Shown: positions 1-55,147 of the stretch, piece after piece
Layout: each line of letters opens with the position of its first letter
Numbering within the stretch: the first letter of the stretch is position 1
DNA from: an uncultured Bacteroidota bacterium
GTDB lineage: Bacteria; Bacteroidota; Bacteroidia; Bacteroidales; P3
Assembly (NCBI GenBank): GCA_902784465.1
Contig: CACZUZ010000034.1
Location: 1-55,147 of the forward strand
Length of the DNA: 55,147 bases
Reading direction: 5' to 3'
Translations under genes and position numbers: made by a program
Notes under the pieces: generated by a model
What the model saw: only the letters and a program-made list of their open reading frames with translations
The model's database searches: none
Told to the model about the DNA's origin: nothing

Positions 1-43
1 CGACTATATTCTTACCGACTTGATGCACGAACTGGAAAAGTAG
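1..43 (+). CDS. 3' end of an upstream gene, product unknown
   Basis: An open frame enters from the left edge (first full codon at 2) and stops at TAG 41-43. It gives only 13 residues, DYILTDLMHELEK. That is too little to name a product. It is treated as a real gene end because the acidic helical composition is protein-like and the next start is 150 bases away. Confidence 0.4.
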   Translation, partial: DYILTDLMHELEK

Positions 44-74
44 TGATGTGGGAACGATTTTCGCCCCGAAAGTC

Positions 75-96
75 CACCCCGCATATATGCGCGGTG
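75..96. repeat. Imperfect 22-bp palindrome
   Basis: The core CGCATATATGCG (80-91) is a perfect 12-bp palindrome. It extends outward to CACC and GGTG arms with one mismatch per arm. It lies in the gap before the DUF5714-like gene. No T-run follows, so it is not a clear terminator. A protein-binding site or an mRNA hairpin is possible. Confidence 0.4.
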
Positions 97-110
97 AAAC
101 CGACTGGATG

Positions 111-139
111 AAACAACCCCGTTAGGGGAACCGAACACC
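111..139 (+). repeat. Short interspersed repeat, copy 1 (CCCCG-TA-GGGG type)
   Basis: This 29-bp stretch has an ACCCCGT / GGGGAA core that can form a small hairpin, followed by GAACACC. A close copy in the same orientation lies at 1281-1309, and about 25 of 29 positions agree. The two copies bracket the DUF5714-like gene and the truncated LOG gene. Confidence 0.5.
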
Positions 140-197
140 GCTTAATTAAATCAAATAAAGTGAGGAACAGATTGCACTGAAACAATAAACACAGACA

Positions 198-995
198 ATG
201 AAGAAGATACCGTTATCAGTCGTAGTTTGCGTCATATTGGCCATTTCTACGATTTCTTGCAACGACAACAAAAAAAGCGAAACAAAAATGAACACCAACG
301 AAGAATGCCTTATCTGCGGATTCCCGCTGGAGTACCTCGAAAACGACACAATCATGGAATGTGTGCTTTGCCACAAGCAAGAACCTAGTAAGACACGCTG
401 TACGCAAGGACACTATGTCTGCAACGACTGCCACACACAAGGAATGGATTCCATCATCGCAATGTGTCTTGTCGAGACATCGAAAGACCCGATAGCCATC
501 CTCGAGAAGATGATGTCGAAATCGTTCTGCCATATGCACGGCCCTGAGCACCACGTGCTGGTGGGTGCTGCCCTGCTGACGGCCTACAACAACTCCGTCG
601 TGGATAGCAGCCTGAAAGTCAATATAGCCGAAGGGCTGACGGAGGTGATGAGCCGCGGCCGTCAGGTGCCGGGAGGTGCCTGCGGATATATGGGTGCCTG
701 CGGCGCATCCATCAGTACAGGTATTTTTATGTCCATTGTCACACGCAACACACCACTGTCAACCGACACTTGGCGGCTCTGCAACCTCTGCACCGCCCGC
801 GCATTGGAGCAGGTGGCCGAGAACGGCGGTCCGCGTTGCTGCAAACGCGACTCCTACCTCTCCGTGCTGTCGGCCGTCGACTTCGTGAAGGAAAACCTCG
901 GTGTGGAGATGGAGCGTGCCGCTGTCACATGTTCGCGCAGCCAAATCAACAACCAGTGCATCGGCAAGAAATGCCCATTTTCGCCAAGAGACTAA
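198..995 (+). CDS. DUF5714-like cysteine-rich protein with lipoprotein-like leader
   Basis: A 265-residue protein. Residues 1-21 are a hydrophobic leader ending in TISC, a loose lipobox with Cys21. An internal ATG at residue 31 (base 288) would give a cytosolic form that starts just before the conserved part. The rest is rich in Cys and His pairs: CLIC and CVLCH near residues 37-58, CxxxHYVCNDCH near 68-79, then FCHMHGPEHH, GACGYMGACGAS, CNLCTAR, RCCKRDS and a C-terminal CIGKKCPF. This pattern matches my recollection of the DUF5714 family, which has no established reaction. The Cys clusters suggest metal or Fe-S binding, which is inference. It is followed after 18 bases by a truncated LOG gene. 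A secretion leader on this family is unexpected. Confidence 0.7.
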   Translation: MKKIPLSVVVCVILAISTISCNDNKKSETKMNTNEECLICGFPLEYLENDTIMECVLCHKQEPSKTRCTQGHYVCNDCHTQGMDSIIAMCLVETSKDPIAILEKMMSKSFCHMHGPEHHVLVGAALLTAYNNSVVDSSLKVNIAEGLTEVMSRGRQVPGGACGYMGACGASISTGIFMSIVTRNTPLSTDTWRLCNLCTARALEQVAENGGPRCCKRDSYLSVLSAVDFVKENLGVEMERAAVTCSRSQINNQCIGKKCPFSPRD

Positions 996-1013
996 TTTAT
1001 TGAAACCAAACCC

Positions 1014-1277
1014 ATGCACATAGCAGTCTTCTGCGGCTCGTCGATGCCGCGCAACAAGGAAATCGTCGAGGACGCCGCCCTCGGCCGCCGCATCGCCCAG
1101 GAGGGGCACACCCTCGTTTATGGCGGCTCCAACCTCGGCCTCATGGGCGTGGTCAGCGGCGCGGCGCTGGAGGAGGGAGGCCGCGTCGTCGGCGTCATCC
1201 CCACCCTCTTCTGCGACGACATCATCCACTCGCAGCGCGTCACCGAGCTCGTCCGCGTCGGCGGCGAAAATGAATAG
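1014..1277 (+). pseudogene. Truncated LOG-family (TIGR00730-type) nucleotide phosphoribohydrolase
   Basis: The 87-residue product begins as a normal LOG/lysine-decarboxylase-like Rossmann protein: IAVFCGSS at the N-terminus, LVYGGSNLGLMG near residues 38-50, and GVIPTLF. Full members are about 180-190 residues and carry the catalytic and nucleotide-binding PGGxGTxxE motif in the second half. Here the frame ends right after a VGGENE tail, before that motif, and within a few bases of the CCCCG/CGGGG repeat at 1281-1309. The missing half is not found downstream, because the next gene starts on the opposite strand at 1310. The enzyme is therefore very likely non-functional, probably a 3' deletion whose end coincides with the repeat. 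Confidence 0.8.
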
Positions 1278-1280
1278 ATA

Positions 1281-1309
1281 AAACTACCCCGTCGGGGAAA
1301 CTGAACACC
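1281..1309 (+). repeat. Short interspersed repeat, copy 2 (CCCCG-C-GGGG type)
   Basis: This is the second copy of the repeat at 111-139. It sits between the stop of the truncated LOG gene and the convergent end of the J-domain gene. The CCCCG/CGGGG stem could also act as a weak transcript-end hairpin. Confidence 0.5.
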
Positions 1310-2212
1310 CTACTTCAGTCTTCGAGACACCTTAATGGTCTCGTAGGCCTCGTTGATTTTCTTGAACTGTTCCTCGGCATTGCGACGCACCTCATCGCCG
1401 AGGTTCTCCACACGGTCGGGATGGTACTTCATCGCCAGTCGACGATAGGCTTTCTTGACCTCATCGTCGGTGGCACTGCTGCTAATGCCAAGCACCGAGT
1501 AAGGACTTTCATCCTGATAGTGTTCGCCGTAAGCCCGGGAACCGTTATCATCATAACCATAATTGGCACCGCCGTACCCGTTGCCACCAGTGCCACGCGA
1601 AGCGGTGTGGCGACTCTTTATTGACATATAGTCCCTTGTCGCGATACCCAGGCCGGAACTAATCGTATGGAGCAGAAGCAGCTCTTTATTGGAGATGTCG
1701 CCGTCGGCATCGGCAATGCTGAACAGGAAGTCGAGCATGTGATAACGAGTCGTGTAGTCTGTGTTTTGCTTTATCTGCCTGCAAATATCGGCTAAAGGGA
1801 AATCCTTGCCGTTTAGTTCACGGAGATGCAGCAGCAACTCTTTGGCTCTCACTTCACCATAATTGCTCACCAAGAAGCGTTTAACGAGATCCAATTCGCT
1901 CTTACGCACTACGTTGTCGGCATTCATCATGGCAGCAATAAGCACCAGCAAGGCTGCCGAGAGGTCATCGGTCGTTCCCGTGTTGTGGTAACGTCTAGAG
2001 CCTTCATTGTGGCTCGAACCACTATAGCCACCCGATCCATCGTAGCCACCTGTATACGATGAATTTGACTGATAGTCGTCTTTTGGCTCATTACGCTTCG
2101 ATCCTGGCAACATACCCTCAACGGCACCACCAACAAAATAAGCAAGGAGGCCGCCTATGGGCCCAAATTTGGCCCATGCAAGGCCGGCTAATATCCATTT
2201 AACTAATCCCAT
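1310..2212 (-). CDS. DjlA-like TerB / J-domain co-chaperone
   Basis: A 300-residue protein. The N-terminus has a glycine-rich hydrophobic segment (residues 1-33) like the short membrane segment of DjlA, then a low-complexity Ser/Gly/Tyr linker to about residue 80. A TerB-like all-helical domain spans roughly 85-200, with acidic ADNVVRKSE and [10 protein letters not shown] loops. A second Gly/Tyr linker leads to a C-terminal J domain (about 236-300) with the HPD motif at 264-266. The expected role is to stimulate DnaK/Hsp70 ATPase at the membrane, which is family knowledge. It is the last gene of a long minus-strand run and ends against the truncated LOG gene. Start ATG is at 2212. Confidence 0.85.
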
Positions 2213-2289
2213 GTTTTAAGTTCTTTTGGACAGAGGCACAAGACATGAGTAGACCTGACCAGATGCTCTATACAATATGAAGCCCTCTG

Positions 2290-4554
2290 TCAATTGACAA
2301 CTGCCTCTTCCTCCTCTACATATTCATCTTCGTATTCTGAATTAATCGAATAGCCCGATTTATTTCCGTCGGTTTCAAGCGGTGCTACTACCAGTCGAGT
2401 AGTCGTGATACCCTGTTCGCTGAAGAAACGGCGCAAGAACTGGTCTCTAATGCCTGCAACAACCTCCAGGCTTGCTATCGAAGCATCCTTGGTATAGAAC
2501 GTCTCCGCCAGTCGCCGAACCTCTTTCTCGGTAGGGCGACGGCTGACGACACCCTTGCTTCGCACATATCTTACAAATCCAGTGTCCTTTATCGATATGG
2601 CATCAACCTGGTCGAAAAGTACAGCCTGAGGCAAGATATTGGAAGGGGCCTTTTCGGGGTGACTTTTAAGGTAGTACTCTTCTTTCAGCAGATAGAGCGA
2701 CTGGCTACGCCATGCGCTCTCCATGTCCACCTGCGGAACAAGGGTTATCTGGATAGTAGTGTCATACTGAAGCACCTCGGCAATCTTGTTTAACGTGTTG
2801 TACTGTTCAGAGCCAAATGAAGCCTGAAGCGGATTGTAGCCTATAAAATCGAGGTCTCCGCTGAGTCCAAGTGCCTTGCCGACAGCACGGAAAGGCGATG
2901 TTGCGACCTTGACAAGCAGGTTGCCCAGCGTCTTCCATACAATCTTCATATATGAGAACTCAGGCGAATCGATGTTTCCGGCAACGGGTACATCCAATTC
3001 CACGCGTTCGTCCTTGTCCTTGAGGATATAAAGCGCAGCCTTGAGCGGCACCTTCACTTGCGGCTCCACATCGTTCCTCTTCTCTCCCACCTCGGGCTTG
3101 AAGAGGTCTATCTTGTTGCGACCGTCCAGCTGGCTGTAGCGTATGCTGTTCTCGCTTGTGAACGAGAATGTTCCGTCAGTAAACGGGCATCCCAGATAGG
3201 CTACAGCGTATGGTGAAAGGTCCTTGAGCTGAAGGTTCTTGATATTAAGTACAAGATACTGGTTTTCTTTCCACTTGTCTATGTTGCCGCGCCATTTCAT
3301 TATTGCCGCGCCACCGTGAGGCAGCTGAGCATAGAGTTTGGCGTTGTTTTCGCCCGAAGTGCTGAAATTCTCGATGCTGACATTCAACCTTTTGACAGGG
3401 AATGAGAAGGGGTCGGGAAGCGTGTAGTCATTGTAGGTGAACTGTGCATCGCTCAGTGAGATCAGACCCACCTTCACCTTCATCGGTTTCGAATCCTTGG
3501 CCTCCTCCACCTTCTGTGTCATCGTGTCTGTGGTCGGCTCCTTCTTTCCCTTAACAGCCATAAGCCGTGTGAAATTGTTGCCATCGGCATACATGTCGAA
3601 ATGTGATGACAACCCATTGAGCACTACCGACTTGATGTCATAAAGGTTTTCACCCAGATTGATATTGTTGACATCCACAGCCAACTTATTGAGCGACAGA
3701 ACTTGATTGTCTTTCGTATCACGTATGTCAACTCCGCCGACAGTCAGGTTGCCTGTCACAACCATCTTCATTATTTCGCTCAGGTTACCTTTAGCCCTCA
3801 ATGAGGCATCGAGCAGACCATCCATCCTACCCACGTTCATCACGTCAGTCAGGTAGGCTTTGACATTCGAGATGGCGAATTTCTCAAGTTGCAAGTCGAC
3901 GTCGAACTCGTTGTTATCCATGTTGATAGAAGCCTCTGTACGCAGCAATCCGCCGTCTGCCAGCTGTAGGGCAATACCAGCGTCGGTGTTTTCCGACCCA
4001 TCGAAGTAAACTCCTGGAACCTTGATATTCAAGTCTTTCAAATCCCATTCGCTGTGAAGCTTGGTGTCGGCATAATAAATCTCACCTTCACTGAGGCGTA
4101 TGTTGTAGAAACCCAGGCTCCAATTGCTAGGGGTAGTGTCTTTCTCCTCGGGCTCGTCAGACTGGAAATGGTCTATTATACTGCTGAAGTTGAAACGGTC
4201 ACCATTCTGAAGGACACGCACTTTGGGGCGGACAAGAGTTATGTGGCGTACATATAGCTCATTGCCAAGCAGTTTACGCAGCTTGACAGAGACATCAAGG
4301 GTGTCGAACTGGAAAAAGGCCGTCTGCCCGTCTTCCTCGAACACCGAGAGGTCGTAGATACGCACACGGCCTGCCAAAGCGTTCACCTTCAACTTGTCGA
4401 CATGCAAATCGCGACCGATAAGCTCTTTTCCGTGACTGTTGACATAACTCTTGGCAATAGGTGAAACCAGCATCAAAACCAATGCCAGCAGAACGATTAT
4501 CGATGCAATGACAATGATAAGTATTTTAAGCCACTTTTTCATAATCCAGGCCAT
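2290..4554 (-). CDS. DUF748 / AsmA-like envelope protein
   Basis: A 754-residue protein. One N-terminal transmembrane helix (about residues 9-31) is followed by a long periplasmic region of AsmA/DUF748 type, with phrases such as LHVDKLKVNALAGRVRIYDL and later a DSPEFSYMKIVWKTLGNLL motif typical of DUF748 proteins. Such proteins are long beta-taco, bridge-like envelope proteins linked to lipid or outer-membrane homeostasis in other bacteria. The substrate here is unknown. The tail is very acidic (YEDEYVEEEEAVVN). The start may be ATG 4554 or the ATG at 4542 giving MKKWLK; neither has a clear ribosome site. The gap to panB upstream is 13 bases, so the two are probably co-transcribed. Confidence 0.8.
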   Translation of the reverse strand: MAWIMKKWLKILIIVIASIIVLLALVLMLVSPIAKSYVNSHGKELIGRDLHVDKLKVNALAGRVRIYDLSVFEEDGQTAFFQFDTLDVSVKLRKLLGNELYVRHITLVRPKVRVLQNGDRFNFSSIIDHFQSDEPEEKDTTPSNWSLGFYNIRLSEGEIYYADTKLHSEWDLKDLNIKVPGVYFDGSENTDAGIALQLADGGLLRTEASINMDNNEFDVDLQLEKFAISNVKAYLTDVMNVGRMDGLLDASLRAKGNLSEIMKMVVTGNLTVGGVDIRDTKDNQVLSLNKLAVDVNNINLGENLYDIKSVVLNGLSSHFDMYADGNNFTRLMAVKGKKEPTTDTMTQKVEEAKDSKPMKVKVGLISLSDAQFTYNDYTLPDPFSFPVKRLNVSIENFSTSGENNAKLYAQLPHGGAAIMKWRGNIDKWKENQYLVLNIKNLQLKDLSPYAVAYLGCPFTDGTFSFTSENSIRYSQLDGRNKIDLFKPEVGEKRNDVEPQVKVPLKAALYILKDKDERVELDVPVAGNIDSPEFSYMKIVWKTLGNLLVKVATSPFRAVGKALGLSGDLDFIGYNPLQASFGSEQYNTLNKIAEVLQYDTTIQITLVPQVDMESAWRSQSLYLLKEEYYLKSHPEKAPSNILPQAVLFDQVDAISIKDTGFVRYVRSKGVVSRRPTEKEVRRLAETFYTKDASIASLEVVAGIRDQFLRRFFSEQGITTTRLVVAPLETDGNKSGYSINSEYEDEYVEEEEAVVN

Positions 4555-4567
4555 CCAGTTTCAAATC

Positions 4568-5386
4568 TCAATATTGTTCTTTGTTGTTGGGAAAATCAAG
4601 TGATTTCACATCTGAAATATACTGTCGTATAGCGTTTGAGATATCTTCGCCTATGGTGCCATAGAGGCGAAGGTAGCGGGGCTTAAACTGTTGAGTGATG
4701 CCCAACATATCCTGCAATACAAGCACTTGACCGTCGACGCCACTGCCGGCACCAATGCCTATAACCGGAATTTTCACCTCCGATGCAATACGGGTTGCCA
4801 ATGCAGCAGGTATTTTCTCTAGCACCATAGCGAAACAACCAGCCTCCTCCAACACATGAGCATCATGGATGACGCGGTTGGCCTCATCTTCTTCTGTAGC
4901 GCGTACAGCGTAGGTACCAAACTTATTGATGCTCTGAGGGGTAAGTCCAAGATGTCCCATGACGGGTATTCCGGCACTGAGTATGCGTTGAATCGATTCA
5001 AGCACCTCCTCGCCTCCTTCCAGCTTGACAGCGTCTGCGCCAGTCTCTTTCATAATGCGGATGGCTGACGCAAGAGCCTGCTTGGAATTGCCCTGGTAGG
5101 TGCCGAAAGGCATATCGACCACGACGAGTGCACGGCTGATGGCGCGCACTACTGACGATGCATAGACTATCATTTCATCGAGAGTGATGGGTAGTGTAGT
5201 CTTGAAACCCTCCATGACGTTGGCGGCACTGTCGCCAACAAGGACGACATCTATCTTGGTGCGGTCGAGCAGTTGTGCCATCGAGAAGTCGTAGGCTGTG
5301 AGCATGGCTATCTTCTCGCCATGCAGTTTCATATTCTGTAAAACTCGAGTAGTGACCTTAGTCACATCAGTCTGTAAATAAGCCAT
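4568..5386 (-). CDS. panB: 3-methyl-2-oxobutanoate hydroxymethyltransferase (ketopantoate hydroxymethyltransferase)
   Basis: A 272-residue TIM-barrel enzyme of normal length. It converts alpha-ketoisovalerate plus methylene-tetrahydrofolate to ketopantoate, the first committed step of pantothenate and CoA synthesis, in the cytosol. Visible signatures are [14 protein letters not shown] near residue 28, [14 protein letters not shown] near 48, MPFGTYQ near 93, [10 protein letters not shown] near 119, a [10 protein letters not shown] stretch and the catalytic-type VLEKIPAAL Glu near residue 183. [16 protein letters not shown]-type residues follow near 210. No panC or panD lies next to it. The start ATG at 5386 lies 54 bases after the 20-unit 8-bp tandem array. 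Confidence 0.95.
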
Positions 5387-5440
5387 TCTGTTTAGTCTTT
5401 ATAGTCTGTGTTAATGCTCTTGAATATTATCAACTAATTC

Positions 5441-5600
5441 ATCCCAACATCCGAAAATCCAATCATCCAATCATCCAATCATCCGAAAATCCAATCATCC
5501 GAAAATCCAATCATCCGAAAATCCGAAAATCCAAACATCCGAACATCCGAAAATCCAAACATCCGAACATCCAAACATCCGAACATCCGAACATCCGAAA
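5441..5600. repeat. Tandem array, 20 units of 8 bp (ATCCRAAM-type)
   Basis: The array consists of 20 consecutive 8-bp units. All but the first begin ATCC; the variants are ATCCGAAA, ATCCAATC, ATCCAAAC and ATCCGAAC (first unit ATCCCAAC). It starts 54 bases before the panB start and ends four bases from the stop codon of the upstream gene at 5605, so it fills the intra-operon junction. The same words recur in inverted orientation at 9257-9292. Confidence 0.95.
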
Positions 5601-5604
5601 ATCG

Positions 5605-6876
5605 CTACTCTAAGGCTTCGTCGTCTTTGTAGCGGCTGTCTTCTTCCTGCTGCTCTTCAATCTCGTCGACTTCATCCTCTACAATACGCATCAATGCACG
5701 CAAGTCTTTCTTTATCTCGTAGTTGCCGTGTTTGTCAAGACGGTAGGCTTTCCAGTGTTTTCCCTCGGCGGCAAAAGAGCCATCCTCCATATCGGTCTTG
5801 CACTCATAGAAGTAGTCGTCCAGCTCATTAGGTTGTATTCGTTTACCGAGGAAGATGGTGTCGAGCTGCGACACATTGATAGCAGCCTGTACGCTGAGCG
5901 AGACCTTCGAAGGCATCTTCTTGGTTGTAAGGGCTTTGTATTCTACACCTTTGCTAGAATATTTCTTTCCGAAAATCCTGATTTTGTTGTCCAGTTGCTC
6001 CTGCGTGACTGGGAAACGGACATATATCGAATCAGGCAACACTTTCGAACACTCGCCGAACTCGCGACGTATGCTGCTGTGAAGCACCACATAACCTACC
6101 TGAACTATATATTGTTTCTTGTGTGGTACCAGGAAGTAGTCCTCGACAATAGGACGGTACTCTAGATGTTCCTCGATGGTGAAACTGACATCCGACGGAC
6201 AGCTGTCCTTGGTGTCTTCGACGCTGTAGAGAGAACCCCGCTTCATGAAGACCGAAGCATAGTAGCCTCTGACGGTGGTGTCCATCGAGGGGACGATACA
6301 GCCTCGGGCTGCGCCCAGGCATGCGTCAGGGTCATCAGCGAAAGTGACCAGTACACAGTTATCCAGATCGATGCTGCCGTTGAGTTTGCGTCGGCTTTCC
6401 GGCAGGTCGGCACTACGGTAAGCCTTCCGTGTCACCGGTACCTCGTAGCGCACCATCTCCACAGTGTCGCCATGGCAGTGGCATCGAATAGGGTTTACTG
6501 CATAGCGTATGGGGAACGGAGCATAGCAACGTCCTGCGAAATAATTATATACATTCGCGACACGCTCTTCCGACAGGCTCTCACTGCTGCTGTAGCCCTC
6601 TATCGTCATGGAATACATCCTAGGGTTGTGGCGATCGGCGAAGGTTACGCGGTATGCCGAGTCGAGCCAGTCGAGTGCATCCACCCCGTATGTGGCTGAG
6701 CTCCCACTGAAGTTAATCAAAAGGCAAAACTTCTCAGGATGAGTCATGGCCTTTTGCATATTCTTTATCGGCTTGGCACTCGGGATGTAAATACCTGTTT
6801 GGGCATTCAGATGCATTCCGCCGGACAGGAAGGCTGCCAGCAGGAATGAAAGGACGGTGAAACGGTGTTTAGACAT
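5605..6876 (-). CDS. Secreted protein of unknown function with OmpA-like segment and acidic tail
   Basis: A 423-residue protein with a signal peptide ending near LNAQ (residue 26). I do not recognise a named family. A segment near residues 85-115 (MTIEGYSSSESLSEERVANVYNYF) resembles the helix-loop part of OmpA-type peptidoglycan-binding domains, but the rest does not follow. Further on there are paired cysteines (CHCHGD) and a Lys-rich middle. The C-terminus is highly acidic (EDEVDEIEEQQEED). It lies directly downstream of the MoxR ATPase with 20 bases between, where a DUF58 protein would usually be found. Periplasm or outer membrane is the likely location. Confidence 0.6.
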   Translation of the reverse strand: MSKHRFTVLSFLLAAFLSGGMHLNAQTGIYIPSAKPIKNMQKAMTHPEKFCLLINFSGSSATYGVDALDWLDSAYRVTFADRHNPRMYSMTIEGYSSSESLSEERVANVYNYFAGRCYAPFPIRYAVNPIRCHCHGDTVEMVRYEVPVTRKAYRSADLPESRRKLNGSIDLDNCVLVTFADDPDACLGAARGCIVPSMDTTVRGYYASVFMKRGSLYSVEDTKDSCPSDVSFTIEEHLEYRPIVEDYFLVPHKKQYIVQVGYVVLHSSIRREFGECSKVLPDSIYVRFPVTQEQLDNKIRIFGKKYSSKGVEYKALTTKKMPSKVSLSVQAAINVSQLDTIFLGKRIQPNELDDYFYECKTDMEDGSFAAEGKHWKAYRLDKHGNYEIKKDLRALMRIVEDEVDEIEEQQEEDSRYKDDEALE

Positions 6877-6896
6877 GGCTTGGGAAGGACTCCTTG

Positions 6897-7859
6897 TTAT
6901 TTTGCTTGTTTTTTGATTTCCTCGATAACGGTGTCGGTCGATATACCCTCGGCTTCTGCGAAATAGTTGCGTACAACACGATGGCGAAGCACCTCGGCAG
7001 CAACATGGTCCACATCCTCGCGGTCAGGAGAGTATTTGCCCGAGAAGGCAGCGTAGGTCTTGGCACCCATCACCAGATACTGCGAGGCACGAGGACCGGC
7101 ACCCCACGAGAGGTACTTCTTCGCCAGCTCGTTGCCTTCGCGGTCAGGGCGTGTGGATGATGACAGTGACACTGCATACGACACCACATTGTCGGGCACT
7201 GGCATACGACGGATGACCGACTGAAGATGCATTATCTCGTCGGCCGACAGGACTACACCCACTTGTGCCACGCTGTCGATGGTGGTCTGCTTCACGATGT
7301 CCACCTCTTCGTCGAACGAGGGGTAGTCCATCTTGATATTCAGCATGAAACGGTCGAGCTGAGCCTCTGGAAGCGGATATGTACCCTCCTGTTCTATAGG
7401 GTTCTGGGTAGCGAGGACAAAAAATGGGTCTTCGAGACGATAGGTGTGGCCGCTAACGGTAACCGAATGCTCCTGCATGGCCTCGAGCAGTGCCGACTGC
7501 GTTTTGGGCGGAGTGCGGTTAATCTCATCGGCAAGCAGGATATTGGCAAACACCGGACCTTTGACGAAACGGAAGTTACGGCTCTCGTCGAGGATTTCAG
7601 AACCCGTAATATCGGAAGGCATAAGGTCGGGAGTAAACTGTATACGGCTGAACGATAGTCCCAACGCTTTGGACAAAGTGTTTACCATAAGGGTCTTGGC
7701 CAGTCCAGGCACACCGACGAGAAGGCAGTGGCCACCGGTGAAAATCGAGACCAGTAGACTCTCAACGGCCTTATCCTGGCCGATAATGACTTTACCTATT
7801 TCGTTTCGCAGTTGTTGGTATTTTTTTACCAAACCATCAAGAGCTTCAATATCGGACAT
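6897..7859 (-). CDS. MoxR-family AAA+ ATPase
   Basis: A 320-residue protein of normal MoxR length. Walker A is GVPGLAKT, Walker B is LLADEINR, sensor 1 lies in VLATQNPIEQEGTYPLPEAQLDRF (cited in part), followed by the helical lid with SSSTRPDREG. MoxR ATPases act as chaperones that insert cofactors or assemble protein complexes, usually with a DUF58 and von Willebrand factor A partner. None of those partners is adjacent here. The start is set at ATG 7859 (MSDIEAL); upstream in-frame sequence encodes the 8-bp repeat array and is not conserved-looking. It sits in the run guaB, PPIase, SurA-like, MoxR. Confidence 0.9.
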   Translation of the reverse strand: MSDIEALDGLVKKYQQLRNEIGKVIIGQDKAVESLLVSIFTGGHCLLVGVPGLAKTLMVNTLSKALGLSFSRIQFTPDLMPSDITGSEILDESRNFRFVKGPVFANILLADEINRTPPKTQSALLEAMQEHSVTVSGHTYRLEDPFFVLATQNPIEQEGTYPLPEAQLDRFMLNIKMDYPSFDEEVDIVKQTTIDSVAQVGVVLSADEIMHLQSVIRRMPVPDNVVSYAVSLSSSTRPDREGNELAKKYLSWGAGPRASQYLVMGAKTYAAFSGKYSPDREDVDHVAAEVLRHRVVRNYFAEAEGISTDTVIEEIKKQAK

Positions 7860-7867
7860 TATTAATT

Positions 7868-7899
7868 GTTTGAATGTGTTATTGTTTGATTGCTTGAGT
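7868..7899. repeat. Tandem array, 4 units of 8 bp (ACTCAAGC family, inverted)
   Basis: On the minus strand the units are ACTCAAGC, AATCAAAC, AATAACAC and ATTCAAAC. The unit order closely matches the left arm at 36206-36237, including the odd third unit. The array fills the junction between the SurA-like stop (7916) and the MoxR start (7859). Confidence 0.8.
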
Positions 7900-7915
7900 T
7901 TCCGGAGCGGTCTCC

Positions 7916-9253
7916 TCACTGCCATTTCAGGCGGAAGTCACAGCCTTTAAATTCGTCGTCTATCTTTATATATGTATTATTAATTGTCTTCTGCGCCCAA
8001 TCGTAGATCTTATCCTGCTTGGCACTTTCGAGGGCGGCATTGTAGATACGGTCGTAATCGTCGTTGAGGTTGGCTTTGTGGCTGGGATTGCGCTTCACCA
8101 CAGTCACCAAGCGGTATGCATCCTTGTTCTCGTCTGTCTTCATAGCCACCGCATTACTCACGTCGCCGGCATTCATGGACGAAAAGCCTATACCTGGGTA
8201 TAATTTCTTCAGTTCGTCATTGGTGAACTGGTAACTGCCAGTGTTTGGATGTGTCACACGTCCGCCCTCTATGCGGTTGGAGCCGTCGGAATACTGCTTG
8301 GCTGCCTCGGCAAAAGTGATATGCCCGAGGCGGATTTCGCGGGCTACACTGTCGAGCAATATTCTGGATTTGAGCAGGTCTTCGGGCGACACCTTGGGCA
8401 TTATCAGTATGTGGCGACAGTTGATGGTGTTGCCGCGACGCTCGATAAGCTGGATGATATGGAACCCGTATTGTGTCTCGATTACGGGCGACACCTCGCC
8501 AGGCTTGAGCGCGAAGGCTGCAGCCTCAAACTCGCCAACCATATCACCACGGGTGAAAAAGCCTAGTTCTCCGCCCTTGGACGACGACCCAGGGTCTTCA
8601 GAATAGAGAGTGGCAAGCGTTGAGAAACGGTCGCCGTTCAGCACACGTTCGCGCAGCTTGTTCAATTCCAGCTTCACACGTTCACGCTCTTCGTCGTTGA
8701 TTTCGGGTTTACGCACAATCTCAGCAATCTCTATGGTTTCTGGAATCTCGGGGATGCTGTCGGCAGCAATCTTCTCGAAAAACTTCGTCACCTCGTAAGG
8801 GGTAATCTTCACATTGCTGGTAAGCGACGACTGTACGCGGTCGGCAAGGATGCGGTCGTGCAACATCTTCGACATCAGGTCTTTCAATTCGTCAAATGTG
8901 TAACCTGTTGCCTGACGGATGGCTTCATGGCTTCCATATTGGCGTTCATACTGTTTCATATAGTATTGCACGCTGGCCTCAACCTCCTCGTCCTTGACCT
9001 CTGTGCTGTCCAGTTCGCCCTTATGTATGAGCAACTTATTGATAAGCAATCCTTCAAGGATGTTGCAGCGGTTTTCAAACGCATTCTCATAACCCTGACG
9101 GACACGGATAGCCACATAGCCATTCTCGACATCTGAGAGCTTGATCATGTTTTTGCCTATGACAGCCACGACCTTGTCAATAACAGGCTCGTTTTGTGCT
9201 GCCGCAAAAGAGACAACACTAAGAAAAGAAAGAATCAAAAAAAACTTTTTCAC
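7916..9253 (-). CDS. SurA-like periplasmic peptidyl-prolyl isomerase / chaperone
   Basis: A 445-residue protein with a signal peptide (KKFFLILSFLSVVSFAAAQ). The N-terminal SurA-type chaperone region (about residues 20-165) is followed by two parvulin (PpiC) domains near 170-275 and 275-380. The first contains SKGGELGFFTRGDMV and YGFHIIQL; the second has RHILIMPK and SDGSNRIEGGRV. The expected role is folding of outer-membrane proteins in the periplasm. I chose GTG 9253 as start because it begins the signal peptide exactly; an upstream ATG at 9316 would add 21 residues encoded by short tandem repeats. It follows another parvulin gene in the same operon. Confidence 0.88.
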   Translation of the reverse strand: MKKFFLILSFLSVVSFAAAQNEPVIDKVVAVIGKNMIKLSDVENGYVAIRVRQGYENAFENRCNILEGLLINKLLIHKGELDSTEVKDEEVEASVQYYMKQYERQYGSHEAIRQATGYTFDELKDLMSKMLHDRILADRVQSSLTSNVKITPYEVTKFFEKIAADSIPEIPETIEIAEIVRKPEINDEERERVKLELNKLRERVLNGDRFSTLATLYSEDPGSSSKGGELGFFTRGDMVGEFEAAAFALKPGEVSPVIETQYGFHIIQLIERRGNTINCRHILIMPKVSPEDLLKSRILLDSVAREIRLGHITFAEAAKQYSDGSNRIEGGRVTHPNTGSYQFTNDELKKLYPGIGFSSMNAGDVSNAVAMKTDENKDAYRLVTVVKRNPSHKANLNDDYDRIYNAALESAKQDKIYDWAQKTINNTYIKIDDEFKGCDFRLKWQ

Positions 9254-9256
9254 TTG

Positions 9257-9319
9257 TTGATTTTCGGATGATTGGATTTTCGGATGATTGGAATTGTTGA
9301 TACGTTGATTCACCATTCA
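9257..9319. repeat. Tandem repeat patch: 8-bp (GGATTTTC/GGATGATT) then TACGTTGA and ATTCAC words
   Basis: Units GGATTTTC and GGATGATT alternate twice at about 9261-9292. A TTGTTGA/TACGTTGA pair and two ATTCAC-type 7-bp units (about 9305-9318) follow. Three of the window's repeat words therefore meet here. The patch lies exactly between the stop of the 9320 gene and the SurA-like start at 9253. Confidence 0.75.
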
Positions 9320-11425
9320 CTAATAAGTAATCTCGTCAATAACATCCTGGTGTATCACTACATTGTATTTCTTGCGGAGGTCATTGCAAAGTTTCTTCTC
9401 GAGGTAATTCTGGTAGTCATTGATATAGAAACCACGAGCCTCAAGGAGTGTCTTAGGTCTGGGATTGAGCATATTGTCGACACGCACAATCTTATAACCA
9501 TGCTTCTGTGGGACGACATAGATGCCCTTCTTCAGCTGATTCTTGCCGAGGATGGTCTGACGCTCCACCTCAACAATATTAGCCTCATAATGTACGTTGA
9601 CCGAATCCACCTTCAGCGACTTCTCCAGCTTGGTGACAATAGCGCCGTCCGAAGCCCCTGGCTTCGAGCCCTTCTCTACAATCTTCAAGGCTTTGTCTGG
9701 CTTCAGCCATGCGCTGTCGCCAATAGCAAAAACCTTCATGTCAACACATTCGCCCATGAAATAGGGTGCATCGCTCTCGTTGTCGATGCTGTGCGTACCC
9801 ACATTGTCGGCATAGAACTGTGCCAGTCCGACAGAGTCACGCACTGCCTTCGACCAAACATTGGCATCATTATATGAGAAAATCATCAAACCATTGCGAT
9901 ACTCATCCATAAGCTCCTTGAACTCGGGGTGCACCGATTCAAGATGTCTGTCGGCATACTCGAAAACCTTGTCGTTGATGAAGTTGCGATAACGGTCTTC
10001 AAGGTAATTGTTGAGCATCATCTTGCTTTCCACACGCTGATGCTCTTCGATGAATTTCAGGAAATCGACGGCGGTATAGCTCTTGTCGCCAACGGCGAAC
10101 AACGGGCGCATGTCCTTAACCATACCCTCCTCGTAACGCCATTCCTTGCTGAACACCGAGTCGTTGAGTGCTGCAAGGCATTCGTCGAGCGATGCCAACG
10201 GCGCACCCTGCACTGCCTTCTTGCCTTTCTTGGCCTTGCCGTCGTTCTCATACATAGTGGTGAAATCGCGGAAGTTGTATCTCACTTTGCTTTGTTCCAC
10301 GAAGGCCTCGCGGGGCTTGCTGCTACGGCTGTCGCGCGACATCTTCTGACGATAGTAGGGCTTCATCTCTTCGTATGAAGCCAGACTGTCGCGCGAGATG
10401 AGCTTGACGATATGCCATCCGTAACGGGTCTTGAAGGGCTTCGATATTCCACCCCTCGACAGGGAGGAGAGTGCATCCATGTACTCCGGCGGTATTTGGC
10501 GGATTGCCATGTCGGCAAGCAGTCCTCCGTTCTGCGAAGAACTTTTGTCGTCAGAGTAGTTGCGGCACACCGTCTCGAAGGAGTTGCCTTCCTGCAACAA
10601 TGAGTATGCCTCATTTATGCTGCGTTTTGCCGAGAGCGAGTCGCTCACATTTTCGGCAATCCAGATGTGCTGGAAAGTACTCTTCCCGAAATAGGGAACC
10701 TTGTTGAGGAGCTTGATGATATGGTAGCCAAAATTGGTGCGGATAGGTTTCGACACCTCGCCCACCTTCAGGCCATAGGCTGCCGACTCGAAGGGGTACA
10801 CCATATCGAAGACGGTGAAATTGCCTAAACGGCCGTCGTCCTTGGCGCGGGGGTCGTTCTTCTCCAGCCCCTGGGCCTTTGCCGACAGGACTGCCTGTTC
10901 AAGTGCCAGCGCGAAGAAGTCCTCTTTAGCCTCCAAACGGCGTGAGTATTCCTGTATCTTGTTGTAAGCCTTGAGGGTATCTTCGGGTGTAGGCACATGT
11001 CCCAGCGGCACATAGATGTGGGCAGCTGTCAGCGCGTAGTGGTTACGCTCGTAGGCCTCCATCATAATGCGGTCAAGTGTTGCCGAGTCAATCAGATAGG
11101 GTGCTGCCAACTCTTTGCGGTATCCCTCCAGTTCGTTGAGCATCGACGACATGGTGTCAAAGCCATTGGCGTAAGCATCCTCAAGCTTAGTGTGGTAGTT
11201 GACAAAGAGTTGCACATACTCATCCAGTGCCTGGCGTTTCTCGAATGTGCATGCAGTGGGGGCTGCCTTGGGGTCTTTGCCTATCGACTTCAAGAAGTCT
11301 CGCATGAATTCCGACTTCTGAATCTTCTTTCCGTTTATTTCAAAAATCACCGGGTCGTCATTTTTCTGTGCATTAAGGCTCAACGCCAGACCCAGCAAAA
11401 ACAAACAGACAAATATTTTTTTCAT
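9320..11425 (-). CDS. Large periplasmic peptidyl-prolyl isomerase with two parvulin domains
   Basis: A 701-residue protein with a signal peptide (MKKIFVCLFLLGLALSLNAQ). A short N-terminal region with HEINGKKIQKSEF-like residues is followed by parvulin domain 1 (about 128-235, ending YGFHIIKLLNK-like: NFGYHIIKLLNK) and domain 2 (about 240-350, RYGWHIVKLISRD). The C-terminal 350 residues are helical and lack a recognised domain. In Bacteroidales genomes this gene commonly lies between guaB and a SurA homologue, as here. Probable role is assisting folding of outer-membrane or T9SS cargo proteins, which is inference. Start ATG is at 11425, 34 bases after the guaB stop. Confidence 0.88.
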   Translation of the reverse strand: MKKIFVCLFLLGLALSLNAQKNDDPVIFEINGKKIQKSEFMRDFLKSIGKDPKAAPTACTFEKRQALDEYVQLFVNYHTKLEDAYANGFDTMSSMLNELEGYRKELAAPYLIDSATLDRIMMEAYERNHYALTAAHIYVPLGHVPTPEDTLKAYNKIQEYSRRLEAKEDFFALALEQAVLSAKAQGLEKNDPRAKDDGRLGNFTVFDMVYPFESAAYGLKVGEVSKPIRTNFGYHIIKLLNKVPYFGKSTFQHIWIAENVSDSLSAKRSINEAYSLLQEGNSFETVCRNYSDDKSSSQNGGLLADMAIRQIPPEYMDALSSLSRGGISKPFKTRYGWHIVKLISRDSLASYEEMKPYYRQKMSRDSRSSKPREAFVEQSKVRYNFRDFTTMYENDGKAKKGKKAVQGAPLASLDECLAALNDSVFSKEWRYEEGMVKDMRPLFAVGDKSYTAVDFLKFIEEHQRVESKMMLNNYLEDRYRNFINDKVFEYADRHLESVHPEFKELMDEYRNGLMIFSYNDANVWSKAVRDSVGLAQFYADNVGTHSIDNESDAPYFMGECVDMKVFAIGDSAWLKPDKALKIVEKGSKPGASDGAIVTKLEKSLKVDSVNVHYEANIVEVERQTILGKNQLKKGIYVVPQKHGYKIVRVDNMLNPRPKTLLEARGFYINDYQNYLEKKLCNDLRKKYNVVIHQDVIDEITY

Positions 11426-11459
11426 TTATTTCTTTTGATTATCAATTCTCTATGGTCAA

Positions 11460-12932
11460 TTATCTCGAGTAGTTTGGAGCCTCTCTGGTGATGGCGATGT
11501 CGTGGGGATGGCTTTCGGCGCGGCCGGCGGCAGTAATGCGGATGAACTTGGCATTCTGCAGCGTGGCTATATCTTTCGAGCCTGTGTAGCCCATGCCGGC
11601 TTTCAGACCACCGACGAGCTGGTAGAGTACCTCGTTAAGGGTTCCTTTGTAAGGCACGCGGCCCACAACGCCTTCGGGGACAAGCTTCTTGGCGTCGGTC
11701 TCCTTGTCCTGGAAGTAGCGGTCCTTCGATCCGCTCTGCATGGCCTCGAGCGAGCCCATGCCGCGATAGGACTTGAACTTGCGGCCCTCGAAGATGATGG
11801 TCTCACCTGGAGCTTCGTCGACGCCGGCGACCAGCGAACCTATCATGATGCTGCTGGCTCCGGCAGCGATGGCCTTGACGATGTCGCCGCTGTAGCGTAT
11901 GCCGCCGTCGGCGATGAGCGGTATGTCGAAGCCGCCCTGTTTCAAGGCACCGGCGACCTCGCAGACTGCCGTGAGCTGCGGCACACCGATACCGGCGATG
12001 ATGCGTGTGGAGCAGATGCTTCCAGGTCCGATACCCACCTTGACGGCATCGGCGCCAGCCTCGGCCAGCATGATGGCGGCCTCGCCTGTGGCTATGTTGC
12101 CCACCACCACATCAAGATTAGGATACTTGCTCTTGACGGTCTTCAGGGCCTCAACCACGCGGATGCTGTGTCCGTGGGCGGTGTCGATAACTATGGCGTC
12201 GACGCCAGCCTCGACCAGGGCGTCGACACGCTCCATCATGTCGACAGTGATACCCACGCCGGCAGCCACGCGCAAACGGCCGTTGCTGTCCTTGCATGCC
12301 ATGGGATGCTCCTTGTTTTTCATGATGTCGCTATAGGTGATAAGGCCTACAAACTGCCCCTTGTCGTTCACTACCGGCAGCTTCTCTATCCTGTGTTCCT
12401 GCAGTATGTAGGTCGCCTCTTCAAAGGTAGTCCCCTCATGGGTGGTGACAAGGTCAGTTATCATTATCTCGCTGAGCGGACGGCTCATATTACGCTCGAA
12501 ACGAAGGTCGCGGTTCGTGACCATGCCTATGAGCATCTTGTTGCCATCAACGATGGGTATGCCACCGATATGGTATTCATGCATCAGGCTCAGCGCATCC
12601 TTCACCAAGGCATCTTTGCCCAACGTCACGGGGTCGACAATCATGCCGTTCTCGGAACGCTTCACCTTGCGCACCTCATTGGCCTGACACTCAATGGACA
12701 TGTTCTTGTGCAGCACTCCGATACCACCCTCCTGCGCCATGCCGATTGCCATAGCGGCTTCCGTAACCGTGTCCATGGCTGCACTAACCATAGGGATGTT
12801 AAGTGTGATATTGCGCGAGAAGCGTGATGAGACCTTCACCTCGCGCGGAAGAACATCAGAGTAGCTGGGAACAAGGAGGACATCGTCATATGTTAAGCCC
12901 TCGCCAATGAATTTTGTGGTATCTGTAAACAT
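11460..12932 (-). CDS. guaB: Inosine-5'-monophosphate dehydrogenase
   Basis: A 490-residue protein. It oxidises IMP to XMP with NAD, the rate-limiting step of GMP synthesis, in the cytosol. Start ATG 12932 gives [22 protein letters not shown], the normal IMPDH N-terminus (cited in part). A CBS-domain pair lies near residues 95-215 ([15 protein letters not shown]). The catalytic loop is [11 protein letters not shown] with the active-site Cys near residue 305, followed by DGGIRYSGD and the YRGMGS flap. An upstream in-frame ATG at 13004 would add a Phe-rich stretch lying over the promoter and is rejected. It heads the minus-strand gene run to 1310. Confidence 0.97.
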
Positions 12933-12949
12933 AATAATAAAATTTCGTG

Positions 12950-12986
12950 CAAAAATAGCAAAAAACTTCGGAATAGCGAAAACAAA
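12950..12986 (-). promoter_or_regulatory. Bacteroidota-type promoter of guaB
   Basis: On the minus strand a TTTG (12986-12983) precedes TATTTTTG (12957-12950), matching the -33 TTTG / -7 TAnnTTTG consensus. The spacer of 25 is longer than usual. Transcription would start about 10 bases before ATG 12932. Confidence 0.55.
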
Positions 12987-13105
12987 AAAATACAAGAAAT
13001 ACAACTGACTAATTTACCGATAATAAAGGCTGTATTCTTGTATATAAAAAGAGAGATTATGCCGTGAAAAAGATGTTGTTTTATGCTTCATTAAAAGAAA
13101 ATTCG

Positions 13106-13113
13106 TAGTTTTG
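13106..13113 (+). promoter_or_regulatory. -7 element TAGTTTTG immediately before the outer-membrane gene
   Basis: TAGTTTTG matches TAnnTTTG and ends only four bases before ATG 13118. The transcript would begin at or beside the start codon, giving a leaderless or nearly leaderless mRNA. No good TTTG is seen upstream at normal spacing. Confidence 0.45.
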
Positions 13114-13117
13114 CAAA

Positions 13118-14358
<1,241 letters not shown>

Positions 14359-14362
<4 letters not shown>

Positions 14363-16359
14363 AAAAAATATTCATCGTACTAATAACCTTATTTTTAGTC
14401 CTTTCCGCATCAGCCAAAGAGAAGAGTTATACCCTGTTCTCCCCCGACGGACGCCTTAAAACGACTATCGCCTCTATCGACAATACCATCACCTATAACC
14501 TAGTGGTCGATAACGACACCCTCCTGCTCCCCTCCTCCATTGGACTCGACCTAGGTGGTGCGGCATTCCTGCCGCACATAAAAATCTCTCGCCGCAGCGT
14601 CAACGAGACCATATCTTCGCCCTTCTCGCGCCAAGCAACAATGCACGACCACTACAACGAGCTGACCCTGAACCTATCAAAGGATATATGCCTCGTCTTC
14701 CGTGCCTACAACGAAGGCATCGCCTACCGTTTCGTGTGGGATGGCAAACCAATGAAAGTGAACAAGGAAACTGTTGAATACCATTTCCCCGGCGACTGGA
14801 CAACCTCGGCTGCATACGTCTCCAATTTCGACTCGACAAACCATGCATCCCAATACCAGTCTTCGTTTGAGAACCAGTACAAAACAATCCCTCTCTCCCA
14901 ATTAGATACTCGACGTCTTTGTTTCCTTCCCTTGATGGTTCATGCACCTAACGGACTGAAAATCTGCATCACCGAATCCTCCCTATCCGACTACCCCGGC
15001 CTCTATCTCAAATCCACCTCTCATACAATCAAGCAATCAAACAACCATGCAATCCTAGTCGGGGAGCATGCTCCGCTTCCCAAGCGTGTGGAGCAGGGCG
15101 GACACAACAACCTGCAGCTTCTTGTCAAGGAACGTGAGGACTATATCGCCGAAATGGACAACACGAAGCACTTCCCTTGGCGCATCATGATGGTCGGTAC
15201 GGCAACTGATATAGCAATGAACAACATGAGCTATCTCCTCGGTGAGCCTTCCCGTCTGGACGACATCAGCTGGATCAAGCCCGGCAAGGTGGCTTGGGAA
15301 TGGTGGAACTGCCTCAATATCACTGGCGTCGACTTCGAGGCGGGCTTCAACAACGACACCTACAAGCACTACATCGACTTCGCCTCTAAGTATGGCATTG
15401 AGTACGTCATCCTCGACGAGGGCTGGGCAGTAAACAAGCAAGCCGACCTCTTCCAGGTGGTGCCTGAGATAGACCTTCCCATGATTGTCAACTATGCCCG
15501 CGAACGCAATGTCGGCATCATCCTTTGGGCTGGATACTATGCTTTCGACCGCGACATGGAGCGGGTCTGCAAGCACTACAGCGAGATGGGTGTCAAGGGC
15601 TTCAAGATAGACTTCATGGATCGCGACGACCAATTGGTCACCGACTTCTACCGTCGCGCCGCCGAGACCTGCGCCAAGTACCACCTCATCGTCGACTTCC
15701 ACGGTGCATTCAAGCCCGCCGGTCTCAACCGAACATATCCCAACGTGCTCAACTTCGAAGGCGTCTTCGGCCTCGAACAGATGAAGTGGGCTCCCACCTC
15801 CGTCGACCAGATGCGTTACGATTGCGAGATTCCTTTCATCCGCCAAGCCGCAGGCCCGATGGACTACACGCAGGGCGCCATGCTCAACGGCGGACGCTGG
15901 AACTACAACCCCTGCTGGATGCAACCCATGAGCCAGGGAACCCGCTGCCACCAGCTTGCTCTCTACATCGTCCTCGAATCACCGCTCAACATGCTATGCG
16001 ACTCGCCCGACCACTACGACCGCGAACCCGACTACACCCGCTTTGTGGCTGAGATACCGACGGTATGGGACGAGACGCGCATCCTTCAAGGCGAGGTGGG
16101 CGAATACATAGTCACCGCCCGCCGCAAAGGCAACACCTGGTACATCGGCGGAATCACCAACTGGACGGCCAGAGATGTGGATATTGTACTACCGCTTATC
16201 TCCCTTAACATCAGCAACATTGAACTGTACACCGATGGTATCAATGCACATCGCCAGGGTAGTGACTACCGACACGAAACGCCCGAAGCGGTCTTGCCGG
16301 TCATGACAATCCACATGGCTCCCGGTGGGGGATTTGTGGCGAAAATCAAGGTTCAATAA
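14359..16359 (+). CDS. Glycoside hydrolase family 97 protein, probably retaining type
   Basis: A 666-residue protein with a signal peptide (MKKIFIVLITLFLVLSASAKE). The N-terminal GH97 super-sandwich domain starts at YTLFSPDGRLKTTI. The catalytic barrel has WEWWNCLNITGVDF, YVILDEGW, ILWAGYY, GFKIDFMDRDDQ and LIVDFHGAFKPAGL. The Asp in KIDF is residue 418, where retaining GH97 alpha-galactosidases carry their nucleophile; the inverting SusB alpha-glucosidases lack an Asp there. I infer a retaining alpha-galactosidase-like enzyme in the periplasm. A small beta domain ends the protein. An 8-bp repeat patch (15025-15056) interrupts the N-domain as SHTIKQSNNHAI. No SusC/SusD pair is nearby. Its end overlaps the convergent nuclease-family gene by seven bases. 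Confidence 0.9.
15025..15056. repeat. In-gene tandem patch, 4 x 8 bp (AATCAAGC family)
   Basis: AATCAAGC, AATCAAAC, AACCATGC and a degraded AATCCTAG unit lie within the GH97 gene. This is the same word family as 14159 and 25504, more decayed here. Confidence 0.65.
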
Positions 16360-17183
16360 TTATTAAACTCAATAACCATCTCTATCGGGTAATGATCGGA
16401 AATATAAGGTACTCCGTAGTCGCCATCAAGGGTGATGAAACTCTCCACTTTTAGACCGCGAACGAAGAAGTGGTCAATCAACGAAGGCTTGTCCTTGCCA
16501 AAACCTGTATAGGTATCCTTATGGCTGGTGTTGCTCGTCATCTCTCTGGCTGCTTTAAAGCCATAGTCGTAAAAATGCTTGAAAATCGGATCATCGATGG
16601 TTGAATTCATGTCGCCTCCAATTATTACCGGCTGACCCTCAGGCGCCATCTCCGCTATCATCCTCGCACCTTCGTCGCGTGCCATCTTGCCCACATGGTC
16701 AAGATGCGTGTTCATATAACAGAACCTCTTCCCCGACTGGAGCTCCTCCATATAGGCCACCGTGACCGTGCGACGACAGGCAGCATCCCATCCCAACGAA
16801 GGCTTTCTGGGCGTCTCGCTGAGCCATTTGGTCGAAACAGCCAGCATCTTGATTCGCGTTGTGTCATAATAGATGGCCATGAATTCTCCCTTTATTATGC
16901 CGTCGTCGCGTCCCACTCCAACACGCTTGTATCCAACAAGCATACTGTCGAGGTATAGCAGCTGGTCAATCAACGCTTCCTGTAGCCCAATGGCGGCGGG
17001 TCGCTCCTCGTTAATCATTTTCGCCACTGCTGCCTTGCGGTTTGGCCATCCGTTCTCGCCGTCTATGTTGTCCCATGAGTTGTAGCGGATATTGAACGAT
17101 ATAACCTTCAATTCCTGAGCCGTCGCCCCTTGTACAAAAGCCAGAATGACGGCAAGCAAAATCACTTTCGTTAATTGTTTCAT
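16353..17183 (-). CDS. Secreted endonuclease/exonuclease/phosphatase-family protein
   Basis: A 276-residue protein with a signal peptide (MKQLTKVILLAVILAFVQGATAQ). It carries the DNase I-like fold motifs: ISFNIRYNSWDN (Asn), a catalytic LQEAL Glu near residue 69, MNTHLDHVG with the His, GGDMNS with Asp/Asn near 200, and a terminal SDHYPIEMVIE His/Asp pair. Members hydrolyse phosphodiester or phosphomonoester bonds. The substrate could be nucleic acid, phospholipid or inositol phosphate and is not decided by sequence. It converges on GH97 with a seven-base overlap. Confidence 0.88.
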   Translation of the reverse strand: MKQLTKVILLAVILAFVQGATAQELKVISFNIRYNSWDNIDGENGWPNRKAAVAKMINEERPAAIGLQEALIDQLLYLDSMLVGYKRVGVGRDDGIIKGEFMAIYYDTTRIKMLAVSTKWLSETPRKPSLGWDAACRRTVTVAYMEELQSGKRFCYMNTHLDHVGKMARDEGARMIAEMAPEGQPVIIGGDMNSTIDDPIFKHFYDYGFKAAREMTSNTSHKDTYTGFGKDKPSLIDHFFVRGLKVESFITLDGDYGVPYISDHYPIEMVIEFNNY

Positions 17184-17193
17184 AATCGATTAT

Positions 17194-18153
17194 TTATTTT
17201 TTTAAATGTTTTTTCAACGTAATGTTACTGACAAGGATTGCAATGAGGATAAAAGGAAGGACAATGAGAACTTGAATGCCTCCGAAAGGCCAATGCATCA
17301 GTTTGAATACCATATCAATGACAAGGAACAGACCCACTATTGCGGCAATAACAATTACGATATGTTTTTTGGGATGGAGGCGCAACAGATAGACTGCTGT
17401 AAGTATGACATAGACCGGCCCCACAAGACCCACCGACATAAAGAGAAGGGAACCGAACGGCCAATGCATCAGCTTGAAAACTAGTCCGATGAGGCTCAAT
17501 GTAAGCATGGCGATACCTATCCAGTAGGCAACACTGCGACGATAGGAAGGTGGCGTTGCTGTTTTTTCCAGTCGCGTGGTCTTTGCCACCAATTCGTCGC
17601 TTAGCGCTGCAAGACGGCTAATATTGCATATTATCAATACAATGGAAAGCACAAGGATGGCGGCTATCATTGCGAACGAACTCCTCAGGTCGGTAACATC
17701 CAGTTTTTCACCAATTCCTGAGATAATCAGCATCATCCAAAGGCACAGAGCAAAAACACCCGTAATCCATAACAACGAGAATCGTGTGCTTGCTTTCTCC
17801 ATCTTCTGGACAAGTGTTTGAACATCTGAATCTTCTATGTTTATCTTCAAAATCCTTCGACAGCTATACCACTCAAAGAAGCCAATCAGCGCAAAAAGCA
17901 ATAACGATATTATCAAGAATGGCAAACGGAGGTCAAGGCTATACCATACCCAGCATGCGGTGGCGGCCAACAGTCCGTATGTGAGGATGATTTCCGCATT
18001 GCGGCGCTTGAAGCCTGTCGTGCTAGCTTGTATCATTTCATGAATCCGATTGTCGTTGACGATTTCCTGCTGACCCAGCTTCTCCTGGAGCGACTGATAC
18101 TGCTCCTGCAGGTTGCAGAGTTCCTTTTCCTGATTGTGATTCTCTTGTGACAT
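17194..18153 (-). CDS. Membrane partner of the ECF sigma factor with duplicated GldL-like motif
   Basis: A 319-residue protein. Residues 1-50 form a soluble Gln/Glu-rich coiled coil. About eight membrane helices follow. The last four carry two copies of FKLMHWPFG with flanking hydrophobic helices, the same kind of segment seen in GldL, the T9SS/gliding motor stator. The gene follows the ECF sigma gene by 13 bases. A role as membrane anti-sigma factor or sensor is inferred from position and topology; no canonical zinc anti-sigma motif is visible. Confidence 0.6.
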   Translation of the reverse strand: MSQENHNQEKELCNLQEQYQSLQEKLGQQEIVNDNRIHEMIQASTTGFKRRNAEIILTYGLLAATACWVWYSLDLRLPFLIISLLLFALIGFFEWYSCRRILKINIEDSDVQTLVQKMEKASTRFSLLWITGVFALCLWMMLIISGIGEKLDVTDLRSSFAMIAAILVLSIVLIICNISRLAALSDELVAKTTRLEKTATPPSYRRSVAYWIGIAMLTLSLIGLVFKLMHWPFGSLLFMSVGLVGPVYVILTAVYLLRLHPKKHIVIVIAAIVGLFLVIDMVFKLMHWPFGGIQVLIVLPFILIAILVSNITLKKHLKK

Positions 18154-18166
18154 AAAAATGTAAGGT

Positions 18167-18661
18167 TTAATGGTTAATGGAATTTGATTTCAGAATCAAT
18201 TTCTCCTTGATTCGGTGCAGCTTGATTCCGACATTGGCAACGCTGATGCCCATGATGGCAGCAATCTCATCGTATCCGATGCCCTCCAGCCACAGCAACA
18301 CAAGTCCGCGGTCCATCACGTCGAGCTGGTTGATAAGCGCATGGAGCTGGCGTACCTGTTCGAGCGAGCTGTCCTGAGGGTCGTAGGGGTCGATGTCGGA
18401 ACTGAGCGGAACGGTCTGCGGACGGCGTTTAGCCCTTTTGTCGCTGTTGATGGCCGTATTGAGAGCCACGCGGTATACCCATGTGTTCACGCCACTCTGG
18501 TTCCCGAATTGGTCGAAACCCAGCCACAACCTGACAAGAACATCCTGAAAGAGGTCGTTGACCTCCTCCGTGTCGCTGGAGAACATGTAACAAACCGAGT
18601 AGATTGTCCGCTTGTACTGTTTCACCAGTTCTTCAAATTGCCTTTCTTTTTCGCTTTTCAT
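18167..18661 (-). CDS. ECF-type RNA polymerase sigma factor
   Basis: A 164-residue sigma-70 family factor. Region 2 spans roughly residues 10-80 (YSVCYMFSSDTEEVNDLFQDVLVRLW and NTWVYRVALNTAINSD, cited in part). Region 4 is near 105-160 (DRGLVLLWLEGIGYDEIAAIMGIS-type helix-turn-helix, then VGIKLHRIKEKL). I chose ATG 18661 (MKSEKERQFEEL) over the ATG at 18697. It probably transcribes the downstream membrane protein gene, which starts 13 bases after its stop. Confidence 0.9.
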   Translation of the reverse strand: MKSEKERQFEELVKQYKRTIYSVCYMFSSDTEEVNDLFQDVLVRLWLGFDQFGNQSGVNTWVYRVALNTAINSDKRAKRRPQTVPLSSDIDPYDPQDSSLEQVRQLHALINQLDVMDRGLVLLWLEGIGYDEIAAIMGISVANVGIKLHRIKEKLILKSNSINH

Positions 18662-18803
18662 TTGATTGTTTTTGCTACATTTGACGACCAAGTCCAAAAA
18701 TCCTTACATTATTGTTCTTTTTTTCTAGAATCTTCTGCTATTTTGTGCTTTTTTTAAATAAAACAAAAAAGTTGAAATGATTATTAGATTAAACCACTGA
18801 TTG

Positions 18804-19856
18804 TTAGTGCATTTTATTAAACGTTCTGATTTTCTCCAGCATGGAAGCTGCCCATGCGGTGTCGCCCGCTATCTGATAGCGGCAATTGCCGGTTTCCGAG
18901 GATGAGAAGATGGTGGCACATTCGGGGGTGAGGGTAACGGTGCCGCGTCCGGAGAGCGTGAAGAGGGCGTCGCCATCCACAGCCTGGACGGTCGGCATTA
19001 CGTCCCACATGCGCTGCCCCGTGTTGCAGTTGCAGGTCATATACACCTGTTTTATGGGGTGCGCGTCTGTCCACGACACATCGCCGACGACTTGTTTCGG
19101 AGTGTACTCCACCATTTGCCCAACCTCCATCGGCGAGAACACCATGTCTACCTCCGTGGGCCAGAGGCGGAAGAACTCTAACGCGAAGTCGGCCCCTTGT
19201 GCGAAGTTGAAATCCGGTTCCTCGGCCTCGCCGAACACACCGCCCTGCATATAGATGCACTTCACTTTCTGGCGCACCAATTCGACACCGCTGAGCGGCG
19301 AATATCCATCGCCTCTCGACTGCAGCAACTGTGCCAGACAGGTGAGGAAGCCCGTACATACGATGCTTACCGAGTGGTCAGGCTGCGTGGCTAAAAGCTG
19401 GCGGTAGAGCTGCCAGCCGTCGGGCAACGCGCTATAGTCATTGACGGTGCGGCGGAACATGGGCTGTCCGCTGGCATCCTGCATATAGGCCACATGCGCA
19501 TAATCTATCCACACCACAGGATTATCGATGCCATTGCGGACGAGACCGATGGGTATGTCACTATGGCCAAAGTATGTATTCATCACATCTGTAAACGCGG
19601 AGTTCTGTTCGCCCTCACGGTCCACCACTACACCCAGCAGCCGGCATCGTCCCTGTTCCTCATAGCGATAGAGCATCTCCAGTGCAAACAGGTCGTCGGT
19701 CGATGAGCCGATGTCAGTGTCGAGTATTACCAGCGGAACGTCCGCCGCATACACCTGTGGGCTATCCGTATTATCCTTATGGCTGCACGACACGAAAAAC
19801 ATCACGCCAAAGAGGGCAGGGATGGCGGCCAGCACCCATTGCATTAACCTTCTCAT
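18804..19856 (-). CDS. Nucleoside-hydrolase-like lipoprotein
   Basis: A 350-residue protein. The leader ends FFVSC with Cys24 as likely lipidation site. The N-terminal DTDIGSSTDD motif at residues 46-55 corresponds to the DTDxxxDDxxA calcium- and ribose-binding motif of inosine/uridine-preferring nucleoside hydrolases. VCTGFLTCLAQLL and IYMQGGVFGE-like residues follow, as in the family. The C-terminal metal-site Asp/His region appears diverged, so activity on nucleosides is not certain. The start ATG overlaps the stop of a 56-residue lipoprotein gene by four bases, so the two are coupled. Confidence 0.8.
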   Translation of the reverse strand: MRRLMQWVLAAIPALFGVMFFVSCSHKDNTDSPQVYAADVPLVILDTDIGSSTDDLFALEMLYRYEEQGRCRLLGVVVDREGEQNSAFTDVMNTYFGHSDIPIGLVRNGIDNPVVWIDYAHVAYMQDASGQPMFRRTVNDYSALPDGWQLYRQLLATQPDHSVSIVCTGFLTCLAQLLQSRGDGYSPLSGVELVRQKVKCIYMQGGVFGEAEEPDFNFAQGADFALEFFRLWPTEVDMVFSPMEVGQMVEYTPKQVVGDVSWTDAHPIKQVYMTCNCNTGQRMWDVMPTVQAVDGDALFTLSGRGTVTLTPECATIFSSSETGNCRYQIAGDTAWAASMLEKIRTFNKMH

Positions 19857-20023
19857 TGTTTTAAATCGTTTAGTTCACTTAACGTGCCATCGAAATCTGT
19901 CGTAATCCACTTGCCGACAATCTTATCGGCGAGATTGTCTGTGTCCTTGTCCTTGCTGCAGCCGACGAAAGCCATCGCCGCCATTGCTGCTACAGCCAAA
20001 ATTGCAAAGAATCGTTTAAGCAT
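19853..20023 (-). CDS. Small lipoprotein (56 aa), translationally coupled to the nucleoside-hydrolase-like gene
   Basis: ATG 20023 to TGA 19855-19853 encodes 56 residues. The leader MLKRFFAILAVAAMAAMAFVGC has a clear lipobox (FVGC, Cys22). The short mature part is charged (SKDKDTDNLADK) and ends KIVGKWITTDFDGTLSELND. The IVGKW phrase resembles the first strand of lipocalin-like Bacteroidales lipoproteins, so this could be a shortened member or a natural small lipoprotein. The ATGA overlap with the next gene supports translation. Confidence 0.7.
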   Translation of the reverse strand: MLKRFFAILAVAAMAAMAFVGCSKDKDTDNLADKIVGKWITTDFDGTLSELNDLKQ

Positions 20024-20153
20024 GTTGTTTATGTATCAAAGGATTAATAAATTATTTTTCCGATATCTGTCGTATTTCTCACTGACAATGGTATCTATTT
20101 TTTTCTCTTTTTCACCCACTTGCAATGTACTTTCTATCTTTATTTTGACGTTG

Positions 20154-20161
20154 CAAATTTA
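20154..20161 (-). promoter_or_regulatory. -7 element TAAATTTG for the small lipoprotein operon
   Basis: On the minus strand TAAATTTGC fits TAnnTTTGC exactly. The -33 side is only loosely matched (GTCTGTG). It implies an mRNA leader of about 120 bases before ATG 20023. Confidence 0.5.
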
Positions 20162-20257
20162 CAAAAAAAAATTGATTCATACACAGACCCATAATTATTA
20201 TTGGCCACGCATTCAAAGTATAGCAAAATTAAACAACACACAGAACCATTTTATCCA

Positions 20258-20301
20258 ATTAGACTTTTATTAGACCCATATTAGACTCATATTAGACCCA
20301 T
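20258..20301. promoter_or_regulatory. Four 11-bp direct repeats (ATTAGACYCAT), operator-like
   Basis: ATTAGAC begins at 20258, 20269, 20280 and 20291, an exact 11-bp spacing. Three units are ATTAGAC followed by CCAT or TCAT; the first is ATTAGACTTTT. One helical turn per unit places all copies on the same DNA face, as in multimer-binding operators. They lie about 100-150 bases upstream of the inferred start of the lipoprotein/nucleoside hydrolase operon. Confidence 0.6.
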
Positions 20302-20433
20302 TTTTTTATTGTTTTTTTTAGTTCGCGTGCTATTATTCAACATAATTTTTGCTATTTTTTCGACTACAAAAACAAACAACCATCTGAATATTAAGATGTA
20401 AAACCTTATGACTGTGACCTCAAGCACTATGAG

Positions 20434-20460
20434 GCCTGTCTCTTTCCAGGCATTTTTTTT
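20434..20460 (+). terminator. Rho-independent terminator-like hairpin with T-run
   Basis: GCCTG and CAGGC form a short stem around an 8-base loop, followed by a run of T residues (20453-20461). On the plus strand there is no gene just upstream, so it may end a small untranslated transcript. Confidence 0.5.
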
Positions 20461-20480
20461 TGCGCTCTCGACGGAAATAT

Positions 20481-20519
20481 GAAAGGCGGCCCTCAAAAAC
20501 TGAAGACCGCCTTTCTTTT
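20481..20519. terminator. Hairpin terminator downstream of GH78
   Basis: GAAAGGCGG (20481-20489) pairs perfectly with CCGCCTTTC (20507-20515). The plus side is followed by TTTTG. It lies about 100 bases after the GH78 stop on the minus strand and can serve either direction. Confidence 0.65.
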
Positions 20520-20615
20520 GTCGCTTTTCTGCCGAAAGCCATACCTTGCGTGCCTATAGGTACGCAATAGTCTTTGGGTTAAAATCTAGTAGTGGGCGTT
20601 AATGATTTGTGTCCG

Positions 20616-23561
20616 TTATTCGTTAAAAACGCTGGTGAGGTGGTGGCGGCCGCTGCCAAGGGTACGGTTCTCCCAGCCATGATGGCTAGTGGGCACCATC
20701 ACCGTGGCCGTGGTGTTGGGCGGGATGAGGATGTCCCACTCGAAGCGGTTGCCGTTGCGGCGCCAGTTGCTCTCTATGCGGCCCAGCACCGAGTTGTAGG
20801 AGCAGTTGACATAATCAAGCCCATCAATAATGTAAGGCTTCAGTATAAAGGAGTTATTGTCAAGTTTGATTGTACGAATGCCGGCAAGGTATTCGTAATA
20901 CCATATAATAAGGTCGCCGAGGAGCATCACGTGATTGCCTGAGTTCATCGAGGGGTCGCCGGTGTCACCGTTCCATAGCTCCCAGATAGTGGTGGCTCCT
21001 CGTTTCACCATATAGCCCCAGCTGGGGTAGGTGGTGTCGGTGGCGATTTTTAGCGCCAGGTCGCCGCGCCCATGTTCCGTGAGGGTACGCATAAGGTGCT
21101 GAATGCCTACAACGCCCGTGGAGACATGACCGCCAAAGTCACGCTCGGTCTTGTCGATAATGTTTGCGAGAACCTTTTGACTAATGCTTGATTGATTGTA
21201 ATGATGAAGGACGGGGCTGCCACGCACAATCAGCTCTACGCGGTCCACAGGACCTTGTACCATGCCGAAGGCCAGCGGCAGAAGGTTGGCGGTGACGGTG
21301 TTGTGATCGTATCGGCCGGTGATGGTGTCGAGGTAACGGGCATTGTAGGCCAAGCATACGCTGTCAGCCAGATTGCCGAAATAATGCATATCATCGTAGA
21401 GCCCAAGATGATAGGCAAAGTCAACCATAATATCGCAAAGATGATAATAGTACGGCGTCGATAGATTAGCAGGCCACGTCATGCGGTTAGTGTCCTTGGT
21501 ATGTATCAGCTCCGGACTCTCGGGCGGCACGCACCAGTCGCCGTAGGTGTCGCGAATTAGGATGCCGTCTTTCAAATAATACTTCTTCATGTGTAGCATC
21601 CAGCGTTTCATCGCGTCATAATGCTTTTCTATGGGACGGATGTCGCCAAAACGCTGCCAAACCATATCGGCAACGGTGATGAAGGCTCCAGGCCATGTCA
21701 TGTTGTCGGTGTAGTTGCGCCAATAGGCGGGCACCACGTCGGGCAGGGAACCGTTTTCGAACTGACTGTCGGCGAAATCCTGCAGCCACTTGGAATAGAG
21801 TAGGTGGTTGTCGAAGATGTAGCTCTCGCCGTAGCATCCTGTTGTGCGGTCACCCGTCCAGCCCATACGCTCGTCGCGCTGTGGGCAGTCGGTGGGCATG
21901 GAGCGGTAGTTGCCTCGGATGCCCCACGTGGCATTGCGATAAACCGCATTGATAATCTCATTCGAGCACTCGAAGCTGCCAATCATCGGCATCTCGTCGT
22001 ACATCACCAATCCCATGAAATTTTGGAGTGCAGGCGTCTCGCCTGCATCACACTTTAATCCCGTTATCTCCACATATCGAAATCCGTGGTAAGTGAATTG
22101 AAAACTGAATTTCCCTTCACGCAAGGAGCCCGACGCTTTCAGCGTCGGTGTATCTTTTCCAACGATATATCTATCCGTACATTCGGCGCTGCGTAAATTA
22201 TCTGTATACAGCGTGCTGTCGGCATTGAGCAACTCAGCATAACGGAACGTTATGGTATCTCCACTCTCACAATCATGCAATATCCTATTAAAGAATTCCA
22301 AACTCCCCACCATATTCTGCCCCATATCGAGAATCCATTTGTCTCCCTTCTGGTACATAGCCACTGGCTTCAATTCGTGCTGCACCTTGATGTTGGGGTT
22401 GGGCTGCGGCGTAAGGAGCTGCATCGGGTCGGGACGATTATATGTTGATATGTTTATACGTTGATATGTTGAAAGGCTGGCCACGGGCCACTCGCCATTG
22501 TCGGCACGATGGCGGGGGTTGTAGATGTCCTCGCGGTACATGTTTTGTCGGTCATAGTTATCGACTACGGGGAACCAGTCGCGGTCATCGTAGTGCGGCA
22601 GGAATGCCGCACCTCCTAATTCAAGGCGGGCGTCGTAGGTCTCACCGTCGAACTCGTTAGCCTTGCGGATGGGGCCGCGATTGGTAATCTTCCAACTGCC
22701 GTCGCTTATTATCGTGTCAACGGTTCCGTCCTTGTAGGTAACCTCCAACTGCATCAGCAGTTGCGGCAGACCATAGTGTGCAGCATGGTTTATGCCGCAC
22801 CATTCCAGATAGCTGGTATCATGCCGCACCGTGGTGAAACGCCCGGGGGCAAGGATGACTCCAACAGCGTTCTCATCTCCTTCGCAGAGGAATTCGGTAA
22901 CATCGTATGCATTGAAATAAATGCGTCGCGTATAGTCGCTGAGTGCCGGTTTCAGTAGCGCGTCTGGTGCCACCTCCTTGCCGTTAATAAAGGCGGAATA
23001 GACACCCAAACCACTGATATACAATCTAGCCCTGTTGATATCCTTTCGCAGAGGAAACTCCTTGCGCAGATAGCGTGCGGCAACTACTGTGTGCCCGTTC
23101 ACATCATCATCGTCGAAGTCGCGACCTATCCAGTGAGCCTTCCAGTCATCGGGCGAGAGGAGGCTTATCTCAAAGTATTGCACATCGCTTTCGAGCCTTT
23201 TCTTCTTGTTGTGGCTGCCGTAAGTGACAGTGGTATACACCCTCCACCAGCAACGGTCTCTACTCTTCAACGCCTTACCCTCGTAAGGAATAGACATTGA
23301 AGCATTCAAACATTCCTTTGAGTCCCACAAATCTCCGATGCCCCTCTTAGCGTTCTCTTCGCTGCTGGCCACGATGATGCGGTAGTCCGTCTGTACGACA
23401 TCGTCAACAGATGCTTCATAACACCAGCTGAACCTCGGCTCATTTGTAGCCAAAGGCATCGACCCATCCTGTCCCTCAACAGTGAGCGAGATTATCCTGA
23501 CTCTGCTCCCACATGCGGAGAAAAGCAGAACCAACAAAATAATAGCTATAATGTGCTTCAT
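20616..23561 (-). CDS. Glycoside hydrolase family 78, alpha-L-rhamnosidase-like lipoprotein
   Basis: A 981-residue protein of normal GH78 length. The leader ends LLFSAC, a lipobox with Cys17. An N-terminal Bac_rhamnosid_N-type beta domain (RLYISGLGVYSAFINGKEV, cited in part) precedes the alpha/alpha-barrel with MPTDCPQRDERMGWTGD, the conserved acid-bearing stretch, near residues 550-570. TIWELWNGDTGDPSMNS follows, as do a C-terminal beta domain and GRHHLTSVFNE. The expected reaction is release of terminal alpha-L-rhamnose from plant or bacterial glycans at the cell envelope. A 4 x 8-bp repeat patch (22441-22472) is read through as STYQRINISTYN. No SusC/D pair is adjacent. Confidence 0.92.
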   Translation of the reverse strand: MKHIIAIILLVLLFSACGSRVRIISLTVEGQDGSMPLATNEPRFSWCYEASVDDVVQTDYRIIVASSEENAKRGIGDLWDSKECLNASMSIPYEGKALKSRDRCWWRVYTTVTYGSHNKKKRLESDVQYFEISLLSPDDWKAHWIGRDFDDDDVNGHTVVAARYLRKEFPLRKDINRARLYISGLGVYSAFINGKEVAPDALLKPALSDYTRRIYFNAYDVTEFLCEGDENAVGVILAPGRFTTVRHDTSYLEWCGINHAAHYGLPQLLMQLEVTYKDGTVDTIISDGSWKITNRGPIRKANEFDGETYDARLELGGAAFLPHYDDRDWFPVVDNYDRQNMYREDIYNPRHRADNGEWPVASLSTYQRINISTYNRPDPMQLLTPQPNPNIKVQHELKPVAMYQKGDKWILDMGQNMVGSLEFFNRILHDCESGDTITFRYAELLNADSTLYTDNLRSAECTDRYIVGKDTPTLKASGSLREGKFSFQFTYHGFRYVEITGLKCDAGETPALQNFMGLVMYDEMPMIGSFECSNEIINAVYRNATWGIRGNYRSMPTDCPQRDERMGWTGDRTTGCYGESYIFDNHLLYSKWLQDFADSQFENGSLPDVVPAYWRNYTDNMTWPGAFITVADMVWQRFGDIRPIEKHYDAMKRWMLHMKKYYLKDGILIRDTYGDWCVPPESPELIHTKDTNRMTWPANLSTPYYYHLCDIMVDFAYHLGLYDDMHYFGNLADSVCLAYNARYLDTITGRYDHNTVTANLLPLAFGMVQGPVDRVELIVRGSPVLHHYNQSSISQKVLANIIDKTERDFGGHVSTGVVGIQHLMRTLTEHGRGDLALKIATDTTYPSWGYMVKRGATTIWELWNGDTGDPSMNSGNHVMLLGDLIIWYYEYLAGIRTIKLDNNSFILKPYIIDGLDYVNCSYNSVLGRIESNWRRNGNRFEWDILIPPNTTATVMVPTSHHGWENRTLGSGRHHLTSVFNE
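22441..22472. repeat. In-gene tandem array, 4 x 8 bp (TATGTTGA/TACGTTGA)
   Basis: TATGTTGA, TATGTTTA, TACGTTGA and TATGTTGA lie inside GH78, encoding STYQRINIST on the minus strand. Related GTTGA words appear at 9293-9305 and 45609-45640. Confidence 0.8.
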
Positions 23562-23580
23562 AGGTATCCTTTTTCAAGTT

Positions 23581-23589
23581 GCAAAAATA
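23581..23589 (-). promoter_or_regulatory. -7 element TATTTTTGC of the GH78 gene
   Basis: On the minus strand TATTTTTGC lies 20-28 bases before ATG 23561 and fits the TAnnTTTGC consensus. No clear TTTG is present at the -33 position. Confidence 0.45.
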
Positions 23590-23624
23590 CAACTTTTCAT
23601 TGATAATAAAGAGTAAAAAAGATA

Positions 23625-23661
23625 TTTGCAACCCAGTTGCGAGAACGGCACCCTACTTTTG
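23625..23661 (+). promoter_or_regulatory. Promoter and possible metal-regulator operator of the Zn/Cd ATPase
   Basis: TTTG (23625-23628) and TACTTTTG (23654-23661) form a promoter with a 25-base spacer. Inside the spacer GCAAC-CCA-GTTGC is a perfect inverted repeat, with partial extension to TTGCAAC. A Fur/Zur-family gene lies downstream of the ATPase, so this palindrome is a candidate binding site; that is inference. Confidence 0.45.
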
Positions 23662-23794
23662 CATTCGGAAAACAAGAAACAGAATTGTTAAATAATCACT
23701 AAACAAAACTATAAATCAAACAATTAAAGAACCAATTCGATAGCCTCGAGTTAACCCAACAATTTCAATAACTTCGAGTAAAATAATCAATACC

Positions 23795-25882
23795 ATGTCA
23801 CATAAACATCACATTACTGAAAATCACGAGCACAATGAGTGCTGCTGTGAACATCATCATAAACACCATGATCATCATCATGAGCATGAGCATCATGAAC
23901 AACACCATGAGCATCATCACGAACACCATCATGAACACCATCATGAACACCATCACGATGAGTCGCCCAAGCGCCAAATTGCAATCATTATTGCCGCCGC
24001 AGTGCTTCTAGGTGTCGCCGTGCTTATCGAGCATACCTGTTCCCTGCCTATATGGCAGATGTTGCTCGTATACCTTGTCCCATACCTCCTCGTCGGCTTC
24101 GGAACCCTGAAAGAAGCTGCCGAGGGCATAGTCCACGGCGAGGTCTTCAACGAGCATTTCCTCATGTCCATAGCCACCATAGGCGCTCTCGCCATCGGCT
24201 TCATGCCTGGCGCCGAGACCGAGTTCCCCGAGGCGGTCTTCGTCATGCTCTTCTTCCAGGTTGGCGAACTCTTCGAGGGATACGCCGAAGGGAAGAGCCG
24301 CGAAAGCATCTCTCATCTGATGGACATCCGTCCCGACACAGCCAGAGTGTTGCATGACGGAGCAGAAAAGGTCGTCTCACCCGAAAAAGTCGCCATCGGT
24401 GACATCATCATTGTTCGTCCGGGCGAGAAAGTGCCGCTAGATGCCGTCATTGTCGAAGGCTCTACAGCCCTCAACACCATGGCACTCACAGGCGAAAGCA
24501 TGCCGCGCGAGGTTGCTGCCGGCGACGAAATCATTTCAGGATGCGTCAACATCAGCGGAGTAGTAAAAGCCCGAGTCACCAAAGACTACGAAGAAAGCAC
24601 CGTGTCGAAGATTATCGACCTTGTCGAGAATGCCGCCGAGCACAAGTCGAAGAGCGAGAATTTCATCAGCCGTTTTGCGCGCATCTACACCCCCGTCGTT
24701 GTTTTCGCCGCCATCCTTATCGCCATCGTGCCACCTATAATCACAGCATCCCCATTCACAACGTGGCTCTACCGAGCGCTGATGTTCCTTGTAGTGAGTT
24801 GTCCTTGCGCTCTGGTAATCAGTGTGCCACTCTCGTTCTTCGGTGGCATAGGCGGAGCCTCGCGTCGCGGAATACTCATCAAGGGTGCCAACTACATAGA
24901 TGCCCTCGCCAAGGTTGACACCGTGGTCTTCGACAAGACCGGCACGCTCACGCACGGCCGCTTTGCCGTCGAAGCCGTCCATCCGGAAGAGTACGACGAA
25001 CACCATCTGCTGCACCTTGCAGCCCATGTGGAGCATTTCTCGACCCATCCCATCGGAGCCGCCCTGCGTGACGCCTTCCCCGACGAGGCCTCCGACGGCT
25101 GCCAGGTGACCGATGTCACCGAAGTTGCGGGACAAGGCATCACCGCCACCATTTTGAACGGAAAACGGAAAACGGAAAACGGAGAACGAATTGCAATTAA
25201 TGTTGCTGTAGGCAATGCCAAGATGATGAAAACGATTGGTGTCGAATGGCATGACTGCGAGCTGAGAGGCACCATTATCCATGTGGCCATCGACGGCAAA
25301 TATGCAGGCCATATCGTCATCAACGACCAGATAAAGGGCGACAGCTCGCAAGCGATAGACGACCTGAAAGCCATCGGAGTACAACGCACCGTCATGCTCA
25401 CCGGAGACAGCGAAGAAGTGGCAAAGGAAGTTGCACGCAAACTCAACATCGACGAATACCACGCCCAGCTCCTCCCCTCCGACAAAGTCGACTGGATGAA
25501 AAAACTCAAGCACTCAAACAATCAAGCACTCAAGCATTCAAGCAATCAAGTCGCTTTTGTGGGCGACGGCATCAACGATGCTCCTGTGCTGGCTCTCGCC
25601 GACGTTGGAATCGCCATGGGTGGCTTGGGCAGCGATGCCGCCATAGAGGCTGCTGACGTGGTGCTCATGGACGACAAGCCATCGAAGATAGCGGTAGCCA
25701 TCAACATGGCGCGCCGGACGCTGAGCATTGCCAAGCAGAATGTTGTCTTCGCCATCGGCGTGAAGGTTGCCGTCCTGCTGCTCGCCGCCTTCGGCATAGC
25801 TTCCATGTGGATGGCGGTATTCGCCGACGTGGGAGTCACCGTCCTCGCCGTCCTCAACGCCATGCGCACAATAAGAAGATAA
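23795..25882 (+). CDS. Zn2+/Cd2+/Pb2+-type P1B ATPase with His-rich N-terminus
   Basis: A 695-residue heavy-metal exporter. Residues 1-55 hold about 30 histidines, with a CCC near 17, in repeating EHHH units. There is no GMTCxxC heavy-metal-associated domain. Further on are the phosphatase TGES motif, SCPC (Cys336-Pro-Cys338) in the metal-transport helix, DKTGTLT with Asp380 as phosphorylation site, THPIG with the N-domain His-Pro, and GDGINDAP at 590-597. The Lys in GVKVAVLLLAAFG and the Asp in AVFADVG are the P1B-2 (Zn/Cd/Pb) determinants. Two tandem arrays are embedded: GGAAAAC 7-bp units (residues 456-465, N-domain) and ACTCAAGC-type 8-bp units (570-586, just before VAFVGDGIND). The frame stays open through both. 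Confidence 0.93.
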   Translation: MSHKHHITENHEHNECCCEHHHKHHDHHHEHEHHEQHHEHHHEHHHEHHHEHHHDESPKRQIAIIIAAAVLLGVAVLIEHTCSLPIWQMLLVYLVPYLLVGFGTLKEAAEGIVHGEVFNEHFLMSIATIGALAIGFMPGAETEFPEAVFVMLFFQVGELFEGYAEGKSRESISHLMDIRPDTARVLHDGAEKVVSPEKVAIGDIIIVRPGEKVPLDAVIVEGSTALNTMALTGESMPREVAAGDEIISGCVNISGVVKARVTKDYEESTVSKIIDLVENAAEHKSKSENFISRFARIYTPVVVFAAILIAIVPPIITASPFTTWLYRALMFLVVSCPCALVISVPLSFFGGIGGASRRGILIKGANYIDALAKVDTVVFDKTGTLTHGRFAVEAVHPEEYDEHHLLHLAAHVEHFSTHPIGAALRDAFPDEASDGCQVTDVTEVAGQGITATILNGKRKTENGERIAINVAVGNAKMMKTIGVEWHDCELRGTIIHVAIDGKYAGHIVINDQIKGDSSQAIDDLKAIGVQRTVMLTGDSEEVAKEVARKLNIDEYHAQLLPSDKVDWMKKLKHSNNQALKHSSNQVAFVGDGINDAPVLALADVGIAMGGLGSDAAIEAADVVLMDDKPSKIAVAINMARRTLSIAKQNVVFAIGVKVAVLLLAAFGIASMWMAVFADVGVTVLAVLNAMRTIRR
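25160..25187. repeat. In-gene tandem array, 4 x 7 bp (GGAAAAC)
   Basis: Three GGAAAAC units and one GGAGAAC lie in the N-domain of the Zn ATPase and encode NGKRKTENGER. A change by one unit would shift the frame and truncate the pump. Confidence 0.9.
25504..25551. repeat. In-gene tandem array, 6 x 8 bp (ACTCAAGC family)
   Basis: The units are ACTCAAGC, ACTCAAAC, AATCAAGC, ACTCAAGC, ATTCAAGC and AATCAAGT. Six units make 48 bp, a multiple of three, so the insert is in frame and adds 16 residues (HSNNQALKHSSNQ) immediately before the conserved hinge motif of the pump. Confidence 0.9.
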
Positions 25883-25898
25883 TCCCTGACTTTTTTAT

Positions 25899-25960
25899 GC
25901 AGGATTCAACGCTCTATGATACACAATCCGTTTGGAGCGGTGAATCCTGCTTTATTATTT
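25899..25960 (+). terminator. Terminator after the Zn ATPase gene
   Basis: GCAGGATTCA (25899-25908) pairs with TGAATCCTGC (25941-25950), and the inner CGCTC/GAGCG extends the stem. TTTATTATTT follows. Confidence 0.8.
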
Positions 25961-26036
25961 CAAAGAGAATAGGCCTTGTTGAATAATATTTGGCATCCAT
26001 TAACGTTATCATAAAACTCAACAACTGTTTTCATTG

Positions 26037-26471
26037 ATGGACAAAGAAGCTTTACATACCCAAGACGACGAAGACATCCTACATCACGCCGGCATCCGTG
26101 TGACTGCTGTCCGCCTCATGATATGGCGGCAGGTGCGGTATTGCACCAACGGCTTATTCAGCCTAAGCGACCTTGAACAGGCCATGCCCACCGTCGACAA
26201 GTCGACACTCTTCCGTACGCTCACCCTCTTGAGCGAAGCACACCTGCTCCACACTGTCGACGACGGGAGCGGTTCGCAGAAATACTGTGTCTGCCACCAC
26301 GACGACACTCGCCACTGCACAGGCCACGTCCATCTGACATGCCGTCTGTGCCACCGCACCGTATGCCTCACCCATGTCAAGATTCCCCCCGTGCCGCTAC
26401 CCGACGGCTTCATCCCCGAGGAAACGGAGTACGTCGTCAAAGGCATCTGCGCCAAATGTGCAAAAAGGTGA
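26037..26471 (+). CDS. Fur/Zur-family metal-dependent repressor
   Basis: A 144-residue protein (145 if TTG 26034 is used; ATG 26037 is preferred). The N-terminal winged helix-turn-helix includes GIRVTAVRLMIWRQV and STLFRTLTLLSEAHLL. The C-terminal dimerisation and metal domain contains CVCHH, HCTGHVHLTCRLCHRTVCL (19 residues) and a final CAKC. The two CxxC pairs form the structural zinc site of Fur proteins, and the added His/Cys in the hinge suggest a Zur-type sensor. It follows the Zn exporter, separated by a terminator, and likely controls zinc or metal homeostasis. Confidence 0.9.
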   Translation: MDKEALHTQDDEDILHHAGIRVTAVRLMIWRQVRYCTNGLFSLSDLEQAMPTVDKSTLFRTLTLLSEAHLLHTVDDGSGSQKYCVCHHDDTRHCTGHVHLTCRLCHRTVCLTHVKIPPVPLPDGFIPEETEYVVKGICAKCAKR

Positions 26472-26472
26472 A

Positions 26473-26502
26473 TTGTGATATCAACTTTTTTTATTAACTT
26501 TG
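26473..26502 (+). promoter_or_regulatory. Promoter of the C1 peptidase gene
   Basis: TTG (26473-26475) and TAACTTTG (26495-26502) are separated by 19 bases, a good match to the TTTG / TAnnTTTG pattern. Transcription would start near 26508, inside the following hairpin. Confidence 0.6.
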
Positions 26503-26533
26503 CACCGTCGCAACGTCTCGCTTCGACGGTGCA
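26501..26533. terminator. Perfect 10-bp hairpin overlapping the peptidase promoter
   Basis: TGCACCGTCG (26501-26510) pairs perfectly with CGACGGTGCA (26524-26533) around a 13-base loop; ATTTCTTTC follows. It lies 30 bases after the Fur gene stop and could terminate that transcript, or act as an operator at the peptidase transcription start. Confidence 0.55.
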
Positions 26534-26579
26534 TTTCTTTCATTCTCAGCAAACAAACAAATCAAATCATTAATACATT

Positions 26580-27923
26580 ATGAAGAAAATCATGCTTGCT
26601 CTCACACTGGCAATGGCCGCGATGGGAGCACAAGGCCAAGGCGGCATCAGCACCGACATGATGCAGCAAATCAAGAAAGGCTACGGCAACAGCGCAAGCG
26701 ACAAGGCCATGCGCAACATCCTCGTCACCCAGAGTCCCGCCAAGCTGGCAATGAACTACGAGAACGCCACCAAGTTCGACTCCCATTTCTCGAACCGCGT
26801 GGTCTCCAAGGCCGTCACCGACCAGAAGTCCTCGGGCCGCTGCTGGATGTTCACCGGCATGAACGTCATGCGCAACAAGGCCATACGCAAGTACAACCTG
26901 CCCGACAACTTCCAGTTCTCGCAGGCCTACACCTTCTTCTACGACCAGCTTGAGAAGAGCAACCTCTTCCTGCAGGCCATCATCGACACATACAAGAAAC
27001 CCATGACCGACCAAGAGGTGGAATGGCTCTTCAAGAACCCCATAGGCGACGGTGGACAGTTCACCGGCGTGGCCAACCTCGTCGAGAAATACGGTCTCGT
27101 CCCCAGCGACGTCATGCCTGAGACCTACAACACCAACAATACCTCGAGCATCAGCAACCTGCTCTCGCTCAAGCTGCGCGAATACGGCCTCGAGTTGCGC
27201 GACTTGGCAGCCCAGAAAGGCATGACCCCTCAGAAGCTGAACAGCCGCAAGACCGAGATGCTCGCCGTCATCTACCGCATGCTGGCACTCACCATGGGTG
27301 AGCCACCTGCCGAGTTCACATGGACCATGCGCAACGCCAAGGGCGATATCGTCAGCACCGAAAAATACACCCCCATGTCGTTCTACGAGAAATTTGCCAA
27401 GACCGACTTCTCAAAATACTACATGGTCATGAACGACCCCACACGCGAATACTATAAGGTGTACGAAATACAGTACGACCGCCACGTCTACGACGGCCAG
27501 AACTGGAAATATATCAACCTGCCAATGAGCGACATTGCCCCCATGTGCATAGCCAGCATCAAGGACAGCACCATGATGTATTTCAGCTGTGACGTGGGCA
27601 AGTTCCTCGACCGCGACAAGGGCTTCGGCATGGACAAAAAGCAGCGCGTGGCCACCTTCGCCAGTGGCTCGAGCCACGCCATGACCCTCTGCGCCGTCGA
27701 CCTCGACAAGGATGGCAAACCGCTGAAATGGATGGTCGAGAACAGCTGGGGCCCCAACTACGGCTACCAGGGCAACCTGATTATGAGCAACGAGTGGTTC
27801 AACGAGTACATGTTCCGCGTGGTGCTTGAGGATAAATACATCCCCGCCAACATCAAGGCTCTCCTCTCGCAGAAACCCATCCTACTTCCCGCCTGGGATC
27901 CCATGTTCGCCCCCGAGGAATAG
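26580..27923 (+). CDS. Exported C1-family peptidase (bleomycin hydrolase / PepC-like)
   Basis: A 447-residue protein with a signal peptide (MKKIMLALTLAMAAMGAQGQ). The catalytic triad segments are SSGRCWMFTGMNVMR (Cys, with the oxyanion Gln in DQKSSGR), GSSHAMTLCAVD (His) and MVENSWGPN (Asn). Length and motif order match bleomycin hydrolase/aminopeptidase C, which trims peptides. Classical members are cytosolic; a leader indicates a periplasmic or surface peptidase, as in several Bacteroidales paralogues. The gene stands alone between a hairpin and a terminator. Confidence 0.92.
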   Translation: MKKIMLALTLAMAAMGAQGQGGISTDMMQQIKKGYGNSASDKAMRNILVTQSPAKLAMNYENATKFDSHFSNRVVSKAVTDQKSSGRCWMFTGMNVMRNKAIRKYNLPDNFQFSQAYTFFYDQLEKSNLFLQAIIDTYKKPMTDQEVEWLFKNPIGDGGQFTGVANLVEKYGLVPSDVMPETYNTNNTSSISNLLSLKLREYGLELRDLAAQKGMTPQKLNSRKTEMLAVIYRMLALTMGEPPAEFTWTMRNAKGDIVSTEKYTPMSFYEKFAKTDFSKYYMVMNDPTREYYKVYEIQYDRHVYDGQNWKYINLPMSDIAPMCIASIKDSTMMYFSCDVGKFLDRDKGFGMDKKQRVATFASGSSHAMTLCAVDLDKDGKPLKWMVENSWGPNYGYQGNLIMSNEWFNEYMFRVVLEDKYIPANIKALLSQKPILLPAWDPMFAPEE

Positions 27924-27979
27924 TCGTTGACAGTTGGCTACAGCCCAACATTTCCTCCCCAAAAAAACAACCATCTTCT

Positions 27980-28027
27980 AAAGCCCTGGAACCAATGCAG
28001 GTCAAAACCCAATGGATTCCAGGGCTT
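27980..28027 (+). terminator. Hairpin after the C1 peptidase gene
   Basis: AAAGCCCTGGAA pairs perfectly with TTCCAGGGCTTT across a 24-base loop. The following T-run is weak (ATCTATG), so termination strength is uncertain. Confidence 0.65.
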
Positions 28028-28163
28028 TATCTATGTCAATATGTATCTCTTCATCTTTTTGCAAAGAGCCTTTATCGACTACGATTGGTCGCTTTGAAAC
28101 TCTTGCTTCGCAAACGCAAAGCATCACTATTTATTGCAGACATTAAGACAATCTCAAATCATT

Positions 28164-28195
28164 TTTGCAATAAATGTTTTTTTATTGTATCTTTG
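28164..28195 (+). promoter_or_regulatory. Strong consensus promoter of the 28325 gene
   Basis: TTTG (28164-28167), a 20-base spacer and TATCTTTG (28188-28195) match the Bacteroidota housekeeping consensus fully. The mRNA leader would be about 120 bases. Confidence 0.75.
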
Positions 28196-28304
28196 CAATC
28201 CAGAAAACTATTGCAAGCCAAATAATAATAAGCAATAAATCACTCTTATTCAAACAATTCCCTCATCAAATTGATTTAGGGATTATTGGTTTGTGAGGGG
28301 ATTA

Positions 28305-28324
28305 TATAGCGAAAAAGTATAGCA
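28305..28324 (+). promoter_or_regulatory. TATAGC direct repeat before the start codon
   Basis: Two TATAGC half-sites, TATAGCG and TATAGCA, end at the base before ATG 28325. Similar pairs lie at 29151-29168 and 29185-29202 upstream of the HTH gene. Confidence 0.45.
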
Positions 28325-29062
28325 ATGATTGAGTCTGGGAACATACAAGAGCCTGCATCCGCCCTTCCAAGTATGGATTCGATACCGACCGGCGAGTTGT
28401 ATTCCGACATCATTCATTTGCTGACACAAAAGATCAACAACCTCGAAAAACAGTTACGCGGCAAGGAGCAGGAAAACAACAAGTTGTATGGCATAATCGA
28501 GACCATCACCAAACAGAACAGCCAGCTGGTGCAGGAGCTTAAAGAGACCAACACAGCACTGGAATTCGAAAAGGCACGCTCCCAGCAAAAGATGATTGTC
28601 AACACGGCATCGCCATCTGCCGTAGGTTATCAACCCGATGCGTCGGCCTTTGATGGGCAGCCCACCCCTCGTATCTCCTACCGCAAACAACCCTACCAAC
28701 CAATCAACAGCGACACCGTTGCACGCATCAAGAACGACCGCCGACACTACGCAGTGGTTTGCGATGCCGCCATTGTCTACTGGCAACGTCTCATAAACCA
28801 AGGACTTGTAGACAGCAATCTGCGTGCCACCGCCAAGTGCGGCGTCACCGTGGCAGCACGCATCGTCTGCTGCTTCCAAAATGTGGTAGACCCCAATATT
28901 CGATGGTCCTTTTTCGAAAAGCACTGGAAAATGAACCACCTGCAGAGCAACCTGCACCGCTCCTCGTACCGCGACGAAAAGAAATATGCAGTCGTCAACC
29001 GCATTTTTGGCCGTTCCGACGACGCTCCCTTCTTGGTCAAGAGCAAACTAGAAGAGAATTAG
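28325..29062 (+). CDS. Coiled-coil protein of unknown function, accessory
   Basis: A 245-residue protein with no signal peptide. Residues 35-95 form a strong coiled coil (LTQKINNLEKQLRGKEQE, then ETITKQNSQLVQELKETN). A Pro/Gln linker follows to about 125. The C-terminal domain (about 130-245) is compact and basic, with HYAVVCDAAIVYWQRLINQG, TAKCGVTVAARIVCCF and HWKMNHLQSNLHRSSYRDE-like stretches. I do not recognise the family. It has its own strong promoter, and a small excisionase-type HTH gene follows 288 bases later. The pair looks like accessory DNA between conserved genes. DNA-binding or plasmid/phage-like regulation is possible but unsupported. Confidence 0.65.
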   Translation: MIESGNIQEPASALPSMDSIPTGELYSDIIHLLTQKINNLEKQLRGKEQENNKLYGIIETITKQNSQLVQELKETNTALEFEKARSQQKMIVNTASPSAVGYQPDASAFDGQPTPRISYRKQPYQPINSDTVARIKNDRRHYAVVCDAAIVYWQRLINQGLVDSNLRATAKCGVTVAARIVCCFQNVVDPNIRWSFFEKHWKMNHLQSNLHRSSYRDEKKYAVVNRIFGRSDDAPFLVKSKLEEN

Positions 29063-29150
29063 GCTGTTGGCAATAACATTTATTTTCGCAATAACTGAAA
29101 AAAACACACACAGCACACCACTTTGGCGTTGTTTTCGGTTCCACACATAC

Positions 29151-29210
29151 TATTGCGCCACTGTAGCATTTTGTTGTTGCAACATATAGCGCAACTATAG
29201 CATATATTTG
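29151..29210 (+). promoter_or_regulatory. Operator-like repeats overlapping a promoter upstream of the HTH gene
   Basis: Two imperfect direct repeats, ATTGCGCCACTGTAGCAT and ATAGCGCAACTATAGCAT, lie about 34 bases apart. Between them is a perfect TGTTGCAACA palindrome (29175-29184). The second repeat sits between a TTG and a TATATTTG (29203-29210) that could form a promoter, so a bound protein would block it. Confidence 0.5.
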
Positions 29211-29290
29211 TTTCTTTTTTTGGCATTAACCAACTATTTTAAAGTTAATTAAAAAAAGAAATGCAATAATAGTCAGAGGTTGTCTACCGT

Positions 29291-29323
29291 TTTGAAGGAT
29301 GAACCTGACAGGGAATAATTTTG
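29291..29323 (+). promoter_or_regulatory. Consensus promoter of the HTH gene
   Basis: TTTG (29291-29294), a 21-base spacer and TAATTTTG (29316-29323) match the consensus fully. The transcript would start near 29330, which excludes a TTG start at 29321 and supports ATG 29351. Confidence 0.7.
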
Positions 29324-29350
29324 CAGCCGAAAACAAAAAAATGCAAAGTT

Positions 29351-29644
29351 ATGACCAAACAAGAATTTATAGCCAAACAGGAGCTGGAAGCAAAAAACGG
29401 ACAAAAGCCAGGAGCATGCGAATGGATAACAGTAGATGAGCTGCGGGCCAAACTCAAAATCTCGCGCGCCACCGTCTACCGCTGGATCAACAACGGTGTC
29501 CTGCGTGCCTACAGGCTAAAGAACTCGCGGAACATCTATTTCCTCAATGCCGAGGTAGACCACTTCCTAAGTCTCAACCCAATAGCCCCATCAGGTCGGC
29601 TCGACAAGCTTGCACTATCACTTCATTCTACCCAGACCTCCTAG
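29351..29644 (+). CDS. Excisionase-type (HTH_17) DNA-binding protein
   Basis: A 97-residue protein. After a charged N-terminus (TKQEFIAKQELEAKNG), a MerR-like helix-turn-helix of the excisionase family covers residues 27-70: WITVDELRAKLKISRATVY (19 residues), then RWINNGVLRAYRLKNSRNIYF. Such proteins are common in Bacteroidales mobile elements as excision factors or small regulators. No integrase is adjacent. The start at ATG 29351 is chosen because the promoter -7 element overlaps the alternative start. A hairpin terminator follows at 29695. Confidence 0.82.
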   Translation: MTKQEFIAKQELEAKNGQKPGACEWITVDELRAKLKISRATVYRWINNGVLRAYRLKNSRNIYFLNAEVDHFLSLNPIAPSGRLDKLALSLHSTQTS

Positions 29645-29694
29645 AATAGAGCTGCAGGAACCATTACATTATTTAAGTTTTTTTAACCACAAAT

Positions 29695-29738
29695 AAAACC
29701 GAGAAAACTCTTTCAGTTTTCTTGGTTTTTGTATTTTT
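29695..29738 (+). terminator. Terminator of the HTH gene, overlapping the TetR promoter
   Basis: AAAACCGAGAAAACT pairs with AGTTTTCTTGGTTTT around a CTTTC loop with one G-T pair, followed by a T-rich tract. The tract includes TATTTTTG (29732-29739), a -7 element likely used by the next gene. Confidence 0.7.
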
Positions 29739-29777
29739 GCAAACCGGTTGACATTTACCAATTCAACATAGTTTATT

Positions 29778-30428
29778 ATGTCACAAACACATAACACCAC
29801 AATGCAGAATGACGACAACAGGAAAAGAGTAATCGAAACTGCTGTTCAGATGTTCAATGAGTATGGTTGCAAGGCCGTAACCATGGACAGTCTATCCTCT
29901 ACTCTGCATATTTCGAAGCGAACTCTATATGAGATGTTCGACAACAAAGAGTCGCTACTCCTTGAGTGCATCACGCAAGTGTACCGCACTCTGGGCAATG
30001 AACGACTTATGATAATCAACAAAACAGAAGATACATTTCTTATGGCCCTCTACATCACTCGCAATGAAACTGTTCAGGGTCTGCGTTACGCTCGAATACT
30101 AAGGGATGCCAAGCACTTCTACCCCGAGCTCACCATGCGACTGCTGAAAAACTTCTCCGACCGCTTCAAGGATGTTCTTTCCAAGATCCTCAACAAAGCC
30201 AACGACAACGGCTACCTGCGTCCCGACATCGACATCAACCAGACCGTCGAGACCATTGCCATGATTATCAATGTCTTTAGTCTCAATTGTCCGATAGACG
30301 ACGAGGTGCAGATGAGCCGCATACGCGAAGCTTATTACAGCGTACTCCGCGGCCTTCTCTCTGTTGATGCCATCCAACGCTACGACCAGAACGAAACTCT
30401 TTTCAAAAAAATACTTGAAACAAAATAA
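29778..30428 (+). CDS. TetR/AcrR-family regulator of the efflux operon
   Basis: A 216-residue protein. The N-terminal TetR helix-turn-helix spans about 15-62 (VIETAVQMFNEYGCKAVTM, then LHISKRTLYEMFDNKESLL). The C-terminal helical domain would bind the inducer. It is followed six bases later by a TolC gene and then the adaptor and RND genes, so it is probably the first gene of an autoregulated efflux operon. The ligand is not predictable. Confidence 0.92.
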   Translation: MSQTHNTTMQNDDNRKRVIETAVQMFNEYGCKAVTMDSLSSTLHISKRTLYEMFDNKESLLLECITQVYRTLGNERLMIINKTEDTFLMALYITRNETVQGLRYARILRDAKHFYPELTMRLLKNFSDRFKDVLSKILNKANDNGYLRPDIDINQTVETIAMIINVFSLNCPIDDEVQMSRIREAYYSVLRGLLSVDAIQRYDQNETLFKKILETK

Positions 30429-30434
30429 ACAGAC

Positions 30435-31829
30435 GTGAAAAAAATTGCTCTATCACTATCTATCGCTTTATTTTTTGCGCATATCGCAAACCTTGGAGCC
30501 CAAGAGGCACCCACCCTACGCCTCTCCCTCTCCGATGCGCAACAATATGCTGTAGAACACAACTATAGCATGCAGAATGCATCTCTCGACGTGAAGAAAG
30601 CCGAATACACTCGCTGGCAGACCATCTCTTCGATGCTACCCCAGGTGAAAGCCGGATTCGACTATCAGAACATGTGCGGCTACACTATGAACATAGGTGG
30701 CGGTGGCTCCATGATGTCGATGATACCTGATTCCATCACCATAGGAGGCATGACTCTCCCTATCTCGCTCCCTTCGAGCAGCACCGAGAACAGCTCCGGC
30801 GGAGGCGGCATAGCCATGAACCCCAGCGGAACATTCTCGATAACAGCCTCTGTGGCTGTGACCGGCGCACAGATTGTGGGCATTATGCTTAACAACATTG
30901 CCCGCGACATGATCAATGTCAACCTTCGCCAAAGCGAGCAAACCACACGCTCTCAGGTGCGGAACGTCTATGTCTCAATCCTCGTCATGGAAGACATTGT
31001 CGGCCTGCTCGACAGCAGCCTCGCCAATATTATGCTGCTCGAAAAATCGACCCTCGAAAGCGTCGCTGCCGGCGCAGCAGAACAAATCCAGGCCGACAAG
31101 CTGCACGTACAGGTAGCATCGCTACGCAACAGCATAAATGCCAACCGCCGCTCACTTCAGATGCTCTACAACTCTCTGATTCTCCAGCTCGGAGCTGACG
31201 TCAACAGCAAGCTGGTGCTCACCACCTCGCTCGAAGAGGTCCTCGACCTCAATTACCTGGCATCTCTCTCCCTCGGCGGATTTACCATCGACAACAACTA
31301 CAACTATCAGCTCTTGCAATACAACGAGAAGCTGTCAAAGAGAAACGTCACCATGGCATGGATGGACTTCACCCCCACCCTCTCGGCCTACTATTCCTAC
31401 AGTGCCAAAACCTATTTCGGAAAAGACGAAGGCTTCAACATGACGCCGCCTAATATGGTGGGAGCAAGCATCTCCATACCTCTCTTCACCACCGGCACCC
31501 GCTACGCCAAAATACGCTCTGCCAAAATCGACTATCAGGAGGCCCTCAACAGCAAGCAGCAGGCCGAGGACGGTCTTAGAGTGCAGTACAACCAGCTCTG
31601 CTACGACCTGGCCAACGCCATCGAAAGCTACCTCATACAGAAAGACAACCTCGAGGTCACCCAGCGTGTCTTCAACAATACCGCCGAGAAATACAAATAC
31701 GGTCATGCCTCCAACCTTGAGGTCACCAACGCCAGCACCGACATAATAACAGCCCAAAGCAATTACATACAGGCCGTTATGAGCGTGGTCACTGCCGAAG
31801 TGGCACTCGAAAACCTGCTCGGGAAATAA
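30435..31829 (+). CDS. TolC-family outer-membrane efflux protein
   Basis: A 464-residue protein with GTG start and signal peptide ending NLGAQ. The TolC/OEP fold is seen as two repeats of long amphipathic helices: SLSDAQQYAVEHNYSMQNA near residue 32, SVAAGAAEQIQADKL and its neighbours near 210, LLQYNEKLSKRNVTMAWMDF near 295 and a second coiled section near 370-460. It forms the outer-membrane channel of the tripartite pump with the two following genes. A Met/Gly/Ser-rich insert (GGGGSMMSM; SSSTENSSGGGG) in the first half is unusual. Confidence 0.92.
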   Translation: MKKIALSLSIALFFAHIANLGAQEAPTLRLSLSDAQQYAVEHNYSMQNASLDVKKAEYTRWQTISSMLPQVKAGFDYQNMCGYTMNIGGGGSMMSMIPDSITIGGMTLPISLPSSSTENSSGGGGIAMNPSGTFSITASVAVTGAQIVGIMLNNIARDMINVNLRQSEQTTRSQVRNVYVSILVMEDIVGLLDSSLANIMLLEKSTLESVAAGAAEQIQADKLHVQVASLRNSINANRRSLQMLYNSLILQLGADVNSKLVLTTSLEEVLDLNYLASLSLGGFTIDNNYNYQLLQYNEKLSKRNVTMAWMDFTPTLSAYYSYSAKTYFGKDEGFNMTPPNMVGASISIPLFTTGTRYAKIRSAKIDYQEALNSKQQAEDGLRVQYNQLCYDLANAIESYLIQKDNLEVTQRVFNNTAEKYKYGHASNLEVTNASTDIITAQSNYIQAVMSVVTAEVALENLLGK

Positions 31830-31842
31830 CCCGGATTTGTCA

Positions 31843-31877
31843 ATTCACGATTCACGATTCACAATTCACAATTCAAT
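31843..31877. repeat. Tandem array, 5 x 7 bp (ATTCACG/ATTCACA)
   Basis: ATTCACG twice, ATTCACA twice and ATTCAAT fill the junction between the TolC stop and the adaptor start. The ATTCAC word recurs at 9305-9318, 45642-45662 and, inverted, 47931-47965. Confidence 0.85.
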
Positions 31878-31879
31878 AT

Positions 31880-32911
31880 ATGAACAAAATACTCAAAGCA
31901 GCAACCTGTTTTGTAGCAGTCGCAGTTATGGCATCCTGCGGCGGCAACAAAGAGCAGAAGGAAGCCTCCACTGTCAAGAAGGAGGCCGAAAAGGTAAAGG
32001 TACAAGAAATCAAAAGCCAGCGTATTGCCAAGCAGCTCGAACTCAGCTCCACACTCGAGGGCTACGAGACCATGAACATCTCACCCTCCATCACAGGCCA
32101 CATCGAGCACATCTATGTCGAGGTGGGCAGCCGCGTCAGCAAGGGTAGTATGCTTGTCCGCATGGACCAGACCCAGCTCAACACCACCCGCATCAACCTC
32201 GCCAGCACCAAGACAGAGCTGGACCGCGTCACCGCCCTCAAGGCCTCTGGCAGCATCAGCGAACAAATCTACGACCAGACCAAGGCCGGCTACGACCAGC
32301 TCGTCGAAACAGTACGCTTCCAGGAAGAGAACACCTTCGTCAAGGCACAGTTTAGCGGCGTCATCAGCGCCAAGAACTACGAGGACGGCGAGATGTACAC
32401 CGGAGCCCCCATCCTCCAGCTCTGCCAAATCAGCCGTCTGAAGGCCATTATCAACATCCCCGAAAGCTATTTCCCGCTGGTCAAGCAGGGCATGAAGGTC
32501 AATGTCCAGAGCGACATCTACCCCGACAAGAACTTCCCCGCCACCATCGAGATTGTCTATCCCACCATCGACCCTACCAGCCACACCTTCCAGGCTAAAC
32601 TAAACATACCAAACCCCGGCGAGAAAATACGCCCAGGCATGTATGTGAGAGCCAGCCTTTCGCTTGGTGAAATCGATGCCATCGTGGTCCCCTACCAGAC
32701 CGTCCTCAAGCTCACCGGCAGCAACGACCGCTATGTCTTTATGGCTGATGGCAATACCGCCCGCCGCGTCGCCGTCACCCTCGGTCAGCGCTTCGACGAC
32801 CAAATCGAGATTATCCCCGTTGTTCCCGGCGACATCAAGGAAGGCGACCGCCTAATTGTCACAGGCCAGGCCCGCCTCGTCGACGGCAGCACACTTGAGA
32901 TAGTAGAATAA
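31880..32911 (+). CDS. RND efflux periplasmic adaptor (membrane fusion) lipoprotein
   Basis: A 343-residue protein. The leader ends VMASC (Cys20), a lipobox. The order is barrel-sandwich (lipoyl) half with ISPSITGHIEHIYVEVGSRVSKGSMLVRMD (cited in part), a short helical hairpin with LASTKTELDRVTALKASG and SEQIYDQTKAGYDQL, the second lipoyl half (FVKAQFSGVIS), then beta-barrel and membrane-proximal domains (GDRLIVTG). It links the RND permease to TolC. The junctions on both sides are filled by short tandem arrays. Confidence 0.92.
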   Translation: MNKILKAATCFVAVAVMASCGGNKEQKEASTVKKEAEKVKVQEIKSQRIAKQLELSSTLEGYETMNISPSITGHIEHIYVEVGSRVSKGSMLVRMDQTQLNTTRINLASTKTELDRVTALKASGSISEQIYDQTKAGYDQLVETVRFQEENTFVKAQFSGVISAKNYEDGEMYTGAPILQLCQISRLKAIINIPESYFPLVKQGMKVNVQSDIYPDKNFPATIEIVYPTIDPTSHTFQAKLNIPNPGEKIRPGMYVRASLSLGEIDAIVVPYQTVLKLTGSNDRYVFMADGNTARRVAVTLGQRFDDQIEIIPVVPGDIKEGDRLIVTGQARLVDGSTLEIVE

Positions 32912-32920
32912 TCATTAAGA

Positions 32921-33019
32921 CTAGAAGATCTAGAAACTCTAGACAATCTAGATAATCTAGACAATCTAGACAATCTAGACAATCTAGACAGTCTAGAAAA
33001 TCTAGAAAACCTAGAAAAA
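32921..33019. repeat. Tandem array, 11 x 9 bp (CTAGACAAT)
   Basis: Eleven 9-bp units start CTAGA; CTAGACAAT is the main type and the edge units are degenerate (CTAGAAGAT, CTAGAAAAC). Each junction forms the palindrome TCTAGA. The array fills the adaptor-RND junction. In RNA the repeated palindromes could form many alternative small hairpins. Confidence 0.95.
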
Positions 33020-33031
33020 AAAACAGACAAC

Positions 33032-36000
33032 ATGGCTATCTACAAAACAGCAATCAATAAACCGATTACCACGGGACTGATTTTCGTTGCCGTGATAATC
33101 CTCGGTCTCTTCTCGCTCTCCAAACTGCCCATCGACCAGATGCCCGAAATGGATCCGCCCTACGTCACCGTCATGACCACCTATGCCGGTGCCAATGCAA
33201 GCGAAATCGAGACCAACATCACCAAGATCATCGAAAACTCACTCAACTCGGTCGACGGACTCAAGAACATCACCTCGACATCGAAGGATAATATCTCCGT
33301 CGTCACCCTCGAATTCGAGTGGGGCTCCGATATCGACGAGTCACTCAACGACATACGTTCATACGTCGACCTCCTCTACGACAACCTGCCCGACGGTGTG
33401 TCTCGACCCATGATTCTGAAGCTCAACTCGTCGGCAATGCCCATCATGGTATACGGTTTCACCGCCAAGGAGAGCTACTCCGGCCTGGACCGCATCCTCG
33501 AGGACAATGTCGTCAACGAATTGAACCGCATCGACGGCATCGGCAACATCACGGTCAGCGGTGCGCCGCAGCGTTATGTCTATATCGACCTCGACCCTAA
33601 GCAGCTCGACGCCTACGGCATCAGCCTCGAGGCGGTTGGCAACGCCATCTCGGCCAACAACCTTGACCTCGCCTCGGGTACCGTCAAGATGGGCAAAGAG
33701 CAATACCAGATGCGCGTCAAGGGCGAATACATCGAAAGCTCCGAGATTGCCGACATCGCCGTCACCACCACCATGACTGGCAAACAGGTCTTTGTACGCG
33801 ACCTCGCCACAGTGCGCGACACCATCAAAGACCTCTCGCTCGACGAGAAAATCAACCGCCAAGACGGTGCACGTATCATCATCTCGAAGCAGACCGGTGC
33901 CAACACCGTGGCCATTGCCCGACAGGTGAAGAGCGAGATGCAACGCATTCAGAAAACAATGCCTCCCGACATTGAGGCCACCCTTATCCGCGACGGCTCC
34001 GAAGAGATCATCAACGCCGTCAACGGCCTCACCAGCAGCATCTTCTACGCTCTGCTCTTTGTGGTGCTGGTGGTACTCATCTTCCTCGGCAACTGGCGTT
34101 CCACTATCATCATCGCCCTCACCATCCCCATCTCGCTAGTCACCTCGTTCATCTACCTGCTCATTGCCGACAGCTCACTGAATATCATATCCCTGGCCTC
34201 TCTCACTGTCGCCATCGGTATGGTTGTCGACGACGCCATCGTGGTGTTGGAGAACATCTCCAAGCACATAGACCGCGGCGAGAATCCCCGCGAAGCTGCA
34301 ATCTGCGCCACCAACGAGGTCTGGACCTCTGTCATCGCCACCACCCTGGTGCTTGTCGCCGTCTTCGTGCCTCTCACCATGCTGCCTGGCATGATGGGTA
34401 TCTTCATGAAAGAGATGGGTTGGATTATCACCATTGTGGTTTGCGTCTCCACGACGGCAGCCATCACCCTCATACCCATGCTCTCTTCCAAGCTCCTCAA
34501 GGAGCGTCCCTTCTTCTTCAAGAAAGAGGACGAAGAGGCCTGGGAAGCCAAACACCAGCGCAACCTCTACCATCGCACCATCAGCCGTGCCTTCGACGCC
34601 ATCGATGCCGGCTACGCCAACATACTTCGCTGGTGCCTGAACCACAAACGCATCACCTTGCTCATCTCCCTCATCTTCTTCGTTGTCACCATCTTCCCGC
34701 TCTTATCGGGTGCCATCGGCCTCGACTTCATGAAAGAGCAGGACAACGGCAGCATCAGCATCAGCGCCGAACTGCAACGCGGAACCCGCATCGAGGAGAC
34801 CCTCAAGACCGCCCGCCACATGGAGAACGACATCTACGACATTCTCGGCGACGATGTCGTCGTAGTCTCCACCTCGGCAGGTTCCAACGACGATGCCGGC
34901 TTTGCAGCCCTCTTCAACTCCACCACCAACAACAAGATTTCCATCACCGTGCGTTGCACCAAGAAGTACGACCGCGAAGAGACTATCTTTGAGATGCAGG
35001 AGAAGTTGCGCCGCTGCTTTGCCGAATACCCCGAACTGGTGACATTCCAGGTCAACCAGGGAGGCATGATGGGCGGTGGTTCCAACAACTCTCTCAGCAT
35101 CGAGGTTTATGGCTACGACTTCAACCAGACGACCCAGTTCACACAAGAGCTGAAGAAACGTATAGAAGAAAACGTGCCGGGAGCACGCGACACCAAAATC
35201 AGCCGCGACGAAGACCGCGCCGAGCTGAAGATTGAGTTCGACAAGCAGAAACTCGCCCTTCATGGCCTCTCTGGCTCTGCCGTGGCCATGTATGTCCGCA
35301 ACCGCGTCAACGGCATGGCTGCCGGCTACCTCAAGGAGGACGGTGAGGAATACAACATCGTGGTGCGTCTCCGCGAGGAATACCGCTCATCAATCTCCGA
35401 CATAAACCAGCTCTCCATCCCCACACCCACGGGCAAGATCATCAAGCTTGAGGAGCTGGCCAAGGTCGAAGAATACTGGTGCCCGCCCACCATCGAACGC
35501 AAGAACCGCCAGCGATACCTCACCCTCACCGTGATGCCGTTCCGCACCTCGCTACAAGAACTGGCTCAGAACGTGCAGAAAGAAATCGACCAGATGGACG
35601 TCCCTGCCGACATCCACTATGCACTCGCCGGCAACTACAAAGACCAGCAAGAGTCCAGCCGCGACATGCTTATTCTCGGTTTGCTCATCATCATGCTGGT
35701 TTACATCGTCATGGCTTCCCAGTTCGAGTCCTTCGCCAAGCCGTTCATCATCATGTTCTCCATCCCCTTCGCCATCAGCGGTGTCGTGCTGATGATGTTC
35801 ATCACCGGCAACAACCTCGACATGATTGGTCTTCTCGGCTTGATCCTCCTCATCGGTATCGTGGTGAAAAACGGTATCGTCCTTGTCGACTACATCAACC
35901 TCATGCGCGAGCGTGGCATTGCCCTCAACGAGGCCATAGCCATCAGCGGCCAGAGCCGTCTGCGCCCCGTCCTCATGACAGCCTTCACCACCATCCTCGG

Positions 36001-36211
36001 TATGATTCCTATGGCCACCTCTAATGCCGAAGGCTCTGAGATGTGGACCACCATGGGTCTCGTCGTCATCGGCGGTCTCACCGTCTCCACCTTCGTCACC
36101 CTCTTCATCGTGCCGACCCTCTACGCTATCTTCAACCGCAAAGGCGACATCGAAAAGAAGGAGAAGGAACGCAAGAAATTTGTCTTCATGAATATCAATC
36201 TAAATGATTGA
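33032..36211 (+). CDS. RND-family efflux permease (HAE1 / AcrB-like)
   Basis: A 1059-residue inner-membrane antiporter of normal length. It has the first helix (KPITTGLIFVAVIILGLFSL), porter subdomains, the 4th-helix region with SLASLTVAIGMVVDDAIVVLENI carrying the Asp-Asp proton relay (cited in part), the large second loop, and the C-terminal helix set with GLLGLILLIGIVVKNGIVLVDYIN (cited in part) including the relay Lys. It expels hydrophobic compounds using the proton gradient. The final codons overlap the left arm of an 8-bp repeat pair. Confidence 0.95.
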   Translation: MAIYKTAINKPITTGLIFVAVIILGLFSLSKLPIDQMPEMDPPYVTVMTTYAGANASEIETNITKIIENSLNSVDGLKNITSTSKDNISVVTLEFEWGSDIDESLNDIRSYVDLLYDNLPDGVSRPMILKLNSSAMPIMVYGFTAKESYSGLDRILEDNVVNELNRIDGIGNITVSGAPQRYVYIDLDPKQLDAYGISLEAVGNAISANNLDLASGTVKMGKEQYQMRVKGEYIESSEIADIAVTTTMTGKQVFVRDLATVRDTIKDLSLDEKINRQDGARIIISKQTGANTVAIARQVKSEMQRIQKTMPPDIEATLIRDGSEEIINAVNGLTSSIFYALLFVVLVVLIFLGNWRSTIIIALTIPISLVTSFIYLLIADSSLNIISLASLTVAIGMVVDDAIVVLENISKHIDRGENPREAAICATNEVWTSVIATTLVLVAVFVPLTMLPGMMGIFMKEMGWIITIVVCVSTTAAITLIPMLSSKLLKERPFFFKKEDEEAWEAKHQRNLYHRTISRAFDAIDAGYANILRWCLNHKRITLLISLIFFVVTIFPLLSGAIGLDFMKEQDNGSISISAELQRGTRIEETLKTARHMENDIYDILGDDVVVVSTSAGSNDDAGFAALFNSTTNNKISITVRCTKKYDREETIFEMQEKLRRCFAEYPELVTFQVNQGGMMGGGSNNSLSIEVYGYDFNQTTQFTQELKKRIEENVPGARDTKISRDEDRAELKIEFDKQKLALHGLSGSAVAMYVRNRVNGMAAGYLKEDGEEYNIVVRLREEYRSSISDINQLSIPTPTGKIIKLEELAKVEEYWCPPTIERKNRQRYLTLTVMPFRTSLQELAQNVQKEIDQMDVPADIHYALAGNYKDQQESSRDMLILGLLIIMLVYIVMASQFESFAKPFIIMFSIPFAISGVVLMMFITGNNLDMIGLLGLILLIGIVVKNGIVLVDYINLMRERGIALNEAIAISGQSRLRPVLMTAFTTILGMIPMATSNAEGSEMWTTMGLVVIGGLTVSTFVTLFIVPTLYAIFNRKGDIEKKEKERKKFVFMNINLND

Positions 36212-36298
36212 ATGTGTTAATGCCTGAATGTTTGAGTGCTACGCTGTCTTATTAATGCGTCAGCCCACTCAAACATTTAAACATTCAAACAATCAAAC
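36206..36298. repeat. Inverted pair of 8-bp tandem arrays (ACTCAAAC family)
   Basis: The left arm (36206-36237) reads GATTGAAT, GTGTTAAT, GCCTGAAT, GTTTGAGT. The right arm (36267-36298) reads ACTCAAAC, ATTTAAAC, ATTCAAAC, AATCAAAC. The arms are inverted relative to each other around a 29-base centre and can fold into a long imperfect hairpin between the RND stop and the next gene. Confidence 0.8.
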
Positions 36299-36307
36299 AA
36301 TAACAAA

Positions 36308-36601
36308 ATGAAATCCATCTTAATAGTATATAACCAAGCCAACAACGAGCGCGTCGAGTATCTGCTCGACACGCTCGGTGTGCGTGGCTTCACCTTTTGG
36401 GAGAATGTACAAGGTCGCGGTCATGAAGCAGGAGACCCCCACCGAGGTACCCACACATGGCCTGAACTCAACAACGCCATCATGACCGTCGTCGCTGACG
36501 ACAAAGTCGACGACATCCTCACTGCTGTCCGCAAACTCGACAAACGCAACGAAGAGGTCGGTATCCGCGCCTTCGTCTGGAACATCGAACAGATGGTATA
36601 A
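36308..36601 (+). CDS. PG0541-family transporter-associated, PII-like protein
   Basis: A 97-residue protein. The fold suggested by KSILIVYNQANNERVEYLLDTLGV, a Gly/His-rich T-loop-like centre (VQGRGHEAGDPHRGTHTWPE) and a closing AIMTVVADDKVDDILTAVRKL (parts cited) matches small PII/CutA-like ferredoxin-fold proteins placed after RND permeases in Bacteroidales (PG0541 family). It probably binds a ligand or metal and modulates the pump, which is inference. It lies 96 bases after the permease stop. Confidence 0.82.
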   Translation: MKSILIVYNQANNERVEYLLDTLGVRGFTFWENVQGRGHEAGDPHRGTHTWPELNNAIMTVVADDKVDDILTAVRKLDKRNEEVGIRAFVWNIEQMV

Positions 36602-36608
36602 GCTGTAT

Positions 36609-38009
36609 ATGTCAACGAAGAAACTCAAAAAGTGGAAGGCTGAAAAGGCTTTTCTTGCAGCCTATTTTGTCTATGTCGCCATTGCCGCCATTCCAGCCAA
36701 CGCGCAGCAGAGCAAAAAAGTGCTGTTTGTGGGCAACAGCTACACCTACACCAACAACCTGCCTGCTATGGTTGCCAGCATGGCTGCCAGCGTCGGCGAC
36801 CAGCTTATCCACACCAGCAACACCCCTGGCGGATGCACCTTCCAACAGCACTGCAGCAATCAGTCGATGACCCTCATACAACAGGGCGGATGGGATGCCG
36901 TCATCCTTCAGGAGCAGAGCCAGTATCCGAGTTTCCCCGACTGGCAGGTAGAAGCCGTGGTGTTCCCTTATGCCACTCAGCTTGTCGACGCCATATATGC
37001 AGCATCGCCTTGCGCCGAACCAATGTTCTACATGACATGGGGGCGGCGGGATGGCGACCAGATTAACGCCGCCGAATTCCCTGTGCTTGGCACCTACGAG
37101 GGCATGGACAGCATGCTCTGCCTGCGCTACACCCAGATGGCTGCCGACAACGATGCGTCGCTATGCCCCGTAGGCCTCGTGTGGCGGATGTTGCGGAGCG
37201 AAAACCCCAACATCGAGCTCTACGCCTCCGACGGCAGTCATCCCTCGCTTGCAGGCACATACGCTGCCGCTTGTGCCTTCTATGCCTTGCTTTTCCACCA
37301 CAATCCGGCGGAACTGAACTATGATGGAGGACTCGACCGCGAGACGGCTGCCACCATACGCCAAACAGCCAGCAGGATTGTTTGGTCAGAAGAGGAGTCG
37401 CTGCCACTGCCGCAATGGACTCGCCCCCTGCCCCATTCCGCCATGCTTGTGGCTGACAATACCGACAGTGTTGCTACATTCATCAACCTCTCAAGCCACG
37501 CCGACAGTCTCCTTTGGTCATTCGGCGACAACAGTTCGATGGTCACCTCGTCGGCTATCGACACCCTCATGCACATCTATCCCGACACAGGCCTCTACGC
37601 AGCCACCCTCGTGGCCTCACGCCATTGCATGAGCGACATAGCCGCCACCGAGGTGCATATCTCTTTTCAGACTGCCGACACCACGGCGACAGACACCACC
37701 GCTGTTGATCCGTTAGGCATCGAATGGACCGGCCTCGTTTCGAAGCGCAACTCTCTATTCACCCTCTACCCAACCGTCACCACTGACGTCATCACGATAG
37801 CGTCACCCTCTTCAGCGCCCATCGACATTACTGTCCTCAGCCCCACAGGCCGCATCATCGCGAAAAAAACAATTGACAACGGAAGAATGGATTGCCACGG
37901 TACGTTGTTCGGCAGTCAATTGTCATTGTGCATTTATCCCACTGGGGTTTATCTGTTGCAGTTAAGACAGGGCACTGTCACTGAGACGCATAAAGTAATC
38001 AAACGATAA
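36609..38009 (+). CDS. SGNH/GDSL-type hydrolase with PKD-like and T9SS sorting domains
   Basis: A 466-residue protein with a signal peptide ending PANAQ near residue 33. The SGNH domain (about 35-250) has FVGNSYTYTNN as block I (nucleophile Ser45 region), then WDAVILQEQS and DGSHPSLAGTYAAACAFY (the catalytic Asp-His). A PKD-like segment (LLWSFGDNSSMVTSS and TYPDTGLYAATLV-like: YPDTGLYAATLV) spans about 285-345. The C-terminal T9SS type A domain (about 380-466) ends YPTGVYLLQLRQGTVTETHKVIKR (cited in part). It is probably an esterase or lipase exported by T9SS to the surface. It follows the efflux operon by only seven bases. Confidence 0.85.
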   Translation: MSTKKLKKWKAEKAFLAAYFVYVAIAAIPANAQQSKKVLFVGNSYTYTNNLPAMVASMAASVGDQLIHTSNTPGGCTFQQHCSNQSMTLIQQGGWDAVILQEQSQYPSFPDWQVEAVVFPYATQLVDAIYAASPCAEPMFYMTWGRRDGDQINAAEFPVLGTYEGMDSMLCLRYTQMAADNDASLCPVGLVWRMLRSENPNIELYASDGSHPSLAGTYAAACAFYALLFHHNPAELNYDGGLDRETAATIRQTASRIVWSEEESLPLPQWTRPLPHSAMLVADNTDSVATFINLSSHADSLLWSFGDNSSMVTSSAIDTLMHIYPDTGLYAATLVASRHCMSDIAATEVHISFQTADTTATDTTAVDPLGIEWTGLVSKRNSLFTLYPTVTTDVITIASPSSAPIDITVLSPTGRIIAKKTIDNGRMDCHGTLFGSQLSLCIYPTGVYLLQLRQGTVTETHKVIKR

Positions 38010-38066
38010 TTATAATCGTCCCCTCACCAAAGTGATTGATTGTCAAAGAGACACCTTATTGAAAAG

Positions 38067-38105
38067 CAAAGAGCGCCGGAATGCATCCGACGCTCTTTGT
38101 TGTAA
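38067..38105. terminator. Bidirectional terminator between convergent T9SS genes
   Basis: CAAAGAGCG (38067-38075) pairs with CGCTCTTTG (38091-38099), with an inner GGATGC-like fold; T-rich sequence flanks the plus side. It serves the SGNH gene on the plus strand and the large T9SS gene on the minus strand. Confidence 0.8.
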
Positions 38106-38150
38106 GGTTTTTTGTTTTATTGCTGCATCAGCCAATTAGCAACTGACCTC

Positions 38151-40997
38151 TTATTTGACCATGAGTCGTTTGGTCGCTGTGCCTTTGTCGGTAGCGATGC
38201 GAATAAGATAGGTGCCGGCTGCGAGACCGTTGATATCGATGGAAGCACTGTTACCAAACTGGCGGCCTTCGATGCGCTGGAGCGAACCGTTGATGCTGTA
38301 GATCTGAATCATGGAGATGTTTCCGTCAGCACTGACATTAACGATGTCGCTTGATGGATTTGGATAGACACAGACACCTACATTTTCGGCTACGATGTCT
38401 ACAGCTTGAGATTGTGGTGTTGTGAACACACCTGTGAGCACACCCATGTCTCTTCCGTATGCAATATTGCCGATTTGGGCAGCATGGCTACTGCCATTAT
38501 CGTCGATTACAAGCTTGTATATATAGTCATTGGAGACAGTGAAGAAAATCTCGTCCGTATTGGGATCGATGAACAAGCACAATGGGTCAAGATTGTTTCC
38601 GCCCAATGGGTAATAATTCGTTATTCCGTTGTTGGAGAAAACGACTACCCCCCCTTCGTAAGAGTAGGTATAGTTGACACCATATTTGTCGATGGCGAGA
38701 CAACTAAATGGCTGATTAGTTGGCTGGGCCATCAAATGGCCTGTAGTACGGTCTACCTCACAGAAGCTGGTGTATGGATTTGTGGGCGAGTCCATAATGG
38801 TCATGGCATAGAGTTTGCCATCCACTTGGTTGAATGCCAAACCTGTGAAAAAGACATCATCATACTGTCTAATCAAAGTGCCGGTAGAGGGATGTCCACC
38901 ATTGAATGGTGTCTTGTAGAGAGAAAAGAAGGCTGTCTCTTCATCCAATGTTGTACTCATTGTTACATAATAGATTGTATCATTTACGTATGCCGATGCC
39001 AGCACAGCCGAAATATATTGCGGATCGTTGGGTGTCAGGTTGTCTGTCGAACTGCCGAAGTCGGATAAGTTCTGCATGGTGAAGTCGACAAACTGGGATT
39101 CCATCAGCGACAAGGATGAAGTATTGTAGTAGAGGTTACCATACCAAGTCCTGGTCGAGAGTACTTCTACCGGCTGTTCTACAGGCAGCATGAAGAGACT
39201 GCTGGTCTGGGCGCCACCGTTGAGTTTGCCAAGATAGCTGAATACTCCAGTATTGACATCAATAGAGTAAATGCCATATTCCTTGTAGGCCGAACCGTTG
39301 TGTATCCATATCAGTTCACCACTGTTCTGGTCGAAGGCGAGACCTTGGGAAATGTCTTCGTGAATTGCGCATCCCGTCTCGGCGACCACCGACATTGAGA
39401 GAGTGTTGAGGTCGAGGCGAATCAGTCGGGCATTCTCACAGTCGCTCATGCCATACATGACGGTGGGCGACTGGAGGGCAAAGCAGGAGAGGCTACCCTC
39501 TTCGTCATCGTCCAAATACATGAAGAGTTCCTCCTCGCCAGTTGCCAAGTCGATAGTATAGATGCCATCATACCTATGGAGAGTATACATGATATGGTTG
39601 ATGCTATCGTATGCCATATCAACATAGTCGACATAGCGTTCCAGTTCAGCAATATTCTCGGGGTCGGCATCGGGGTTGCTCATGGGTATACGGTAGAGAT
39701 AAGATTCTGACCGAGAGGTGGTGATGAAATAGACATAGCCATCGGCATACTCGGCAGCCATCACATCGTCGCTGTATGGGGTTGACTCCGTAAGACGAGA
39801 GGTTATGGACATCGTGTTGAGGTCGAATTTGGCGATACCATAGTCGTAATAACTTGAACCATCATCGTTCACAAACCTCATGAAAGTATACCACTCGGTA
39901 GTGCTGCTGTTCGCGTTACGCATCAGGCTCTCTATGCTGATGTCGTCGATGGAGACTGAATTGGTTCCCGTTACGACAATCCTTACCTGCATCTTCTCGC
40001 CGCTCGTCAGGTCGACGCTATAATCGCTCCATGAAGAGCCAATGCCGGTTATGGTCTTGGCGACACGCCAATCGGAATAGGGCGTACAGCGCAACTCGAC
40101 AGAGATAGAGGATCCTGAACCCGCACCTTTTGCCCTGAAAGAGACACGTCCGTAGTTGTTGTCGTTGCCGAGCATGAGGAAAGGCGACTCAATGGAGTTG
40201 GCATGTTCTTCGCCTGTAGTGTTGACCACGGTGGCGCAAGAATTGGCGACATTCCAATAGCATCCCTGTTCGTTTATCAGACGCCAGTCGACCTCTACAT
40301 CTCTATAGTTGGTTGAGAACGACTCGCTTATTGTCGTATTATGTTCCGAATAGGGTCTGGCTGGAGGTTCGACAACCATGAAGCGGACATTATGTCTAAA
40401 GTAACCGAGTGTAGCAGATGAATTGGTAATCGTCCATGGGAACATGTCTGTGACGCCACTTTCCTTATAAGCAAGCACATTGCTATGGTCGCTAACGACA
40501 TGCGACTGGATATGAAGCACGTTCTGGAGCAGCTCCGGACTGTTGTCTTCGATAACAAGGACCAGATTGCCTTCGATGGGGCTGTAGAAGAAGGGTTGAT
40601 CGAAGACTATGGTATCCCATTGCATGCCAGGGACAAATGTCACCTCGCCACCAAAGACCTTTGTAAGGTCACTCATGGGTGTCCAGTCGTTCTCGTTGCT
40701 GAAAGTGGAGGTAGAACGGTGGCCCAAATAGATACGCATATTGCGCACCACCGTGTTTGTGGGAGAAGTCGAACTGTTGATGCGGTTGAGGATGAGGGCA
40801 TATAGTAGGTTGGTTTCGTTGCCCATCTCTTCAGCAGTGTAAATCTCCTGTGAGTAGGTTTTGCAATTAATACCGATACTCGCCAGATTGTTGGGTGCAA
40901 TCTCGATATAGTCCAACTCTTGTGCTTTGGACATTGGTGTCAATGCGAACAATGCAATAACAAGAGCAATCGATTTGATTAATAATTGTTTTTTCAT
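38151..40997 (-). CDS. Large T9SS type A sorting-domain surface protein
   Basis: A 948-residue protein with a signal peptide ending MSKAQ (residue 25). The first 190 residues are of unknown fold. Residues about 205-350 resemble a cleaved-adhesin/MAM-like jelly-roll (ESFSTN..., GRVSFRAKGAGSGSSISVEL, SVSIDDISIES). Residues about 355-860 contain propeller-like repeats (TYFITTS-like: VYFITTSRSESYLYRIP; IYTIDLATGEEELFMY; GLAFNQVDGKLYAM). The T9SS type A domain begins VCVYPNPSSDIVNVS and ends TDKGTATKRLMVK. It is a probable surface adhesin or binding protein. It starts 31 bases after the M16 peptidase stop. Confidence 0.85.
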   Translation of the reverse strand: MKKQLLIKSIALVIALFALTPMSKAQELDYIEIAPNNLASIGINCKTYSQEIYTAEEMGNETNLLYALILNRINSSTSPTNTVVRNMRIYLGHRSTSTFSNENDWTPMSDLTKVFGGEVTFVPGMQWDTIVFDQPFFYSPIEGNLVLVIEDNSPELLQNVLHIQSHVVSDHSNVLAYKESGVTDMFPWTITNSSATLGYFRHNVRFMVVEPPARPYSEHNTTISESFSTNYRDVEVDWRLINEQGCYWNVANSCATVVNTTGEEHANSIESPFLMLGNDNNYGRVSFRAKGAGSGSSISVELRCTPYSDWRVAKTITGIGSSWSDYSVDLTSGEKMQVRIVVTGTNSVSIDDISIESLMRNANSSTTEWYTFMRFVNDDGSSYYDYGIAKFDLNTMSITSRLTESTPYSDDVMAAEYADGYVYFITTSRSESYLYRIPMSNPDADPENIAELERYVDYVDMAYDSINHIMYTLHRYDGIYTIDLATGEEELFMYLDDDEEGSLSCFALQSPTVMYGMSDCENARLIRLDLNTLSMSVVAETGCAIHEDISQGLAFDQNSGELIWIHNGSAYKEYGIYSIDVNTGVFSYLGKLNGGAQTSSLFMLPVEQPVEVLSTRTWYGNLYYNTSSLSLMESQFVDFTMQNLSDFGSSTDNLTPNDPQYISAVLASAYVNDTIYYVTMSTTLDEETAFFSLYKTPFNGGHPSTGTLIRQYDDVFFTGLAFNQVDGKLYAMTIMDSPTNPYTSFCEVDRTTGHLMAQPTNQPFSCLAIDKYGVNYTYSYEGGVVVFSNNGITNYYPLGGNNLDPLCLFIDPNTDEIFFTVSNDYIYKLVIDDNGSSHAAQIGNIAYGRDMGVLTGVFTTPQSQAVDIVAENVGVCVYPNPSSDIVNVSADGNISMIQIYSINGSLQRIEGRQFGNSASIDINGLAAGTYLIRIATDKGTATKRLMVK

Positions 40998-41028
40998 AGG
41001 CTTTATAATGTTTAAGTTATAGCTCTGG

Positions 41029-42276
41029 TTACGAATAAATCAAAGTGCTTAGTGCCGATGGGGCAAAGAAGTCGTTGGCAACAGACATCAGTTCTGAGGC
41101 CGTGACGGCCTCAATGTCGCGCTGCATCTCTTCGAGGGTGTCGACACGCTCGAAAGAAAGGTATGCTTTACCTATCGACTGCATCTCGTTGAGAGCAAGT
41201 TCATTGTTTATTGCCATCTGACCTATGTATTGGCGTTTGGTTCCATGTAGTTGCAGGGTGCTCAAAGGTGTCTCGGCGAGCTTACGCAGTTCATCATGCA
41301 GAATCTCCATGTATTTGTCGCGGGCATCCTTTTCGATGCCGGCATATATGTAGAATAGTCCTGTGTCGCTGAGAGGTGTATACTGGGATTCGATAGTATA
41401 GCAGAATCCATATTTCTCGCGGATGGCGACATTGAGGCGAGAGTTCATTGCAGGGCCTCCCAAGATGTTGTTGAGTAGGGAGAAGGCAACCTTACGCTCG
41501 TCGAACACAGAGGGTGCCAAGCCGCCCACCATGACGTGCATCTGATGGGTGCGGCGATGGATAGTACGCTCAAAGGGATGATAGTCCGGTATCGTGCGGC
41601 TTTGGAGATTAACTGTCGGCTGTTGCGGGACTGCTGTAGGCTGGCCGACGAGCGACGGTTGGACGAAATGCTTCTCGCACAACCTGATAGCCCTCTTTGG
41701 GTCGATGCCGCCCACGATAGCGATAACCATACGGTCTGGAGTGTAACGCTGACGCATAAATTCGCGTAGACGCTCGCTGGTGAAGTGACGCACATTGCGA
41801 GGCTGACCCAAGATGTTGTGTGCCAAGGGATGACCTTCGAAAGCAAACTCTTCGAAATCATCGAAGATGAGATCGGCAGGAGTGTCCCGATAGGAGTTAA
41901 TCTCTTCAATCACAACATCTTTCTCTTTCTCAATCTCCTTTTCGGGAAATGTGGAATGGAATATAATGTCGGCAATGATTTCAAGACAACGGTCTAGATG
42001 GATGGAGAGTGATGAGGTGTAGATACAGGTTTCCTCCTTGGTGGTGAAAGCGTTAAGTTCGCCACCAACACCGTCAATACGGTTTAGGATGTGCCAAGCC
42101 TTGCGGTGCTCGGTGCCCTTGAATATCGAATGCTCAATGAAATGAGCCATCCCTTCGTCATTCCCCTGCTCGTCGCGTGAACCGACATTAACGTATAGTC
42201 CAGCATGTGTCACATTAGAGCCATTCTGCCGGATTATGATTTTAATTCCATTATTTAGTGTATGATAGATGTACAA
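41029..42276 (-). CDS. M16-family zinc metallopeptidase (pitrilysin-like)
   Basis: A 415-residue protein from a TTG start giving MYIYHTLNNGIKIII, the usual family N-terminus. The inverted zinc motif HFIEH lies near residues 46-50, with the third ligand Glu about 76 residues later in the VVIEEINSYRDTPADLIFDDFE segment (cited in part). The C-terminal M16 half includes GGPAMNSRLNVAIREKYGFCY (cited in part) with the R/Y substrate-binding pair. No leader is present, so it probably acts in the cytosol or periplasm on peptides. It lies in a row with the O-antigen-ligase-like and CtpA genes. Confidence 0.9.
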   Translation of the reverse strand: MYIYHTLNNGIKIIIRQNGSNVTHAGLYVNVGSRDEQGNDEGMAHFIEHSIFKGTEHRKAWHILNRIDGVGGELNAFTTKEETCIYTSSLSIHLDRCLEIIADIIFHSTFPEKEIEKEKDVVIEEINSYRDTPADLIFDDFEEFAFEGHPLAHNILGQPRNVRHFTSERLREFMRQRYTPDRMVIAIVGGIDPKRAIRLCEKHFVQPSLVGQPTAVPQQPTVNLQSRTIPDYHPFERTIHRRTHQMHVMVGGLAPSVFDERKVAFSLLNNILGGPAMNSRLNVAIREKYGFCYTIESQYTPLSDTGLFYIYAGIEKDARDKYMEILHDELRKLAETPLSTLQLHGTKRQYIGQMAINNELALNEMQSIGKAYLSFERVDTLEEMQRDIEAVTASELMSVANDFFAPSALSTLIYS

Positions 42277-42303
42277 AAGGAGTTCTTGTTATGGGTTAAA
42301 TAA

Positions 42304-43905
42304 TTAAGGTTTGTTATTATTATTCACTTCCAACGCCATAAGGCAGGGAATGACGGTGCAAAGGACACATCCGGCAAGAGTCTCGAGGGTGTCCTCGCTG
42401 ATGCATGAAAGCAGCAGGATGATGACAATAGCAAAGAATGCTGGCATATCTTTCAATTGTATCTTTCGAAAAGCAATCGCAAACACTATTGCTATCAGCA
42501 GGAAGCCAACAAGTCCAAACGATACAAGGAAAGAAAGATATTGGTTGTGAGCATGTTTTTGAGTGTCAGCAATCTGTGAACCTTCAGCCCTAAGCTGTTC
42601 ATGCAGCGCATCGACACCATCGCCTGTACCCACTCCGAAAAGGGGATTGTCGCAGAAGACACGCCATGCGCCACACCACAACTCAATACGCTCCAGCACA
42701 CTGGAATTCTGGATACTGCCATAGACACGCCAATTCTCGTACTCGAAAAGCAACACATAGCACATCTTCTTCATCGGCATCTTTTCCTCATACACAGGAT
42801 TTGCCACGCCCTTTTCTATCAGGCTAATATCTCTATCGGTAAGTTGCCAAATACCGCTACTGTCCTTGCCCATTCCGGAAGCATTCAGATAGCGTAACAG
42901 TGTAGGGTATACAGTGTAGCCGTTGGGGGTTGTATCGTAGATACCCATCTCGCTTCGCTTAGTCCATTGCTGTTCCAGCTCTGCACGGCTGATGTTGTCG
43001 TTCAACAAGTTGCCATTCTCGACCAAACCGGTATGCATTCTGTAGTAATCGCCATAGTAGCTCTTTACATATCCAACCGTAGTCATGGCTATGGCTATCG
43101 TCAAAGCAACCAGCGCGAGGAGTGCCCAATTGTGTCGTTTCCCCATCCGCCTCCAGTATAAAGCCAGCATCACCCATGCTGTCACAAAAAGGACAAAGAA
43201 AGCTGTATATGAACGCAATATGAATAGGAACACTACAAACCAAACAATCAGTACAATTGGCAAGAACCTTAGCCTTGCAGACTGTGAAGTCCGCTCCTTG
43301 AAGATGATTGAAGCGAGCAACACAATAGCCACACAGATGTTGAGAGAGAAGCGAATATGAGAGATATAGGGTACAATCTCACGATATGGCAGGTCGGGAA
43401 TGGTCAACAACCTGACTACTCCAATCATGGTGACAATAAAGACCATGCCGACAAAAGAGAACAGCAGCCAACGAATCTGTTTGCTGTTGAGCGGAGGGGA
43501 TGTAAGAACAACCAATGGAATGGCAAGTAGGGGCAGTTTTCGGAAAATATCGTCGAGTCCATACTTCATATTGCCGCTGCCAATAAGCCACAGCAAATGG
43601 ACTCCCATCATTACCAAATAAGCATAGAGCAGCCACCGCGAGGACCTTGGAGATGAACTGATAAAGGACGTAGATGCTCCGCTCCCCTCCTGTCGGCGAC
43701 GCGAGACAAGGATACATATCCCCTCCATAATCCAGTTGACCATCAGCAGTATCTGCATGCCACTCATCATAAACTTGCTGACAACCTGCGACCAGATGAG
43801 GATTGTCAGCAAAACGAAATAAACAGCATGAAACACCCTCAGGACACCGGAATCACGATTGCCGGCATTCTTAACTTTGGGAAAATATGTGTCGATAAGT
43901 GCCAC
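42304..43905 (-). CDS. O-antigen ligase / Wzy-like polymerase
   Basis: A 533-residue membrane protein with 10-12 helices and a large periplasmic loop (about residues 290-430). The Wzy_C signature lies in FGVGTGDGVDALHEQL, the HAHNQYLSFLVSFGLVGF motif and the last helices. GTG 43905 is the start. It probably polymerises or ligates surface glycans to lipid A; no other glycan genes are adjacent, so it is an orphan. It follows the CtpA stop by 21 bases. Confidence 0.85.
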   Translation of the reverse strand: MALIDTYFPKVKNAGNRDSGVLRVFHAVYFVLLTILIWSQVVSKFMMSGMQILLMVNWIMEGICILVSRRRQEGSGASTSFISSSPRSSRWLLYAYLVMMGVHLLWLIGSGNMKYGLDDIFRKLPLLAIPLVVLTSPPLNSKQIRWLLFSFVGMVFIVTMIGVVRLLTIPDLPYREIVPYISHIRFSLNICVAIVLLASIIFKERTSQSARLRFLPIVLIVWFVVFLFILRSYTAFFVLFVTAWVMLALYWRRMGKRHNWALLALVALTIAIAMTTVGYVKSYYGDYYRMHTGLVENGNLLNDNISRAELEQQWTKRSEMGIYDTTPNGYTVYPTLLRYLNASGMGKDSSGIWQLTDRDISLIEKGVANPVYEEKMPMKKMCYVLLFEYENWRVYGSIQNSSVLERIELWCGAWRVFCDNPLFGVGTGDGVDALHEQLRAEGSQIADTQKHAHNQYLSFLVSFGLVGFLLIAIVFAIAFRKIQLKDMPAFFAIVIILLLSCISEDTLETLAGCVLCTVIPCLMALEVNNNNKP

Positions 43906-43926
43906 TGCTCAATGGTTTGTTTGTAA

Positions 43927-45588
43927 TCACTTCTTCCTCAGGGTCTTCGCATACAATTCCTTATCTTTCAATACTTCGATAGCCTTTTTAACCTCAGGGT
44001 CACTGACGAGAGACCCCTCAAGGCGACCTGCAGCATAATAGTAGCGTACCAATATCTCGGCTTTAAGCATCTCGCTAATCTCATCGCGGAACTTGGTGAG
44101 GTCGCCATCTTTGTCTTTCTTCAACTGCTCTTCGAGAGCATCAATTTGCGACGACAAAGCATCTATGTAGTTCTCGTCCTTGGCAATATCACGCAACTCC
44201 TTCAACACCTGTTCGGTACCTGTCTTGTAGCTGCAATCTTTGTCTTTCAAGTAGTTGACAAAATCCTGATATATCTCGTCGGTAATCTGGAACTCCGACG
44301 GCGAGGCAATAGACGGGTTATTCTTAACAAACTGGTTCACATAGTTGAAAATATGGAACTTGGCGATAAGGGTAGATGCCAGGGCCGACATATACTGCTG
44401 CTCTACCTCGAAGTCGGGTTCAATGCCAAATCCGTCATACACTATGCGGCCCGACGCTGTCTTGAATGCAGTCTTCAACGAGTCGGGCACCTTGGTGGCT
44501 CGCCCGTTCTCGTCGCGATGGCTGTAGTCGAGAGCCTGGATGCAGCGTCCGCTGGGGATATAGTATTTCGAGACAGTTATCTTCATCTGTGTGTTGTATA
44601 CCAACGGCAACACGTTCTGCACCAAGCCTTTGCCGAACGACCTGGAGCCGACGATGACAGCACGGTCGAGGTCTTGAAGGCTGCCTGCCGTAATCTCGGA
44701 GGCCGAGGCGCTATAGCCATTAATCAAAACCGCCACAGGTATCTCTGTGTCCTCCGGGTTCATGCGAGTGAAACTCTTGGTGTTCTTTGCCGACACCTTG
44801 CCTTTGGTCTCGACAATCAACTGCCCCTTGCGGACAAAGATGTTGACCAGGTCGACAGCCTCATTCATCAAACCGCCCCCATTGTTTCGAAGGTCGAGTA
44901 TAAAACCAGCCATATCAGGGTGTTCGCGTTTCAAACTGGTGAAAGCGTCACGTACATTCTTGGCTGCATCTTTCGTGTACTCGTCCAGCTTCACATAGCC
45001 TATGTTGCCCGGAAGCATACCACTGTAGGGTACATTGGGCAGCTTGATTTCGGCGCGCGTGATAGTTCGCTCGATGGTTTTGCCGTCACGTTCAAGCTTG
45101 AGCTTCACCTCGGTGCCAGCCTGTCCGCGCATCGCTGAACTGACATCGGCATTGTTCTTGCCCTCTGTAGACTCTCCGTTGACCTCCAAAATACGGTCGC
45201 CAGCCTTTAGTCCGGCCTTGTCGGCGGGCAGATCCTTGTAAGGCTCTGAAATATAAATCTTGTCGCCCTGCTGATGTATCAAGGCACCAATGCCACCGTA
45301 CTGTCCCAGCAGCTGTAGCTTTACATCCTCAATGTCCGACTCAGGGTAATAGACAGTATAGGGGTCGAGGCTGGCGAGCATGGCATCAATGGCCTTTTTC
45401 ATGGTGGCTCCCGGGTCTACATCATCCACATAGTTGACATACAGCGTTTGATATAGACGACTGAATATCTCGAGGTTTTTCGACAGTTCGAAACTGCGGT
45501 CTGTCTCTGTCTGAGCCTTGCAGACCGAGAACTGGAAATTGAAAACTGAAATTATTGCTGCCACAAGCAGCGTCCTTGATAACTTCAT
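43927..45588 (-). CDS. S41-family C-terminal processing protease (CtpA-like)
   Basis: A 553-residue protein. The leader (about 1-26) contains FNFQFSVCKAQ, part of which is encoded by short 7-bp repeats. A PDZ domain covers about 85-175 (GIGALIHQQGDKIYISEP; ADKAGLKAGDRILEVNG). The peptidase core has NPEDTEIPVAVLINGYSASASE (cited in part), VGSRSFGKGLVQ with the Ser-Lys dyad (SASASE Ser and FGKG Lys) and SGRCIQ. The C-terminal 130 residues are helical and Lys/Glu-rich. It trims periplasmic proteins. The upstream junction is an 8-bp plus 7-bp repeat array. Confidence 0.92.
   Translation of the reverse strand: MKLSRTLLVAAIISVFNFQFSVCKAQTETDRSFELSKNLEIFSRLYQTLYVNYVDDVDPGATMKKAIDAMLASLDPYTVYYPESDIEDVKLQLLGQYGGIGALIHQQGDKIYISEPYKDLPADKAGLKAGDRILEVNGESTEGKNNADVSSAMRGQAGTEVKLKLERDGKTIERTITRAEIKLPNVPYSGMLPGNIGYVKLDEYTKDAAKNVRDAFTSLKREHPDMAGFILDLRNNGGGLMNEAVDLVNIFVRKGQLIVETKGKVSAKNTKSFTRMNPEDTEIPVAVLINGYSASASEITAGSLQDLDRAVIVGSRSFGKGLVQNVLPLVYNTQMKITVSKYYIPSGRCIQALDYSHRDENGRATKVPDSLKTAFKTASGRIVYDGFGIEPDFEVEQQYMSALASTLIAKFHIFNYVNQFVKNNPSIASPSEFQITDEIYQDFVNYLKDKDCSYKTGTEQVLKELRDIAKDENYIDALSSQIDALEEQLKKDKDGDLTKFRDEISEMLKAEILVRYYYAAGRLEGSLVSDPEVKKAIEVLKDKELYAKTLRKK
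45531..45551. repeat. In-gene 7-bp repeat patch in the CtpA signal peptide
   Basis: Words GAACTGG, AAATTGA and AAACTGA (plus-strand reading) overlap the signal-peptide codons FNFQFSV. It is a short, degenerate member of the AATTTTC-type set. Confidence 0.45.
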
Positions 45589-45608
45589 TTATCTTGATGT
45601 TTTAGTAT

Positions 45609-45662
45609 AAGTTGATAAGTTGATAAATCGTTAAGTTGATAATTCACCATTCACCATTCACC
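45609..45662. repeat. Tandem arrays: 4 x 8 bp (AAGTTGAT) then 3 x 7 bp (ATTCACC)
   Basis: AAGTTGAT twice, AAATCGTT, AAGTTGAT, then ATTCACC three times. The patch fills the junction between the antiporter stop (45669) and the CtpA start (45588). Confidence 0.85.
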
Positions 45663-45668
45663 AACAAT

Positions 45669-47921
45669 TTATCTTGTTGTGAATTTGCTGATTTCCAATT
45701 CTTCGGGCGAGACAAACCATACTACGTCGTTCTCCTGGAATACCGTTGTCGAACGGGGATTGAGTATCTGGCGACTGTCTCGCTCGATGGCGATAATCAT
45801 GGCGTGATAATGTTGAGAGAAGCGCGACTGCGATATGGTTTGGCCAAGGAACGGATTGGAGTCGTGAACCACCAAACGGTAGATATTAAGCACATTGTCG
45901 CTATGGTCGTGTATCAACATGTCAGGCTCTACCTCGAGAACGCTGCGAAGGTGAGATATCTGGTCCTCGCTGCCCATCACCGACAGACGGTCGCCAGGCA
46001 GAATCAGTGCCTCCTTGGCCGGCAAATCATATACCACACCGGCACGCTCTATCGACACTACATTGATGCCGTAATCTTCGCGGAAATTTGTCTCCATCAG
46101 CCTTTTGCCTGCAAATGGCGAGTACTGGGTCACCGGTATCCTCTCCAGATAGAAATTGTTCTCCAGCAGCGTCGGCATCTTGAACGACTGCTGCGACTGC
46201 CTTGAATTGAAATTCTCCACAAACTGGTTCTCGATACGTTGATAGAAATTGATTGTTCGTTTTGAGAACGTCAACATCATGACAACGAAGATGGTGAGAA
46301 TGACAAGGAATCCAACGGCGAGGTGTATGTAGCTACCGATGACCAGGCCGATGAAAAAGAGAGCCAAGAAATAGCGCAACAACAGTACCGGAATGACAAT
46401 AGCCTGACTATATTCGCGAGAATCGAGCAACTCCTTAATCTTCTTTCTGTTCACATTACGTACGGCCAACGCCCAAACGAAGGGTAACATTATGCCCATC
46501 GTCAGCATCATACCCAACAGGTTGCCCCAGAAAGAGGGTGTTCCGGCCGACGTGGTAAACACCGAATTAAGGAAAGGCTTCAACAAGGATAAGGAGAGCA
46601 ACCATATAGCCGTATTGATGGCTCCATACAGCACTATCGACGAGAATTGTTTTTTAAGGAACTGCCTTACCGACCTCGTTTTGTTGGTCTGCTTGGCCGA
46701 GTCGCTGTACCGCTCCAGTGCATCCTTCACCTTTTGTGGTATAAGCGGCTCCACCTTGGCATAGAAAGGATTGGCCCCTTTAATCATATAAGGTGTCACG
46801 AATGTGGTGACTATCGAGACAGATACAATGATTGGATAGATGTCGGGATTGAAAATGCCAGGGTCGAGCGTCAATCCCAGTCCTGCTATGATAAAGGAGA
46901 ACTCACCTATCTGACAGAAACAGAAGCCCGACTGCACTGCCGTCTTGAGGTCCTTACCCGACAGGATGACGCCCAGCGTTGCGGCCTGCGACTTGAAAAA
47001 AATCACCGTGGCAGCGATGACAAGGATGGGGACGATGTATTTGACCAGAATATGAGGGTCTACCAACATACCCACCGAGACGAAAAAGACCGCACAGAAG
47101 AGATTTTTGATAGGCGTAATGATGCGGTGAATAACATCAGCCTCAATGGTTTCAGCCAAAATGGCTCCCATCACGAAAGCACCCAATGCCGTAGAGAAAC
47201 CCGCGTATGAGGCCAACACCACCATTCCGAAACAGAGCCCTACCGCCACGATGCAGAGTGTCTCCTCGGTCATGTACCTGCGCATCCAACGCAAAAAAGT
47301 GGGGATGAGGAAAATACCGAAAGTGAACCACACTATGAGGAAGAAAACCAGCTTGACAAGACTCATCGCCAACTCGCCACCGTTGAAACTCTTACTAACC
47401 GACACTGTAGAGAGGATAACTAACAGCAACACAGCTATCATATCCTCGACGACAAGCACAGCGGTGACCGAGGATGTGAACTTCTGTTGTTTCAGTTTCA
47501 AGTCATCGAACGACTTGATAATGATGGATGTGGATGAGATTGAGAGCATACACCCCAAAAAGACACATTCCATCGAGCCCCAGCCCAGCAAACGACCCAC
47601 GCTGGAACCAATCAAAAACATGATTGCCAACTCGGTCAGCGCAGTTATAGCTCCCGTCGAGCCCACCTTCTTCAACTTCTTGATACTAAACTCCAAACCC
47701 AAAGCAAACATCAGGAACACAATTCCGATATCGCTCCACACATGCACATTGGCGACATCCTTCACGGCAGGGAACCACTGGAAATAAGGGCCTATGAAAA
47801 AGCCTGCAACGATGTAGCCAAGCACAAGAGGCTGCTTTAACCATTTGAACACCACGGTGATGACACCAGCAGTGATAAGTATTATGGCCAAGTCAAGAAA
47901 AAGGGGTGGCAAAGAGGACAT
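45669..47921 (-). CDS. CPA2-type cation:proton antiporter with tandem RCK_C domains
   Basis: A 750-residue protein. The N-terminal Na+/H+ or K+/H+ exchanger domain (about 1-390) has 11-13 helices, including GYIVAGFFIGPYF and FLMFALGLEFSIKKL typical of KefB/CPA2. A second hydrophobic section lies near 430-550. Two RCK_C/TrkA_C-like domains follow (about 605-675 with FAGKRLMETNFREDYGINVV; 685-750 with NPFLGQTISQSRFSQHYHAMII, cited in part). No Rossmann RCK_N domain is present, so ligand sensing differs from KefC. It controls ion or pH balance in the inner membrane. Confidence 0.88.
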   Translation of the reverse strand: MSSLPPLFLDLAIILITAGVITVVFKWLKQPLVLGYIVAGFFIGPYFQWFPAVKDVANVHVWSDIGIVFLMFALGLEFSIKKLKKVGSTGAITALTELAIMFLIGSSVGRLLGWGSMECVFLGCMLSISSTSIIIKSFDDLKLKQQKFTSSVTAVLVVEDMIAVLLLVILSTVSVSKSFNGGELAMSLVKLVFFLIVWFTFGIFLIPTFLRWMRRYMTEETLCIVAVGLCFGMVVLASYAGFSTALGAFVMGAILAETIEADVIHRIITPIKNLFCAVFFVSVGMLVDPHILVKYIVPILVIAATVIFFKSQAATLGVILSGKDLKTAVQSGFCFCQIGEFSFIIAGLGLTLDPGIFNPDIYPIIVSVSIVTTFVTPYMIKGANPFYAKVEPLIPQKVKDALERYSDSAKQTNKTRSVRQFLKKQFSSIVLYGAINTAIWLLSLSLLKPFLNSVFTTSAGTPSFWGNLLGMMLTMGIMLPFVWALAVRNVNRKKIKELLDSREYSQAIVIPVLLLRYFLALFFIGLVIGSYIHLAVGFLVILTIFVVMMLTFSKRTINFYQRIENQFVENFNSRQSQQSFKMPTLLENNFYLERIPVTQYSPFAGKRLMETNFREDYGINVVSIERAGVVYDLPAKEALILPGDRLSVMGSEDQISHLRSVLEVEPDMLIHDHSDNVLNIYRLVVHDSNPFLGQTISQSRFSQHYHAMIIAIERDSRQILNPRSTTVFQENDVVWFVSPEELEISKFTTR

Positions 47922-47930
47922 GTTCTATTG

Positions 47931-47965
47931 GTGAATTGTGAAATGTGAGATGTGAGATGTGGGAT
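47931..47965. repeat. Tandem array, 5 x 7 bp (GTGAGAT; inverted ATTCAC family)
   Basis: GTGAATT, GTGAAAT, GTGAGAT, GTGAGAT and GTGGGAT lie just before the antiporter start codon at 47921. On the opposite strand they read ATCTCAC/ATTTCAC, related to the ATTCAC word. Confidence 0.8.
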
Positions 47966-48011
47966 ATACACGCATCAACATAGCATAATAACTCAATTAC
48001 TTTATTTTTAT

Positions 48012-48019
48012 TATCTTTG
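48012..48019 (+). promoter_or_regulatory. -7 element TATCTTTG of the 48098 operon
   Basis: TATCTTTGC fits TAnnTTTGC. The expected -33 TTTG is not seen at usual spacing. The leader to ATG 48098 is about 70 bases. Confidence 0.45.
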
Positions 48020-48097
48020 CAATTATAAAAACAACACCTATTGTCTGACACAAAACTAACAACCAATATCTTATCGAAAAAATAATTGTTAATAAAA

Positions 48098-48805
48098 ATG
48101 AAAAAACAGGACTTTATTCTCATTGTTTGCGTCATTATCGTGCTGGCACCATTTTTCATTCCTGCCACAGGTTTCTTCGAGTGGTTCAAGAGTGCCACCG
48201 CCGCACACCCCTACATCATGGCGTTCTTTAAGTTTGCCATCCTTGCAACCCTCGGCGAGATGCTGGCTCTCCGCATCCGCGAAGGTGTATACAATAAGCC
48301 TGGATTTGGAATCGTACCTCGCATGATGGTGTGGGGTTTTCTCGGCATGTGCATCGCCATGGCCATGGTCATTTTCAAGGTCGGTGTGCCAGCGTTCCTC
48401 GAGAGCGTGGGTGGCTGCGAGCGAGGCTCTCTTGCCGCCATCTTCAACGCCGTCGAGTTCTCGTGGGGCAAACTCGGTGTGGCCTTCGCCGTCAGCGTGC
48501 TGATGAACAGCATCTTCGCACCTGTCATGATGACCTTCCACAAATGCACCGACATCCATATCCTCGACAACGGCGGCACCGTCCGCGGACTGCTTCGCCC
48601 GATGAAGATGCGCGAAATCTTCGCCACCAAAGTCAATTGGGATGTGCAATGGAACTTCGTAATCAAGAAGACCATACCGCTCTTCTGGTTCCCCGCCCAT
48701 ACCATCACCTTCATCCTTCCCCCGACCTTCCAGGTCCTCTTCGCAGCCTTGCTCGGTGTGGCACTGGGTCTTATTCTCGCATTGGCAGGAGGCAGCAAGA
48801 AATGA
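48098..48805 (+). CDS. Small polytopic membrane protein, possibly Mpv17/PMP22-like
   Basis: A 235-residue protein with 5-6 helices (MKKQDFILIVCVIIVLAPFF start; a TTG at 48086 is less likely). The C-terminal part, with WDVQWNFVIKKTIPLFWFPAH and TFILPPTFQVLFAALLGVALG (cited in part), resembles the W-x-x-x-N-F-x-x-x-P-x-x-x-R/Q-V pattern of Mpv17/PMP22 proteins, but this assignment rests on pattern memory. The stop overlaps the porin-like gene start by four bases, so the products are made together. Confidence 0.6.
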   Translation: MKKQDFILIVCVIIVLAPFFIPATGFFEWFKSATAAHPYIMAFFKFAILATLGEMLALRIREGVYNKPGFGIVPRMMVWGFLGMCIAMAMVIFKVGVPAFLESVGGCERGSLAAIFNAVEFSWGKLGVAFAVSVLMNSIFAPVMMTFHKCTDIHILDNGGTVRGLLRPMKMREIFATKVNWDVQWNFVIKKTIPLFWFPAHTITFILPPTFQVLFAALLGVALGLILALAGGSKK

Positions 48806-50028
48806 GAAAACTATTTCAAACCATTGCCGTCCTTGCCTTGCTGTTTTTCGGTCAGGAACTCAAGGCTCAAAGCCCATTCTCGTTTGATTTCCACGGCTTT
48901 GTCAACCCCCACTACTATGCCGACAGTCGCTCGGTGGTGGGTGGTCGCGAGGACATGATGCTCTTCTACCCCAAGCCTATCGTACTCGACAGCAATGGCA
49001 ACGACATCAACGACGGTTGGCAGGCCAACATGCTGGCAATCACGGCACGCCTCAACATGCGCATCAAAGGACCCGACATGTTAGGTGCAAGTACCAGTGC
49101 CTTCATCGAAGGCGACTTCACAGGTGCCACAGATCCCACCATCGACAACCTACGCCTACGCCACGCCTACCTCACCCTCGACTGGAAAAGACACAAACTG
49201 ATTGTGGGTCAATACTGGTATGCTATGGTTGTGCACGAGATTATGCCGATGACCAATCCCTTGAACATGGGTGCGCCATTCCACTGCTATGCCCGCCAAC
49301 CCCAGGTGCGCTACAGCTACCTTCCCACTGGAAACCTTGAAATCCTGGGTGTTGCCCAGTGGCAACTCGACAACATGAGTCAAGGACTCCTTGACGGAGC
49401 CCCAGCCCGAAGCACCTTCTTCGCACGCCACAGCATGGTGCCTGAACTCAATGCACAGCTGAGATATTTCACCGACAAATTCCTCTTTGGCGCAGCCTTG
49501 AACGCCAAAACCATACAGCCTGTGGTGAACACCAAAAACGTCGCTGCCGTCCATAATCTCCACACTTCGCTGACCTACTCACTGTTCGGCAAAGCCATAC
49601 TGGGACCCATCACTCTCAAGGCACAGACCCTGCTGAACAACAGCCTCTACGAGGGATGCTCGCTTGGCGGGTACCTCCTCATCCCTGGCGAGAATGGAGA
49701 CTACACCACCCGCGACTGGCATTTCAACACCGTCTGGCTGGATGTGGAACGCAACAGCGGGCACTGGCGTCCCGGCATCTTTATGGGATACGCAAAACGC
49801 GGCACCATCATCGATCCCACCGAAGACCTGATGACCTTCTTCATCTTCGGTCGCGGCGACAGCATCAAACAACTCTGGCGCGTCCAGCCCCGCCTTACCT
49901 ACTCCACCCTCAAGGGGCTCTCATTCACCGCCGAAGCGGAATACACCAAGGCCTGCTACATCACCAACGCTGGCGACAGTCCCGTCGCCAACCTCCGCCT
50001 CTCCCTCAGCGTCGTTTATCAGTTCTAA
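48802..50028 (+). CDS. Porin-like outer-membrane protein
   Basis: A 408-residue protein; ATG 48802 gives a signal peptide MRKLFQTIAVLALLFFGQELKAQ. The body shows beta-barrel strands (ANMLAITARLNMRIKG, RHAYLTLDWKRHKLIVGQYW, RLSLSVVYQF at the end with terminal Phe), and the general layout of DcaP/OprP-like porins. The conserved GQYWYAMVVHEIMP stretch and GFVNPHYYADSR start fit Bacteroidales porins of that type. The substrate is unknown. It overlaps the upstream membrane gene by ATGA. Confidence 0.75.
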   Translation: MRKLFQTIAVLALLFFGQELKAQSPFSFDFHGFVNPHYYADSRSVVGGREDMMLFYPKPIVLDSNGNDINDGWQANMLAITARLNMRIKGPDMLGASTSAFIEGDFTGATDPTIDNLRLRHAYLTLDWKRHKLIVGQYWYAMVVHEIMPMTNPLNMGAPFHCYARQPQVRYSYLPTGNLEILGVAQWQLDNMSQGLLDGAPARSTFFARHSMVPELNAQLRYFTDKFLFGAALNAKTIQPVVNTKNVAAVHNLHTSLTYSLFGKAILGPITLKAQTLLNNSLYEGCSLGGYLLIPGENGDYTTRDWHFNTVWLDVERNSGHWRPGIFMGYAKRGTIIDPTEDLMTFFIFGRGDSIKQLWRVQPRLTYSTLKGLSFTAEAEYTKACYITNAGDSPVANLRLSLSVVYQF

Positions 50029-50047
50029 CCATAACAACAATCATCCA

Positions 50048-50908
50048 TTGACCAACTATCACACTCACAGCTGCTTTTGCGACGGCAAAGGCGAGCCCCG
50101 CGAATATGTGGAATTTGCTCTCGCCCATGGCTTTACCGCCCTCGGTTTCAGTGGCCACAGTCCACTGCCATTCCCAAACACTTTTTCTGTCCACGACTAT
50201 GAGGGCTACTGCAACACCATTCGGTCCCTGAAGGATGAATACGCCGGCCGGATAAACATCAGCCTCGGTCTGGAATTCGACTATGTGCCTGGTCTTCTCG
50301 AGGACTTCTCGCCTCTCGTCGAACAAGGGGGACTCGACTACACCATTGGCAGCGTGCATCTTATACCAAATCCCGACAATATCGAAACGCTTCGTCGGCT
50401 AAACAACACCGCCGTAGACGACGAACGCAAACAGATCCCATACAACATCTGGTTTATCGACGGTCCTCGCCAGGAGACCTACGACAACGGCCTGAAACAC
50501 ATCTTCAAGGGCGACATTAAGGCAGGTGTTCGCGCCTATTTCCATCAGCAGAACGAGATGATTCTCCGCAATCGCCCCACGATTGTAGGCCATCCCGACA
50601 AGATATTGATGCACAACCGTGAGCGTTATTTTAGCAGCAGCGACCGCTGGTATCGCGACCTGTTCTATGAGACTCTTGACCTCATACACGAAACAGGCTG
50701 CATCTGTGAACTGAACACCCGTGGCATCTACAAAGGCCGCCACCCCGACTACTACCCCTCACGCGAGCACCTTCGCCACATGGACTCCCTTGGCATACCC
50801 CTCATCGTCAGCACCGACGCCCACCAACCCACCGAACTCGACCACTTCGAAAACGCCTTCGAACTGCTCCAGTCAATCCACTACCACAATATCGTCACAA
50901 CTCTCTAA
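50048..50908 (+). CDS. PHP-family histidinol-phosphatase (HisJ-like)
   Basis: A 286-residue cytosolic phosphatase. TTG 50048 is the start and gives TNYHTHSCFCDGKGEPREYV with the HxH metal motif (cited in part). FSGHSPLPF supplies a third metal His, GLEFDYV a Glu, IGSVHLI the next His, and STDAHQP the C-terminal Asp-His pair. It dephosphorylates histidinol phosphate in histidine synthesis; no other his gene is adjacent, so other phosphate esters remain possible. Confidence 0.88.
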   Translation: MTNYHTHSCFCDGKGEPREYVEFALAHGFTALGFSGHSPLPFPNTFSVHDYEGYCNTIRSLKDEYAGRINISLGLEFDYVPGLLEDFSPLVEQGGLDYTIGSVHLIPNPDNIETLRRLNNTAVDDERKQIPYNIWFIDGPRQETYDNGLKHIFKGDIKAGVRAYFHQQNEMILRNRPTIVGHPDKILMHNRERYFSSSDRWYRDLFYETLDLIHETGCICELNTRGIYKGRHPDYYPSREHLRHMDSLGIPLIVSTDAHQPTELDHFENAFELLQSIHYHNIVTTL

Positions 50909-51474
50909 CGCAGAGCGAGACAATATGTTCATAAAACGCTGGATTGCCCTCTGGTTCGAGGCCTTGAGTGGGGCGAGATCCTTGTCAAGTGACCAATGCT
51001 TCGTCTTGCCTACTCTCTCTGCATCCGCAGTAAACATACAGGAGCAGGCACGTCACGATGTCTTCTGCCGAGTATTTATGGCGAGGAATATGTCAGCTAT
51101 TTTCTGCCATTGGGGACTCAATTTGCTTTTTTTTCTGAATTTTCAGGGTCTTTTAAATACTCCAACAATTTGACATTCAACTCTAAATCTTCGATTTTTG
51201 CATTAGCCTTTTTGAGTTCGGCCTTTGCCTGTTTAGCCTCGCTACGGGCTTCTTAAAAGAGTCTGCGGATTATAGGTTACCCCCAAAAGGTAAATAATGT
51301 TAAAATCCACCTCCTTGTCACACAATTCAAAAATTTTTACGTCTAATATGGCAAAAGAACAAAACGAAAACAAACCCCAAATAATCGCACATAATATGAA
51401 TGGAATAATACAATATAATTGCCATAAAAACGTTATAAATATATGAATATGAAATAGATTGAAGAAATGCCCCG
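50909..51474. other. 566-base region with a gene remnant
   Basis: Apart from the minus-strand remnant at 51118-51252 I see no supported gene. The left part (50909-51117) encodes only weak open frames. The right part (51253-51474) is AT-rich, with a 32-codon plus-strand frame at 51348 that I do not call. Confidence 0.6.
51118..51252 (-). pseudogene. C-terminal coiled-coil remnant, possibly of an Rpn/PD-(D/E)XK transposase-type protein
   Basis: A 44-codon tail reads EARSEAKQAKAELKKANAK then KIEDLELNVKLLEYLKDPE and a Lys-rich end, closing with TGA at 51118-51120. In the same frame TAA lies directly before the first Glu, so the upstream part is lost or frameshifted. The heptad-rich Ala/Glu/Lys tail resembles the ends of Rpn-family recombination-promoting nucleases and other Bacteroidales coiled-coil proteins; the family is not certain. 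It marks an eroded accessory insertion. Confidence 0.5.
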
Positions 51475-51981
51475 ATGCCCACGCTGCAACAAGAAATAGA
51501 ATTCAGTGACCTGCTGAACCGCAACTGCCAGACCATAAACAGTATCTGCCTCAGGTACTGTGGTGGTAATGCATTCTATTTCGATGAGCTACGGCAAGAG
51601 TGCGCCGTGGCGATATGGGCGGAGTTCAGCCGTTACGGCCTCGACCGTTTCCGAGGCGACAGCGCTGAATCAACATGGATATACCAAATCTCTTACCACA
51701 CCGTCATAGACTACCTCCGCAACCCTCATCACCAAAAGTTTCAAACCGTCTGCGACCCATACAGCTTGAAACCCCTCGCCGACAACCTATCCCGCGACGA
51801 CTGGAACCTGTTCGATGAAATAACGGCACAACTCAACCTCAGCGAACGCAACCTGCTGGACCACTACATGAGTGACGACTCCTACAGCACCATTGCACGC
51901 ACCGAGGGCATCACCGAAAGCAACGCACGTAAACGAATGTCACGGCTTTTAAACAAATTGAAAATGTTAATCCACAAATAA
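51475..51981 (+). CDS. ECF-type sigma factor
   Basis: A 168-residue protein. Region 2 (about 25-90) has FYFDELRQECAVAIWAEF and STWIYQISYHTVIDYLRNP. Region 4 (about 115-165) has LNLSERNLLDHYMSDDSYSTIARTEGITESNARKRMSRLLNKL (cited in part), a helix-turn-helix with weaker similarity to standard sigma-70 region 4. It heads a cluster of two membrane proteins and a large T9SS protein. It likely drives their transcription; the membrane proteins may hold it inactive. Confidence 0.85.
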   Translation: MPTLQQEIEFSDLLNRNCQTINSICLRYCGGNAFYFDELRQECAVAIWAEFSRYGLDRFRGDSAESTWIYQISYHTVIDYLRNPHHQKFQTVCDPYSLKPLADNLSRDDWNLFDEITAQLNLSERNLLDHYMSDDSYSTIARTEGITESNARKRMSRLLNKLKMLIHK

Positions 51982-52051
51982 TTATTAACCAGCCTCTTCT
52001 TACCTCATTACCATATTGTTTGCGGGGGGGTGGGATAAATATTAATTGTCA

Positions 52052-52786
52052 ATGAAGAAAGAAAAAGATTCGCTGGGTTTTATCCAACAAGATAAAAGAG
52101 TACACGACCGTCCCGTCACGGACGGCGACATCAACCGGCTGCGTTCTGCTCAGAGGCTAATGGATGACGTCGCCTCGCGGATACCGCCGTTCTCCCCGGA
52201 ACAAATCCGTTCGGTGGTTGAAAGCGACCGTCTTCCGCAATTCCAGCTCCGCCGTCAGGCCGACCGCTATCTGCTCGTCTTCTGCCTCTTCGTCCTCGCT
52301 TTGGCGGCAAGCCTCCTGTGGCATACCGTTCCAGCGGGATTCACGCCCCTCAATGTCGCAGTCCTCGTCCTTGCCGCCGCCGATGCTGTGGTAGCCTTCC
52401 GCGCCGCCCGTAGCCTTTGGCTTATGCGGCAGACGCTCCGCCTTCGCCACCGACCCTACCGTATGGCCAGCTATGCCGACCGCCTGGGCCGCCTCTCCCG
52501 CCGCCGTCGACTTTGGTTGGGGTTTGTCCTTGCAGGTAGCTACAATTCCGTTTCCACGCACGTCGACCCCTCTACGCGCTCCACAGGAGCTTGTACCAAT
52601 TGGCAGGAGTTCTTCTCCCTCCGACTCCCGTCCTACTCCATCGCGGCCTGCCTCTTCCTGCTCGTCGCCCTTAACGCCGACAAGGCCTTTGCCGCCACAC
52701 GCGACTATGTTAATGTAACCACCACCACCGAACAAACCGCCGCCGCGATTTGCGATACCGTGGGCAATATAATCCAGCGGCTATGA
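52052..52786 (+). CDS. Membrane protein, probable anti-sigma partner
   Basis: A 244-residue protein from ATG 52052. The N-terminal 75 residues are soluble and charged (DSLGFIQQDKRVHDRPVTDGD, cited in part); three to four helices follow (YLLVFCLFVLALAASLLW; LNVAVLVLAAADAVVAF; YSIAACLFLLVALNADKAF). An Arg-rich loop (LGRLSRRRRLW) lies between them. A cytosolic N-terminus before membrane helices fits an anti-sigma role, but no known anti-sigma domain is recognised. It lies 70 bases after the sigma gene, following a G7 tract, and overlaps the next gene by four bases. Confidence 0.6.
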   Translation: MKKEKDSLGFIQQDKRVHDRPVTDGDINRLRSAQRLMDDVASRIPPFSPEQIRSVVESDRLPQFQLRRQADRYLLVFCLFVLALAASLLWHTVPAGFTPLNVAVLVLAAADAVVAFRAARSLWLMRQTLRLRHRPYRMASYADRLGRLSRRRRLWLGFVLAGSYNSVSTHVDPSTRSTGACTNWQEFFSLRLPSYSIAACLFLLVALNADKAFAATRDYVNVTTTTEQTAAAICDTVGNIIQRL

Positions 52787-53289
52787 AAAGTCCTTTCAAC
52801 AAAAAACGCTTCTGGCTGATTGTAGCCATCCTGGCCCTCGTCGAGGCTCTCGTCTGCTACATAGCCATACAATGGAGATACATCTTCCCTTCAAAAGAGG
52901 TCAGCGAACTTTACACCCGCTATGAAAACGTGGATGGAGTCGAAGCCTCTTTTATAAAAGACTATAAGGTCAACGACACCGTATTTGTCGATGTCTCCTT
53001 GCTGGAAGCCACCGATTCTATGGGTTGGGCCACTCTTAAAAAGGATTTTGAAATTCCTAATCCACCTCCCGTAGCCCATCAATTCATAGACAATGGAGAG
53101 GATTTGATTAGCGTAAAACTCATTCCCAAGTCCACTACCACAGATACCATCCTCAAACCATACCCTAATGATGTTCTGGCCATCTCCCATTTGAAACGCT
53201 CATTAATTGTTTTCCACACAAAGAATAATGACGAAGTTCACGCAGTAATATTCCACAACTTCGAGAAATCAATCAACCAAGACAATTAA
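52783..53289 (+). CDS. Membrane-anchored protein of unknown function
   Basis: A 168-residue protein; ATG 52783 overlaps the previous stop (ATGA). One N-terminal transmembrane segment (FWLIVAILALVEALVCYIAI, about 10-29) precedes a small periplasmic domain (YTRYENVDGVEASFIKDYKV; DVLAISHLKRSLIVFHTKNN). I do not recognise the family. The DGVEASFIKDYKVNDTVFVDV strand pattern (cited in part) suggests a compact beta domain. Its translational coupling to the upstream membrane gene suggests that the two form a unit with the sigma factor. Confidence 0.65.
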   Translation: MKSPFNKKRFWLIVAILALVEALVCYIAIQWRYIFPSKEVSELYTRYENVDGVEASFIKDYKVNDTVFVDVSLLEATDSMGWATLKKDFEIPNPPPVAHQFIDNGEDLISVKLIPKSTTTDTILKPYPNDVLAISHLKRSLIVFHTKNNDEVHAVIFHNFEKSINQDN

Positions 53290-53302
53290 AACACCATTCA
53301 AT

Positions 53303-55147
53303 ATGAAAGAATGCACAAGAATAATTCTGCTTGCGGTGTTCGTTGTGCTGTCCCTCGCTGCCCACGCCCAACACTTCGACTGGGTGAAGTCCTATAAGGG
53401 GCAGAACGACCGATGGGGAAACACGGACTGCAACAAGATTATTGGCAGTGCGGTTGACTCCGATGGCAACCTGTACATCTTGGGCGAGTTCACCCAAGGG
53501 TCTCAGATTGACAGCACCGACCTGCTGCCCTTCGCCCCTTTCGGCGCTGGCAACAACACCGTGGGTGTCGTCATTGCGAAACTGAACACGGAGGGTCAAT
53601 TGCAGTGGCGCAAGGTAATCCACACCAACATTGAAACCAACTCGCACGGCTCTTGCATTCAGGTGGTAGGCGATACCTCGGTGTTCTGCTCTGTGGTAAC
53701 CATGAGTCCTGCCGTGCGGGGCGACGGATGCTACACCTACTTTCTCGACTCCCTCTATTGCGAGACCAACGACTTTGCCTACCCGACTGACAGTCTTTTC
53801 GGTAGTTGGCACGGCGCCCTCCTTGAATTGGACTTGGACGGCAACTTGCGGAACCCATACTTCCTGGATGCTGTATGCATCAACGCCGACGGAACGGTGG
53901 TGATGAAAGATTCGGCACGTTACTACTCGCAAGGGATTGCCGCCAGTGCCTTCACGGTGGACGGCGACGGCAATATCATCATGGCAATGGGCACGGGGTT
54001 CGGCACCGAGCTTTTCAACGACAGCACCTATTGGGGCTACCGCCTCCTGATCAATGGGGGCGAGAGGCATTTTGACATCCCTGTGGCCACACCCACAATG
54101 AACACCAACTATCAGCTGCTCAAATTCGCCCCCGGCCTCACCAGTCTCTTGCTCCACCAGATGCTCTTCGAGCCGCCATATCCCTTCCCCATATACACCT
54201 GCATAAACTCCCTGATGTCTTCCAGCAAGGACAACGCCATATATATGCTAATCAGCTTGCAAAGTAACTGTATAGACAACCTGGATTCGGCCGACCTGCG
54301 AATAGCCGGACTGCCCGATGTGCGACTCCACACGCACAACAGTCTGGAGTACGCATTCCAAATCAAATACAACAACCAGCTCAACCCACAATGGATTTTC
54401 CAACTTGACTACGACCCCAACGGCAGCGACGCGCCGTGGGAGGACTATCTGTTTCACGCGCAGACCATTGACAAGGAAGGCAACGTCTACTGCCTCGGGA
54501 GGATATGGAACCTGGAGACTGGGTCCGTGTTCACAGCCGACACCTGCACGCTCGGCGTTCGCAACGGACTATTCTTCGCACGGCTTGACAGCGAGACGGG
54601 TCACGCCCTGTCCGTCGGCGAAGCGAACTGTTCCTACCGCACCGACGTGCAGCCCAACGAGCATATTGAAATCGTCGCCAACAACAACCGCGTCATTGCG
54701 CAGATACACTACCGCCAAAACCTCTATGTGGGCGACAGCGTGTATACGAGCAATATGCAAAGCGGCTCCACCGGACTTTTCATTTGGGACAAGGAAGGGC
54801 ACGAAGTTCAGTTCATCGACTTCTATACCAACAGCAACATGGACGACCCCCGGGGAACACTGCTGCACGACAGCATTCTCTACCTGACAGGTATGATGGA
54901 CGGCGGCGGCACCTACGGCGACTACTCGTTGCCCGAAGGCTACCGCGCCTATATGATAAAATATGTAGACACCGCCTTCATGATCCCCTACGTCCACACA
55001 GAGGAACTCGGCGAAGTGAGCATCACGCTGGTGGACGACGGCTCGGCGCTGGTGGCCTACCCCAACCCCTTCCGGCAGAGCGTGAGGATAAAGGTACAGG
55101 GCGGACAGCTGAAAGAACATAACGGCACCGTCACCGCCATCCTCACC
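53303..55147 (+). CDS. T9SS sorting-domain surface protein, 3' end outside the window
   Basis: ATG 53303 opens a frame that stays open to the window edge (615 codons). It has a signal peptide (KECTRIILLAVFVVLSLAAHAQ, cited in part). The body contains repeated VDSDGNLYILGEF, VDGDGNIIMAMGTG and IDKEGNVYCLGRIW motifs, SBBP-type beta-propeller blades found in Bacteroidales surface proteins. At the end YPNPFRQSVRIKVQGG starts a T9SS type A domain, cut by the edge. It is the fourth gene of the sigma cluster and the likely surface product of that system. Confidence 0.85.
   Translation, partial: MKECTRIILLAVFVVLSLAAHAQHFDWVKSYKGQNDRWGNTDCNKIIGSAVDSDGNLYILGEFTQGSQIDSTDLLPFAPFGAGNNTVGVVIAKLNTEGQLQWRKVIHTNIETNSHGSCIQVVGDTSVFCSVVTMSPAVRGDGCYTYFLDSLYCETNDFAYPTDSLFGSWHGALLELDLDGNLRNPYFLDAVCINADGTVVMKDSARYYSQGIAASAFTVDGDGNIIMAMGTGFGTELFNDSTYWGYRLLINGGERHFDIPVATPTMNTNYQLLKFAPGLTSLLLHQMLFEPPYPFPIYTCINSLMSSSKDNAIYMLISLQSNCIDNLDSADLRIAGLPDVRLHTHNSLEYAFQIKYNNQLNPQWIFQLDYDPNGSDAPWEDYLFHAQTIDKEGNVYCLGRIWNLETGSVFTADTCTLGVRNGLFFARLDSETGHALSVGEANCSYRTDVQPNEHIEIVANNNRVIAQIHYRQNLYVGDSVYTSNMQSGSTGLFIWDKEGHEVQFIDFYTNSNMDDPRGTLLHDSILYLTGMMDGGGTYGDYSLPEGYRAYMIKYVDTAFMIPYVHTEELGEVSITLVDDGSALVAYPNPFRQSVRIKVQGGQLKEHNGTVTAILT

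What the first reader, a model, noticed from the sequence alone, without database searches (positions are those of the whole stretch)
5441..47965. Dispersed family of 7-9 bp tandem arrays built from a few shared words, filling operon junctions and sitting inside genes
More than a dozen short arrays occur across the window. The same words recur far apart: ACTCAAGC/AATCAAAC (7868, 14159, 15025, 25504, 36206, 36267), GGAGAAC/GGAAAAC (13460, 25160), ATTCAC (9305, 31843, 45642, inverted 47931), ATCCGAAA/ATCCAATC (5441, 9257) and GTTGA words (9293, 22441, 45609). The arrays between genes lie almost only between co-directional neighbours of operons. The arrays in genes keep the frame open. Arrays at 7868 and 36206 share the same unit order, including an odd third unit, so sequence has been copied between loci. 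I know of no named element of this form. Similar low-complexity stretches in other Bacteroidales proteins are a vague memory that I cannot verify.
Basis: partly seen in the sequence, partly recalled or inferred. Interest (0 to 1): 0.72.

Follow-up and report, generated by a model that had tools for sequence, protein, structure and literature searches.

The report
Repeat-armed hairpin elements between genes
The short repeats scattered through this bacterium look like the arms, and the worn-out remains of arms, of small hairpin-forming genetic hitchhikers resembling those known from bacterial ribosomal RNA genes, here sitting between the genes of operons.

Summary
The arrays are real and far above chance: 115 of period 7-9 in 453,778 own bases, 2 in two Markov shuffles, in the window and 19 of 20 other stretches. 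They are not one family. [quoted passage not shown] Arms are complementary beyond the null's 95th percentile at 50 of 66 IVP loci, 19 of 28 in other genomes and 19 of 25 PF13366 loci. Array period follows the protein lineage more than the genome: 9 changes on the IVP tree, at least 15 in 300 shuffles; 20 of 22 periods predicted in other genomes. Gene-less hairpins such as window 36206-36301 share arms and a core. Best reading: intervening-sequence-like hitchhikers between co-transcribed genes, decaying to gene-less hairpins and one-armed arrays. Limits: only 8 of 185 own arrays have a strict inverted partner; word matches to cargo arms exceed the control only when exact; the window's TCAAGC, ATCCGAAA, TCTAGA and TACACCC words have no identified cargo; movement and RNA cutting were not observed.

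The parts
36206..36301 (+). Gene-less hairpin element between the RND efflux gene and the PII-like gene: 5' arm (TTGAATGTGTTAATG...TTTGAGTG), core GCTACGC...GCGTCAGCC, 3' arm (CACTCAAACATT...CAATCAAACA), period 8
   Evidence: Fold of 36206-36306 -30.6 kcal/mol, z -5.8. Core and arm motifs recur in the genome. The same junction is empty or differently filled in relatives.
32921..33018 (+). Period-9 array of TCTAGANNN between HlyD and RND genes; self-complementary
   Evidence: TRF. Fold z -7.1. At this junction relatives have 2-21 bp, other short sequence, 9-mer arrays, a hairpin or an IVP element. Period 9 is the period of PF13366 arms, but this word was not matched to a cargo arm.
31841..31875 (+). 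Period-7 ATTCAC array between OEP and HlyD genes
   Evidence: One mismatch from a cargo arm of another genome, and so is its reversed control.
45607..45663 (.). Composite array between S41 protease and cation exchanger genes: GTTGATAA (period 8) then ATTCACC (period 7)
   Evidence: The period-8 word is an exact arm word of IVP locus L284; ATTCACC of L306, but its reversed control matches exactly too.
47931..47965 (.). Period-7 GTGAGAT array upstream of the cation exchanger gene
5440..5603 (.). Period-8 ATCCGAAA array filling the junction between the KPHMT gene and the upstream gene (both on -)
   Evidence: RNA of the gene strand, 5440-5589, folds with z -4.9. No cargo arm with this word found.
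7868..7900 (-). Period-8 array with the odd unit (TGTGTTAT on the + strand) at the start of the MoxR ORF; read on the gene strand (-) it is of 3'-arm type, without core; probably junction sequence
9259..9316 (.). Composite array TTTTCGGATGATTGGA / GTTGATAC / ATTCACC at the start of the PPIase ORF, probably junction
   Evidence: ATTGTTGA at 9293 is an exact arm word of L369.
13457..13526 (+). In-ORF arrays GGAGAAC (period 7) and TACACCCT (period 8)
   Evidence: AACGGAG is the exact arm word of the IVP locus L370 in G077. TACACCCT was not matched. 13450-13530 folds no better than shuffles.
14029..14051 (+). In-ORF CAATTTT array (period 7)
   Evidence: Exact arm word of IVP locus L333.
14161..14196 (+). 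In-ORF TCAAACAA array (period 8)
   Evidence: Same words as the 3' arms of the core hairpins; no exact cargo-arm match.
15021..15054 (+). TCAAGCAA array inside the GH97 gene
22438..22472 (.). GTTGATAT array inside the alpha-L-rhamnosidase gene
   Evidence: Exact arm word of IVP locus L284.
25157..25188 (+). GGAAAAC array inside the P1B-type ATPase gene, an in-frame addition relative to the nine relatives aligned
   Evidence: Exact arm word of IVP locus L367.
25504..25550 (+). TCAAGCAC array inside the same ATPase gene, before AFVGDGINDAP, in a stretch whose length also varies among relatives
   Evidence: 25500-25555 folds little better than shuffles, z -1.2.

Best explanation
The arrays are arms, and remnants of arms, of small hairpin-forming elements that work like the intervening sequences (IVSs) of bacterial rRNA genes but sit in operon junctions of protein genes. 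A full element is a 5' arm of tandem 7-11-nt words, a cargo gene of about 115-155 codons (IVP or GxxExxY) and a 3' arm that is the inverted repeat of the first, about 0.5 kb in all. Shorter forms keep only the two arms and a core; one-armed arrays are the last remains. Shown: paired arms around cargo, period linked to cargo lineage, cargo downstream of a co-directional gene, and presence, absence or different filling at one orthologous junction. Inferred: the transcript folds, is cut (probably by RNase III) and leaves two working mRNAs, which is why such junctions tolerate it; elements spread between junctions; lone arrays derive from elements and survive inside genes where their words give no in-frame stop.
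For: Arms: 50 of 66 IVP loci exceed the 95th percentile of 4006 cross-genome arm pairings, 29 exceed the 99th; twenty other genomes 19 of 28; PF13366 loci 19 of 25. RND control loci: mean score 12.2, maximum 18, n = 29. Period and lineage: 9 changes against a minimum of 15 in 300 shuffles, also when shuffled within genomes; 20 of 22 periods in the other genomes predicted by the nearest IVP, 11 of those 22 being 7; all 10 labelled of 25 PF13366 loci have period 9. Orientation: upstream neighbour co-directional at 112 of 119 cargo loci against 76% of gene gaps, p = 3.9e-7. IVP 5' arms G-rich and 3' arms C-rich at 57 of 68 loci. Site polymorphism: HlyD|RND holds 2-21 bp in eight of 21 genomes, 29-120 bp in seven (9-mer arrays, a hairpin or other sequence) and a 436-471 bp insert with a PF05635 match in six; G000 and G076 (93% identical RND) have the TCAAACA hairpin and the TCTAGA array on opposite sides of RND. 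Word link: 61 of 185 own arrays match exactly an arm word of a cargo locus in another genome, 27 for reversed words; G002 100 of 194 against 41. Core within 40 bp of an array: own 14 (2.0 expected), G002 17 (5.1 expected). Hairpin motifs: 12, 6 and 7 occurrences against 0-1 in each of three shuffles; the 5' core motif is in the sense direction 6 of 6 times. Folds: z -5.8 for 36206-36306, -5.0 for the IVP element L282.
Against: Only 8 of 185 own arrays (39 of 194 in G002) have an inverted partner within 650 bp, fewer than have a direct partner (43 and 42); by a looser rule about 15 and 48 in the 14 largest clusters. Word matches to cargo arms show no excess once one mismatch is allowed (own 105 against 114 reversed, G002 165 against 156). 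The window's TCAAGC, ATCCGAAA, TCTAGA and TACACCC words match no cargo arm. The core motif is not enriched at IVP loci (10 and 5 of 96 against 7 and 4 in far flanks), only at PF13366 loci (9 and 5 of 25 against 1 and 0), and as a bare word it is at most slightly enriched in the genome (TGCGTCAGC 18 against 14, 7, 10). The 3' core motif is in the sense direction only 3 of 7 times, the core being a near-palindrome. Period is not strictly fixed: the AWQKA clade has 8-11 and the own FEEL-type copy L300 has 7. The test genomes are of the same genus as the first set, and some are close to it, so the prediction is not fully independent. IVP number and array density correlate weakly over 11 genomes (rho 0.58, p = 0.06). 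A cargo-blind search found 10 inverted array pairs 200-1500 bp apart; 2 enclosed one and the same IVP gene, 8 another ORF, one of these the GxxExxY gene of L013. Own element L285 folds only moderately (z -1.95). In 10 distant Bacteroidota loci only 2 arm scores exceed the null's 95th percentile. About 16 low-scoring, probably paralogous matches were not fetched; the three fetched in the first set and L361 have no arms. No movement was seen.
Confidence: 0.65

Rival explanations
1. Plain long simple-sequence repeats: polymerase slippage with a preferred step of 7-9 nt amplifies chance seeds; no element is involved.
For: Period is confined almost to 7-9. Most own arrays are single-armed. Heptamer-dominated repeats are known from other genomes, with slippage proposed by Mrazek as cited in PMC4679880.
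Against: Paired inverted arms around two gene families, period linked to gene lineage, cargo orientation. Slippage alone does not give the shared unit order with core at many loci.
Confidence: 0.18
2. Host regulatory hairpins: the arrays are mRNA-stabilising, terminator-like or protein-binding sites kept for regulating operons.
For: Stable predicted hairpins in co-directional junctions. A translational role was proposed for TAACTGA repeats (PMC4679880 abstract).
Against: The HlyD|RND junction is nearly empty in eight of 21 genomes. About a third of own arrays lie inside ORF calls. No Rfam match in 8 sources.
Confidence: 0.08
3. REP-like elements spread by a RAYT (Y1) transposase.
For: Short palindromic cores dispersed in the genome. 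Y1_Tnp is found in 39 of 59 genus genomes.
Against: No Y1_Tnp match in the own genome (84% complete) although arrays and core are there. The constant core is central and the arms vary.
Confidence: 0.03
4. Retroelement of the DGR type, using an Avd-like protein and a reverse transcriptase encoded in the same genome.
For: PF05635 resembles Avd (PMC10053308 passage). Own genome has four RVT_1 matches.
Against: G002 (98% complete, 18 PF05635 matches, dense arrays) has no RVT_1 match.
Confidence: 0.03

Closest known systems
Intervening sequences (IVSs) of bacterial 23S rRNA genes with S23p/IVP ORF
   Same: Inverted-repeat ends forming a stem, optional ORF of the same protein family, 428-444 nt with the ORF in Coxiella against 436-471 bp junctions here, patchy distribution (PMC4990558 abstract and introduction)
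   Different: Here in operon junctions, next to a tRNA gene, and as arrays inside protein genes; arms are tandem arrays with lineage-linked period; many copies per genome; PF13366 as a second cargo
Long simple sequence repeats of 5-11 nt, e.g. TAACTGA heptamer arrays of Beggiatoaceae, cyanobacteria and some Bacteroidetes (PMC4679880)
   Same: Dispersed 7-nt tandem arrays, mostly intergenic, some in ORFs, junction presence differing between relatives
   Different: That study describes direct repeats of one word with one inverted case; a search of its main text found no 'intervening', 'S23' or 'four helix'
REP/REPIN elements with RAYT transposases (recalled)
   Same: Short dispersed palindromes between genes
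   Different: No Y1 transposase match in the own genome; arms are variable arrays
Avd accessory protein of diversity-generating retroelements
   Same: Resembles PF05635 in sequence and structure according to PMC10053308 (passages)
   Different: No reverse transcriptase match in array-rich G002

Membership tests
rRNA intervening sequence (IVS) | Located inside 16S or 23S rRNA | tested here: not met
   Elements examined lie between or in protein genes or next to a tRNA gene. No Rfam match in the window or 7 cargo loci. rRNA genes of these genomes were not examined.
rRNA intervening sequence (IVS) | Terminal inverted repeats forming a stem | tested here: met
   50 of 66, 19 of 28 and 19 of 25 cargo loci above the null's 95th percentile. 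For own arrays only 8 of 185 by the strict test.
rRNA intervening sequence (IVS) | IVP/S23p ORF inside (long forms) | tested here: met
   Met by selection at PF05635 loci; own L285 also matches TIGR02436 and PDB 2gsc. No PF05635 match on the window's contig C34, and PF13366 loci carry another gene.
rRNA intervening sequence (IVS) | Excised from the transcript by RNase III without ligation | not testable with these tools
   Needs RNA.
Long simple sequence repeats (5-11 nt) | Tandem direct repeats longer than expected by chance | tested here: met
   115 arrays of period 7-9 in 453,778 bases against 2 in two shuffles.
REP elements with RAYT | Y1 (TnpA-REP) transposase in the genome | tested here: not met
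   0 matches in G000; 39 of 59 genus genomes positive. Own genome is 84% complete.
DGR (Avd-type) | Reverse transcriptase in the genome | tested here: not met
   0 RVT_1 matches in array-rich G002; 10 of 20 genomes have one, the own genome four.

The most novel reading that the evidence does not exclude
A widespread class of mobile mRNA-intervening sequences whose cargo protein (IVP pentamer or GxxExxY nuclease) acts as a ruler: it sets the repeat period of the arms (7, 8, 9, 10 or 11 nt by lineage) while the word itself is free to change, so that arms are repeatedly rebuilt in steps of fixed length. A tamer account is not excluded: period may persist simply because arms are inherited with the gene, and concerted point changes alter words more easily than period. 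Arm words are indeed more alike within than between regex-defined clades, and one clade has periods 8-11.
Probability: 0.2. Interest if true: 0.92.

Novelty: new variant of a known kind. Interest (0 to 1): 0.74.

Why it matters
IVP is a protein without a known function, described from rRNA intervening sequences (PMC4990558 introduction). PF05635 is present in 116 of 148 Bacteroidota genomes searched, with up to 16 matches in one; whether those copies lie outside rRNA was not examined beyond ten of them. Tying its genes to paired repeat arms would explain a puzzling class of bacterial microsatellites, give IVP and GxxExxY a testable role, and show a route by which linkers of repeat origin enter conserved enzymes. 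The link of period to protein lineage makes a direct biochemical test possible: does the protein bind its own period?

Tried and rejected
RAYT/REP: rejected for the own genome. RT-dependent retroelement: rejected for G002. The core motif as the universal end of IVP elements: rejected, not enriched at IVP loci. My early impression that TCAAACA always lies on the coding strand because of a transcription-level rule: given up, co-directional intergenic arrays are balanced. His-rich period-12 repeat at 23848-23958: a coding repeat of the ATPase N-terminus, left out. Assembly artefact: rejected, because G002, G036 and G080 carry the same arrays at the RND junction in separate genomes. IVP search in the 80 named Bacteroidota loci: no hit. 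PDB search with a 34-residue piece: no hit. Viral contigs: three ATPase relatives, not used further.

Limits of method: gene calls come from my own greedy ORF caller; clade names come from regular expressions and misplace a few rows (e.g. L272, L314); the arm null pairs flanks of different genomes. One search printed 29 of 30 RND loci (L188 is missing from its output). Of 94 PF05635 matches over the cut-off (my count from its listing) 66 were examined. L275, L277, L296 and L298 were dropped before the arm count because a contig end cut a flank; 24 were not put through the count, about 16 of them low-scoring and of paralog length, and three (G006, G007, G071) the inserts at the RND junction seen. 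Of the matches, 30 were cut out and used, two of them with a cut flank (28 scored). Of 45 PF13366 matches 25 were examined; of the 30 loci fetched, L387, L388, L399, L400 and L401 were dropped because they are partial matches or lie at a contig end. Period labels needed a score of 16, so 11 of 66 and 15 of 25 PF13366 loci are unlabelled. Of the 20 genus stretches three are masked (L138, L139, L146 read as N) and several are short. Confidence in the best explanation was lowered from 0.68 to 0.65 on rereading (no excess of word matches at one mismatch).

Papers: PMC4679880 abstract, sections 3, 12 and 15, and passages; PMC4990558 abstract and introduction; PMC10053308, PMC8934634, PMC10910872 and PMC5787105 passages only; PMC11270868 and PMC5524665 search listing only (two find calls on the former failed). 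Mrazek 2007 only as cited in PMC4679880. All 10 paper searches are used; none listed a paper whose title or abstract start links IVP or GxxExxY genes to tandem-repeat arms, but subscription papers and preprints are not held.


Full report
OBSERVATION. The window is contig C34 of an 84%-complete, 2.53-Mb genome in 88 contigs. TRF finds the listed arrays at the stated places. With a fixed scoring rule, the window plus 20 stretches of about 20 kb from other contigs (453,778 bases) hold 32, 62 and 21 arrays of period 7, 8 and 9, none of period 4-5, 3 of period 6 and 2 of period 10; two third-order Markov shuffles together gave 1 of period 7 and 1 of period 9. One stretch, L017, has none of period 7-9. 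With 20 more stretches (853,778 bases) there are 185 arrays, 64 inside ORF calls; of the 121 intergenic ones 106 lie between co-directional genes, against 472 of 619 gene gaps. 149 of 185 fall in word clusters of five or more.

DISTRIBUTION. Density is patchy. In 80 named Bacteroidota loci (1.41 Mb) there are 22 arrays of period 7-9. In 20 stretches of same-genus genomes (283,793 bases, three masked) there are 32, of which 19 belong to one genome, G002. A larger sample of G002 (420,000 bases, including that stretch) has 194, with a largely different vocabulary. So neighbours in one genus differ in both amount and words.

INSIDE GENES. In the P1B-type ATPase the first window array is an in-frame addition relative to nine relatives; the second lies in a stretch whose length varies among them. 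One relative, L025, carries an ATTCACA array at another place of the same protein.

JUNCTIONS AND HAIRPINS. At the RND efflux operon, 29 genus genomes (own included) were compared around RND and 20 plus own over up to four junctions. HlyD|RND is 2-21 bp in eight of the 21, 29-120 bp in seven (9-mer arrays, a hairpin or other sequence) and 436-471 bp in six. The RND|PII junction in several species carries an array, a short centre and the inverted array, with different words in different species. G000 has the TCTAGA array upstream and the TCAAACA hairpin downstream of RND; G076, 93% identical in RND, has them the other way round.

In the own sample the hairpins share a 5' arm with the 'odd' TGTGTTAA unit, a core (GAGTGCT(A/G)ACGC...GCGTCAGCCACTCA) and a 3' arm. 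Odd unit, 5' core and 3' core occur 12, 6 and 7 times against 0-1 in each of three shuffles. The 5' core is in the sense direction 6 of 6 times; the odd unit is in the sense direction in all 7 hairpins with a core, and antisense in the 5 places without one (window 7872 among them); the 3' core, part of a near-palindrome, is sense 3 of 7 times. As bare 9-mers, core words are at most slightly enriched in the sample, but they are near arrays more often than expected (own 14 against 2.0, G002 17 against 5.1). The window hairpin folds at -30.6 kcal/mol, z -5.8; two in-gene arrays fold no better, or little better, than shuffles.

CARGO. The six large inserts hold PF05635 matches, the 23S-rRNA intervening-sequence protein, IVP. 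PF05635 has 1-18 matches in each of 20 genomes searched (own genome 6, of which 3 over the cut-off; G002 18, of which 15), and none in 14 control genomes. The own copy L285 matches TIGR02436 and the solved structure 2gsc. At 50 of 66 IVP loci the sequence before the ORF is complementary to that after it beyond the 95th percentile of 4006 cross-genome pairings. Twenty other genomes gave 19 of 28. Loci without arms include the conserved ~155-aa paralog (L289, L290, L291, L361); about 16 further probable paralogs were not fetched. A cargo-blind search of inverted array pairs 200-1500 bp apart in own and G002 gave 10 pairs: two enclosed one IVP gene, eight another ORF, one of which I took for a GxxExxY protein. 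Searching PF13366 confirmed it (G000:C13) and showed arms at 19 of 25 loci; all 10 with a measurable period had period 9.

PERIOD FOLLOWS LINEAGE. On a tree of 66 IVP proteins the 55 labelled periods need 9 changes; 300 shuffles needed 15-21, and shuffles within genomes at least 15. G002 alone has periods 7, 8, 9, 10 and 11, according to the IVP clade. The AWQKA clade itself spans 8-11, and the own FEEL-type copy has 7. In the other 20 genomes the nearest IVP of the first set predicted the period in 20 of 22 cases, 11 of those being 7; these genomes are of the same genus, so the test is not fully independent. Words differ more than periods, but are still more alike within regex-defined clades than between (2.4 against 3.3 mismatches for period 7). 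The safe conclusion is that arms and cargo are inherited together as one element; that the protein sets the period is a bolder reading.

ORIENTATION. The gene upstream of the cargo is co-directional at 112 of 119 loci against 76% of gene gaps. IVP 5' arms are G-rich and C-poor, 3' arms the reverse, at 57 of 68 loci; this does not hold for PF13366 arms, 2 of 9.

LINK TO THE WINDOW. No PF05635 match lies on the window's contig. Exact word matches to cargo arms of other genomes are found for 61 of 185 own arrays against 27 for reversed words, and 100 of 194 against 41 in G002; at one mismatch or less there is no excess (105 against 114; 165 against 156). In the window GGAGAAC/GGAAAAC, CAATTTT and GTTGATA-type words match exactly; ATTCACC does too, but so does its reversed control; TCAAGC, ATCCGAAA, TCTAGA and TACACCC do not match. 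By a strict test only 8 of 185 own arrays have an inverted partner within 650 bp (39 of 194 in G002). Most own arrays are therefore single-armed, and calling them remnants is inference. The hairpin core is not enriched at IVP loci but is at PF13366 loci.

MECHANISM. rRNA IVSs are stem-forming inserts, some with an IVP ORF, cut out by RNase III without ligation (PMC4990558 abstract and introduction). The elements here have the same anatomy in a protein-gene context. A cut between two genes of an operon would leave both messages usable, which would make co-directional junctions safe harbours. RNase III cutting, movement and the step that makes tandem words are not shown. A Y1 transposase was not found in the own genome and an RVT_1 reverse transcriptase not in G002.

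BREADTH. PF05635 is found in 116 of 148 Bacteroidota genomes. In ten distant loci some arms are visible but weak; two exceed the null's 95th percentile. The conspicuous arrays may thus be a feature of some lineages.

NOVELTY. Heptamer arrays and rRNA IVSs are both known. Ten searches of an open-access library listed no paper that links the two in title or abstract start; one figure legend lists 23S rRNA IVP among the abbreviations in a study of CRISPR-linked genes (PMC10910872 passage). I file this as a new variant of a known kind.

Noticed in passing
L286, L330, L332, L336, L358, L359, L360: The YDKSK-type IVP gene lies on the same short locus as a tRNA-Arg (CCT) gene in all seven genomes, behind a gene whose end I recall as resembling IF-2: a copy that looks vertically inherited, with arm words drifting around it.
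   Followed up: partly
L065 9979-9997, L069 6665-6693, L070 5391-5409: Three Flavobacteriaceae loci carry short A+T-rich period-7 arrays directly before the MoxR match, the same junction as the window array at 7868.
   Followed up: no
L061 422-9991: An uncultured Bacteroidales contig has five period-8 arrays of AACTGAAT-type words, another vocabulary.
   Followed up: no
window 23848-23958: His-rich period-12/36 coding repeat in the P1B ATPase N-terminus, apparently unrelated to the arrays.
   Followed up: no
G000:C42, C21 (two places), C14: The own genome has four reverse-transcriptase (RVT_1) matches; array-rich G002 has none.
   Followed up: no
L226 7357-7458, L228 917-1005, L229 15104-15152, L224 18457-18515 (G002): A separate dispersed hairpin family around CCGTATCAACTCCTACC-like words in G002.
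   Followed up: no
window 20258-20301: Period-11 array ATTAGACTCAT between two minus-strand genes, outside the 7-9 class; period-11 arms occur in two AWQKA-type IVP loci.
   Followed up: no
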